A DNA stretch of 64,000 nucleotides from Cephalotus follicularis. Lineage: Eukaryota > Streptophyta > Magnoliopsida > Oxalidales > Cephalotaceae. The translations under genes were made by a program, and so were the position numbers. The notes beneath the pieces were generated by a model. It was not told the origin of the DNA, did no database searches, and worked only from the letters and a program-made list of their open reading frames with translations. This document shows positions 1-64,000 of the stretch, piece after piece. The stretch spans positions 62,001 through 126,000 of the forward strand of contig BDDD01002654.1 in assembly GCA_001972305.1 (NCBI GenBank), given 5' to 3'. Position 1 is the stretch's first letter, and every line of letters begins with the position of its first letter.

Positions 1-300
1 AAAAACGTTTCTTCTTCTTCTTCCTCTTATTGTTATTTTCCCTGGAAAGTTTTAATTGTTAATGGGAAATTTTAGGAGAGTAGAGAGGTTTTCAATAGGT
101 ATATAAGGTATACAACTCTTTTTTTTGTGGTTTTTGGTTCTTATTGAACATTTGATTCATTATTTTGTATATATGAATGATTAAAAGTAATGAAATAACC
201 ACTGATTATTGAGATGGGATGGTTTATAGACTTAAAATTACTGAAGTTTTTAAATCAATTTTTGTTGGGACATTGACAACTTAAATAGACTCCCATTTAC
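1..300 (+). other. 3' UTR of a PADRE gene copy lying outside the window
   Basis: From base 1 this stretch matches 13324 onward, which is the 3' UTR directly after the stop codon of the PADRE gene at 12810-13319. The first 110 or so bases are almost identical, including the CTTCTTCTTC run and the CCCTGGAAAG segment. Weaker similarity continues to about 300 (13690 in the other copy). The alignment starts 5 bases after that stop codon, so the coding part of a tandem PADRE duplicate should end just left of the window. The shared 3' UTR is seen directly; the missing gene is inferred. Confidence 0.8.
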
Positions 301-1406
301 TTCAATTATATTATAAGAGATATTGATTATTTTTAATATAAAACACAAATTTATGTTTTTATCAATTAATTTTTATGTCTATATATCATATTTTAATAAT
401 TCAATCGTTGGATTAAATGTTAATATTTGGATATTTTAAGATCATTCATCAAATAAATTATTTTTTTATATTTTTTTATACTAAATGAGAAAATTATAAA
501 ACGATTAAATTTTTTAAGAAAAATAAAATAATTAGAGATTTTTAATTAATTTAAAATTTAGTATATATATACATATATATATATATTTATTTTTAATCTC
601 ATCATGGTGTTTATTTTACACGACTAAATTTGGATCTGACAGTCCAATCGCGATCAATCTATATAAAATGGTTTGTATTTGTAAGTTTGAAGTCGGGCTT
701 ATAAATTATTTCTAATTACTTTAAGATAAGTATAAATTTTTTACACACTCACTTTACGATTAATTACGAATGAGATTGATTGATACATAATTTTTATGTA
801 ATAATATGATATATCTTCTTATTATTGATTGTGAACTGTGTTTTATTATTATTGTTTTCTCAAATTAGAATACGCAATTATGCAAGCATTATGTCGGTAG
901 TTCCGTGTATTACAATAAAAATTATGTTAGGGATATTTTTTTATCCAAAAAGTGAAAAAGTTATGGGATACAATTTTATTTTATCGAGAGTGTAAAGGTG
1001 CCATTTCAGTGTAAGATATTATATTTTCATTTAAGTATGGTAACCAGTGTACATATGTATGAGTAGACCTTTAATTTATATATTTATTTTTTATTTCTCG
1101 AGTATTTTAGATTTGAATAACTTTGCGATTGTTTTGCGAAAATAATGTATTGCATAAAGAATTTTAGGGTCCTTCCTTCAATATCGTATTGATATTTTAC
1201 GAGAGGAAGAATTTTATTGGATTAGCTGTTGATAATAAGATATTTAAAATAAGATTGATTGAAAAAAATTCTATATTCATCGGGTTTGAATTAGGTCTGG
1301 AGAACTGTTTTTGTTCTAGGATCGGTGGCAAATTGACAGTTACATAAATGTTGTGATTTTCATTCGATTGTGATTCTTATTTAAGTATAATCAGTCATGT
1401 CTGATT
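301..1406. other. AT-rich intergenic stretch, no gene seen
   Basis: No convincing reading frame. Bases around 355-480 (a CAATCGTTGGATTAAA-like segment followed by an ATCATTCATC segment) resemble the repeat-like sequences at 36725-37085 and 37790-38120, so an old MITE remnant is possible. The stretch ends at the target-site duplication of the solo LTR that follows. Confidence 0.5.
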
Positions 1407-1583
1407 TCTGATGTAACGCTCGGGATTTTCGTATATTGTAATATTTGGATTTCAAATGTAATCTTATTATGGAATTAATGAGAATGGCGAAATTTTCGAC
1501 TTTGATGATGTTTTTCCAAATTTTAAATGTTGCATTTTGAAAGAGGAATGTTAAAGGATTGTTAATGGTGCGTTTGAAGGCAA

Positions 1584-1758
1584 AAACGACGCTGGATTGG
1601 GTTAAAAGCGTCGACGCCTTGAGGAAAGCGTCGACTTCTAATCATTAAAACGCGCGCCAATAAAACAAACATGCACATGCACGTCGACGTGGAAGAATGC
1701 GTCGACGTCATTACAGGAAATGACCAAAGCGTCGACGCCTGCATGTAAACGTCGCCAC
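1584..1758. repeat. GCGTCGACGC motif array 1
   Basis: Motif units start near 1586, 1608, 1628, 1681, 1699, 1729 and 1749. Most steps are 18-22 bases or a multiple with one unit missing. The cores are conserved and the bases between them are not. Confidence 0.75.
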
Positions 1759-2539
1759 TTAGAGTCGAATATCAGGCACGTTCTACTGCTGACAAGAAAT
1801 GTGCAAGGGGGACATGAAATGAGGCGCCATGGCAAGTCGAATGAAACCTGTTGGCCATGCTGCACAACGCCAGGCATGCACCAAGCACGTGTCCTCAGCC
1901 ATTGAATGCAAGAGAGGTGAGTCTTCATCACCTGCAACCTGCAGAAAAGCAAAGAAAAGAACAAAAACAGTAAATGAAAGAGAAGAAACGGGTGTGTGTG
2001 TGCATGCAAACCAGATGAGAATGAGAGAAGGTCTCTACCAGCATAAATGCTCCTCTCTTCTCCTCTTTCTGGGGTAAACACTTGTGAAAAGAAAAGGGAG
2101 AGAAACTAGTGGTGTTATACCAGAGAGAAGGAGGAGAGGATTTCCTCCATTGTTGAGCACCATTGTTAAACCTTGGAGCTGTGGAGCTTCGAGTTTGGAG
2201 CTGCTGGACAAGGATTGAGGCTGTTGTGACCAGTCTTTAGAACACAAAGAGGTGGACTTTCAAGGTTTCTAACTTGAAACCAGAGGTAAGGGATTGTAGT
2301 GGTTTTATACATGCAAAATTTGAATTGAAGTTAATGTTCATACCATTGATATTATGCATGAATTGCTTGTTGTATCCGGATTGTTTGGATTGTTGGATTG
2401 TTGGAATGATTACTGTGATATGCAAACCGATTATGCATATGTAATCTAAGAGAATAAATGAACTGAATTGCATGATTATTTGAGTTGTTTTCCCCTGGTT
2501 CGTTGAAATGAGGACGACGAAGTGCACAAAATTGCTTAA

Positions 2540-2622
2540 CCGTCGACGCTCACGATATAAGTGTCGACGCTTTCATGTGCAAAGGCAATAGACGTCGACG
2601 CTTAAGGAAAACGTCGACGCCT
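2540..2622. repeat. GCGTCGACGC motif array 2
   Basis: Four units start near 2540, 2561, 2592 and 2611, each a CGTCGACGC core. Two of the steps are 21 and 19 bases. The array lies inside the solo LTR at 1412-4182. Confidence 0.75.
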
Positions 2623-2820
2623 TATATTAACATTTGCAGGACTGGTATGTTCATTTGTGGATTGTGTGAATTGTTGATGGTTTGATAAACTGGTTACCTA
2701 TATTGATAACCTGTCGTGCGTACTACACCTGTAAGGGACGTTTCTGGGATTGCATGTAAGTTTGGGGGTTGGATTTCCCCTTGGAATCGAGACTAGTGAA
2801 GTGATCTCTTGATATCACAA

Positions 2821-2920
2821 AAGTGTCGACGCCTGTGGTTTTGCTGCGCCTGGGATTGAATGCACGAAACGTTGACGCTTAGAGGACATAAGCGTCGACG
2901 CCCAGAGGATAAGCGTCCCC
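2821..2920. repeat. GCGTCGACGC motif array 3
   Basis: Units start near 2823, 2869, 2892 and 2913. One has a GTTGACGC core and the last is truncated to GCGTCCCC. The last two steps are 23 and 21 bases. Confidence 0.65.
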
Positions 2921-4483
2921 CCTGGTTTGGTTGGTTTGACCCGAATTGGATCCGTTAACTCTGAAACGACTCTAGGCACATTTGAGCATATGATTGCATT
3001 GCACTTGCATTGTTTTGGGTCTGGATTTTGGATTGTTGATTGAATTGGATTGTTATCGTGTTGAAAATGATTTATCATTTTTAGGGAGTTGCATACATGA
3101 TTTATCTCAAATCATTATTTCGTATAAACTGTTATGTTCAAACCAAATGCATATTTTAAAAAAAATGGATTGAAGCATGTTTTGAATAAATATGCAGTTT
3201 AAAAAGGATTGTTACATATTTTGAACAAATATGTTGTTACAAGTATTTTATAATGCATAATTTACTTGGAAAATTGTTTGTTTTATATATTGACAAATAT
3301 ATATGTTTCAAGGATTTATTTTCATAAAAGGCTTGAATTGGATTGTGGATTGTAGCTGTTAGTCGCGTGGTGGAGACTGCCATGGCTGGCTAATGACGGG
3401 TTTTTCTCTAGGTGCCAAGAGTTGGCTAGGGATTCCCACAGTGGATTGGTTACTTAGCCGAGTGCTAGTAACATTGGATTGTGGCCTGCTTTGAGTTGTC
3501 CGAGAGCCGGGACCGGAGTGAGGAGTACAACATCTGGGCCAGGAGATGGCGATGTCTTCGTAGCTTTTGTCTGCATATTGGATTGTTGGATTGTAGCCAA
3601 TTGACATGTTTGCTCTATTGGCAGTTATACATGTATATACACACATATATATGTATTATTATGGGATACTATGTATTGCATCCACAATTGCATACATTAC
3701 ATGACATGCATTATCTTTGATCCCGAATTGCACTTATAAACTTTGCTACTTAACCGAGTGAGGAAAAAGGCTAACCCCCTACTATTTCAGATTGATGCAG
3801 CTGGTTTTATGGTTGCGCGCACTTGGGCTTGAAGAGAAGACTGGATGTCCTCTCTTATATTTTGTAATCGGATAATGGTTTATTTGTATTTGAGATAACT
3901 GTACTACTAGATAATATGTTTATCATGTTTGATGGATATTTGGCTTTGTATTATTACTCACGCTCCGTTTGAGGGCAATCGACGATGATGTTGAGTATTG
4001 TTATGGAACAATTTTGTATCACGTAGTATGAGATGCGTGATACACGTTTAGTTCAGCTTATTTATATGGTGCTTCCACGAGATTTTAATTTATTCGTAAA
4101 TTGCATAAGCTGGATAATGTTATTATGTTGATTACCATATTGTTACCATTTAAATGTTGTTTATCAGAAACGGGGTGTGACATCTAATCACGTAAGTTCT
4201 GACTCGTTGTCATTCCTTGTTACTCTACATCACATAGTCTCTGATCTGTACTACGAGATATCTTTGTATACATTCAGTACACTACACAACTATATACTTA
4301 GTCAGTAGTGTATATCCATGTAAGCGTAATATTAATATTGTAATATTAATGTTGTTAAGTAAAGAGTTACTAATAATCCAACAATTTCGAAAAATTCTTA
4401 AATAAATACAACTCATCACATAATATGTGAATATAACCAATAATAAAAAGATACATCGTAAATTTGAAAGTTTATAGAATACA

Positions 4484-4922
4484 TGTTAATTATAATTAAC
4501 ATATACATCTTCTTCAAATCTTTTATGCTAAGATCTTAAAACAAGATGATTTTCATAAATTATAATTGTTAAAGTATACTTACATGAATCCATGATGATC
4601 TTGATAAATAATGATTATGCGTCAACTGGGTTTCTTTCTCTGACCCCTCTTCATTTTGATAGACGTTTTCTGATGGAAAGAAACTGTCTGATTGATTTTG
4701 GGTAGAGAGAGGACCAATATTTTAAATAGGACTTCAGTTAAAGACACGTTCCATTAACGTGTAGTTACTTCAACAGTTATTATGATATATCTCTCTATTA
4801 ACCAATAGGAATATCTCTTGATTAATTAATAGGATTTTGGTACATAATAACTATTAAACAATAATTATCTATTAAATAAAAATTAAATATTTAATCACAT
4901 GGACCAATAAAATAACCCAATA
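4484..4922 (-). repeat. 3' LTR of the copia element
   Basis: Direct repeat of 11825-12256, with the same starting palindrome TGTTAATTATAATTAACA on the plus strand. The right end CCCAATA abuts the purine tract at 4923-4933. Confidence 0.9.
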
Positions 4923-4933
4923 TTCTCCCACTT
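4923..4933 (-). other. Polypurine tract of the copia element
   Basis: The minus strand reads AAGTGGGAGAA directly before the 3' LTR. This is the usual plus-strand primer position in plant copia elements. Confidence 0.75.
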
Positions 4934-6364
4934 GATCCATGTGACATTATTTAACGTAAAGATTTAATAATAAAACTAGCGTAAGTATATGCTAAATCAT
5001 TTCTTAAATTGGTCAAATCATAAATTATCATTAAGTAAAGAACTTATAGGGATCATGGCGAATCTATGTCATTATTTCGACATAGTCCCTTCCATATATC
5101 ACAGTATCAATTCTATACTTAACATGATCTGTAATGAGAGATATCATAATGGTCCAACAATAATATTTGTCATAAACAAATCCTGTTCATATTCACATAA
5201 GTCATTCATGTAAATATACTAATATAATAAACATGATGTCCAAATATATCAAAAACAATACTTAAATGATATCAAAGTGTAAAGTACATAAAATAAACTT
5301 TAACATAATATCACTAATGGTTTTCAATAATGCTCGTTCTTTCAACATATTCATTGAATGTCTTTGGTGGTAACCCTTTAGTTAACGGATCCGCAACCAT
5401 AAAATTTGTGTTAATATGCTCAACTGACACTCTTTGTTTCTGCACTTCTTCTTTAACGGAAAAGTATTTCAATTCCATGTGTTTAGCACATTTGGAATAC
5501 TTGTCGTTTTTAGAAAATAAGACCGTTGCGGCATTATTACAATAAATTTTCAGCGGCTTGGCAATACTGCCAGCAATTCCAAGTCCTAAAATAAAGTTTC
5601 GCAACCATAAACCATGAACAATGGCCTCAAAGCATGCCATAAATTCAGCTTCCATAGTGGATACAGCAATGACAGATTACTTCACACTTTTCCATGAAAT
5701 TGCTCCTCCAGCTAAAAGAAACAAATATCCAAAAGTAGATTTCCTGGTTTTTACACATCCAGCAAAATTTGAATCTAAATATCCTACCACATCAAGATGA
5801 TCAGATCTCCTAAAAGTGAGCATGTGATCTTTCATTCCTTGCAGATATCTCAATACTTTCTTTGTAGCCCTCCAATGATATAATCCTGAGTTACTTTGAT
5901 ATCTGCCCAGCATTCCAACAGCAAAACTGATGTCTGGCCTAGTACAAGTCTAAGCATACATCAAGCTCCTAATGATAGATGCATAAGGAATTTGTTCCAT
6001 TTGCTTTCGTTCCAATTCGTTCTTTGGGCATTTCATAAGGCTCAATTTATCTCCTTTATGAATTGGTACAACACCCGCTGAGCACTTTTCCATCTTGAAT
6101 CTCTCTAGAACTTTATTAATATATGCTTTCTGATACAACCCTAACAATCATTGTGATCTATCACGAAATATGTGTTCACGAATTTTGAACGTTTTAAATT
6201 TATACCGCAAGTGCACGGTTGTGCAGTAACGGGTCGAACACTAGGAAACAAGCTAAATTAATTTTGATCTATCCAACCTAGGTGAAGTATGCAAAATTGA
6301 GGTAAATTATTAACTTCTACTCCTAAAGATGCAAAATAAACCAATTAATCGAAACAACAGCTGA

Positions 6365-6450
6365 AAGCATCGACGCTATGAAGGAAAGTGTCGACATAAA
6401 CTAAATAAAACAGGAAAACGTAGACGCTTACGGGGTAGGCGTCGACGGTT
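6365..6450. repeat. GCGTCGACGC motif array 4
   Basis: Units start near 6367 (GCATCGACGC), 6388, 6419 (ACGTAGACGC) and 6439. Steps include 21 and 20 bases. The array lies in the insertion that splits the copia element. Confidence 0.7.
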
Positions 6451-6630
6451 AAGAACACTGATGCAAATTTAACAGAAATAAAACATGCAAGTTAAGAACT
6501 AGTCAAATCAGCAAATAAACTAACTGAAATATATAAGAGAAAAGCGATTTTAGGGTATAAAAACTCATCATAGATTATATTGAACAACTCACTTACTTGA
6601 TTGATCAGACCTTAGTAACTAACATCAGCT

Positions 6631-6783
6631 AGGTCGATACGGAGTGCGACTGTGATAACAAATCGTATGAGTAGTCATGCTAGGTCTATACGGAGTGTGA
6701 CAGCGGCGATAAATCGTATGAGTAGACATGTTAGGTATATACGGAGTGTGTTCGGCATGACAAACCGTATGAGTAGGCTCCAT
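6631..6783. repeat. 51-bp tandem repeat, three copies
   Basis: Copies start at 6631, 6682 and 6733, exactly 51 bases apart. Each begins AGGT.nATACGGAGTGnG and ends near CGTATGAGTAG. The ATACGGAGTG and CGTATGAGTAG blocks are conserved, while the middle differs between copies. Confidence 0.9.
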
Positions 6784-7157
6784 TGATCGCGTTAAAAATC
6801 ATTCATTCAACAACGTTCTTATTTACCGACAAGATGTTTGTGGACTTTAATCATACAGACAAAGTGTGTGTGAATGCAAAAAATTGAAGAACAAATCAAA
6901 ACTTCAAGGATTTTATTAATGGAGTTGGCTTGCTCTAACCCTAAAAACCTTAAGAGTTCAGGTAGAAAACATTGTAATAAAGCTTAGAAATTGAAGAAGA
7001 AAAGAGAGAGAATGCGGCTAAGAGCTTACATAAAGCTTAACACATTGTTATGGCCGGCCTTACTATGTATTTATACTTACAAAACTGCTAAAAACGGAAA
7101 GAAAATAACCTAGTTACAAAACTAGCAAAAATCTGAACTTTCCAATTTTGCTGCCAG

Positions 7158-7390
7158 GCGTCGTAAGCGTCGATGCTTATGTCTTGGGCGTCGACGGTTT
7201 GTCATTTGGCGTTGACGCTTTGATGTGTTGAAGGTGCTAAGCGTCGACTTGTATGAGTGTTAAGCGTCGACTGTATTGAGCAAGGCGTCGATGCTTAAAA
7301 TGTGTAATTCGATTATTAAACTTCCGTACTAAAGCGTTGACGCTTCAATCTTAACTATTGGCGCTTTATATGTAAGCGTCGACGCTTTAC
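7158..7390. repeat. GCGTCGACGC motif array 5
   Basis: Units start near 7166, 7188, 7209, 7241, 7264, 7285, 7334 and 7376. Steps of 22, 21, 32, 23 and 21 bases show the roughly two-helical-turn spacing. Cores are GTCGACG, GTTGACG or GTCGATG, often flanked by AAGC and GCTT. Confidence 0.8.
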
Positions 7391-9989
7391 TCTGTTTTCT
7401 GTAGAAATTTGCTAATTCTTCAAGTCTTCATGCTTTAATCTTTTTCTCTTCTATTTGCGCCAATTTCACTGGTTTTTATTCACTTTAATCTTTTTGCTCT
7501 TATACCTAAAAACCAATTAAGAACAAACAAAGTAGTCTATTCCAAAAATAAAAATTCAATAAATAAATCATTAAAAATAACACATTTTTATGCTAAAAAA
7601 TATGTCAATTCTTATCACATAGGATGCCTCAGCCATATCTTTAGTTTCAAAGTTCTTGTTGAGAAATTTCTTGGTTTCATGTAATAATCCAAGATCATTA
7701 GTAGCAAGCAAGATATAATCAACATACAGAATCATAAATATAAACTTGCTTCCACTGATCTTCAGATATATACTCCGATCAACGGTGTTTTCCTTAAATT
7801 CAAAAGAAATAATAGTATCGTTGAACTTTATACCATTGTCGAGAAGCTTATTTAAGCTCGTATATTGATTTCTTAAGTTTACACACTATGTGTTCCTTTC
7901 TTTCAATAGAAAAACCTTCAGCCTGATCCATATAAACTTCTTCCTCTAAATTCCCATTCAGAAAGGCAATTTTCACATTCATTTGATGTAACTCTAAGTC
8001 ATAATGAGCCACTTCTGCCATAATAATTCTAAAAGAGTCCTTTTTAGACACAGGAGAAAACGTCTCTTTGTAGTCAACACCATCCTTCTAAGTAAAACCT
8101 GTGGCAACAAGTCTGGCCTTGTATCGTTCAATATTGCCATTTGAATGGTGTTTGGTCTTAAAGACCCATTTATACCCAACTCTTTTGCAACCTTCAGGAA
8201 ATTCAACAAGATCCCAGACTTCATTGTGATCCATTGATTTTAACTCTTCTTTCATGGCGTCTAACCACTTAGCAGAATTAATACTTTGCATGGCTTGTGT
8301 GAAAACGAAACTGGATCTTTATCAATTCCCAAGTTAAATTCTGACTCTTGTAAATAAACCACATAATCAACAGAAATAGCTGATCTTCTTTGTCTTTGAG
8401 ACCTTCTTAATGCTACTTCATGTTGTTCATCTACTGTAGGTTCATTTATGGTAACTTCATTATGGGATGTTTGATCATTAATTTGTTATTCTTGTATGTT
8501 GTCAAGTTGTTCAACAACTGTAAGAACAATAACATGAGAAGAAGATATAGGTAAAGAAACGTGTATCCTAACTTCTTGTATTTCCACTTTGCGTGGTTCT
8601 ATACTACCACTAAATTCACCATTTTCAATGAACCTAGCATTTCTAGTTTCAACAATTCTTGTACTATGGTTAGGACAGTAAAATCTATATCATTTTGATT
8701 TTTCCAGATAACCAATGAAGAAACCACTGATTGTTCTTAAGTCCAGTTTCTTTTCACATGAATTATAAATTCTCACTTCCGTCGGGTAACCCCAAACATG
8801 CAGGTGCTTTAAACTGGGTTTCCTTCCAGTTCATAGGTCAAAAGGAGTCTTTGGAACTGCCTTACTAGGAACCATGTTTAACAAATACATGGTTGTTTTC
8901 AAAGTATGCATCCACAATGATAAGGGTAAAGAAGAATGATTTAATATACTCCTAACCATATCCATTAAAGTACGGTTACGCCTTTCTGCAACACCATTTT
9001 GTTGCGGTGTACCTGGCATTGTGTATTGAGCACAAATGCTACGCTTTTCAAGAAATTTAGCAAATGGACCAGGATATTTTCCAGTTTCATTATATTTTTC
9101 ATAATATTCACCACCTCTGTCAGACCTGATAATTTTCATCTTTTTATCTAGTTGTCTTTCAACCTCATTGATAAACACTTCCAAAATGTCTATTAATTGA
9201 GATTTTTCATGTAACAGATAGACATAAGCATAACGTGAAAAATCACCAATAAATGTAATGAAATATTTTTCTTTACCAAACAATGAAACATCAAAAGGTC
9301 CACATATATCAGTATGTATAATTTCAAGTAGCTGTGAGCTTCTTGTGGTTGCTTTCTTAATTGTGTGTTTTATGTGTTTTCCTTTAATACAATCCACACA
9401 TATACCAAGATCAGTAAAATCTAAATCAAGAAGGATTTCATTATTTACTAATCTTTGTATTCTTTCTTTGGATATGTGACTCAAACGTTTATGCAATAAG
9501 AAAGATGAACTTTCATCTACTAAACCACGTTTTATACCAATATTATGGTGCAAGGTCAACAAGGTCTCAGCAAATAAATTGTCAAGTTTAAATTTGTACA
9601 AACCATCACAAAGATAACCAGAACCAATAAAGTAATTATGTTTAAACAAACTAAAACATCCATTTCCAAACTTAAAAGAAAACCAATTGTCTCAAGTTTA
9701 GACATAGAAACTAAATTTTGAGAAATAGAAGGAACATAAAGTGTTTGAAAAATATCAAAATGATATCCAATGTCTAAGATCAAGCGATACGTTCCAATGG
9801 CTTCAAGTGTAGCTTTGACTCGATTGTCCATGAAGACAAACTTTTCATTTGGGTTTATGATTTGGGTTGTAAGGAATCCCTGCATCGTATTTGAAACATG
9901 AGTGGTTCAACCAGAGTCAATCCACCAAGTATTATAAGGAATTTATGCCAAGTATGATTCGAAACATACAAAAGCACTAGGCTTACCTT

Positions 9990-10782
9990 TCTTTTTGAAC
10001 AAAACTTTACGTTTCAAGCAATCTTTCTGGTAGTGACCATGTTTCTTACAGAAACGACAGGTATCATATTTTTATTCCTTTTTATGGATTTGGACAGATG
10101 ACTAATTAATCTTTAGTTGTTCTTTACTGCCATTTCCATACTTCTTTCCTGGTTTCTTTTTAGCTCATGATAATTGACCTATGAGATTGATAGAGTGAAT
10201 TTCATGCTTCTTAAGTCTTGCTTCCTCTTGAATAAACATACTATGCAGCTCAGTCACATTCCACTTATCCTTTATAGTGTTGTAGTTTATTTGAAATGGA
10301 CCATACTCAGAGGGTAAGGAATTTATGATAAATTGTACAAGGAAACTTTCATCCACTTTCATTCCCATAGACCTTAATCTTGTTGCTATATTTGTCATTT
10401 CAGTGACATGCTAATGCATGGTACGAGAACTATCGTACTTAATGGTGGTTAATGTACCCATTAATGTCCCAGCACGTGACTTATCAGTAGATTTAGACTG
10501 AGAAAGATTTTTCACAGACTGTATAAATTCTTTAGCATTATCAGTCACATAAATTGTTGACTTAATGTTTTTTGCTACAGTCATCCGCATGAACATCAAG
10601 TTTAATCTGTTTGACCTTTCCCTATCTCCCTATCTTTATGGAAAGACCATTGTTCAGTACTGCTAGTATCAGTAAGAGCAACAGGCTTATCAGTATGAGA
10701 GTGTCAAATCAAGATCCAGAACACCTAGGTGAAACTGAATTTGTTCACTCCATTCAGAAAAGTTGAGGCCATTGAACTTCAT
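9990..10782 (-). pseudogene. copia gag (broken)
   Basis: Gag encodes the capsid and nucleocapsid of the particle in which a retrotransposon is reverse transcribed. Translation from the ATG at 10782 gives MKFNGLNFSEWSEQ, the usual copia gag start. Later fragments contain the UBN2-type segment (SLPSEYGPFQINYNT near 10300). A zinc knuckle CRFCKKHGHYQKDC lies near 10010-10050, with the CX2CX4HX4C ligands present. Frames change several times and an in-frame stop lies near 10410, so no full-length product can be made. The same gag start appears in the truncated copy at 23145. Confidence 0.85.
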
Positions 10783-11810
10783 GATAGATGAAGCTTGCGA
10801 ATGAAGAGAAAGAGGAATAGATGATGCAAATACATAGAATGTTCATACATTAATGCTTTGAGTTGTAACATATAGGTTCAAGTAACATTTAATGCATATT
10901 GAAGTTCTCCTTGGGTGATACAACAATATACAACAATAAAACATAATTGATACATAACTATAATTTTACATAATCGGTAATTATATATATACTTTAATTA
11001 GACATGGTCGTTATCTTTGGATACACTAACATATCTAACCAAGTATATCAAATAACCACTTTTACGTTCATGATTTATAAAATTAATCAATAAACCTTTG
11101 GGTGATGCTTAAATATTTTATAATTATTGAACTTCAAATTACTCATGACAAATAAATGTATATCCTCATGTCATCTCGTTAGTTGCATCACATAATCATG
11201 AGTATTTGATATTTATTTATTTAGTTTGACATCTATGAGAAACTTTCTAATTCGGTCACTTTGGTGACTAACGAATTATACGTGATATAAATATCAACAT
11301 TAGTACCAGAAAATTATGGGGCAAGAGAAGCACATTATCTGTTGTCAGTAACCACTGAGAATTTTGATTTAGAGATACTATTCTGTTCAAAATAGTTTTT
11401 ACTAAGCAAATAATGCCAAATTAAACAGAAGCCGACATCGCGATGTCTTAACATCCATAATTCCTTTTAGTGATCGCATATTATAATCAATAAATTAACT
11501 GTCAACAGCTAAACAACATATTACAACAAATCAACCTTGTCAACCAATTACACATAAATAAAAACATCATAATAAGCAAATATAATTCTCACACAGCAAA
11601 CCCAACAGTGTATATGCGAAAACATTGCAACGTTAACAATAGTATATACGCGAAAACAATACAGCAACGTTAACAACAATTGATCTGAAATCATACATCA
11701 AATTATTATGAGGATTATTATGTGAAATCAATCAATTATAGCAGAAACAAAATTAGGACATTAATTTCATGAATCAAACAATCAATGGAAAATCACAAGT
11801 TCTTAACCTT

Positions 11811-11822
11811 GTTTTGATACCA
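11811..11822 (-). other. Primer-binding site, initiator-Met tRNA type
   Basis: On the minus strand the sequence two bases after the 5' LTR reads TGGTATCAAAAC, close to the canonical plant TGGTATCAGAGC site complementary to the 3' end of initiator tRNA-Met. The related truncated element has the unchanged form at 22058-22069. Confidence 0.85.
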
Positions 11823-11824
11823 CA

Positions 11825-12256
11825 TGTTAATTATAATTAACATATACATATTTTTCAAATCTTTTATGCCAAGATAAGATGATTTTCACAAATCATAATA
11901 GTTAAAGTATACTTATAAGAATCCATGATGATATTGATAAATACTGAATATGCATCAACTGGGTTTCTTTCTCTGATCCCTCTTCACTTTGATAGATGTT
12001 TTCTGATAGAGAAAAACTGTCTGATTGATTTTTAGTAGAGAGATGACCAGTATTCTAAATATGACTTCAGTTAAAGACACGTTGCATCAAGGTGCACTTA
12101 CTTCAATAGTTATTAGAATATATCTCTCTATTAACCAATAATAATATCACTAGATTAATCAAAAAGATTTTAGTACATAATAATTATTAAATAATAATTA
12201 TCTATTAAATAAAAATAAAATAATTAATCACATTGATCTATAAATAAAACTCAATA
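11825..12256 (-). repeat. 5' LTR of the copia element
   Basis: Direct repeat of 4484-4922. On the plus strand it starts TGTTAATTATAATTAACA. It includes segments such as the CAACTGGGTTTCTTTCTCTG match shared by both LTRs. Substitutions and small indels are spread throughout, so the insertion is old. Confidence 0.9.
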
Positions 12257-12669
12257 ATATAATGAAACAAAAAACATGATATATTTTTTATTATTAATTA
12301 TGTCAAAAATACGGTGATGATTACAGAACTGATATGTTATTACACTTAAATAATATTTAAAGAATCCCCGCATAATTTTCATTAATAAATAAATACAGCA
12401 TCATCTAACACCCCAAACACAGCAAACATTCTGAGAAGCAATCAGGCACAGACACACCACACAGAAATACAACGTCACAACCACGCTAAGCACTGGCGGG
12501 CCTTCAAAGTTGTGTTGTGGGCTACTATACTCGTATTGGAAAAATCCGCGTTTTTTGTTTGCAATTGTGGCTCTTCCACATTTAAAATAGTGAATATTCT
12601 CCGTCAAGACTCACCTCACTCCTCCTTTTACTTTTGACCATTTGACTCTTCAATTCCCCTCTCTCTCTC

Positions 12670-12677
12670 TATATAAA
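12670..12677 (+). promoter_or_regulatory. TATA box of the PADRE gene
   Basis: TATATAAA follows a CT-rich run and lies 140 bases before the ATG at 12810. This places the transcription start near 12700. An in-frame ATG at 12642 lies upstream of the TATA box, which excludes it as the translation start. Confidence 0.7.
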
Positions 12678-12809
12678 CACCAACACAAGCTCTTCTCACT
12701 CTCATCACAACTCTCCATATTATATCTACACAAACACAACTACACTTCCTACTTTACAATAGAAACAGAGAAAATACGATTAACCGTCTACTACATAGTT
12801 AATCAACAG

Positions 12810-13319
12810 ATGGGAAACTACACTTCACTTTGCGTTTTTGGCCAGTCGAGCAAGAAAACAGCAAAACTGATCATCATAGATACACAAACGGGAAACCTCA
12901 AGAAAATAGATGTCCCCGTCAAAGAAGCCGCGGAGATCATGCTTGAGGAGCCCGGCCACGTCATCTCTCCGTTTGAAGAGATACGTAAAACTGGGCGTAT
13001 ATCAGCCATGAAAGCAGATGATGAGCTTTTGGCGGGGAAGGTTTACATGTTGGTCCCTGTAGGTAAGGTACACAGTAAGGTGAGTGAGTCAGAGTTGGAG
13101 GTTATTGTAGAAGTGGCTTGTAGCAAGAAGAGATCGTCATCAAAGAGGAAGAGAAATGGTGGTGCCAAGGTTTTACCGTCTGCGACAGAGGAAGTGAGAG
13201 AAGAGGGAGACAGTGAGAGTATGGTTTTTGGAGGGGTTGATACTGGGTTTTCCGGTTACCGGTTAAGGACTTGCAGGCAGTGGAATCCTGTTTTGGAGCC
13301 CATCTCTGAATTGTATTGA
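12810..13319 (+). CDS. PADRE (DUF4228) domain protein, 169 aa
   Basis: PADRE proteins are small plant proteins, often induced by stress or pathogens; their biochemical function is unknown. The chosen start gives MGNYTSLCVFG. This fits the family's usual MGN start and an N-myristoylation consensus (Gly2, Ser6), so membrane attachment is possible. The family pattern is visible: a hydrophobic beta-rich N-terminal part (AKLIIID, VPVKEAAEIMLEEPGHVI), a YMLVPVGK segment near residue 80, a basic stretch (KKRSSSKRKR), and a C-terminal WNPVLEPISE motif just before the stop. The gene has one exon. A TATA box lies at 12670. Its 3' UTR is duplicated at the start of the window, so it belongs to a tandem pair; a more diverged paralogue lies at 17792. 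Confidence 0.88.
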   Translation: MGNYTSLCVFGQSSKKTAKLIIIDTQTGNLKKIDVPVKEAAEIMLEEPGHVISPFEEIRKTGRISAMKADDELLAGKVYMLVPVGKVHSKVSESELEVIVEVACSKKRSSSKRKRNGGAKVLPSATEEVREEGDSESMVFGGVDTGFSGYRLRTCRQWNPVLEPISELY

Positions 13320-13690
13320 GAACAAAAACGTTTCTTCTTCTTCTTCCTCTTATTGTTATTTTCCCTGGAAAGTTTTAATTGTTAATGGGAAATTTTAGGA
13401 GAGTAAAGAGGTTTTCAATAGGTATATAGGGTTTACAACTTTTTTTTTTGTTTTTTGTTTTTTGTTTTTTTGGTTCGGAATTGAACATCTGATTCATTAT
13501 TTTATATATGTGATTAATAAAAAGTAATGAAATAATCAATGATTAAAGATGAGATGGTTTATATACTGCTAATTACTAGAGTTTGCAGATGAGATGGTTT
13601 GTAGATTACAAATTAATGAACTAAATCAATTTTAATTACGACATTGACAACCGAAATGGACTCGCATTTACTTCAAATTTATTGTTACTT
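13320..13690 (+). other. 3' UTR and downstream region duplicated at window start
   Basis: Bases 13324-13690 align with 1-300. Identity is very high up to about 13435, then drops, with T-rich indels. This marks the downstream part of a tandem duplication that includes the PADRE gene. Confidence 0.8.
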
Positions 13691-13981
13691 TTTATTTGTT
13701 ATTACCTACCGGTATACCTATTTCATTTTGTGAAAAAAAAAAATTAGTATTATAGAAGTATCTGATGGATACTTTTCACATTTTAATTCATTATTTATAT
13801 AATTTATAATAATAACATATAACATATTATTATAGATTATGATAATATTAAAATATGTGTTTTGACTTATTAAAAAAATTTGTGTCTTCGTCCCGGTACC
13901 AATGAATATATTTCCTTATTTTTTTTCGCGATAACTTTAGCACTTTGAGAGACTTCATGTGAATTTATGTAAGAACGATGG

Positions 13982-14948
13982 TGATATGGGAAAAATTAAG
14001 TTAAATAAAAAACAACACGTGTCCTCGTTCAAGCGCTATCAGGTGTCCAGGTGACTCAACAATTGGTGAACCAGAAGCAGAGGAAGCCCGTTAGTCAAGA
14101 AAGCAATAATATAAGGAGGACTCCTCCTCGGCATAAGTGCCGAGGACACACCCAGTGGCTCCGGTACAAGTCATTCTCCTCGGCACAAGTGCCGAGGACC
14201 AGTCCAGTAATTGCCAATTAAATTTCATCCTCCTCGTAGTCAGGTCCGAGAACACCTACTGAAGCACATTGCCGAGGACATTCTCGGCTACATAACAGAA
14301 GGCCATCCATTTCGAGTGCAAGTCTATGGACTTTGAAGACTTTGAACCCAAGGGCTGACTGTCTCATTAGCCTCACTGCAGCTTCTCTCCTCGGCAGATC
14401 ACTGACAGAAGGTCTCCTCCTCATTTACGGAATGAGGTCATGGAGTTAGCCTAAATTCCAGGGATCCTCATCTTCCAAATATAGAAGATAAGATAAGGAT
14501 GACTATCAGCAAATATAGAAGATAAGATAAGGATGACTATGAGCAAGGAAATGAGATAATTAAGGAGACGATAAAGGAAAAAGAGATAATTCAGGTGGAG
14601 ATAAGGGAAATCCCGAGATCCTCAGAATTTCCTTAGGGGACTGCCATTACCTCTGAATTTCACGCTCTATCAGTTACAAGACATCACTATAAATACAAGT
14701 TCAACAGACTGAATAAAGGTCAGCAATTTTTACATTCAAAAGAACATTGTTTCATCTGCAACTTGTCTAACTTAAGCGTAGGAGTGTCCCCGGGAGAACA
14801 ATCTCCTGGACTTTTCACTATTTTTTGTTACTTTGTGCAGGTGTCCGAGATCAAATTCTTCCTCCAGGCATTCGTGGCAAGCGTTTCTCTTAACAAATAA
14901 AAGTCCTCCACGTAGGATACTGTTGAGAGAAGGATTTCTGTATCAACC
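13982..14948 (+). mobile_element. Solo LTR (family with CTGTATCAAC end)
   Basis: A GATGG duplication flanks the unit at 13977-13981 and 14949-14953. The unit begins TGATATGGG and ends CTGTATCAACC. It has an LTR-like promoter (CACTATAAATAC near 14688) followed by GAATAAAGG and a conserved GGAGTGTCCCCGG segment near 14780. The same 3' part recurs at 27358-27887. No coding sequence is present, so it is a solo LTR or a very reduced element. The closing bases are not a clean CA, so the boundary could be off by one to three bases. Confidence 0.72.
14126..14197. repeat. Two perfect CCTCGGCA hairpins
   Basis: Inverted repeats CCTCGGCA-TAAG-TGCCGAGG (14126-14145) and CCTCGGCA-CAAG-TGCCGAGG (14178-14197). 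Each has an 8-bp stem and a 4-base loop. Further half-sites (CCGAGGAC, CTCGGC) follow to about 14400. They lie in the upstream part of the solo LTR. Confidence 0.85.
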
Positions 14949-15652
14949 GATGGTAATAATAAAATTATGAAAAGAATAATACTTAGAATATCATACTATA
15001 ATAATATTGAATTTAGTTATTTATTTATTTACTTATGTACAGACTATTAGTTGTTTAAATAGAATTTGTGTGTTTTTTTTTTTTTTTTTGAATTAGACCA
15101 TCTTCAATACTAAATAAATTTAAAGAAGTAAAACACAAATTCTGGACGAGAGAAAAATAAAATTCTCAACATCAAAAAATAAAAATTAATACAAAATATG
15201 TATTAGTGCACTGTACTTCTCTAAAGTGAAAAAGAGCCCGATCCCTTTTTTATGCCGGCATTCTTCGGAAATTTATGTCAAAAAAAAATATCGAACATTG
15301 TTAAGCTCATTGTATTTGAAAGAATTAAAAGAAAGCTTTTTGTGTTTGTGACACTTATCAGGATAAGGGCTGAGCAGATCCATAAATTAAGCCCATATCC
15401 TTTCATTGGGTTTTGGGCTTTTTCTTAGTGACCTAGCCCGTTTTTATATAGATTCTTTTATTAGGAGGATGTTCGTATAGAAATAGAATAGGACTGCTGC
15501 TACAATAATGAGCTGATGATATCTTTCTATTATTTTGCTCTAAATAAGCCTGTCCAAAAGATACGTAGGGAATATAATAATGTTATATAATAATGTTATG
15601 AATAATAATAATAAAAAATTAAATGATAATAAATATTAAGATTATGAAATAT

Positions 15653-15968
15653 CATATTTTTTAATTCAACTCAATAAAAGTTTTCTTCAGTTTCATTCTT
15701 TTTATTATAATATATCGGTAGTTACTGTCCATAACATTATTCAATATATAATTGTCATAATAAAAAAAAATTGGGTGATAATTCGTGTTGATGAGTCGTG
15801 AAAGACACATTATATTTTTTAATCCAACTCAATGATGGTCTTTTTTAAATTTATTCTTTTTATTATAATACATCAATAATTACTGTGGTTTTGAGTTTGT
15901 CCATAACATTACTCAATATATAATTGTAATAATAAAAAATTTTGGGTAGCAATTTGTATTGACGAGTC
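15653..15968. repeat. Tandem duplication of about 155 bp
   Basis: 15653-15797 and 15808-15968 are related copies. Both run from an AACTCAAT segment through TCTTTTTATTATAATA, CCATAACATTA and CTCAATATATAATTGT-like segments, and end in TGA(T/C)GAGTC. A weaker third relative lies near 33890-34010. The surrounding 14954-16275 has no gene. Confidence 0.75.
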
Positions 15969-16283
15969 AAATTTATATTATATTCGAGTCAAATTCGTGT
16001 TGTATTTAATTCTTAATCCAAAAGTAATGTAAATCCTAATCAAATTAAACACATTAATCTTGATATAATTTGAACTTAATTAAATTAATATCGTATTTTA
16101 TTTGAATTGAATTCATTACATACATGATTCCCTATATGTATGTCTGATGAAATAAAATGTGGAGTTGGCTCCTCTTTTGAGTTTCGGGTGCAAACTAGTC
16201 AATCTGCATGTGAATGTATGTTGGGTCCACAAGGTCAATATCTGTATAGTATAAAAGGTTTCCCATGAATAATCGGTTATAAT

Positions 16284-17078
16284 TAGGGGTGGCAACGGGT
16301 CGGGTACCCAGCAGAATTGCTCATCCTATTTCCGAACCCGTTTATGTATCCTAAACCCGAAACTCGTCCCAAACCCGTTTAAATTTTATAATGATTTTTC
16401 AAACCCGTCCCGTCTCAAACCCGCTATACCCGTTAATTACCCGTCCACCCGGTTATCATTTAATCCGGCAAGATACTCGAAACCCGACCCGAAACCCGAA
16501 ATTTAAAAAGAGTTGATTAGAGAAAAAAAAAGAAAAAAAATAAATAAGTCCATAATATCATCTATCACTATAAACCTAATAATAATTCAACATTACACTA
16601 TTCATTAACATCAAATTTAACATCTCACTCAATCATCAATAAATTTAACATCCTATTCAACATCACAATGCTAATCAACAACAAAAATTAAATCATAGTT
16701 CAATATACTAATACTCTAAACAATTCAAGTATACCAAGTGACCAATATACATCAACTACAAAAGATCAAATTTAACATTAATACCATAAATAAGTCCAAC
16801 ACAATAAACAACAATTTTCAATTACACAACTCATGTAACTTTCTTTTTTCACTTCACCTACAGAAGTTAGAAAAACATATTAGAGTATGATTATAATAAA
16901 TAAACGGGTTTGGGTAGCGGGTATCCTAGGGTCAAATCTCAATCCCATCACAAACTATAACGGGTATTTTTTTAAAATCTCAAACTCATCCCAAATCCTA
17001 TTAGGGTTTTATAAACGGGTCCTATTAGGGTCGGAACAGGTCGGATACCCTAATAGTCCCAGAAAATTGCCAACCCTA
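16284..17078. mobile_element. Non-autonomous hAT element, 795 bp
   Basis: Terminal inverted repeats TAGGGGTGGCAA at the left and TTGCCAACCCTA at the right, with further GGGTCGGGTACCC-like matches inward. The flanks GTTATAAT (16276-16283) and GTTACAAT (17079-17086) form an 8-bp target duplication with one mismatch, as made by hAT transposases. Cytosine-rich AACCCG repeats lie inside both ends. No transposase is present; the single long frame inside is AT microsatellite and terminal sequence. Confidence 0.9.
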
Positions 17079-17097
17079 GTTACAATAGTCGAGAATA

Positions 17098-17098
17098 T

Positions 17099-17165
<67 letters not shown>

Positions 17166-17168
17166 AAC
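17098..17168. repeat. AT microsatellite
   Basis: Interrupted (AT)n of about 70 bases just right of the hAT element. It is probably length-variable. Confidence 0.95.
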
Positions 17169-17791
17169 TCCAACTCCGTGAGAAGTACAAATAATGAATT
17201 AAATCATAAATGCTACACACGAGAAATATATTGTTATAATCAATTAATAGTACGATGGTATTATTTTTATTCTTATAAATGAAAGATCTAAAAATAATAT
17301 CTCAGATGCGTAATTAATTTTATTTTCTCTTTCCTAAACAATATGTATCAAAAAAAAAATATTACATTATTGAACGGTCCAGTGAAAAGATACCACATCA
17401 CGTAATGCATAATTTAATGGTGTTAGTTATTGGTATAGTTACAGTTGAACCGTTCCTTGACTAATCCCCTTTTCACAAGTATAAAACAAAACTTAGGAGA
17501 CCTAAGTATATATATAGGGCCCCACAGGCTATACAACTATAACCATTAGATCAAGGTTCAATAGAGAGCAAGTCAAATGTTGTGGACTAAATATGCATGG
17601 AAATTGAAAGCCAACGAACCCATGTCCCCATGTTTAATAAGTTAACAAAAATACCAAGTCCACCATTATAATTTATATTCCTCACATGATGGAGCGGTTT
17701 AACAAACAACACTTGTTTAAATTGCAACCAACACCAACGCTTTTACCTTACTTCAAATCTCTCTCACTCTCTCTGTCTCTCCCTGTGAGTA

Positions 17792-18397
17792 ATGGGAAAC
17801 AATCTGATCACATATAGTAACACCAGTCTATCCAATACTACTGGGAAGGTGATTTTATCTAATGGCACTGTTTATGAGTTTGACAGATTGTTAACAGTGG
17901 CCGAGCTCATGTTAGAGCACCCACAACAAGTGGTGGTGGAATTCAACTCACAGATAATGACACAGAAAAGGGCAATTCCATTACCAGCAGACAAGAAGCT
18001 AGACATGAAGAAATTATACCTAATGTTACCAATGAAACGAGGGAAACCAGCATCATTATCATCAGAAGAAGCTCGACACGTCCTCTTGAGTGCAATCAAT
18101 GTTTTAAGATCAAAGTCTCTTTTGTCATCTTCAGGGTTCTTGCCTTTGTTTGCCAAGATATGCCCTGCAGCAGCAGCCACTGGAGAGGGACAAAGTTGTG
18201 GATTATCAAAGAAGGAAATAGCAGTGGAGAGGGATGATGAACCCGAATTTATGCCTGAAAGTTTGGGTGCGTGGCCAGATCAGTATTTGAGTAGGCAGAT
18301 ATCAGGTAAGGGATGGAAACCAAGCTTGGATACTATCAAGGAGATAAAAATTGTGAAAAGGGCGCCTCACTGGTTGTTGAAGAGAGCTACTAGCTAG
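17792..18397 (+). CDS. PADRE (DUF4228) domain protein, 201 aa
   Basis: Paralogue of the gene at 12810. It starts MGNNLITYSN, has the beta-rich N-terminal part (GKVILSNGTVYEFDR, TVAELMLEHPQQVVV) and a KLYLMLPMKRG segment near residue 80. After a variable middle it has the C-terminal WKPSLDTIKEI motif, equivalent to WNPVLEPISE in its neighbour. Residue 6 is Ile, so the myristoylation consensus is weaker than in the neighbour. It is a single exon preceded by a CT-rich leader. The function of the family is unknown; stress-linked expression is known for relatives and is not shown here. No frameshift or stop interrupts it. Confidence 0.88.
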   Translation: MGNNLITYSNTSLSNTTGKVILSNGTVYEFDRLLTVAELMLEHPQQVVVEFNSQIMTQKRAIPLPADKKLDMKKLYLMLPMKRGKPASLSSEEARHVLLSAINVLRSKSLLSSSGFLPLFAKICPAAAATGEGQSCGLSKKEIAVERDDEPEFMPESLGAWPDQYLSRQISGKGWKPSLDTIKEIKIVKRAPHWLLKRATS

Positions 18398-19785
18398 TAC
18401 TGGGTGGAATTTGGAGCCACTGATCCATGAAATCAATGGTCATAGTAACTATCTTTATTTGTAACTTTTTTGTCTAAATATATTGACAAATGTTAGCTTC
18501 ATTATGTATGTTGTACCATCTTTTTTCTTTTTCAAGATTATTTCATACTTGGGGAATTGGAAGCACATCACAAGTTTGTGATGAGTGGAAGTTAAACAAT
18601 TTTTAAACTTTTATAAAGAAATCACTTCAAATACTATAATTTCTTTAAAGAACAACATCCATATGATACAGATGACGGGCAAACAGTTTATGTTGTGTAT
18701 TTAACTAAACAGATAATTTTGTTTTTCGTTACTCTTTGTTGGTTGATATTATTGTCTACGTTACCTTAATATATTCCATTTGCCAGACATTCATCGTACA
18801 TTATATGATGTTTGTTATATCCTGTAACATCTACAAATAGTGGTTAGCAAGCTTATATTTTAGGGAGAATTTCATTTTTACCCTTAAATTTAGAAAAAAA
18901 AATCTAGTATTCTCACAGTACCTGCTCATAACCATTTTGATTCTTTTATTCAATGGGTCTAACACGAATTTACTTAGCATCTATAAAAATGTTGAAATTT
19001 CGATGATAAGAAATAAGAGTACCATATTTTTTTTCTTTTAAACTTGTATGGTTATGTCATGGGTCATCTAATTAGTAGAATAAATAATTAATAATTACAT
19101 CAATTTTTTTTAATTTCATTTAATTTATTAGATGACACATCATATAGTTATGTATACCACATCACATGTTACTAGTAACATTGTTGCATCATAAACTGTT
19201 AAAACACCGTTAGAGTTGTCGGTTAATTGACATGTCATCATTTTAAAATGGGTAAAGTTCATTTTTACCATCTATATGTTTTGGATTTGTTGTTATCCAA
19301 TGGCAAGAGGGTGATTATTTTTAAGTAGATATTACAATACCAAAAAACGAAAAGGTTAATGTACTTGGTTAATACCTGAATTTCCTTTAATTAGGTTGAG
19401 GATTTAGTTGCTATATAATTTCCTTTTAGATGTGCTTTAGTCGCAAATTTGACAAAAGAACCGTTTGCTTATTATTTATAAGATTGATTTACTTGTCATT
19501 GTTTATTATGTGAACAGGGAGGGTTTCAATATAGAATTAATTAGAATAAAATAAATAAAAAAATCTGACATTATAACTCGATAATACATAATCTTTGTAG
19601 TTTCATAAATAATAATTATCTTTTTGAAGTTAATAAACTTATATAAAATAACTCCTTCTTTAAATAAACATTAAAAAAAAATGTAAACTCCTGCGTCTTA
19701 AACATAAAGTGTCAGTAAGTAGAATATCTAAAGCAGATCAAAATTGATCTGGTTTCACATTTTGTCCCGAAACCTCACAAAATTC
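18398..19785. other. Intergenic, no gene seen
   Basis: AT-rich, with many short A and T runs. I see no supported gene, terminal repeats or target duplication. Confidence 0.5.
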
Positions 19786-20400
19786 ATTCAAACAATCCAA
19801 CATAATTGCTAGTTCTGCTTCTACGCGAATGAGAATTTGCCAACTGACCTTCAGAGATGGGAATCCACTTGCCTGCTTCTACGCGTTTTCCTTAAGCGCT
19901 AGTTCTGCTTGAACTGGATTCTAGAAAGGCAGTGAGTTCTTTGACCCCCCGGCAACTCAATAGGAGCTGCTATAGAATCCGAATCCGGCTTTGCAGCTTG
20001 ACTTTCTTCTTTCTGGCGTGACTGCTTTCTTCGCTAGATGGGATCGATCCCAGACCTAGCCGCTTTGCACCTTTGGTTTGAGATGGGGGTTATGGTTTGA
20101 GAACAGAGATTTGATGTGTAGAATTAGAACATATTTTGAATCTATTGGTCCCCAAGTAGCAAGCCCAACATCAGCCGTCTTCCTGTTCTCTCTTTGACAT
20201 TTCGACGAACACTTTCAAGTCTTAACAATCCCTTTGTTGGAGTCAAGTCCATGTACACCAACTATTTGTCGGAGTCAGCAACGATCCAACCGCCAAAAGG
20301 ATCGCCGCTTTGCACCTTTGGTTCGATGTTCAGAGAAGTGATATGCCTGTTTGTTACGACACTGACTTCACATGGTTTTTGCCTTTTCTCTCTCTCTTAA
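19786..20400. other. Stretch of distinct composition, possible organelle-derived DNA
   Basis: More GC-balanced than its surroundings, with repeated phrases: CTAGTTCTGCTT twice, GCTTCTACGCG twice and CCGCTTTGCACCTTTGGTT twice (about 20060 and 20306). It contains GGGATCGATCCCAGACC near 20040. The texture resembles plant mitochondrial intergenic DNA transferred to the nucleus, but no organelle gene is recognisable, so this is only a guess. A 68-codon frame (20194-20400) shows no family I recognise. Confidence 0.3.
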
Positions 20401-20640
20401 TGTACAAACACCGTCACGAACAGTATACTTGATTTGCTTGCATCTAAACACACAATTTTTTTTTTTTTTGTTTCTACAGGTGACATCACACTTTTGGTTT
20501 CTACATTCTTTGTATGTCTTATACTGTTGCTTGGGCTGGGGTTGTTTTTCCATTTGCTATGCCCGTTTCTCATTAGGGAACTTTGTAAATAGCTTGCTGG
20601 TCCTTTATGTCCAGATATACTAAGGATAAGAGGACACTGG

Positions 20641-21304
20641 CATTGAGTTCATAGAATTTGCTACTTCATGATGGAAATGATTTTCTTATAGAAGAAAGGG
20701 GTTGGAGTGATTTTGTTACGAGAAGAGAGATACGTGGGTAGTGAGGTGAGCCTTGGGTCTCCCAGTGTCATTTTGTGTATGGCATACATAAATAGAAATG
20801 GCAATGGAGATGACTATTTTTCCTCAAGGGAAGAATCTTAAATATACTCAAGACATATAGTTTAGAATATAAATAGTGCTGCTTCTAACTAAAATAATAT
20901 TAGAATAAATTAAGATTTATTAATTATTGGGCTCTAACTTTCATAGGCCTAATACACTACTTCATATCCATACAAGTTTATCTTATAACATATAATTTAG
21001 GTTAATTAAATACCCAATATTTGTATAGTCCAAAAAACAAAATTATCGACCCAAAACGTAATATTAACTTTAAAACAAGAGATGGTTACCAATTTTAAAG
21101 ATCCATTCTAATTTCTGTATGGTTCTATAATTGATGTTAATATGTTCTGGGCTTATATGATTCTTTTGGGCTACCCATGTCATAATATCATTTCAACTTC
21201 TTTTTACAATAACTGGAGATTGAGAAGGTAAAATCAATTATCTTCAATATTTCATATTCCAATCATAAAAATAAAAAATATAATTATATATAGTACTTTC
21301 TTAC
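20641..21304. other. Intergenic, no gene seen
   Basis: AT-rich, without a supported gene or repeat boundary. Confidence 0.5.
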
Positions 21305-21627
21305 TTCATTTAAACAATGAATTTCAGACACAAACAACTTTATAATTATGCTCTAAACTTTAAACCTCAAAATACGTAAAACTCTTATTTCATATATTCA
21401 AGAAGCGAACATTCAATCTTACAATAATAATATATGGACGTGAAAAAGAATTGAATTTAGGAACTCATGTATTGAGATTCTAAACTTAAATCATTTGTTT
21501 TTTTAATTACATGACGGGGGTAAGGGATTTGAAACCATGACTTCTTGAATATAAAACCAAGCGAAATGTCATATGCTGACTATACATCCACGGTGAAACT
21601 TCCATCATTGTTAAGGCTAATTATATG
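21305..21627. repeat. Direct repeat flanking truncated copia, left copy
   Basis: Starts TTCATTTAAACAATGAATTT and ends GGCTAATTATATG. It matches 23408-23718 almost base for base, apart from a 12-base block missing from the right copy and scattered substitutions. It abuts the copia LTR start. Confidence 0.92.
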
Positions 21628-22057
21628 CGTTGGGTTTTATTTTTAATCTATGTAATTATTACTTTATTTATTTAATAGATAAATATGTTTTAATTATTAT
21701 TATTTATTTGAAATTCTATTGGTTAATAAAGAGATGGTTTTTACTGACTGAAAGATTAACTGCACATGTGATGGAACGTGTGTTTTAAAAGAGACGTCAT
21801 AATGATAAACAACAGGTCCTATCTCTACCCACTATCCATCAGACAGTTTCTCTTCATCGGAAAACGTTTATCAAAGTAAAGAATGGTCAAGAGAAAGAAA
21901 ACCCAGTTGATAGAATTCATTATTTATCAAGATCAGCATGGATTCGAGTAAGTATAATTTAATAATCATGATATGTGAAAATCATCTTGTTTTAAGATCC
22001 TATCATAAAAGATTTAAGACGATGTATATGTTAATCATAATTAACATAATTAACATG

Positions 22058-22069
22058 TGGTATCAGAGC
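22058..22069 (+). other. Primer-binding site, initiator-Met tRNA type
   Basis: Exact TGGTATCAGAGC two bases after the LTR end AACA. This confirms the 5' LTR orientation. Confidence 0.9.
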
Positions 22070-23144
22070 AATAGTTAAGAACTTGTGATTTTCCATTAAT
22101 TGTTTGATTCGTGAAATTAATGTCCTAATTTTGTTTCCGTTATAATTGATTGATTTCACATAATAATCCTCATAATATTTTGATGTGGGATTTCGAATCA
22201 ATTGTTGTTAACGTTGCTTAATTGTTATCGCGTATATATTATTGTTGATGTTACGATATTGTTTTAGCATATACACTATTTAACTTTGCATCAATGATGT
22301 TGGCGTCAGAATTGAACAGTGACATCCTTGAGTATGTTGTTGTCTTTGAATTGATCACTTATGCTTCTGGCGTTATTGTAATTAATTGCACTGTTAATTG
22401 ATGTTGGTGTCATAATTGAACAATGACTTCCTGAGTTGTTAATTTTGAAGTAATCACTTACATATTGCTATTGGCAATACTGTAATTTACAGAGCATGGC
22501 AATCATGTTAAATAAATTGGATCATGACATCATGATCATTGTTACTAATTTAACAAGATAGCCGACAAAATTATGTTTGAAGTTATGCATCTATTTTCTT
22601 GTATATAAATGTATATATATATTTATATATATTGGTACTAATGTTGATGTTTATATCATGTATAATTCGCTAGTCACCAAAGTGGCCGAATTTGAAAGTT
22701 TCTAATAAATGTCAAACTGAATAAATATACATCAAATACTCATAATTATTTGATGCGACTAATGACATGAGGATAAATATTCATTCGTCATGAGTAATTT
22801 GAAGTTCAATGATTATAAAATATTTAAGCTTGATTGATTAATTTTATAAATCATGAACATAAAAGTGGTTATTTGATATACTTGGTTAGATATGTTAGTA
22901 TATCCAAAGATAACGAGCATGTCTAATTAAAGTATATATATATAATTACCAATTATGTAAAATTATATTTATGCATCAATTATATTTTATTGTTGTATAT
23001 TGTTGTATCACCCAAAGGAGAACTTCAATATACATTAAATGTTACTTGAACCTATTCGTTACAACTCAAAGCATTAATGTATGAATATTATATGTATTTG
23101 CAGCATCTATTCCTGTTTCTCTTCATTCGCAAGCTTCATCTATT

Positions 23145-23405
23145 ATGAAGTTCAATGGGCTTAACTTCTCTGAATGGAGTGAACAAGTTCAGTTTCACCT
23201 AGGTGTTCTGGATCTTGATTTGACACTCTCAACTGATAAGCCTACTGCTCTTACTGATACTAGCAGTACTGAACAAAAGTCTTTCCATAAATCTTGGGAA
23301 AGGTCAAATAATTAAGCTTGGTATTCATGCGGATGACTGTAGCAAACAACATTAAGTCAACGATTCCTGCGACCGATAATACTAAAGAATTTATGCAGTC
23401 TGTTT
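23145..23405 (+). pseudogene. copia gag fragment
   Basis: Starts MKFNGLNFSEWSEQVQF, as in the larger copia element. A one-base deletion near 23313 breaks the frame before the conserved FMRMTVANNIKSTI segment, and the sequence ends after about 85 codons at the truncation point. It cannot make a functional capsid protein. Confidence 0.85.
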
Positions 23406-23407
23406 AA

Positions 23408-23718
23408 TTCATTTAAACAATGAATTTCAGACACCAACCACTTTATAATTATGCTCTAAACCTTAAACCTCAAAATACATAAAACTCTTATTTCATATAT
23501 TTAATAAGCGAACATTCAATCTTACAATAATAATATAAGGATGTGAAAAAGAATTGAATTTAGGAACTCATGTATTGAGATTCTAAACTTAAATCATTTG
23601 TTTTTTTAATTAAATGACGGGGGTAAGGGATTCGAAACCATGACTTCTTGAATATTAAACCAAGCGAAATGTCTACATCCGCTGTGAAACTTCCATCATT
23701 GTTAAGGCTAATTGTATG
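23408..23718. repeat. Direct repeat flanking truncated copia, right copy
   Basis: Matches 21305-21627. It begins directly after the point where copia gag breaks off. At about 311 bp it is far longer than any integrase target duplication. Confidence 0.92.
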
Positions 23719-24341
23719 TAATAAAGTGGAAATTCTTACTAGCTATTAAAAGATTGATGTACCGTACTGTAAAAGAATGATATATACACGTTACTGAAAT
23801 GATTATGTTAAAATCTGATGTTGTTTAAAAAATAACCAATGGGAATGATGACAATTCCAAGTTATGCCCATTAATCTGAGAATTTTGGCCAGCAAGTGCC
23901 ACATCTGTTTTGCAATGCAAACACAAATGGCAGAGCTTGAAGCTAAAACGAGGGTATCGAAAATTCAAAGTATATATATATATATATATATAATTTAGGA
24001 TGTTTGTGCAAAACTGTGTAAAAATTAAATAAATAAAAAAAAGAACAAACCCAAAATCTATATATGAAAAAAAATCTGAAATTTCAGAGGGTGCAATATT
24101 GCACCATGAACAAAGGTAAGCTCTGCTCCCAATTCTATCCCGTAGATAAGGATTGTGAAAAAACAAAAGTTGTTTGACAAGTCAGTCTGTTATAGTCCAG
24201 ACGGTAAGGTTGTTGAAAAGTGGATTGTGTAACATCACCATTTTGGACCAAACTGTCTACAATCAAAACAATACCTAATAATGTGCTGCTGAAGGATTAA
24301 CATATATACTTCTATTGTTTTTTTTTGTCTCACATGTACGT

Positions 24342-24650
24342 TGTTAAGATGTGAATCCCACATCGAAAATATTAAATAGGCTTGTTCAATATATATACTT
24401 GAGAGATACCATCTTCCTTATAAGCATGTTTTTAGGGTTAGAGATCTTAACATGGTATCAGAGCCATGTTGACCCTCTATCGTCCCCGCCTATCACGTGC
24501 GAGACAAGTCTGGGACAAGTTTACATAGGAGCATCTGAGCCCACTTTCATAAGTACACGTTGCACGTGAGGGCGGGTGTTAAGATGTGAATCCCACGTCG
24601 AAAATATTAAGTGGGCTTGTTCAATATATATACTTGAGAGATACATCTTC
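24342..24650 (+). mobile_element. TRIM retrotransposon (very small, non-coding)
   Basis: Left LTR 24342-24452 (111 bp) starts TGTTAAGATGTGAATCCC and ends ATCTTAACA. The primer-binding site TGGTATCAGAGCC follows at once (24453). About 110 bases of internal sequence end in the purine tract GTGAGGGCGGG (24566-24576). The right LTR starts at 24577 with the same bases and breaks off near 24650, so it lacks its last third. TRIMs encode no protein and depend on other retrotransposons. Confidence 0.88.
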
Positions 24651-27352
24651 AGTTTACATATACGTAACTTTAATCTCAAATGTGTATCATGTATTTAAAA
24701 CAATTAACTTAACTATTCATGTTTCAATATTATTTGTGTGAGCAAGATGTGTGATTTTTTAAAAACATGAACATTGTTTTTTTAAAATTGTCATTCATGT
24801 TTGATCACTTCATTTATATCCTCACTTGACTCTTTAATATATCCTTAAACTCTTTGTTGCACATAGCAACATCAATTACACAATAAAATGTAGCTTTAGG
24901 AAGAGGTTATTCAATAGTAAGTACTGTTTTGATAGATATACCTTAAATTTCAAGCATAACTGTCATCAACATCAAACATATGTTGTTGATGCTTTATCTA
25001 TTGGTGGGGTACTTATAGAAGAAGAGCATCATTTTTTTATTTGGAATTGTTACAACTTGCACCGAATTCACCTCCAATTACAGAACTCTACAACTGTGGA
25101 AGCTTCACGTCCAATTTGTTGATCTCCCGTGTGTCTCTCCATTAGCTTGGATATTAACTGTACACAAGAAGTGCAATTTTTAAGTTTATGACGAATCTGT
25201 GGGGCTTGTCGCTAACCTATATGGTCCCCAACAAAAGGCAGAGGAATTGACAGTACATGACAACTTTCTTTATGACCACTTTGTTATAATGCGATCGTGG
25301 CTATATTTATCAAATCGATTTCTCTAACACTTAACAGATACGATATATACGACTATTGTTGTGATAATGATAAGATAAACGAAAAGAAAATTATTGTCTA
25401 TTTACTGTATTTTAAACTTTATAGATAAGGTAACTCATGAAAAAAGGTACACAAAAATTAGAAACTTCTGCTACACGCTGTTGGAACTTTTAAGTGCACA
25501 TGTCTTCTTTCCTTTCTCTGTCACAATATCACCAAACTATCAGCTGAAAACTGATTAAAATACTGAAACTACGAAAATACATGCAATTTTCATTTTTCAA
25601 GGTTTATGCACATCAAAAAATATCTTTCGGGCCTCTAAGTTGACCTATTTGTGGATGATGATTTGCGTGTTTACACTGTTTTTCACGGTAACAATGAACA
25701 CTTGAAAGCTTAAAAGTGAATCTCAATTTAAATAAATTTTAATGAAATGTATGAAATGCAACCAAATTTTATTGATTTTGTCACTTTCAATTAGTGGGTC
25801 AATGGATGAGATGATAAATTAATATAAACAAAAAAATAAAAATACTAAACCGGTCGATCAAATCGGGTTAATCGAGTCACACCGATTTTGACATTTTTAG
25901 CTTTAGAATCGGTATGACGAATGACCAAAACCAATTCATTGATTCAACTATCAAATTGACTGGATCGAATCTGATAATTATGGTTTGAACTTATAAGGAG
26001 TTTGATGATCATACATTTGGAATAACCAATTGCAAAAGATAATTCAAGAGATTGAAAAACTCAAAACCTTATATGTTCAAATATAGTGATTTTTCAAACC
26101 GATATAATATTCATAATATTCTTTCATTCTTACACAACAAGGTGTTCGCCAACCCCCTCTAAGCAAACAAACAATTGTTATTCTTGACAGTTGCACTCTG
26201 TTTAAGTAACTTCTGAAGTAGACATTTTCTTTTAAATGTCTCTTATTTTTTACTACGTCACTTTGCTTTTGGTTAACCCTCCCTTCCCATAGTCTTTCAT
26301 CTCCCTTTTTTCATTAAAGATACCACTTTTATTATGGTCACCTACACGCACACTGAATAGGTAGCTCATATTTTGACGTAGCACTTTCCTTCTAACTTAG
26401 AGTATGTTTTGTATACAAGTTTGTAAATTAGCAAATTTTTACCTCTTAACCTGGTAATTGATGATATCTAATCTACCCTGTGAATCATTTATCAAGTTAA
26501 ATGCATAAAATAGACATAAAAAAATTATACCTTATAAAGTAAGATTATAGTACGTAAAATAATGACACAATAAATAAAATTTAGCCTAAAATCTCACTTA
26601 TTCCGTTTAATTGCATATCAAATGACCATTTACACTTAAAACCTCTACCAGGAGAGAAGGTTATCCACTTTGTGTGTATTTGTCTAAAGTAAAAGTTGTG
26701 TCTCTAAAAAAAAAAGAGGACAATACATAAGGAGAGAGCTACTAAAATATAATGAAGTTGTCCAAATTGAGTCATTTTTATGTTTGAACAACGAAAGTAT
26801 TCAGTGGCAATGCAATTGTTGTGTATTGACACACAGAGAATGTATTCAGTAACACACAGTTGTTTGGCACTATAGAAATTTTCGTTTGAACGGGAAAAAA
26901 AGGGTTGCATAAGGAAATATTTATCTAAATAGAGTGAAGTTATCCTAACTCACAAAAATATGTCACAAATACCCCGAGGGCTTGAAAAATCAATTTAAGA
27001 ATTTGAGTTTTCTAGTAGACTTTTTTTTTTTTTTTTTTTATTTATAGAAACGATCTCATCAGTCTGTTGCTTTGTAGGAATTGATCACCGTCACTTTGAC
27101 CTCTCTTCCAAGCGAAGCTACCCTTACTGCTACTTCTTCAGTGATGAGAAGGGTCGTGATTTTATCAACACCTCGTGATTTCTTTATTCATTCACTTATC
27201 ATCCCTGGCAAGTTGTTAGTTGAGAATGGTCCACAACGATTTAATTATATTCTCTCTCACTTTTTCTTTTTTTTTACTTCGAATCATAGTTAATATATTT
27301 ACGTTTTAAATAATTTATACAACATATTGACGTGAGAAAAATCTTATTTAAA
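24651..27352. other. Intergenic, no gene seen
   Basis: AT-rich, with no reading frame I can support. Poly-T at about 27021-27040. A short frame near 27081 (VTLTSLPSEATL) has a protein-like look, but I cannot assign it. Confidence 0.45.
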
Positions 27353-27357
27353 ATATA

Positions 27358-27887
27358 GTGTCACGCGTCCAAGGCAGAGGACGTCAGATGTCCACTTAAG
27401 GCATGGGCAACGTGGCAAAGTGGTATGAGGTCAAACCATTAGTGCGCCGTTATTCCCGGGAGTTGCCAGCCCACAATAGAGGGCACATACATACACGATA
27501 TCACGTCTAACGAGAAAATAGCACTAAAACCGACGGAGAATAGGAGAAATGCCCGAGATTCTCGGACATTTCCTTAGGGGATACATGTCAAATCCTTCTT
27601 CTACGCTTTACAGTTACATTTCTAACACTATAAATACAATAATTAGCGATTGTACACAGGTCAGCCACTTTAGCATTATAAAGAATATGAAATCTTTGTG
27701 CATTGCCTAACTTGAGCGTCGGAGTGTCCCCGGAAGAACAACCTCCTGGATCTTTAACGTGTTTGTTCTATTTATACAGGGATAATCAATATTCAATCTT
27801 TCTCTTCGGGCATATCATAGCTTTTACTCCAACAAATTAAAGTATTCCACATAGGATACTGTTGAATGAATGATTTTCTGTATCAAC
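27358..27887 (+). mobile_element. Solo LTR related to 13982-14948
   Basis: The 3' half matches the LTR at 13982: a CACTATAAATACAA promoter segment, then TTGAGCGTCGGAGTGTCCCC, CCTCCTGGA, ACATAGGATACTGTTGA and the end CTGTATCAAC. The 5' half differs and is shorter. Flanks ATATA (27353-27357 and 27888-27892) fit a 5-bp target duplication, but this is weak evidence in AT-rich DNA. Confidence 0.65.
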
Positions 27888-27892
27888 ATATA

Positions 27893-29045
27893 TACATAAT
27901 AATCTAATTATAATGTATTGATGGTTGTTTATTAATGAATCAGAACATTATTATTGATGATATTTTTAAATCATCAATAATAATTTGATATTTATATTGT
28001 TATTTATATATTATCTAAAAAAAACATCTGTTAATATCTTTATTCAAATTATTCACGTTCATTTTCTAATTTTTATTCTCTTTTGGAGTTCAATGTATGT
28101 AATCTCTATCTTCATTTTCTACTTTAAAGGTATTCTGAGTTTTTTAAGGTTCCCCATATAATTTTTTTTCTTTTTAATCAGGTTCTCTATATATGAATGT
28201 AATATGTCTTGACTAAGGTCAATATTTCATTTCCTCATCTTCCACCATCGACTATTAAATACTATTTATTGTTTGTCAATGCAAGGTCCCTATGGATGTT
28301 ATTGATTCACCTGGCCCATAATTGAGTCTTGAAGCAAACTCTTTCTTTTTATCCTCTAAAGTCTAACACGTTAATCATTAATTATAATTTCAATAAAAAA
28401 GCTAAAAAAGTTTATTCTTAATATTTTTTTAAAAAGTTATCATATGTACATGCATTCAATATCATTTATTAGCTATTTACATGTATATAATTTCTCTTTC
28501 AAATCTTATGCTTATCAGTTTGGGAAGACTGCTTAGATAAGCAAAATCCAAATAAGTAAGAAAGTAACAAAAATCTAAATTATTTATGCTTGAGTCTTAA
28601 ACATTGAGATGTGTAGCATTTCAATTTTTATGTTTTGAAATTTTTATATCAATGTTTTTTTTATAAAAAAATATAAAATACATATTTCTTGATAGACATG
28701 ATTATACGATTATTCATTAAACTATATCACATTTGATTACGTAATTGATTTTAGAAAAAAAATCATCTTAAAAAACAATATTTCACAAATAAATAGACAA
28801 ATTGATAATCTAAAACGAGCTCTTCAAGTACTGGAGCGGCAACTGCGGATTACATACTCTCACGCCTCACGGTCTCACCCATTTATAAAATATAATATAA
28901 TACCCCACCAAAAGGTGCTTTATTATAAGCAGTTACAAAAAAAAAACATGGATTCAAAGTATTAAATCAATTTATCACCCCTACCCCTACCCCTACCATA
29001 TTTATTGATTATTGCACTTACATACACTTTCACCTAGCTAGTAGC
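27893..29045. other. Intergenic and promoter region of the xylosidase gene
   Basis: AT-rich. (CTACCC)n-like cytosine-rich repeats at about 28978-28998 lie within 120 bases of the gene. No other gene is seen. Confidence 0.5.
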
Positions 29046-29053
29046 TATATATA
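29046..29053 (+). promoter_or_regulatory. TATA box of the beta-xylosidase gene
   Basis: TATATATA 62 bases before the ATG at 29115. This fits a short 5' UTR starting near 29080. Confidence 0.65.
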
Positions 29054-29114
29054 CACTACACATTCACCTGTCTTAGCTTGTGCACCCTCAAAAAGCCAAG
29101 TCCTTTTACGAAAA

Positions 29115-32100
29115 ATGGCTTCCACCACCACACCCACTTCTCTCGTTATCCTCTTCACTCTCATTCTTTTATGTGTCACTAATCAAGCCCGTGAACCATT
29201 TGCTTGTGACCCAAAAGATGGACCCACAAAAACCTTGCCATTTTGCATGGTATCGATGCCCATAGCTGAGAGAGTGAGGGACCTTGTTGGGAGGATGACA
29301 CTACAAGAGAAGGTGAGTTTGCTAGCTAACAGTGCTGCCCCAGTTCCACGGCTAGGGATCAAAGGTTACGAATGGTGGTCTGAGGCTCTTCACGGGGTCT
29401 CAAATGTGGGCCCTGGTACTAAGTTTGGTGGGGACTTCCCTAGGGCTACTAGCTTCCCCCAAGTGATCACAACCGTTGCTTCTTTCAATGCATCACTGTG
29501 GGAAGCCATCGGACGGGTGAGATATTTCATTCAAGTTAATGTTATGTTCTTGTCTTGTCAAGTCTTTTTCCATGGTGCATGTAAAGATGGAGCTTTGATT
29601 TTGTGAAGTGTATAGAATAGTTTGAACCATTGAGGAAGCAACTTTTGTTTTTTAACAATCATGGAAACCATCGCCAGCTTGCTTACATGTCCTGCCTAGT
29701 GTGTCAGATGTGTTTAATGACTAGCTTGGCGAAGGCATGAATTTTATAGCAAATCAATAAATGAAGGCCGCAACTTGTATCAGGCCTCAATAACTTTTTT
29801 TTTTTTTTTTTGATAGAACAGATTTAAACAAACTTAGTTTATAAGTTTAGGCCTTTCTTATTATTGTGAGTACTTACATAAACTTTAAGTGGCTACAAAC
29901 ATTCTTCCATGCTAATATACGTGGTATAGAATCTTAAAAAATATAACAGAGCATACAATGCCAAATCATTTTACTGTAATCGGTTCAATTGGCCATTATA
30001 AGATTAAAAAAAAAAAGGCACAGATATAAAGATTAGTTCAACTACTTCTCTAGATCCTATTATTTGAACAACAGTTGACGTTTGCCAGTCGGTAGCCGGT
30101 TTTAATAACAAGTATTAATACATACATGATTAATTGGATTATCGACTTGCACAAAGTATCATACATTTTAGAGTGCTAAATGGATAATTCTTAATTTATG
30201 GATTATTTGAGATATTTTTTTAAATTGATTCTTTTTTTTTAATTTTTATATGAATACTTTAGATGATATAATACTGTAGTAAAAATTTAGATAGATGAAT
30301 AATTTTATAAATTGATATATTAAATATATTTATATTTATATATAGTTTTGTATATAATATGTTTACGTTAGCAGAATGGCTGTCTAAATTCTAAAGCACG
30401 CATACGTGCGCAGGTGGTGTCGGATGAAGCAAGGGCAATGTACAACGGTGGTGTGGCTGGGCTCACATACTGGAGCCCAAATGTAAACATATTGAGGGAT
30501 CCAAGGTGGGGACGAGGACAGGAGACTCCCGGTGAAGATCCTTTAGTAGCCGGTAAATATGCAGCCAGCTACGTAAGGGGTCTACAGGGAAATGACGGTG
30601 ACAGGTTGAAAATTGCGGCTTGTTGTAAGCACTTCACTGCATACGACCTCGATAATTGGAATGGTGTGGATCGTTTCCATTTCAACGCCAAGGTTAGTAA
30701 TTTAATGGTCCTGTGCCTTATCAGACTTTACAGGTGGCAAAATTTATTGGTGAACAGTGTATGATTGATCTGATCCTTGATAAGATCCACCTTGGAAATA
30801 GCAGTTTGGCAATCAATATAGGAAATAAACGACAAGGGTGATTATTCGTATGTGTTTTGGTCGAATTTTAGTCCAATTTATGCTGCGTTTAACAAATTAA
30901 TCTGAATATAACTTAAAATTAAATCAAATTATACGAATTATTATCGAATCATATTTATGAATAATTACCCATGTTACAAAAAAAAAAAAAAAAACAAGAA
31001 AATGTATAGGTTTTCCTTGTTTTTGTTTAAAGTGGGGCTTCTTGCATGTGGACAGGTAAGCAAACAGGACATTGAGGATACATTTGATGTACCATTTAGA
31101 ATGTGTGTAAAGGAAGGGAAGGTTGCTAGTGTTATGTGCTCTTACAATCAAGTGAATGGTATCCCCACCTGTGCGGACCCAAATCTGCTACAGAAGACTG
31201 TACGCGGCCAATGGCGTCTCAACGGGTACGATCATGCCACGTTGATGATATGATGATGGTCCCCTCTTTTAAATTGTTTTGGATTATGAATTTGTCAATT
31301 GGTGGCGACAGGTATATTGTTTCAGATTGTGATTCAGTTGGGGTATTTTATGACAACCAACACTATACTTCTACTCCCCAAGAGGCAGCTGCTGATGCCA
31401 TTAAAGCTGGTAAGTAGTGTATTAAGGGGGCGTTTCACTTTTGGGAGAGTTTCTGCACAGCTTCTCAAGTAACCTAAAAGCTATAAAAATCGAAAAACTC
31501 ATCTCAAAAGCATCGTTTTAGAGTTCTTCAATTTGAGCTTTTGGAGGAAGCTTTAACATAGAAACTACCCCAAACTCCCCCTAAGTATCTGTTTGGCAAA
31601 AGAATTAACTATTAAATGACAATTTATACCAATCGGGCTTGCTATACATGCATGAGTTTGTTCTACAATAAAATGGCACTATCCAACATGGTGAAAGTTT
31701 CAAGAAAACCATTTGGGGTTACTCATGTAAATTGAGATATAAAAAAAATGAGGTTCTCTTCTAATCTTTCACACGTTCTTTTGTAGCTATCACAAGATTG
31801 AAAGTATGTTTTTTCAACGTAGACGGTGTGAAGTCACATATTCTGAGTAGCTAAGATTGAATGTCTGGTACAACATAGTGAAAAAGCAGCCATTTACGTT
31901 ATATATCGGCAAACATAAATACCTTATATTTAGTATTAATGAGAGTTGGGGTTTCTTACAATGGAAATAATGACAAGTGTCTCCCCTGCAATTTGCAGGT
32001 TTGGATTTGGACTGTGGGCCTTTCCTACGTATACATACTGAAATGGCAGTGAAAACAGGCTTGTTAAGTGAAGTTGATATAAATGGTCCATTGGTTAACA

Positions 32101-33683
32101 CATTGACAGTCCAAATGAGGTTGGGGATGTTCGATGGCGAGCCATCTTCGCACCCATTTGGGAACCTTGGCTCAAAAGATGTGTGCACTCCGGTTCACCA
32201 AGAGCTCGCTCTTGAGGCTGCTAGACAAGGGGTTGTTCTACTTAAGAATCTTGGGCCTTCATTACCTTTATCCTATAACCGTCGCCTCACAATCGCTGTT
32301 ATTGGGCCAAATTCTAATGCCACCATCACCATGATTGGCAATTATGCTGGTAAATCACTCTCTTGATTTCATAGGATCTGTGAATATTAAAATTTATGGC
32401 ATAAATAAATCGGTTGTTGGGCCATTAGGTGTTGCATGTGGATACACAACTCCTTTGCAAGGAATAGGAAGATATGCAAAGACTATTTACCAACCAGGTT
32501 GTGCTGATGTGGCCTGCATTGGTGACCAGCTGTTTAGTGGGGCAATTGATGCGGCTCGTCAAGCAGATGCTACAGTACTAATAATGGGGCTAGACCAGTC
32601 TATCGAGGCAGAATTCAGAGACAGGTCTGGGCTACTTCTACCTGGTCAACAACAAGATCTCGTGTCTATGGTTGCTGCAGCCTCCAGGGGTCCAACAATA
32701 TTGGTCTTGATGTCTGGTGGGCCTATTGATATCTCTTTTGCAAAAAATGATCCACGCATTAAAGCCATTGTTTGGGCTGGCTATCCGGGCCAGGCTGGAG
32801 GGGCTGCAGTAGCTGATATCTTGTTTGGTACTACCAACCCAGGTTTGGTTTCACTCTTTGCTTGATAGTTTTCCCTTACTACGAGTATGACGGTACTGAT
32901 TCGGCTCCTCGCCAGTTAAGACAGTCCAGTGCATTGCCTAATTTTTATTAACTTTACTTTTTCGGTTACAAAAATTTTATTTTCACGTTTTCGAGAATCT
33001 GTTTTTGACTGCATTGATACTAAAAGGGATCCTTATTGGACGTTACTTGTGCCCTTAACTGGTTCATGCATTTTTTAGGAGGCAAACTCCCTATGACTTG
33101 GTATCCACAAGACTACCTTACAAATTTGCCAATGACAGCCATGGATATGAGGTCGAGCCCACTAAAAGGCTACCCTGGAAGAACTTACAGGTTCTACAAA
33201 GGTCCAGTAGTGTACCCATTTGGACATGGAATGGGCTACTCAAATTTCGTGCACACCATAGCTAGTGCACCTACAATGGTTGCAGTCCCCTTAGATGGAC
33301 ACCACCATGGGCTTAATAACACAACATTTGCAGGCAAGGCAATCAAGGTTACGCATGCTAAATGTAACAAACTCACAATAGGAGTGGAAGTAGACGTGAG
33401 AAACATTGGGTCCAAAGACGGGTCACATACGTTGCTAGTGTACTCTACACCCCCAGCACGGCATTGGGCCCCACATAAACAATTGGTGTTCTTTGAGAAA
33501 GTGCTTGTCAAGGCAGGAACAGAGCAACGAGTGGGATTCAACATAAATGTGTGCAGGGACTTGAGTGTTGTGGATACGTTTGGAATTCGAAGAATTCCAT
33601 TGGGTGATCACAGTCTTCATATTGGTGATATCATGCATTCGGTGTCAGTTCAAGCATTACCTTTAGGGGTTATCAAGAACTGA
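29115..33683 (+). CDS. BXL: Beta-D-xylosidase / alpha-arabinofuranosidase, GH3 family, 772 aa
   Basis: Plant BXL enzymes are secreted to the cell wall and release xylose or arabinose from xylan and arabinan side chains. I read seven exons: 29115-29516, 30414-30692, 31056-31225, 31312-31409, 31999-32349, 32429-32842 and 33079-33683. All introns are GT-AG and the frame stays open for 773 codons including the stop, matching the family's usual length. Residues 1-25 are a signal peptide. The GH3 N-terminal barrel includes [28 protein letters not shown] and [10 protein letters not shown] (catalytic Asp near residue 289). The GH3 C-terminal domain begins near 394 (GVVLLKN) and holds [10 protein letters not shown] and LLLPGQQQ. 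A fibronectin III-like domain is near 665-745. It is closest to the BXL1/BXL2 subgroup by motif; the exact member is uncertain. No break is seen. Confidence 0.95.
31426..31581. mobile_element. Tourist-like MITE in intron 4 of the xylosidase gene
   Basis: 156 bp with inverted ends GGGGGCGTTT and AAACTCCCCC, flanked by TAA on both sides (31423-31425 and 31582-31584). The 3-bp TAA duplication is the PIF/Harbinger signature. It starts 16 bases after the intron 4 donor and leaves the splice sites intact. Confidence 0.8.
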
Positions 33684-34730
33684 GTTTAATTTCTGGGGTT
33701 ATAATATTAATCTCAATTTACTTATTTATTTTTTTAAGAAAAAGAGGGGGGGAGAAAGGAAGGAGCAAAATGTATAAGTTATAAACCCTCTTTGAATACA
33801 AAACATGTTTGATTCTATTGAAATATAGAATATTTTCAGTGATTTTTTTAATTACTTACAAAGTTTGATGTGATGTATCTTTTACAGTTTTATTATTTTT
33901 GTTATGACACATCATACTTTTTAATTTAACTCAATAATTATTATTAGTTACTGTCTATAATATTACTGAGCAATATTATGTTTGTGTATTGTACTCATAA
34001 TACTTTTCAATTTATTTTGATTGAGAGTTCCATAATTTATTTTGGGGATTATCGAGTAATATGAGTTTTTTTTTTAGTGTTTTTGCCCAAAAATGCTTTG
34101 AAAATGATTTTTTCAAACACACACAAAAAAAAAAAGTGAGTCGTCACCAATGGATAGGCGAATGTATGAGACGGTGAATGCGTGCTTTGCATTTGGATTC
34201 GAAATAAAAATTGACAAACATAATATTTCATTAAAATATCATTATTAAACTATTCCCGTTTGTGTAAAAATAGTAAAGGTAGTAATATGAATATTAACAG
34301 TCCTTTTTTAAAAAAGATTTTTTTTTGTAATGCTGATAAAAATATGAACTTTTAGTTTTTAATTCTTGGTAAAATAATTTTAGGTTTTGCTAAGGGCATG
34401 TATCAACAAAACCTAAAAGTTTAGTGACTCGATTTAATGTGCATATATCTTGTCAATGAGGTAATAGTTAAAGTGGTTGAGATTCATGAGTGTTTCTTTG
34501 AGTTTAAGAGTTTGAGTTCTTGTCACAGTATCTTGTTGGTGGATTTTATCTCATCCTTATGCACGATCGATACTATCTCTGGGGGAACCTTTAGCTTTGA
34601 CCCCTACATAGGTTCGATGAGATTATTATCAGATATGAGATGGTGAGTGATGTAAACACCAAATTTATATTTTTTGAAGAAAAAAACTTAAATTATGTTT
34701 ACTGTAATCTTTTATACTATGTGATGTTTG
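33684..34730. other. 3' UTR of the xylosidase gene and intergenic DNA
   Basis: The first few hundred bases are probably the 3' UTR. A segment near 33890-34010 resembles the tandem repeat at 15653-15968. No other gene is seen. Confidence 0.5.
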
Positions 34731-34734
34731 GTAG

Positions 34735-34940
34735 GGTGAAAACAAGGTGAAATCAGTTGTAATGAAATGAAAAAAAACCATTATTTATTCTCATTCCCTC
34801 GTTTAGTAGCAATTTTTACTGGTGGTAATTGATTACAATTCATTACCAGATTACTATTCATTATCACTGTAATGGTAATGACCATTCTCTTCCAATGGAA
34901 TGGTAATCTTTAGCATAATTACATATTAACTATCAAACAG
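34735..34940. mobile_element. Candidate MITE
   Basis: Inverted ends TGTTTGGTAG (34735) and CTATCAAACAG (about 34930), with internal foldback segments around GGTAATTGATTACAATTCATTACC. No target duplication was recognised, so the boundaries and class are uncertain. Confidence 0.45.
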
Positions 34941-35157
34941 AATAAAACTCATTCCATTCAATTCTCTAAATTCAATTCCATCATAAATCGATTATTTATA
35001 CAAAAAGTCACCTTATAGAAAAAGTTTGAGTGATCCTACATTGACAGAGTGCAAAGCTTTTGTCCGCTTTATATATATTTTGTAACTCATTTATCTTATT
35101 ATTATATTTTTTGATTAGATTCTAAATCTTATTAATCCGATATTAAAATTAGACTTA

Positions 35158-35416
35158 GGTCCCGTTTGACATGGAACCAAATTTTTTCACTGTTTACAAT
35201 TTAATCTACTCTTGGTATACTTGGGTAAGCGATTGTAAGCAAAAAACCAACTTAGTAGAAGGGTTCATTATTTTTGTATCTAATTGCAATCCAACTTTGC
35301 AATCAAATTTAATTTTACAATCTTATATTGTAGCGCATAACAAGTAACATTAAGTTACACTCACCCTCTAATTTGACTTAACAAAAAATACTTTATTCAT
35401 ACCAAACGAGACTCAA
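35158..35416. mobile_element. Candidate MITE
   Basis: Left end AGGTCCCGTTTGACAT and right end ATACCAAACGAGACTC match in inverted orientation at about 12 of 16 bases. The CCCGTTTG end resembles PIF/Harbinger-type MITEs. The target duplication is unclear. Confidence 0.5.
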
Positions 35417-36724
35417 ACCTCTCGTTTTGTTTTGTGAATAAGTTTTGAACCTTAAAATCTCAACTCATTATGTGGCAAGACGTTGTCACCACGAGTCACA
35501 AATGGACTTGGGCTAGTGTCAAGTTTGAAAGGGACGACTTTGAGACATGATATATCTCACCTATGTTGTTGCTCGCATCAACTGGCAATCTGGCATGAGC
35601 TGGCCATCAACTATTGATAGACTTGTATGCAAAGCAGGGAAACGCATGTTTCTTATATCTTGCGTCATGGAAGTATGACCCGAAAAGGAAATGGGCAACA
35701 AGACAAGGACCATGAATATGGGGCTAATTCAAGCGAGCTTCCAGTACTGCACAGAATCATTTTCCATGTACATCATCTTCATAATGACCAGCTCCATACA
35801 GTGATGACTGAAGTTGGCATGTGCAAGGCCAGGACAAAAAATTATAGTAACAGTATGACATTGATTTTGACATTCTTTTTATTTTTATTTTTAATGGCAT
35901 ATGCCATTCCATGTATCACAATCAGAATGTGAGCATCCAATAATATAATCTCCTTAGCCAAGCATCATTGTACACTATCCATCTTTCTACAAGTTGTTTA
36001 CTTCACCTTTCCCTCCTGGAATCGATAACCCCATCACTGGAATTTGTCACGTTTTTCGTTTTCTTTATTTTATAAATAGATAATGATAGCAATTGTAGGT
36101 GAATAAAACAATAATAGCTATTGAAGGACAAAATCGATAATGAACCAAAATGCATATTTCTTACTTCTCTTATACACCAAGCGGTCACGTTTCAAGAGTA
36201 CCCTTTAAATTTTGATGGGGTGCAAATTGCAAGCGTCTAGCAGTATTAAATTGATTATAAAATTACATTTGCATCCGAGTGTTTTGAGTTAAGTTTGACT
36301 ACAAAATATGTACACATAATAGCTAACTTTTTTGTGAAATATACTCAGCTTGTGCTGATTAAAATAGAGAGAACAAACAACTTTGAAATTAAACAATCAA
36401 GTTTGATTATTAATCAAAGGAATAAAATTTGGGTGAAAAAAAGAATTTAAAACCAATTTAAAACTTAAAGGAATAATTTGCCGAAAATCAAAATATAGAG
36501 AGAATTGAAATCAAATTATAATCTTATGAGTGCGTTTGTCCAAATAAAAACTTTAAGTGACACCCTTAAACTTAAACATTATAATTATAACCTAGATGAA
36601 TACAGATGCGTTGTTGTCAACAACTTTGTAGTAAATGAGAGAAGGAACCTCCCTTTCTCAAAGTCCACATCATGCACTTCTATTCAAGTACACATCCTCC
36701 CATGCTCTATTATCTCGTGATTCA
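35417..36724. other. Intergenic, no supported gene
   Basis: A 101-codon frame at 35627-35932 ends in a hydrophobic segment, but it has no recognisable family, promoter or conserved domain. I do not call it a gene. The rest is AT-rich. Confidence 0.4.
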
Positions 36725-38120
36725 ATCAAATATTTTAATTTTTAAATTTATTATTTATATTTTATAAATTTAATCATTGAGTTTGATGTTCTATCTACGT
36801 AAATTATCTATGTTAATTTTAAAATCTCTTAGATATCTATAGATTTTTTTTTTTTATATTTACACATAATAATTCTAACAGTTAAAAATAATTTCACTGA
36901 TAATTGAATCATCAAGTGGAAATATATAAATATGAGATATCTAAAGATATTTAATTGGTTTTAATATTAGCATGTATGATTTACATACCCAAAGTATCAA
37001 ATTTCATGATTAGATTTATGAAATAAAAATCATAAGTTCAAAAAATTTGGATGATTTATGAGAGATTAATCTAACTCATGGTCAGATGAGAATCCATAAA
37101 TAAATCTACTTCTGACAGTTGTATTGATATATATTACCTTCCTAAACACAACAAAGTTATCATCCTTAGTACAGAGAATTTTAAGAAAAGTAAAACTTGG
37201 CCCTGAGTTACACATCGAGGGTTTGCATTAATTCTTAACCTCTTTTTCAAGTTTTGTTATCATATGTCCCCAAAATCAATTCTTTAAATGCGGTATTATT
37301 TGTTAGCTAGGTCTGTGTGTACTTTTTATCATAAGCAAAAGTAATGCACAGCTTATAAGGCAAAGAATCTGGAAAAGAATTTTCCTCTCATATTTATTTG
37401 TGTAATTATAAGATAGAGAAAATCTTAAACAAAAGTCTCACTCAGTGTGTCAGTGGGAGAGCTCGAAAAGATTCTGCAAACTCGCTTCTCCATGGCCTAA
37501 CAAAGCACCAATAAAAGTTCACATGTGGTTTCCATTTTTTTTTTTGGAAGATCTTTTATATATTCTCCTTTTGGCATCCGTTTAATTTTTTATTTTGTTT
37601 ATTCCTCAACATTTGGATTTTTTTTTTCTTACTCAAAAGGGGTTATCCCAATCATTGATGAAAAAAATCTATTCTATGCATGAGTACCCCTAAGGACGAA
37701 TTCATGAATTTTGTTCATCGAAAACATGCTTATTATCAAAAATATGCTTATTAAAGAAGGGAGAAAACTTGGCTTCAATATAAATTGAAACTAGTTAAAT
37801 CATCTAACCTCTTATTACTTTATTATCTTATAATTCATGTTTCTTAAATTTAATCGTTAGATTTAGTTGTTCTATCTATGTAGATCATTCACATACATTT
37901 TTAAATCATTCGGATATCATAAAGTTGTATATTTATACTGAATAATTCAACTGTTATATGAGTTTCACTCTGAAATATTTATAATCGTTGAATTGTTCTG
38001 TGTAAAAGCACATAAATGAAATATATATAAATATCTAATTGATAAAAAAAATTACATACAAGATATTCATAAATAGAATATTTTATTAAATGATTAGATT
38101 AAAAAAAAATTAATCCCAAA
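36725..38120. repeat. Two related AT-rich repeat copies
   Basis: About 36725-37085 and 37790-38120 share an ordered set of segments: TTTAAT(C)nTTnAGTTTGATGTTCTATCTA-like, TAGATATCTATAGA-like, CACATAATAATTC, CACTGATAATTGAATCATC-like and ATATCTAA-TTGAT. A weaker relative lies near 355-480. They probably come from an old non-autonomous element; the ends are not defined. Confidence 0.4.
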
Positions 38121-40285
38121 TGATTTAAATAAAAAAAATGAGGAATTTGGTTCGAACTAAGTTTTTTTCCATAAAGAATTGTATGGTTAAGAAATCATTG
38201 AGTTGAAATCAAAGAGAAAAAGATAAGAAATTAATGCATGTGTTGTGAGAGATATGTTGTCAGAGATATATCGTCACTTAACGCAATCATTATGTAAAAG
38301 ACTAAATTTCTCAGATAAGCTGAAAAAGAGGGGCACTAAATGAAAGGGAAAAAAAATCGAGGTTATGGTCCAAAAAAAAACAAGGATGGGGCACTAAAAG
38401 AAAGAACCGAAATTATATTTAAAATTATTATAAGTGTTAATTAAATTGTAACACCCCCGGTTCAGATCGAGATGTCACCCCCGATTCCGAGTTGGTTTGT
38501 CACGCAGAACTGAACTCAAAGAAACATATCAGAACGTCTTAATCCTATGCCATTAAAAACTGTATAAAGTCTCCAATTAAAGCTGATAAAGGAAAAAAAA
38601 ATCTCATATTCAAGAGTTAAATTTTGCTCATAATCAATTTTATCTCTAAGTTAACACGTGGTGGTCTAAACATAGTCGTGAACATAACATTATCTGAAAA
38701 TCATAATCTGATAATCATAACATTACTAAAAGAAACCATTTACTAAAAGAATTCAACTCTAAGAAATCCTCAAGCCATAGGTGTCTCTCTCATCACACTT
38801 GCCCATGTCGCTCATGAAAACCTGCCGCATGAAAACAAAAACGCGACTGATCAAACCTCACTACGGATATAGAATCATAAAACAGTTTACGAATAAAACA
38901 GTTACGATACGAAATGAAACGGTTACGAAACAAAACGGAACAATATACGAATCAAAACAGTTTACAAAATAGAACAGAACATTTTACAGAACAAAACAAT
39001 ACTGATAAGTCTACGAAATCCTAATAACCGATGAAGCTGAAGGTAGTAACTTTTAAACAATTCCTTTAAAAGTAAACATAAAACATTTTACAAACAGAGC
39101 GAAACGAAGCAAATCAGTTTACGAAACGAAACAATACAAATATTTTACATAAACAGAACAATTCATAATTAATTCGAATTTATACAATTGAAACAGTATT
39201 CATGCAAAACATATACATATATAGATTCACAAGTCAGCATAAAGTGAAAAATATATATATCTGAGCATTTCAACATTTTCCAAATCTATGTTTAATACTG
39301 AGATATGCAAAATCGGATTAAATACATATATATATGCAAGGGGTTTGCAAAGCCCACATGCTCTGTCGGAAAGACGTGTATGGCACTACACAATCAATCC
39401 CAAATCTGAATCTGTATCTGATAATAACTAGAGTCGACTCATACGCCTCAGTTGGCCATATTCTATCACAAGATATTAAGAGACGCCGTAGGCTAATCAC
39501 ACCGCTACGGAAGTGTCATATCCCCGTGCCAGGCCTACGACATGCCTATGGTACCTCCATAGGTAGGAAACAAATATATTCTCAGTATTTCAAAAATAAT
39601 GACTTTACCAAAAATCATTTCCAATTATTGGTTTACTCCAAAACCAATCATATCATAAAATTAGCATACTTTCGTATTTGAAAATCACGCTCATAACAAA
39701 ATATGTATCATAAAACTTAGCATACTTTCTTAAGTGATCATCATGCTGAATTTATAAAATCAGAAATATTTAATCTCATAAAATATCAGAGTTGACTTTA
39801 TTTCCTAAACATATCAAAATCGGAAGCACAACAAAGTTCATAAAAACGAAGGAATATATCAAGGAGCAAACTATCCGTACTTTATTCTTTAAAGCAAAAT
39901 AACCTTTACTTTAATAAAACCAATAAGAGAGTATCAAAGAGCAAATTTTCCGTACATATTAAAAGCAAGACATAATTTATTTCAACAAAATCAACTGAAT
40001 TTATACTCTTGTAAAGTCGATAAGAGTGTATCAAGAAGGGAAAGATCCGTACATTTTTCGTTAAATAATAAAACAGGTTTTATTCAATTAAAACCGGTCG
40101 AAGATAACCAAGAAGGAAAGTATCCGTACCTTATGCAATTACCGAAATTATCCTCAAGAGAAAATCAAACAACCCTACGTAGCACTTCCGTTGGTACAGT
40201 TATCTAAAAGATATAAAAACAACAATTCAAAATAAGAAATTAAAAATCCTTACGAAAGTGTCAGCGCTTTATCTAGAACAAAGCT

Positions 40286-40472
40286 GAAAGCGTCGACTCT
40301 TTCTAGCATAAGCTTCAACGTTTATCAGGACACAGGCGACGTTTAAATATTTTAAAAAAAAATTCAAACTTTGAGGACAGAGTGTCGATTGCTTTACAGA
40401 AACAAGCAGGATGGCGTCGACGCTTTACAGAACAAGCAGGATTATGCACAATTGAGGAAAGGCGTCGACCCT
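40286..40472. repeat. GCGTCGACGC motif array 6
   Basis: Units start near 40289, 40382, 40414 and 40462, with degenerate half-units between. Two units are followed by the same CTTTACAGAAACAAGCAGGA-like bases, so part of this array arose by local duplication. Confidence 0.6.
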
Positions 40473-40561
40473 TTGACGTAAGTTTAAGTGTGCTTACAGT
40501 GCTACATGTAAACTGAAGAAAGTGAGGATTAAAACAAGACCACTCTTAACACAGCACCCAT

Positions 40562-40790
40562 TAACATGGCATGCACAACACACACAGCACACCTACACAT
40601 ACTACATGCAAAACACACACACTGCACGCACCGCACACACATACATACTCTGCCTACACAATACACACACAATGTCCTTACACACACAACACACACACTG
40701 CTCATTAACACTTACACACGCGCACTGCCTATACAACACGCACAAACACTAACATCACACTCACACTCGACACTTTGACGCTTCAAAGTA
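40562..40790. repeat. CA-rich low-complexity tract
   Basis: Irregular ACACAC repeats broken by TACA and GCAC. Both strands show spurious reading frames here because stop codons are rare in such sequence. Confidence 0.9.
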
Positions 40791-42534
40791 AAACAACACA
40801 TACGTACACACTGCACACCCACCAATTCAGACTAACATAACCTATAAGCATGGCGCCTGAAACTGCAAGAAGGAAGCATGGAAAGCAGAGGAGACATGTT
40901 GGTGGTGACTGGGCTTAAGGGAGGGGGGAGGGAACCCAACCCCTACACATATAATCCCATCAATATTAAAGCCTAAATCACCAGGTACTACAACAACAAT
41001 GAACCATCCATACAAGATGTCCAAGACTGCTCTAGAAACAAGGACAGAACAAAGGCGGAACTTACAGAGTAATGCCTAACAGCGTACATATATTGATGGT
41101 TTACATTCAAGCAACCAATTCGTAAATAGAAACACAAAGTACATACCTGATTATGATGCAGGAACTGCAATCCGAATCCAAGAAATCCAAGGACTTGCAG
41201 ATGACGGCTGGCTGGTTCCAAGAGGGAGAAAAAAAAATGGACTCATAAAAAAAACAGTGCCCATGGCACGTTGTCATTAAGGCGACGAAACAACCAAAAC
41301 AAAACTAAGAGGGCAAACCTGAGTAATGGAGAAGCCGTGGGAAGGACGCGAGAAGCTCCAAGCTATGCGTCAATGGCGTCCAGGAGCGAGCCAGGCGAGA
41401 GAGAGTGTCACACCCCGCCTTTCAATTACATTAAGGGACAAGCATATATGGTGATATCAGAAATACATATAATCCAGCATTTTATTAACATTTCATAAAT
41501 AAGCGGAAGCATTCATCTCTGGATTATAAAACATAAGTCATCGGCACGTAGCCCATACTACGTGCGAGTACAACCAACAATATCCTTATACATAAGGAAA
41601 GTACAACAATAACGGAGTGTGAACCGTTCGTTACAAATACAGTACATCATAATAATAACAATCTTAGGATAGAAAGAAGCTTTCCACGCTTTAGCAGCAA
41701 CTCTCCGAGTGCTTTCACTTAATCTGAAATTTTAGGGGTTAGCAGTTGTCCTCACTTGGCTAAGTAGGAAGATAAAACATGTAATTGAATATATAAATGT
41801 AAATATGCATGACAGTTTAAATGAATGACATATATATATAGTATTCCAATATATACGCAATCATGCCAAGTGGCCACAGACAGTACAATGCAAGAATACC
41901 GCACAAGGGTACAATCAATTAGTACAGTGGTTTGGGTGTCACATGTCGCTAACTCCTAGCACCAACTGTGCACCACCTATCTATCACCCTACACTCTGAA
42001 GATGATAGATCAGGTCAGTTACTACCGGCATTAGCGGGCAGTTTAACAATCAAGTTCTGCATTGCAGACAGTTTGGGTGGATACTCTAGCCAACTCCTGG
42101 CACATAGGACCACCTCCGTAGCCAGTGATGTCTCCTATCACTCGACTAACGACAATAACATAGACAATCAATTCAATCAATTCAGTAGTAATATCACATA
42201 TATCTATAATATGCAATATAACAGTAGTTTTCATTTTTAGAAAACATAACAGTTCAGTCAGTGGTTCTCTTGCGAGAACTAACAGTAAAAGTGTCTCTAT
42301 TAAGAGGAAAAAATAGCAGTTTGTATAACAATAAGATTTTCTATTGGAAATCCGTTGTTCAAAATCATTAATTATGCTTTAAGCATTAAGGTGGTAAAAT
42401 CCTTGAATAAATAAATAACAGTGGCAATTTCATTAAATATCAGTAAAAATAGTTACAACATATCAGATCAAGGATAATAGCAACCACAACCAATTCAATC
42501 GATCAGTTTACACGTTTCTACATCTACTATTCTA

Positions 42535-42675
42535 AAGCGTCGATAGTTTCTGTGTAAGCGTCGACGGTTGATGACTAAGCGTTGACACTACACAACTTAA
42601 GCGTCGACATTCTAAGTCTTAACAGGCATTTTCCACACCAAAGCGTTGACGGTCTTAATTTAAGCGTCGGCGCTT
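42535..42675. repeat. GCGTCGACGC motif array 7
   Basis: Units start near 42537, 42558, 42579, 42601, 42643 and 42664. Steps are 21, 21, 22, 42 and 21. This is one of the cleanest examples of the spacing. Confidence 0.85.
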
Positions 42676-43607
42676 CTGGCGTTCAGACGAATTCCAGGAA
42701 CAATTTCAAAACAGGGGATGCACAAAATCAACCCAAACTCAATCCAATTCAACATGCAATCAAGTATTGACCATCACTACGCATTATACATGTTATATTT
42801 TCAAAAACATGTCAAAACCCCTACTTTTAAAGTAGTCCCGAAATCAAATCAAATTGATTTCTCTCTCTATGTCCAAAGTTCTTCACCTTCCTTCAATCTT
42901 CCAAAATTGCAGAATTAATCTACATAATTGCATGTTTGCAGGTTTTAGATGCAGCTTCCAGTACATTAGCTAATTATCTAAGTATGACAACATCAAGGAA
43001 TTTAATCAGAAGTTACCATTAATTTCTAAGTTCAACTTTCTAACTTCTAACTAATACAACATTCAATCTCCTCTTCCATGCTTTATCCTTCTTAATCATG
43101 TTAACAGTGTCAGCGGTTGCTAACATCAGAGTATTACACTACTAACGATCTAACAACATCAAGAAATTTCGGATTACTTACCAATTCCAGGTGATGCTCC
43201 AAGTTTTCCCCTTTTGAACTTTAGGCTCCTTCAACCTCTAGCAATCCTCCAGCAATTGTCCAGATTGTCTCTCTATTTCTCAGTGTTTCTAACACTCAAT
43301 CAGCTCATGGATCAGCTGATATAAAGACTCAATTCCGTGCCTTTCATTTCCTCAGCTAGTTTAACTTTCATTGCACATTTCTCTCTCCCTCATGCATGCA
43401 TTCATTCATTGTTTTTCTCTCACTTTTCTGCTGTGTTTTGAGAGTTGCAGGTTTAGATCACATGCAAGGCTCCATCCTTGCATGTTACCCAGCTGGTGAA
43501 GGCTTCTGGTAAGCATTGACACGTTTATAGGACACTTGTCCTTAGCTCACCATTTTAACACTGCAATTCCATGCCAATTGACAAGTGTTCTACGCCAGAA
43601 CACGTCT

Positions 43608-43775
43608 AAAGCGTCGCCGGTTATCGTGGGCGTCGACGCTTAACGCCTTTAAGTGTCAATGCTGGACGTTTAAAGGTCGACGGTTTGGCACCTTGACTCA
43701 GCCTTCAACTGTGCGTTTTGTGCACATGTCAGGGCTTAAAGCGTCGACGGTGTGAATTTAGGCGTCGACGGTTTA
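43608..43775. repeat. GCGTCGACGC motif array 8
   Basis: Units start near 43611, 43630, 43653, 43674, 43741 and 43762. Steps are 19, 23, 21, 67 and 21. Confidence 0.8.
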
Positions 43776-44367
43776 GCGCCAGAATTTGTTTCCTTATTTT
43801 TCATTTAAAGTTTATTCCAAATTCCTTCTATTCAAGCAATAACCCAACATATAATTTCAATAATTGCATATTTTATTCATCGCAGGTTACAAAATACATG
43901 AATTGAAATTGCGGTTATTACAGAGAGAGAGCCAAAGTAGGAGAGAGATAAGGTGGCTAATGTTTTGAAACAAAACAGTATGGGAGAGATAAGTGGGAGG
44001 AGGGAGACGTATGGGAGAGGGTGACTTACGTGGGAGAGAGAGCAAAGAGACGTCTAAGAGGGAGAGGGAATAAGTGAGAGATGGGAGAGAAGTTATGGAA
44101 CAGAGAAGAAAGAAAAGAAAAGAAAGATAAAAAGATAAAATAAAATAAAATAAAAAGGTAAAAACAATGATTTAAAAAAAAGGAAAAAATTTATAATTTC
44201 AATTTATACATACCAACAGTTATTTAACGGTTCAAGGCTAGACTCAACTTAGCCCAGCCAAGAACAAAAATCAAAATTAGTAATTCATATACTAATATAA
44301 ATAAGCAGCCCACAAAAATTTAATTAAAAGGGTCCAAAAATTTTATACGGAAAAACGAGATATTACA

Positions 44368-44725
44368 TAAATTCAAATTGATAACGGGGGAACGTGCCCC
44401 CTATGTAAATCCTTCACATAGTATCGTTGTGACAAATGGCGGTATTGTTGTGACAAAGGGCAATTGGATCACCAAACGATGATGACAATCACAAAAAAAA
44501 AATAAACAAGGAAATAGCAATTATCAAAATAACAACACTAGAATATACATGGTTAGACAAAATCGCCTACATCCATAAGAGAAGAGAGCATCAAGAGTTT
44601 TACTAGGGATACAAGACAAATAGCTAGTACCATACTCTTCCATAGTATTTGCACTCAATCCAAGTCTAAGTAAAACAAAAAACTCACATAAATAAAGACT
44701 CACATAGTCTTTCTCACAAACATCG
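44368..44725. other. Flank of the hAT insertion, no gene seen
   Basis: About 360 bases between the outer solo LTR and the hAT element. It is probably continuous with the sequence at 53344, into which the hAT inserted. Confidence 0.5.
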
Positions 44726-44925
44726 GTGTGTTATAGGGTTACAAATGGGCCGGTTAAAACCGTGAATCGGCCCTAACCTGCCCGTCCGGACCTTGAACCA
44801 GCCCGGACCGTGCACCATGTGGCAGGTTCATGGTTAAACCGGTCCTTGAGCCCGGTCCGGTCCAGTTCAGGGTGTTAGCAATCGTTGAACCGGCCCGGAC
44901 CGTGAACTGGACCGGACCGTGATAT

Positions 44926-45260
44926 TGGCGTCAACATTGAGGTCTAGAATATAAATTGATTCAGAATGATCCTCGTCAACGCGCTGTGAATTGTATTTTC
45001 GGCGTCAACTCCAATATGAAGACATCAACTCCAATATTGAGACGTCAACGCCAAAGGTGCAAAAAACGAACAGTAACTTTGGACGTTAACGCATAAGGCA
45101 AATGGAGGCAACACAAATGACATTCGAGTCAACTCTATTAAAAGGCGTCGATGGGAATAAAGCAAAAATCAGAAAGCGGCTAATGGAGTCAACGTGAAGA
45201 ACCATTGGAGTTAACGCACAAGGTCATTGACGTCAATGCTAAGCGTAAACGTCGACGTTA
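44926..45260. repeat. Motif array 9, hAT left subterminal region (GTCAACGC form)
   Basis: Units start near 44928, 44973, 45002, 45022, 45042, 45083, 45126, 45145, 45186, 45208, 45230 and 45249. Recurrent steps are 19-22 bases. Most cores are GTCAACG, with GTTAACG and GTCGACG variants. Confidence 0.85.
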
Positions 45261-45600
45261 AATCAAACAGACAAAAATAACGGCTAGTTTTTAGTGCAGA
45301 TTTCATTATTGGCAAATCTAAAACTTTTCTAAAGTGATTCCAACGGCTAGAAGATGATTCCAACGGCTATATTCAATACGAAGGCTATAAATAAAGGTTG
45401 AATCACTGAAGAACAACAACAATCAACAGCAATCAACATTGAAATTAAATTTTGTCAAAATTATAGAGTTTTATTGTACTACAATGCCTTATAGTGTATT
45501 AACTTTTATAATTTATCATTTTACTTATTCTTTAATTATTAGTTAATTACATATTTCAATTATAATGGATTCAACATCAAGAGCAAGGAAATAAGCAAGG

Positions 45601-47684
45601 ATGACCGAGAAGGTGGGTTCTACATCCACCACTGCGTTCGACTTGGTGGATGTGGAACTTCCTTCTAACGATGACGAAATGGCCCACATGATGCAACAAC
45701 CTCCTCCACCTGTTGATAAATTTTTTGACTTGGATGAAGATACGCCTTCGGATGCTGCGATCGGTGGAACATCCCTACAGTCCGAGAAGAATGATCCTAA
45801 CAAAGGGGGGAAACAAAAATCCGGCATATGGAAGCACATGGAGATTAGAGATGTCAGGAATGGGAAGAAACGAGTCTTTTGCAAGGTATGTAAGACTAAG
45901 GATTATGCTTATACAAGTGGGGTTGGCACGGAAACTTACAAGAGGCATTTAGACAACATGGTGTTAAAGGTTCGGGCCAAACCCAACTCCAATTTAGCCA
46001 GGTCAGTGGTGATAATAAATTACTTACTTTTAGATTTACCGATGAAAATTATAGAAGAAAATTAGTTTATTATATTATAGGTAATGAATTACCATTTTCT
46101 CATGTTGACTCAGTTTTTTTCCCTGATATAGTATATGAAGGACTTAATCCTCAGGCTAAATTATATTCAAAAACTACCTTTAAAAGTGATTGTCTTATTA
46201 TTTATGAAGAACACAAGGCTAAATTAATTTCTTCTTTTATAAATATTTCTACTTTTTCTCTCACGTCTGATGTTTGGAGCACAATCACGAGAAAAAGTTT
46301 TATTTGTATAACTACACAATATATTGACGAAAACTGGTTATTACGAAAAAGAATTATTACATTTAAAAATTTGTATTATCTTCACATCGGTCATAATATA
46401 GCTATCTCTATAATAGAAACTACTCGTGAGTTTGGAATTGAGGAAAAAGAAAATTATATTAGTTTTGATAATGCAACTAATAATGATGCTGCTGTTAGAC
46501 AATTAAGAGGTTTTTTTATCCCATATTAAATGGTAAACTATTTCATGTTAGATGTGTATGTCATATTATTAATTTGATTGTTCAAGATGGTTTACTTTTT
46601 GTTGGAGAAAAAGTACAAAAAATTACAAGTATTATTACCTTTATAGCCCAATCGGATGTAAGAAAACAAACATTTAAACAACTTTGTAATGAATGTGGTT
46701 TGAAATATAAAAATTTGGTACATGCTGTGACACATATGTGGAATTCTACTTATGAAATATTGTTGCATACTTATGAATTTAGATTACCAATAAATGCATG
46801 CATAGGTATGCACGTGACTACATATTCTTCTTTTTCTGAAATATCTGATAGAGATTGGACAACTTGTTATGTTATAACCCAAATTTTAGAAAAATTTAAA
46901 GAATTGACTGATCTATTTTCTGGTTCTTATTATATTTCTATAAATTTAGTCTTTGGAAAATTGTGAGAAATTTGTGAAGTTTTTGCTAAATATAGGGTGG
47001 AAAATAATTTTATAGATATTTGTGATGTGATGGAAGAAAAATTCCTTAAATATTGGGAAACAATTCCACCTTTATTTTTTTTTTGCTGCTATAATGGACC
47101 ATGGAATAAAATTACAAGGTATATTATTCATTGCAAACAAATATCAAATATGCATGAGCAAAGGTAATCCAATACAATTAGATGGTAATGAGGTTACTCA
47201 ATTGTTACATGATGCATTTGATACATATGTTAAAAAATATAGTGTTGGAAATGAATATCAAGAAAATGTTAGTAGTAGTGGTAATGATCCCATAGATTTT
47301 TTTGATAGAATTACTTATGGAGTTGGTAATAGTAGTAGTAGTAGTATAGTTAATACAAATACTGAACTACAACATTACCTTAATACTAATATTCAGTTCA
47401 TTAATAAAGAAGATAGAACGTCCTTAGATCTTTTACAATGGTGGCAAAAACAACATACTTTTTATCCAATTCTTTCTATAATTGCACGTGATATACTAAC
47501 AGCTCATGTGTCCACAGTTGCATCCGAATATGCTTTTTCTGCAGGTGATAGGGTTTTAGATGAGAGAAGAGGTCGGTTGAAAGCAGAAAAAGTGAAGATT
47601 TGTGTTTGCTTGAAAGATTGGATCGTTCAAGATAGGAGGATTCAAAAAATTATAGACGAAGATAGCGGTAGTAGTGACGAATAA
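45601..47684 (+). pseudogene. hAT transposase with BED zinc finger (frameshifted)
   Basis: hAT transposases cut the element out at its inverted ends and reinsert it. The start at 45601 (MTEKVGSTS) opens 154 codons. These include a BED-like finger, GIWKHMEIRD...FCKVCKTKD...TYKRHLDN, whose last expected His is missing. Past a frameshift near 45980 come SHVDSVFFPD, the SLTSDVWST segment (first catalytic Asp region) and ISFDNATNND (second). A second frameshift lies in the T run near 46512, before HVRCVCHIINLIVQDG. A stop at 46964-46966 and another shift near 47085 follow. The last frame (47094-47684) carries the hAT dimerisation region, including LDLLQWWQ, STVASEYAFSAGDRVLDERR and a final acidic tail. 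It is inactive as it stands. Confidence 0.9.
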
Positions 47685-47897
47685 AACTACATCTCCAAGA
47701 ATTCGAGGAAGATGAACAGAAAGATAGACAATATGCGAGAGGAGTTTCCTGACCTTTTTGACGATCAACACATAAGACAAAGGAGACTTGAGAAAAAGTT
47801 GATTGCCAAAGGAATTATTGAAGCTGCTGATGACATCTCCTCATCTGAAGAAGACGAATCGGAAGAAGAATTGGCTGTTTTTTTTATATGTACTTAA
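47685..47897 (+). pseudogene. In-frame tail after the transposase stop, copy of the accessory protein C-terminus
   Basis: Downstream of the TAA at 47682-47684 the same frame stays open to 47897. Residues such as NMREEFPDLFDDQH, KKLIAKGIIEAAD and ISSSEEDESEEE match the C-terminal part of the accessory gene on the opposite strand (about 49150-48985), both as protein and as DNA. It is thus an inverted duplication of about 170-200 bases placed in frame behind the transposase. Whether it is ever translated, by readthrough or splicing, is unknown. Confidence 0.75.
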
Positions 47898-47988
47898 CTT
47901 TTGATGTTTTTTTGACGTTCAAATATTAAACTGTGATTTTCTTGAATTTAATTGATGATTTGTTTTTAAAAAGGCTACATATCTTTAT

Positions 47989-48395
47989 TCACGTTGACGC
48001 GTAAGTATGGCATTGACGCGGATGTCATTTGTGTTGACTCCTTTTACTTTTCGCTTTAACATTCAAGTCACTATCTGAATTGTGCTTTCTGCTGCGTTGA
48101 CGTCTAAAAAGGGCGTTGACGTTTTACTCATAGGTGTTGACGCTAAAAATGCTTAACGTTAACGTCCAAAGCTATTGTCCGAAATTGCACCTTTTGGCGT
48201 TGACGTTTTCCTTAAGGCGTTGACGTTGCACATTTTTGCATTGACGTCTTCCTTAAGGCGTTGACGCGGATAATGAAATTCCCAGCATGTCAACGTCAAT
48301 CATTAAAGACGTTGACGAATATTATTTTCCAAAGCCCAGAAACTCATACTCAAGCCCAGCATGTTGACACCTAAGATATAGTCGTTGACGCCAAT
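47989..48395. repeat. Motif array 10, between the two hAT genes (GTTGACGC form)
   Basis: Units start near 47991, 48010, 48031, 48094, 48113, 48134, 48156, 48197, 48217, 48238, 48258, 48288, 48309, 48360 and 48382. Steps of 19-22, or multiples of about 21, dominate. Cores are mainly GCGTTGACG. Confidence 0.87.
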
Positions 48396-48419
48396 AAGAC
48401 AGAATGCACATATTGCTTG

Positions 48420-48800
48420 TTTTCACTTGCAATTTTTCCTGTCAAACATAACACTACCCCTTAAGCATAAGTATAACCTTTCAAACATAACTCTACCCCT
48501 TTCAAACATAACCTTTCAAACATTTGATGCACATATGATATCAATTTATACCATCTTGAAATTCAAACATACCCGTAGGCATATATAACTATATAACATC
48601 TCAGGCATATATAACTATATAACATCTCATGCATAACTGTCAAACATTTGATGCATAACATATATAAAATTGTTTTCATTTGATACATACTTTGATGCAT
48701 AACTGTCAAACATTTGCCTATGGGTACATTTGATGTATAACTGTCAAACATAACCTTTGCATATATGATATCAATTTAAAAACATTTGATACATACTCTT
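48420..48800. repeat. Degenerate CAAACATTTGATGCAT repeats
   Basis: Repeated segments include TTTCAAACATAAC, GTCAAACATTTGATGCATAA, ATATAACTATATAACATCTCA and ATATGATATCAATTTA, each two or more times at irregular spacing. Non-coding, between the central motif array and the accessory gene. Confidence 0.7.
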
Positions 48801-49564
48801 AAAAATATAGGCATACACATTACACAAACATCTCATCATAACCATATATAAGATCAAGAGTATGTAACATGATAATATAACATCTAGAGAACTTAAAATT
48901 TGATACAAAACAAAAGTTTTAAAACTGATATAAACCAAATGTGTAAAAACAGAAAATGCAATGTATGAATCAAGTCTTCACATTATCTCCTCCTTCTTCT
49001 TCGGATTCTTCTTCTTCCGAAGAGGAGATGTCAGCAGCTTCAATAAGACCTTTGGCAATCATCTTCATCTCCAGTATCCTAAGTCTTCTATGCTGATCGT
49101 CAAAGAGGTCAAGAAATTCTCCTCTCAAATTATCCATCTTCTTATTCAACTTCTCAGCTAATCCAACAAAACATTCATGGACGTTGACGCCTTGCTACTG
49201 CTACTTGCATGACCTTGCTGCATCTGTGGTGCAGGGGTTTGGTTCTTTCTTTGAGCTTCTCCTCGCTCTTCAACATCCTCATCACCTTCACCTTCAACTC
49301 CTTTTCTTTTTCTTCCATATTCCTTGGGTAGCCATTGAACACCTTTATCAGAATCAAACACTCTCTTCATCTCATTCTCTTCAAGGAAGAGGCATTGTAG
49401 ATGTCCCCAACATCTACCATCGATGCAATTTCATTCCCAAACACTATCCCAAAGTGAGAGAGAATCTTGGTGATTACCATACCGTATGGCAATGCACCTT
49501 CAACTTTGGAAGTTGCTCTTAACATGTTCTTCATGTTTAAATGAGGGAGGTTCAATGGTTTACC

Positions 49565-52175
49565 TGTGACATCCGTGTCCTTGTACGGTCGGTGTCTGTG
49601 AGCCTACGAGGCTTCTGTCTGTCTGTCTGTTAATCTGTTTTCTGGCATTCATGATATGCATCATGGCATTATTTAAATTTTTACGATTTTATTCTGATGG
49701 TTTTCTGCATAAGAAATTAATTTGCCTTTCCGTAAATTAAACAATATTTTACTGAAACTGCTGCTGATTTAGGAAAAATAGCCCAAGTGGTATGTCCTAA
49801 ATATCCGATTTCTGTCCGTAACGATTAAATTCTAGACAAAACTCTTTCCGTTATGGTGGAATTTATATATATATGTGAAAAATGCAAAATTTTAAAAGAA
49901 TTTTGGGCTTTCTCTCTCATCTCTCCCGCTCTCTCTCTCATCTCTCCCGTCTCTCTGCCGATTTGCCTTCTGCCGCCGGCGTCAGTGCCGATCTGACGCC
50001 GACAAGGGTACCAACGGGACCGTCATCACCTCCCGGTCACACCGAGCCCCACCCCTGCACCGGCCAACGTCTCCTCCAGCGGGCGCGACGGATTCCAGCG
50101 GGGCTGGATCCGGGCGTCACAGTTTGGTATCAGAGCTTTTGGTTTTCAGATTCTCTAGACTCATCTGCATCTCATGCATTTCTGGTAGGCATTCAGTTAT
50201 GAGTTCTGGTATAAGTGTGGTAGCATGCCTTGTGGTCAAGTGATATCATCTTGTGGTAGAGTTTGCATTTAGGCTCGACCCAAATGTTATGATGTCTGAG
50301 ATTTCTGCTCTGGATTTCTCTGTCGCAACAGAGTTGTTGCTGGGGTGTCACACCCTATTCCCCTGTTCTGATATGGTAGATCTGAAATGTCTGCTGATGT
50401 TTTGAGGTCTGATTCTGTTGCTGAATATACTGGTTATATCTGAGGCTATAAAGATAGAGATGTTCAATTCTAAAGTGTTAAGGTTCGAGTTTTAGTATGA
50501 ATATCTGTTTTGTGGTATTGTAATTAAGTTTCTGATGAGGTTCTAATCAGTGTCTGATTTTCTGTCTGATGGAGTTCCCTGTTAAGGGGGATATGTTTGG
50601 GAGTCAATAGATTTTGATGAATGTAATGTTCTGCTGTGCAGTAATTGTCGGGTAGTTGATGTGATTGATCCATCCTTCTGGAAAGTTTTATGATTATATA
50701 TCTTTTGAGGTGTAGTACGAGAAGTTATAGTATGGAGTTCGTTGATAACGTCTTTCGAGATTATGAGTATGATTATTTGAGTAAGGTTAAATTGAAGTTC
50801 GAGATTCAATCTTTCTGCTTGATGGTTCACTACATGATTAGGGTATAAAATGTGTATCGTGGCCTTGAGGTCTATAAGAATACTTTGTTTGCAGACTCTT
50901 CTGACTTGCTTTGAATTAAGTTAATGGTTCTTTATATGATCTGATTAGACTTGACTTGCATTTTGATGACTTTAGTTTTAACCTCTGCAAGTTATATAAG
51001 AGACTTGATGATAGGAAATGAGGATCTGTAAAGTGGTATTATGTTAGTAGGGTTCTCGATATGCTTATGTGATATCGATGACTACAATATGAGTTCTGCT
51101 GATTGGGTGACTGTTAAAGATCCTTAGCATCTGTTTAAGTTCTGGTATGATTAAATTTTTATGTTGAATTGAAGTTCCTAGATGATGGAAATGCTACGAG
51201 TTCTAATGATATAATTCTCTTGATGAGAGCAAGTTGTTATAAGTGTTCAGCGGTTTCTGTCTGGTTATGAATCTGGTAATGTTGAGGATTATAATATAAT
51301 ATTTCTGATCAAATGTCTGTTAAGGATCTGTATCCGTGACTTAAAGTTTTGACGCAATCTGTTTATAAAATGAACTTTAGGTTTCTGATTGATAAAATCT
51401 TGCGAGTCAAGATACCTTGTGGATCATGCTTGGAGAAAAACTTTTCTGGTTCTGGTGTCAAAAATCTGATAGTGATGAGTAAATGGTTCTGATGTGTATA
51501 GAAGCGATTGTCAAAAGTTTTTGGTGATCTGATTTTTGTATTGTGGAAAAGTTACTATGAGTTCGATCTTCTGTTTTGTCAACCTTTGGAGTTTTGTGAA
51601 TTTCGAGGACGAAATTCTGTTAAGGGGGATATGTTTGTGACATCCGTGTCCTTGTACGGTGGGTGTCTGTGAGCCTACGAGGCTTCTGTCTGTCTGTCTG
51701 TCTGTTAATCTGTTTTCTAGCATTCATGATATGCATCATGGCATTATTTAAATTTTTACGATTTTATTCTGATGGTTTTCTGCATAAGAAATTAATTTGC
51801 CTTTCCGTAAATTAAACAATATTTTACTGAAACTGCTGCTGATTTCGGAAAAATAGCCCAAGTGGTATGTCCTAAATATCCGATTTCTGTCCGTAACGAT
51901 TAAATTCTAGACAAAACTCTTTCCGTTATGGTGGAATTTATACATATATGTGAAAAATACAAAATTTTAAAAGAATTTTGGGCTTTCTCTCTCATCTCTC
52001 CCGTCTCTCTGCCGATTTGCCTTCTGTCGTCGGCGTCAGTGCCGATCTGACGCCGGCAAGGGTACCAACGGGACCGTCATCACCTCCCGGTCACACCGAG
52101 CCCCACCCCTGCACCGGCCGACGTCTCTTCCAGCGGGCGCGACGGATTCCAGCGGGGCTGGATCCGGGCGTCACA
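49565..52175 (+). mobile_element. Complete non-coding LTR retrotransposon inside the hAT accessory gene
   Basis: LTRs 49565-50121 and 51636-52175 start TGTGACATCC and end GGGCGTCACA. They are nearly identical; the length gap is mainly one extra CTCTCATCTCTCCCG-type unit near 49920-49955. An exact TTACC flanks both sides (49560-49564 and 52176-52180). The primer-binding site TGGTATCAGAGC is at 50125-50136 and the purine tract AAGGGGGATATG at about 51621-51632. The 1.5-kb interior has no open gene, but just before the tract it reads TTTCGAGGACGAAATTC, the usual end of chromovirus pol. It is therefore a deletion derivative of a gypsy element that needs help to move. Confidence 0.93.
50125..50136 (+). 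other. Primer-binding site, initiator-Met tRNA type
   Basis: TGGTATCAGAGC three bases after the left LTR end CACA. Confidence 0.9.
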
Positions 52176-52876
52176 TTACCAGTCACAACATGCCACATAA
52201 TATACAAGTCTTGGTAACTCATCTTTTCATGCCCACAGGAGGTAGGTAGAATGCGAGTGACAGTTATGTGGTGGAGCAGCCTATGCTTAGCACCAATGAG
52301 ATTGGTAGGCTTGGTCATGCCTCCAAAAACATTGTCATTAGGGTAGAACACCCTAAGACAATCCTCCAAAATTAATTCTGGATCCTCCGACCATTTCATA
52401 GTTTCAAAAAACTTTGATCTAGTAGTAGGTACATTCAAAATCTGACCTAGAATCTTATCATCAAACTTGATAACTATTATATTAACCTTAGTCTTCAATT
52501 CTAAAACATCATTGCAATCATCTCCTACATTACTCAAATTCCTATAAAATTCTTTAACATATTCTATATAATATGGAGCATTAATCGTAAAGTAATCTTT
52601 CCAACCTAAAACATCAAACCATTGTTCTAGATTAAATTTATCACCTGTAATGAAGGAGAAATCAACAATCCTTCCACATAGCACTTTTCGGACAGCATAA
52701 GAGCTCTTGTATCTCTGACGAGTGGGTGGCTTCCCTCCATGTGATGAGTGTTTTGTCTTCGTCATAATGCATTATACGGTTTTGAATGGAAAAGATTCAA
52801 GATTTTTAGCTTTGAAACTCGGATTTTAGAAAAAAAAAAGAAAGAGGAAAATTAGGGATTTAACCGCCAAAACAAG

Positions 52877-53142
52877 TAAAAGTCGACGAAAACGCTCAGA
52901 GCATTATATACTCGACCCGTAGGCGTCGACGTCTAACTTATGCATTGACGCTAATCGTGTACCATTTGATACAGACGATATAGGCGTTAACATCATCGTC
53001 GACGCAAAAACATGACGTTAACGCTAATAGATAGCGTTGACGCACAAGATGAAAAGCATTCCTTATCATAGTCATAGATAGCGTTGACGCATATCAGCTC
53101 AAATGACATTAGCGTCAACGTCATACATACGCGTCAACGTGA
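52877..53142. repeat. Motif array 11, hAT right subterminal region
   Basis: Units start near 52879, 52923, 52942, 52984, 52996, 53015, 53034, 53081, 53112 and 53131. Several steps are 19 bases. Cores are GTCGACG, GTTAACG, GTTGACGC and GTCAACG. Confidence 0.82.
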
Positions 53143-53375
53143 ATATGAACCGGACAGGCCTGAATCGGCGCGTCTCGCTCATGGCTAAGGTTCACGGGCC
53201 GGTTCAGTTCTCTCTTTTTAGCTCCATGAACCAGACCGGCCTAGACCATGACAAAAGTGGTTGGGTTCAAGAACCGGACCGCCTTTCCCCAGTCTGGGCC
53301 ACGGTCCGGCCCCGCCCGGACCGCTTGCACCTCTAGTGTGTTATGAAGGCTAGTATAATCACACCACTCAACAAG

Positions 53376-54358
53376 CTAGGCTCTAAGGGCCTCTGCATCA
53401 AGGTTGTCTTTGGCCGACCTTTCAACAGGCATGAAAGATAGTTCAATCAACCTCTCGTATACAGAGACCTTAATAGCTCTGGTAGAGCATGGCATGAGAA
53501 CTTTGGTTTGTACACCACGTAGCCCAGTTCCATCCCTTGGTCCCCAGTGTGAGGAACGATCACTTTCCATTTAGAACTCTGGAGGTAAGAAAGAGCCTTC
53601 TTCTTGGGGTGAGAAGCCTCTTCAATAGCAAGTTACGTTGGAGGTAGAGGAAATACCTCTCGCCTTTGAGACTGAGAAGAGACCCCGTCAGAGTGGGTCG
53701 TCTTTGCCCTATTTTTTGGCAGACTTGGTTGTCTGGTGGGGAGTTTATCCCTCCCAGAAGAGTTGGAGCCTTCTCCAACCTTCTTCAGCAAAGTAGTCTT
53801 TAAGTACGAAAGTGATGCTCTGACCATCTCTGAAGTACAACAAAGAGACCAGAGTTACTAAGAGCACAGAAGAAAACATATCACAAATGTCAGAGAAAAG
53901 ACATTAAAACGAACAAACAACAAATATCTACCGGAATCAAGGACTTCAGACTCCACGTCATCCTCTTCCTCATACACCCTAGGAACACTAATGCCAACAT
54001 CTCTAAGTGTCACCTCATCTACGGTGCTAAGCATAGAGTTGGGCCTCCAAGATAACATATTCTTAAGAAACCCCTGCTCGTCGAGAGTTAGAGGATCATT
54101 CCTATTCAATGATGGTCTAAGGTTATCATCCGAAAGAGCAGGAATAAATCCTTCGAAACAATCAACGATGAAATACTTTAATCTCCAATTCTTGATGGAC
54201 GGGGCCTGTTCCACCAAAATCTTTATCTTGGTCCTTGACTTGAAGTAAAAGTCTCGATCAAGGCTACTGCGAATGTGAAGAATTCGTTGAAAATCCCCAC
54301 TGTGGCAAGGATGAACCTCTCTAAACATATCACCAAAAAGCCCATAGTAAACACCCAT
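53376..54358 (-). pseudogene. Gag-like gene remnant, 'putative gypsy type transposon' style
   Basis: The minus-strand frame from 54358 has 130-140 plausible codons, including FYFKSRTKIKILVEQAPS, WRLKYFIVDCFEGF and FLKNMLSWRPNSMLSTVDEV, then an acidic segment. A possible GT donor follows near 53938, with an AG acceptor near 53829. Downstream frames (53827-53633 and 53570-53376) hold lysine/serine-rich and YERLIELSFMPVE segments but shift frame. The style resembles plant 'putative gypsy type transposon' proteins carried by some retroelements. Neither function nor the full gene model can be shown. The hAT element sits just right-adjacent to its 3' end, and the LTR at 54547 near its 5' end. Confidence 0.4.
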
Positions 54359-54546
54359 GATTAAGCTTGAAGCTAATTATATGTAGACCATAAGCAAGAC
54401 CTAATTTTCAACTCTGCCAATTTGCATCTATGTAAAGTGAAAAGAACAGACTTCATAAGAGACGTTGGTCTCTTCTCTGTCACATCCAACCCTAATAGAG
54501 GATAAGTTCATACCTTCAGTACGTAACTCATCTCAGCAAACACAAG

Positions 54547-57363
54547 TGTGACATCCGTAACCTAGTACGGTCTGTGTCTGTGAGCCTACGTGGCTTTCTG
54601 TCTATCTGTTTAGTTGTTTGTCTGCTTTCCCGGCGTTCATGACATATGCATCACGACATTAATAAAATGTTTACTAATGTGATTTCATTATGATGGTTTT
54701 TCTGCGTAACAAAAAAGTTTTTTCTGCTGAAAAATTAAATGATGTTTTACTGAAATTGTTGCTGATTTCATAAAATAAACCAAGTCGTATGTCGTAAACA
54801 TCCAATTTCTGTCTGTATCGATTAAATTCTGGGCAAAACCTAGTCCGTTTTGGATATTTGTATGCAAAATACCAAAAAAAATTCTCTCATTTTGCCATTT
54901 CTCTCTCTCTCCCCCCGATTGTCTCTCTCCTCTCCCGTTCTCTCTTCATTTTCTGCTTTTGTTGCCTGCATCACTGCCGATCTAACGCCAGCGAAGGTAT
55001 CGACGTGACCGCCGTCACGCCCTGAGCACACCTGACCCATCCCTCCGCGCTGGGAACCGTGTCATGAGCGCACAGTGGCCGTTTTTCTCACCCCACCTAT
55101 TTTTCGTTGAATCTCTATATCCGGTGATCATCACGGTAAGGCGAGCCCAGATCCGACATCCCGGTATCGTGGGGAGTCGAACGGTACCAGCCCAGACACG
55201 TGACAACGCCGGCAGCGCAGATCGGCGACGAAGGCAGCCTCGGTCAACTAGCCCGTTCCGGCCAGATGCGGCGGCTCCAGGATCAATGCGCCTCAGATCC
55301 GTGATCCCCAGCATCCGACGAGCCAGATGCGACCTCTGCGGTTGACCGACAACCACGCGTGGCTAAAATGCACCAGCCAGCGCGGCGCGTGGGCGGACGC
55401 ACCGACAGCTTTCTGCAGCCCATTTCTAACAGCTTTCCGACTCCGTTTCCCCCATAGGTGTGATCCGTTATGGTTCCGTTCTGAGTTTTCAGCTCTGTGC
55501 CCCGTTCCGTCGGCTTTCGGTAAATTCTGAACTATGTTCCGTTAGTTCGGTTTTCTGTTGAATTATGTAGTTCTGCATATGTTTCTGTGGTATATAAGCT
55601 TGAATTGTGTAATCGATTCAAAATTGGATAACCTGGACGACCATTTGGACTTGTTTTAATGATTTCAAAAGTGTGTCAATTGAATTTTAAACAATGTTTT
55701 TAACTAATAGACTTATGCTGCTGATGACCGTTTTGATCGGTTATAGTTTTCTGACATCTGCATGTATTTCATTGCATAACGTATTTCACGACATTGTACA
55801 TGTTTGAGTTCCGATGGTCTATTGTCTATCTGTCTGTTTGTCTGTGGGCAGAGGATACTGCCTTTGGGATCGGTCATGGAGGCGACCGGTCGAGGGAGTC
55901 GCTCGTCTGTTCTGTGAGTGTAACGCTTTTCTTTAACCCTTTTAACTCTGAAGTGCTTTTAAATGTTTTGAATATTTGAGCGTGTTCGCTTATTTGTTTA
56001 TGTATCTGAATGAACTTAGTTTTTGGTTTATTTCTGAAATCTGTTAAAGTTTTAATATCTGAAACTTTCTTTTAATGTTTTCAAACGCTCGCACGATGAT
56101 AGTCATAGTATGACGATATTTTCGGTTATATCTGTATTTGATAAGAAAACGATTTCTTCATCTATTTAAATCTGTTTTAACTCTGTTTTGACGGCTCTGT
56201 TGATTTCTGTATCTGTTTAAATGTGTTTAAAGTCTGTTTTGAGGATTTCTGTATTCTGAAATATGAGATTCTATATTATAAAATCTGTTAAATATGTTTA
56301 GATGCATGGTGATCTCGGTATTGTATTGGTTACATATCTGATGCCCATGAGAGGCTTTGTCTACACGTGTATGACTTTCTACTGATGCTTGGACACGACG
56401 GTGTCCTTGCCACTATTTCTGCTGGACGTTCGGCCCGACAGGGCCAAGGCGTCAACCTTACTTTGTAGACCCATGGTATCTTTATATATTTATTCTGTTT
56501 AAACTATTTTAAATACTACATATATCTGAGTTCTGAGGAATTAAATCTGTTTTGGGAAAAGAATCTGACTTTTTGCTGATTCTGTTAGAAATTGTTTTAT
56601 AATCTATTTATAATTCGAATTTTGAAGTTTATACACTATTTCTGATTTTCATTCTGTTTCTGAAATTCAGTATAAGTTTTATTTTATACTTTTGGTTGTA
56701 ACATTTCTGCAAAGATATTTATATGCGAGCAAAACTCTGCGGACTCTTTTTGTTCCATCTCACTAGTCCTGTGGACTAACCCCCTCCTCTGTTTTCTATT
56801 TTTAGTTCTGACAGGTTAGTCTGCTGAACTCTGTCAGCTGGAGTCAGTTTGTCTGCTGAGGTGAGACCATTAGGACATGCCTACTAGAGTCACTTGCATA
56901 TCATCAACGACATTAATATTTAAATTTCTGCATTACTTATGGTTTTATATAAATGTTTTGGTTTTGTTTAAAAAGGGCGGAGCCCTATTCAGGTTTTATG
57001 TTTTGATAATATGGTTGAGGTAGAGCCCAACCCATACTTGTTTTCTGCTTTTAAAATTGTTGTCTGCTAAGAGCTGAACCCATTTTATAAACTGTTTCCT
57101 TCTTCGGAAGTGTGGTTACTGAGGGCTGAGCCCATTTTATAAACTGTGTTTTTCTTTACAGGGGGCATAGTCCGATAAACGAATACTACATGCCCCATTT
57201 TCGTAAAAATTTAAGAGTTAGAATTATTTTCAAGAAACTTTTCTGTTTAAAAATGTATTTCTGAATCTCTGTTCTGCTGAACCTACGAGGTGAGTCTTTT
57301 ATGGGAGGCTTGGCCTCGTACCAGGCGTGACGGATCCCAGCCAGGCTAGGTCCGGGCGTGTCA
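54547..57363 (+). mobile_element. Gypsy-type solo LTR, 2.8 kb
   Basis: Starts TGTGACATCCGTAACC and ends GGTCCGGGCGTGTCA, flanked by exact ACAAG duplications (54542-54546 and 57364-57368). Its first 250 or so bases match the LTRs of the element at 49565 (TACGGTCTGTGTCTGTGAGCC, then CTGTCTATCTG), and the last 30 bases match as well. It is therefore a full-length family member whose short relative has lost most of the LTR. T- and CTG-rich throughout; no coding sequence. Confidence 0.9.
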
Positions 57364-57368
57364 ACAAG

Positions 57369-59669
57369 TCTGCTCTTCCTCCCATAGTGTGATATTCACC
57401 TCTGCTTGTTCATCCTCACAAAAAGGGAATTATAGACTTTGTCAGGGCAGGTCTCAATGAATTCAAGTCTAAAATAGTCCCATAGAATTCAAGCAAAGAC
57501 AAGTGCCTTAACCACCTATTCTAAGGATCATAATGCTAGAGAGAAAGTCTTGCAAGCCAGTGCCGAGCTTGTATTTACTCTATCTTGTATGAAACGATTT
57601 ATAAATTCAATAAAGATGGTTATGTTTTATCAATGGCTATGAGTTCATTTCTTTAATACATGATTAATAATAAATGAATATCTTGGAATGAAGTTAGAGA
57701 ATCATGTTTATGATGAGATCATGATTTGAGAGTTGGAATTTCGGTATACTTTATTTCGAATCTTCCTGGTCATAGAATTGACACTCAGGGTATGATCAAT
57801 CTGGATAAACCAACACGTACGATCAGATCGGTAAGCAGAATGTGATTGATCTCACACTCACTCGCATATATGATGCTATGACAAAAACGTGGGTGCTCGT
57901 TAATTAATTAATGAGTTCACTGAAGGTGACTGCTGATAGAATATCTGTATGGAGTTTTACTTACATGTCAAACAGAATTCTAGTTTTACAGCAGTGCATG
58001 TGGTCCTTGGACATGAGCCGTCACTAGATGTCTTGTGCATAGGGTGCTGTGTTTTGATTATACTTAAATACATATTTAATGAAGTGTATACAGGCATTAG
58101 TTAGACATAGTACGTTTATGTATGGAGGCATGTGAATGCGCAATAATGAATCCATTGCTTTTAGTAAAAGAAGATTATGTTCATGATGATTTTCGTTAGC
58201 AATTAAGCGCCTAACCAGGCTAGCCACGATATCAAGAGTGTGATATTATTGGTTAAATATTAGAGGGGCACCTCTAATATTATTTAGGTTAACGAAAGAT
58301 AGTCATGAGACTAAAGATTAAATTATTGGGGTCTGACATAATCTGTACCCTAGATTTAATCAAAACATTGTCAATGGAAGGATTATACGTACATGTACCT
58401 GTAAATCATGGTTCGCAGATAATTCATATTACTTGGGGGTCGTTATGCATTGCTAAATGTCGATGTCGACCTGTAGGATACCCGGGATTAAATTGATAAT
58501 TAATCTTGGAAGAAAAAAATTAAAAGAGTTTTAAATCAAAAAATCGGAGAGAATATTTTTATGTGATAATAAATATTTAATTGGATAATTATGAGTATCA
58601 CGATTTAATCCTACAGCCAGTGAATAGTGAACTCATAGGGTCACACACAATACATGCTGATATTTTCAACACATTATAAGAGAAAAATAATTAAGATAAT
58701 TATTTCCTAATTATAATTAATGAGATTAATTATCCTTAATGAGATTAAGGTAAATTAGAAGTCTAGAAGGAAAATGAGACTTCTTCTAAAAAGAATATGA
58801 GACTTCTTCTAGAAGGAAACAAAAGAGTTTATATTATAATATGATTGTCTAGCAGCACATAATATATATATATATAGATAGATAGATAGATAGATAGAAC
58901 ACACCCCCCTCCTATAAAGTAGACGTTTTTGTGTTCTTTTGGCGTCTTCTCTCTTCTCTCAAGAACACAATCAAGAGTTGGAGGTTTGAGAAACCAGATG
59001 TTGAAAATTGAAGCTTGGTGTGGATACCTTGGAGTCCTTCTACACTTGGAGGCTAGAACCGTTTCAAAGAAACAAAGGAACCTGTGCTTTTGGAAGAAAG
59101 AAGACGCAAAGGTGAGTAATTCTGCTCACTCCTCCTTATTGATATTTGTATATCTAACTGTATATGTATGCTCAAAAGATCCTGCGAATGAATCATATGG
59201 CTTGATAATCATGAGACGAAAACACAATATATATATATATATATATTAGGGTTTTATGCATCTATATAATTTTATTATTTAAATCGCCATATGATATGGA
59301 TAGAATTTGCTGACTAATCATAATGTGCTATGTGGAAGAGAATCTTAGAAAGATTCTTCTAGAGACCTTAATAATACCAAATATCTAAGATTAATGAGGT
59401 AGAATCCTCTTAGGACTCACAAAAAGGGAATTATCATAATCCATGCACAATTCTAAGTCAACCAGGATTCTAAGGTAACTATATCTTCTCCCCTATAAAT
59501 AAGATATTCATTCACAAAGGTCTACAGCGGGAACTAGGATTTAAGTTCAGTAGGCATATAGAATAATTAATTTATAAAATTTTAATACGCAAAATAGAAA
59601 GAGAAAGTGCTCAATACTCTTTTGATAAGTTTACATAGCTAAAAAGATTTTCATAATAATCTCATTATT
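57369..59669. other. Repeat-like region, not classified
   Basis: No supported gene. The segment ending with AATTCAATAAAGATGG near 57618 looks like an LTR polyadenylation region. The stretch 58900-59110 has a transcribed-leader look, with CTTCTCTCTTCTCTC followed by GTGAGTAATTCTGC. It is probably one or two decayed retroelement fragments. I could not find paired ends. Confidence 0.35.
58861..58899. repeat. AT and GATA microsatellite
   Basis: (AT)n running into (TAGA)6 or so, followed by ACACACCCCCC. Confidence 0.9.
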
Positions 59670-59674
59670 GATGG

Positions 59675-60857
59675 TGAAAAAAACTTGAATGGTAACCTTA
59701 AACTAAAGAGATATTTGTTTGCGGAATTAACAAATTATGAGCTATGAAATTAAGCAAGCATATAAGAACAACTTCAGGCAATTGAGATGCAAACAATAAA
59801 AATTAAAGAGAGAAGGGATAGAGAGAGTGCAAACGAATTTATAGTGGTTCGGCAAAATCTGTGTCTACGTCTACTTTCTCAAGACTCCCTTGAGATTCCA
59901 CTAGAAACTAATATCACCCTTTGATTTTGGCTTACAGGTGCAAATCAAAGAAAACCACCTTACACTTGATTTTGGGTTGCGGGTGCAAATCAACTAAACA
60001 CCTTACAAGGGTTCACTCCCCTTAATATTCTCACTAAGGGTTTCAACACCCATTTTACAAAGAAAGATTTGAATGATGGTTTTGAGTTTACAAATTAACC
60101 TCTAAAAGGTTTGATGTGAAAGTGATAGAGTGCTAGATTGAAGCTTTGATGGATTTGAACGTTGAAGCTTTTCTCTTGATTTTCTTCTCTTTTGTTATGA
60201 AAGTTGAGCTCTTGAAGTTAGATGTTCAAAGTCTTTTTGATCTTGTTTCTTGGCCTCTATATATAGCTTTTTTCAGTTTATGGCCGTTGTAAAAGTGTTA
60301 TAGCCGTTGCTTGTTGTCTTGGAAGTTGTTACTTCAAAGTCGGCTCTTTAAAACACGATCAGTGATTTTTCTGCTGTGCAAAGCGTCGACGGTGTTGCAT
60401 AAAGCGTCGACGTTTATGTTACCGTTATGCATTTGAATTTGAAATTTCTTGCTCAGTCCGCTGACGCTTTGATCTGGGTGTCGACTCTTTAGCATAAACC
60501 GTTGACGCTTTCCCTTGAGTGTCGCCGCTTTGAGTTCTTCAATTGATTTTGCAAGTCACTATTTTTAACCGCAGATACAAGCTTTTTAAGCTTTGACGCC
60601 TTGGTCTAAACCGCTGACGCTTTCTTTGAGACCGTCGGCACTTTAAGCAGATTTTAGCTTAGACGAGTTCAACTGTTGGTGCTTTGCTCATGGCCTTCGT
60701 AGCTGTGTTAAGCGTTGACGCTTTGCTCAAAACCGTCGACGCTTTGTCCTGTTTCTGCACTTTCTTGTTTTGTTTTGATTAAACAATCTTCACATCAACA
60801 AACAAGTTAGCTGCTTTGTTATCATCAAAACCATGATTGTTAGATAAAAACCCAACA
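59675..60857 (-). mobile_element. Copia-type solo LTR
   Basis: On the minus strand it starts TGTTGGGTTTTTATCTAAC and ends in TTTTTTTCA. It carries the GCCGAACCACTATAAATTC segment typical of SIRE-like copia LTRs (near 59835-59855 on this window). Flanks GATGG (59670-59674) and TATGG (60858-60862) agree at four of five bases. About 1.18 kb, with no internal region. It contains GCGTCGACGC array 12. Confidence 0.68.
60381..60745. repeat. GCGTCGACGC motif array 12
   Basis: Units start near 60383, 60404, 60458, 60478, 60499, 60519, 60590, 60611, 60632, 60712 and 60733. Steps of 20-21 dominate. Cores are GTCGACG, GCTGACGC, GTTGACGC and GTCGCCGC, often flanked by AAA/CC and CTTT. Confidence 0.87.
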
Positions 60858-60862
60858 TATGG

Positions 60863-62210
60863 TTTTGAATATTTCTTTCTTTCGCAGTTAAGCAGTAAAT
60901 TTCACTCATTCAGGTCGTACTTATTGCGTATTCTAGTATTTACAATCACCATTCCTTTGATGGTAGATAAATCGTCTCTAAACCGCACATTTAAAATGTA
61001 AGTCTTAAGCCAAAATTCAAGTGTCATAGCTCCAATTGAGAAAAATCGGATGACTACAACTTTGCAAGGCTTATCAATTTTTTCTTATTGATTTCAAAAA
61101 AATATATCACTTGGGTCAAGACAAACATATAGTTTTATTTTTCAAAAGTCTAATAGGGATATATATATATATATATTACAAAATCCAAAGGCAAGTGAGA
61201 TCTTCTGCAGCACTTTGTGCTACATTCTCTAAAACACAAAGTGTTGATCGTTAGATCTTACTTGTATTTCTTTTTTTAAAATAAAAAATAAAAACCCTAG
61301 ATCCAACATACAGCACTTTGTGCTACAGTGTGGATTTGGGTTGATCCAGAGGGGGCATCAGTCCCCCTATACTGGCTCCGTTAGCGCAAAGATCCAAGTT
61401 CGAATTTGTAAGCTTTTGAGCATTCATAAATTGTCTGAAATCCTAAAACACTTATTTTTTTTCTTCGTATATTGACTTAAGTATCATAGGGTATTCCCGG
61501 AGTCTTTCTCCGTTCAATTTTTCGGTTTCTAACTTTAATTTTATCTTTGACCATAAATAATATATTACAACTTAAACTATAAGACAGGAGAATGGACAAT
61601 AAAAGAGAATCAACGCCATGAATCTCACCCAACCCTGAAAGTTTCTATCTCAAATAATTATGGTGTCATCACACACAGCTCAAGCTCCACTATTGAAAGT
61701 TGACTCTTCACTCGGTACAAACAAATGGAAACCGAAAATGAAAGGACCTGACCTAGAGCTAATATCACATGCTATTATAAAACCCTTTGCGCTTTTTTAA
61801 AAGGGTAGATGTCAATTCTGCTACAATGCCTTTGAAAAATTATTATCAGATCCAGCAGCGTGGCCGATCGGGGCTGACGTTTTTTATTTATTTATTTATT
61901 TATTTTTGGGTGAGTAGCTGACTTTCTTGAACTTAAAACTGATTACTTTGTTTTTGTTTTGGTCAAAGACATTACAATAATAAAATAAAATTTTTCTTAA
62001 TAAACGTCCTAAAACACTTTAAATGATTAGTTGATTATAAAAAAAATGTATGATATTTTTAATAAAAGTTAATATTTTCAAGAGAGTAAAAACAATAAAA
62101 AAGTGAAGCTCTTGTTAAAAAAACCCAAATAATAAATATTATAATTGATTCGTCTACATCTTTTTGTCAAAGCTAAATCAAATGAAAGAATTTTTTACAA
62201 TCCTGACATA
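60863..62210. other. Intergenic, no supported gene
   Basis: Includes short repeats of AGCACTTTGTGCTAC (61208 and 61310) with a related CACAAAGTG between, and a GGGGGCATCAGTCCCCC foldback near 61350. No gene is seen. Confidence 0.5.
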
Positions 62211-62508
62211 GGGACTGTTTGGAAAACTTGTGTTTTTGGTAAAATAATTTTTTTATGAATAATAGTTGTGTTTAAATTATCAATACTGAAAAATACATTT
62301 TTAAACTAAATTTATCAAAAAATACATTTGATAATCTTAGTCTTATATTATACATGTAGTAGAGGTATTATATACAAAATTTTAGAGTATTTAAGAAAAA
62401 AAAAAAGAACAAAAGCACTTATTAGTAACTCAAAAAATTTTGAAAATAAAGCTTTTAGCTTTTAGCTTTTACTAAAAAACTTGCATTAAAAGTGTCTGAA
62501 ACAGGCCC
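62211..62508. mobile_element. MITE, PIF/Harbinger-like
   Basis: About 298 bp with inverted ends GGGACTGTTTGGAAA and, at the right, GTCTGAAACAGGCCC. Flanks ATA and TTA fit a decayed 3-bp target duplication. The interior contains repeated GCTTTTA units. Confidence 0.65.
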
Positions 62509-64000
62509 TTAATTTCCTTTTCCCTAATTATCTGATTTATTATATGCCAGACCGTACTTTAATATATGCAGCTGCAAAATATATAATTCGAGTATTATCA
62601 AGGTTCAGTGTTGAGGTTCTTAATTTTCACTTGCAAAATTTTATTAATCGAAGGCATTTTAATTGACATATATTCTAACCCAGACAATAGCTCTTCTTGT
62701 TAAGCACTGTAGCTCTTTTAAATTCACACAACAGTTACTATTTGTGCATCTAATTTTGTTTTATTTGTTTAATTTTTTTGTTTTTAGGGCTTTTAGAAAC
62801 AAGTCATATGTCACAGACCCTATTTGGGAAACAGCTCCATTATTTGATGGCTAAGTCATGAATAGATATATCCTCTTAGTTTTTTTATAACACTGAAAAG
62901 GCCAAATACTTTATATGTTTAAATAGTAAATACAGTCAAATATGAGACACTGCCAACCTTTGATGCCTTAGCATTAAGTGTCTTAAGTCTTTATAATTAA
63001 GTTGTTGCACTCCTGTGCCAGATTCATGATGCTACTCTTTAACTTTGGATTCTATGTTAGCATCTGCCCCAGCTCTGCCACTCAGTTATTTGTGTGCAGG
63101 ATATCAGTACTTGCAATTGTGAATTGTAACTCATTTAAAGACTGCTAGACACTAATTAATTTGTAAATATTTAAAAAATATAATATTCTTTTCAACTTCA
63201 ATATCTATATCTATAAGTGAATCTTAGCAAGGATGGTAGGTTACATTCTAAGATAATGCATATAGATGATGTTTTGGGTGTGCCAAGATACAAAGTAACT
63301 CTACTTATTTGTAAAGTAGACTCTTCATTCCCTTATTAAATACTAACTCCCAATCCTCCATACTCTTTTATGAGTATTACCATTTTGGGCTAGCCTTTGT
63401 CCAATGCATGAAACCAAAAACCCATTCCCAGCAGCTGCCAGGAAAATAATAGAAGAAAAAAGAGAGAGAATTAATAAATAATTAAATAAAAAAGCTGTTT
63501 TTAATCATTAAACATTGTGTACGTTACACAATTTAAAAATTTCCCTGCAAAGTATATATAGGTGCATTATTGGGAGAGGACCACCATGGTCACCCCAATG
63601 AAGCTGGCTTTGTTTCTCATTTACAAGCTTAATCTTAAGCTAAACACTCGGTTTATAGAGGTGCACTTCCTGGCACATGGAGTCACCATAGACACGTGAA
63701 ATTTCACCCGCTAGCACGTGCCTCTGCAGAGAACTTTTATTTAAAAGAGTGATCACATTGGATGAATTGAACAAGACTAGGTTTGATTTAAGGTCTAAAT
63801 ATATATAAATATTAGGGAATTTGCTTGTTATATATATGCCGTCAAAACGAGTGCGCATATATATGTATGTGTGGATATGTAACAACCTTATCTAGTGTTT
63901 TTAATAAGAGAATCTTTAGGACTTGGCGTATAACTTTTGCGCCCTTGCATACCTACATGTCTAGGGAATGGTTAATCACCAAATTAATTAATTGTCTATT
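62509..64000. other. Intergenic, possible promoter near 63550
   Basis: No supported gene. TATATATA at 63552-63559 is followed by a 37-codon frame from an ATG in good context (ACCACCATGG, ATG at 63586) to TGA at 63697-63699. ACGTG elements occur at 63693 and 63715. The ATG lies only about 30 bases after the TATA box, which leaves almost no leader, so a peptide gene is doubtful. Confidence 0.3.

Follow-up and report, generated by a model that had tools for sequence, protein, structure and literature searches.

The same array word was found in transposons of three kinds, copia, Ty3-type and hAT, in a single genome, that of Cephalotus follicularis, and its copies are spaced by a rule of about 10.3 bp, that is, by whole helical turns, mostly two, rather than as a 21-bp repeat. 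With moderate confidence, we regard the arrays as putative clusters of sites for a symmetric, probably dimeric DNA-binding protein; such clusters would serve the elements as promoter or enhancer boxes. The presence of one helix-phased box in unrelated superfamilies of the same nucleus points to a single nuclear factor, and the shared box is a ready probe for isolating it. If this reading is true, unrelated transposons have either arrived separately at one control site or exchanged it, and their joint activation or silencing can be tested.

The exact 16-mer occurred 3,552 times in the 1.58-Gb assembly, compared with 5 times for the reversed control, and genome-wide 8,953 pairs of cores lay 24-54 bp apart, compared with 13 in the control. 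In the window (the whole 64,000-nucleotide stretch analysed here), the core GCGTCGACGC was observed 34 times with at most one mismatch and 68 times with at most two; each of 20 first-order Markov shuffles gave 0 of the former, and the mean of the latter in shuffles was 1.8 (maximum 5). A site matrix trained solely on loci outside the window detected 154 non-overlapping units in it, compared with 47, 56 and 53 scoring positions in three shuffles. When clusters of at least four units were called with this matrix, 13 were obtained. That at 61604-61883 was dropped, as it had steps of 86-90 and lacked a core with at most two mismatches; the remaining 12 equal in number the clusters reported in an earlier note on this DNA. 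Conservation of the site stopped four outer bases beyond the core on either side. The site is palindromic and holds three CpGs, and its left and right base preferences were similar; covariation across the dyad was weak (p 0.056, 0.01, 0.81 and 0.03 at outer offsets 1-4). In the hAT sites, the centre TT was commoner than TC and CA-containing forms were also present; thus, these sites are mostly asymmetric variants, and the palindrome described in the earlier note holds as a symmetric base preference but not for most hAT sites. The motif was more alike than the spacer and the flank in all five groups of homologous arrays, in agreement with the spacers having been called unconserved, although the loci were picked by the exact site, which biases this comparison toward intact motifs.

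The LTRs of the window and the arrays within them are as follows.

1412..4182, + strand: LTR1, a solo LTR with ends TGTAACGCTCGGG..GGGGTGTGACA; flanks TCTGA / TCTAA (4/5 match)
1583..1761: LTR1 array, 7 units, steps 22, 20, 53, 18, 30, 20 (matrix scan)
2537..2683: LTR1 array, 5 units, steps 21, 31, 19, 60 (matrix scan)
2820..2925: LTR1 array, 4 units, steps 46, 23, 21 (matrix scan)
6152..7619, - strand: solo LTR within a copia pol region, related along its length to the 3' LTR of the Ty3-type element in locus L005
6364..6451: array in the distal part of the 6152..7619 LTR, 4 units, steps 21, 30, 21
7164..7388: array in the 6152..7619 LTR, 9 units, steps 21, 21, 32, 23, 21, 49, 21, 21; TATAAATA at 7075 (-)
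38447..44367, - strand (inferred from terminal similarity): outer solo LTR, split by the inner LTR; target duplication TAAAT
40255..40474: outer LTR array, 7 units, steps 32, 22, 21, 49, 32, 48
41406..43922, - strand (inferred): inner solo LTR; target duplication GAGAG
42534..42676: inner LTR array, 6 units, steps 21, 21, 22, 42, 21
43608..43774: inner LTR array, 6 units, steps 19, 23, 21, 67, 21; weak seventh unit at 43510
60334..60745: array of the Sirevirus-like copia LTR, 13 units; LTR starts at 60857 (-); TATATATA at 60265 (-)

The sequence at 6152-7619, previously taken for a non-coding insertion, proved to be a solo LTR akin to that of a Ty3-type element; a target duplication was sought around it and was not found. 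Three others had been called gypsy-type LTRs. They are indeed LTRs, all solo and one nested in another, but the pol frames near them, as near array group B, could not be tied to the same element, so that their gypsy membership is no more than putative. TATA-like words were observed 13-137 bp downstream of four arrays, in a window where such words are frequent (198 + 212). In LTR1 and in the inner LTR, the first 140 bp downstream of each array held none, and the nearest one downstream of the outer LTR array was 285 bp off. Between 7400 and 40000 there were just three isolated cores with at most two mismatches, and there were none in 49200-52900 or 53200-60300, consistent with the array-free stretches of the earlier note.

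The hAT element carries arrays near both ends, as is the case for hAT subterminal repeats, together with terminal inverted repeats and an 8-bp target duplication.

44734..53335: hAT element, 8.6 kb, terminal inverted repeats imperfect, flanked by the target duplication GTGTGTTA (44726-44733, 53336-53343)
44925..45261: left subterminal array, 12 units (matrix scan); TATAAATA at 45386 (+)
45546..47684, + strand: transposase frames in stop-to-stop pieces, with the hAT C-terminal dimerisation domain in 47031-47681
47988..48394: array 3' of the transposase frames, 13 units (matrix scan)
52094..52771, - strand: PF20167 frame (E 2.9e-16; a putative plant transposon protein) with homologous frames in copia loci
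52877..53143: right subterminal array of 9 units, lying 5' of the PF20167 frame; TATATAAT at 52910 (-)

The sharing across classes claimed in the earlier note was therefore observed, with arrays in copia, Ty3-type and hAT elements alike. When checked for common descent, the flanks of unrelated LTR families were not homologous: the Ty3-type LTR, the copia LTR and the remaining LTRs matched one another over no more than 58 bp, mostly at array units. A seed of one or two array units could have moved between elements, so that either convergent gain or horizontal spread may lie behind the sharing. Patterns of array pairs gave no matches in viral contigs or in prokaryote genomes; for a copia pol piece, three stretches matched a pattern and none was confirmed.

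In a periodogram of 11 deduplicated groups, the strongest period was 10.25 bp, with a power of 19.0 at about 10.3 bp compared with 1.3 at 20-22 bp. The period of about 10.25 bp persisted for distances above 45 bp (power 12.5, null maximum 7.3), and for distances above 25 bp under the strictest grouping, 1 of 500 nulls was above the observed power. Steps of 2, 3, 5 and 7 helical turns all occurred; distances of 44-45 bp were common yet out of phase. Six of nine element classes were phased, each at no more than 3 of 2000 nulls, and the hAT arrays (R 0.61, 0/2000 nulls) had the same phase as the LTR arrays. Phasing was marginal in locus L017 (72/2000), and no phasing was found in copia LTR group A, where 1424 of 2000 nulls reached the observed value, or in the leader array of L008 (1562 of 2000). 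An independent genome listing gave R 0.36 among 76 listed pairs and, after deduplication, R 0.315 (p 0.0055) among 53 pairs derived from 73 of the 76 listed places. Furthermore, 64 of the 70 distinct listed close pairs were 20 or 21 bp apart where 9-39 bp was permitted, so that the genome-wide distance peak near 21 bp proposed as a check was present. The steps reported earlier were recovered from 42534 (21, 21, 22, 42, 21) and from 60455 (20, 21, 20), whereas at 7164 we found 21, 21 instead of 22, 21. The placement of the sites on one DNA face, with most classes phased, stands as the earlier note had it; a strict spacing of 21 bp and its multiples does not.

In the reading that we prefer, the 16-bp symmetric site would be recognised by a sequence-specific protein that is probably dimeric, and adjacent sites, for the most part, face the same side of the helix. 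The boxes would act in LTRs, in the leader and the pol-env linker of copia elements and in hAT ends. All lineages would be served by one nuclear factor, for which a host transcription factor is the simplest candidate, and we propose that unrelated lineages kept or gained the same box because of this. A cooperatively bound protein had been suggested before; a bound protein, here inferred, is indeed the likeliest reason for the arrays, and a single kind of protein would account for most copies lying on one face. Neutral tandem duplication of a 21-bp unit would instead account for the prevalence of 21-bp steps, the most frequent class both among the listed pairs (39 of 70) and among the steps of 25 groups (24 of 98), and for the identical spacers of successive units at one listed place, C1:1678356. 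However, units mostly have different spacers, conservation is lower in the spacers than in the motifs, and the same word is present in unrelated elements. Since both spacer conservation and the periodogram are against it, this origin was set aside as highly improbable. Indeed, homologous spacers and one period, as in a simple tandem repeat, were not observed, the spacers being divergent and the period 10.3 bp with a weak 21; Tandem Repeats Finder reported only pieces of some arrays. It also appears improbable that the two sets of arrays differ in nature, those of the hAT being subterminal repeats bound by its transposase and those of the LTRs being of another kind, with a likeness due in part to chance or to the borrowing of a factor derived from a hAT. 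The arrays at the two hAT ends, mostly of the TT/AA-centred variant, lie in opposite orientation, and subterminal repeats at both ends characterise hAT elements, Ac/Ds among them (PMC3260210). Yet the word here also occurs in LTR retrotransposons and, as a third hAT array, inside the element; hAT and LTR arrays share the 16-bp architecture as well as the phase, and two hAT arrays stand before TATA words.

The arrays might, rather doubtfully, be sites at which the host silences the elements by way of small RNAs or methyl-CpG, and not activators. The palindrome and its CpGs fit this, and tandem repeats can be targets of RdDM, which overlap those of VANC (PMC10398659). On the other hand, elements should profit from losing such sites, yet the motifs outlast the spacers, and helix phasing is unexpected for a signal at the RNA level. 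An element-encoded binder, unlikely but worth weighing, would resemble the anti-silencing VANC proteins of VANDAL elements, which are MULEs: it would bind the arrays and relieve silencing, and would be exploited by unrelated elements that carry the word too. VANC targets in Arabidopsis, with motifs YAGTATTAY and AGTTGTCC/AC (PMC5735166, PMC10398659), are likewise short repeated motifs in rapidly changing tandem arrays of non-coding transposon DNA, and the VANC6 motif is also reported from the unrelated AT9TSD1 (PMC5735166). The array core differs from the VANC21 and VANC6 motifs, and VANC targets have a cognate transposon protein, whereas for the arrays here such a protein is hypothetical. One candidate binder is the PF20167 protein of copia and hAT elements. 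Among 21 sequences examined, five contained a homologue (L007, L009, L010, L014 and the window), with an array about 150-290 bp upstream in all five; moreover, several units in the L005 and L006 copies of array group A have the same two-sided change, which argues for an element-encoded binder. Against this candidate, four of the five cases are one copia family picked by the exact motif, no DNA-binding domain was recognised, and a structure of the PF20167 piece predicted from five sequences was useless (pLDDT 35.5). In a further reading, which appears improbable, the array and a cognate transposon-encoded protein, possibly the PF20167 protein, would have passed together between copia, Ty3-type and hAT elements within this genome, so that unrelated superfamilies would form a cross-regulated guild with shared helix-phased control sites.

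No published report of the array was found in the literature searches made; by title, none of the matches listed for GCGTCGACGC concerned transposons, and none of those listed for CGTCGACG with retrotransposon concerned the array motif. The heat-responsive elements of Brassicaceae COPIA LTRs are similar in that a single host-factor site is found across the LTRs of several families of retrotransposons, owing in part to gains in particular species. Their host factor, a known heat shock factor, is named, and long arrays or DNA transposons are not described in the excerpts of that report used here (PMC5059998). Among described systems, the palindromic RM boxes of Sireviruses come closest. They are high-copy and CpG-bearing, lie in the LTR upstream of the TATA box as well as ahead of the env-like gene, and have variants common to diverged elements, the binder being given as unknown in the sections cited (PMC2829016). 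The layout of the copia locus L010 is that of Sirevirus RM boxes. RM boxes number at least eight palindromic copies in the element's LTR, and here 13 units with symmetric base preferences were found at 60334-60745; arrays also precede the PF20167-like frames, in the position of the env-like gene, in L007, L009, L010 and L014. In contrast, the signature CGG-CCG, present in 12 of 13 listed RM elements and missing from one (PMC2829016), is replaced here by CGTCGACG. RM boxes are called Sirevirus-specific and absent from classic copia elements (PMC2829016), whereas a Ty3-type LTR and a hAT element carry the arrays. The core sequence, this sharing and the helical phasing thus go beyond RM boxes as described in the cited sections of that source. 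In L010, repeated AAGGGGGAG tracts were also observed before the LTR, which fits a Sirevirus.

The assembly (1.58 Gb, 9,746 contigs; the window is bases 62001-126000 of contig C2654) was searched for the 16-bp palindrome. We judge the source to be a plant, given the copia, Ty3-type, and hAT elements and domains typical of plants. In the window, 34 copies of the core GCGTCGACGC were found with at most one mismatch, and none in each of 20 Markov shuffles. Genome-wide, the exact 16-mer occurred 3,552 times versus five for the reversed control, and the central-CA variant 906 times on one strand and 863 on the other, versus 0 and 1. Near-complete sites 9-39 bp apart formed 2,517 pairs (three in the control); among the 70 distinct pairs listed in this range, 39 were at 21 bp and 25 at 20 bp. 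Core pairs 24-54 bp apart numbered 8,953 versus 13. When a unit matrix trained on loci outside the window was applied to the window, the twelve clusters of the earlier note were regained, as were their step series, with the exception of one that had been given as 22, 21 and was found to be 21, 21. A thirteenth matrix cluster (61604-61883) was excluded for its steps of 86-90 bp.

The elements hosting the arrays were compared. Three solo LTRs have similar termini, and LTR1 and the inner LTR also share short stretches outside the arrays.

Solo LTRs in the window
1412-4182, LTR1, solo LTR; flanks agree at 4/5
38447-44367, outer LTR, solo; target duplication TAAAT
41406-43922, inner LTR, solo, nested in the outer LTR; target duplication GAGAG

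The insertion at 6152-7619 was identical to a stretch of L005, a locus elsewhere in the genome, at 959 of 1392 aligned bases. This homologue is preceded by a TTTAAGTATGGGG tract, with RT-RNaseH and integrase frames before it on the same strand, domains that we read as Ty3 type. Within this Ty3-type solo LTR, 2.9 tandem copies of a 51-bp unit occupy 6628-6776. The LTR starting at 60857 (minus strand) is kin to the copia loci L009, L010, L014, and L015. On its minus strand, L010 holds a copia frame with integrase, further frames, an array, homology to PF20167 (a putative plant transposon protein), repeated AAGGGGGAG tracts, and an array-bearing LTR; this order is the Sirevirus layout given in PMC2829016, and L010 may be a Sirevirus. 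In L008 and L017, the arrays sit between primer-site and gag. The window hAT is bounded by imperfect terminal repeats and an 8-bp target duplication, and a hAT dimerisation domain was recognised in it. One of its arrays precedes the transposase frames, another follows them, and a third stands ahead of an opposite-strand PF20167 frame.

When LTR1, the inner LTR, the Ty3-type LTR, and the copia LTR were compared, local matches did not exceed 58 bp and fell mostly on array units, except between LTR1 and the inner LTR, where they reached up to 100 bp. Because the inter-LTR matches are short and mostly on units, descent from a single inserted array with homologous flanks, the alternative raised in the earlier note, is disfavoured; they would be compatible with a seed of one or two units having moved.

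Unit spacing was analysed in the window and in three further sets of 20 stretches each: 10-kb stretches at exact sites, 1-kb stretches at exact sites, and 1-kb stretches at listed pairs. Together with the window, these contained 93 arrays with at least two units. Related arrays were removed by single linkage, giving 11 groups, and distances up to 140 bp were compared with a jitter null. The top period was 10.25 bp, with a power of 19.0 versus 9.7 in the highest of 500 nulls. When restricted to distances above 25 bp, the power was 14.1, exceeded by one of 500 nulls, and above 45 bp it was 12.5 versus a null maximum of 7.3; a 20-22 bp period reached 1.3, 1.5, and 1.0 in the three ranges, respectively. 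Looser grouping (18 groups) gave 35.2 versus a null maximum of 7.4, and an analysis with 25 groups agreed. Furthermore, the 76 distinct listed pairs, with related copies kept, showed an R of 0.36 at 10.35 bp, as high as in none of 20,000 uniform draws. The 53 pairs obtained by deduplicating 73 of these gave an R of 0.315 (p 0.0055), and 34 of them were in phase versus an expectation of 48%. Pair distances peaked at 29-33 and 49-53 bp and also, out of phase, at 44-45 bp.

By element class, phasing was clear (the observed value being reached by three or fewer of 2000 nulls) in the window copia LTR, the copia linker, the Ty3-type LTR, group B, the three solo LTRs pooled, and the hAT. It was marginal in the L017 arrays (72/2000), and no phasing was detected in the group A copia LTR arrays (1424/2000) or the L008 leader array (1562/2000). 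From the pooled periods and these class-by-class outcomes, the spacing rule is whole helical turns, about two being the smallest number, and it does not hold in every class.

Conservation stops four outer bases out on both sides of the motif, and base preferences are similar on the two sides. In five groups of homologous arrays, with motif columns set from third sequences, motif and spacer similarities were 0.794/0.562, 0.832/0.715, 0.852/0.671, 0.759/0.474, and 0.842/0.702, the motif being higher in all five; flank similarities (0.731, 0.626, 0.569, 0.704, and 0.731) were all below the motif, some bias to intact sites remaining since the loci were picked for an exact motif somewhere. In group A of L005 and L006, several units are altered alike on both dyad sides (AAGACATCGACGTCTT-like), as if array specificity had shifted as one. 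In the copia LTR arrays (L009, L010, L014, L015, and window 60334-60745), a GTCGAC-centred unit is often followed 21 bp on by a GTCAGC-centred unit, as if two unit types took turns.

Given the symmetric sites, the one-face spacing in most classes, the conservation above spacers, and the promoter-side positions, we favour the reading that the arrays are clustered putative protein-binding sites used by the elements for their own expression. A protein bound there may activate the element or block its silencing. Promoter adjacency is the weakest line for this reading, because the TATA-like words seen 13-137 bp downstream of four arrays are frequent words and none lies in that range downstream of the LTR1 and inner LTR arrays.

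A plant mobile domain (PF10536) frame was observed at L022:7632-8300, about 2.3 kb from an array; according to PMC7156037, this domain is also found in the host silencing proteins MAIN and MAIL1. Parts of the window hAT are inverted duplicates, and its history is therefore complex. Just past its transposase frames, 47708-47870 has an inverted repeat at 48994-49153, which suggests a rearranged or composite hAT. Its PF20167 gene (49161-52771) looks interrupted, and homology to the copia env-like frame picks up again at 49570-49373. A direct repeat pair (49565-50121 and 51636-52175, 94% alike) lies inside the gap, and a primer-site-like word occurs within the interruption at 50125.
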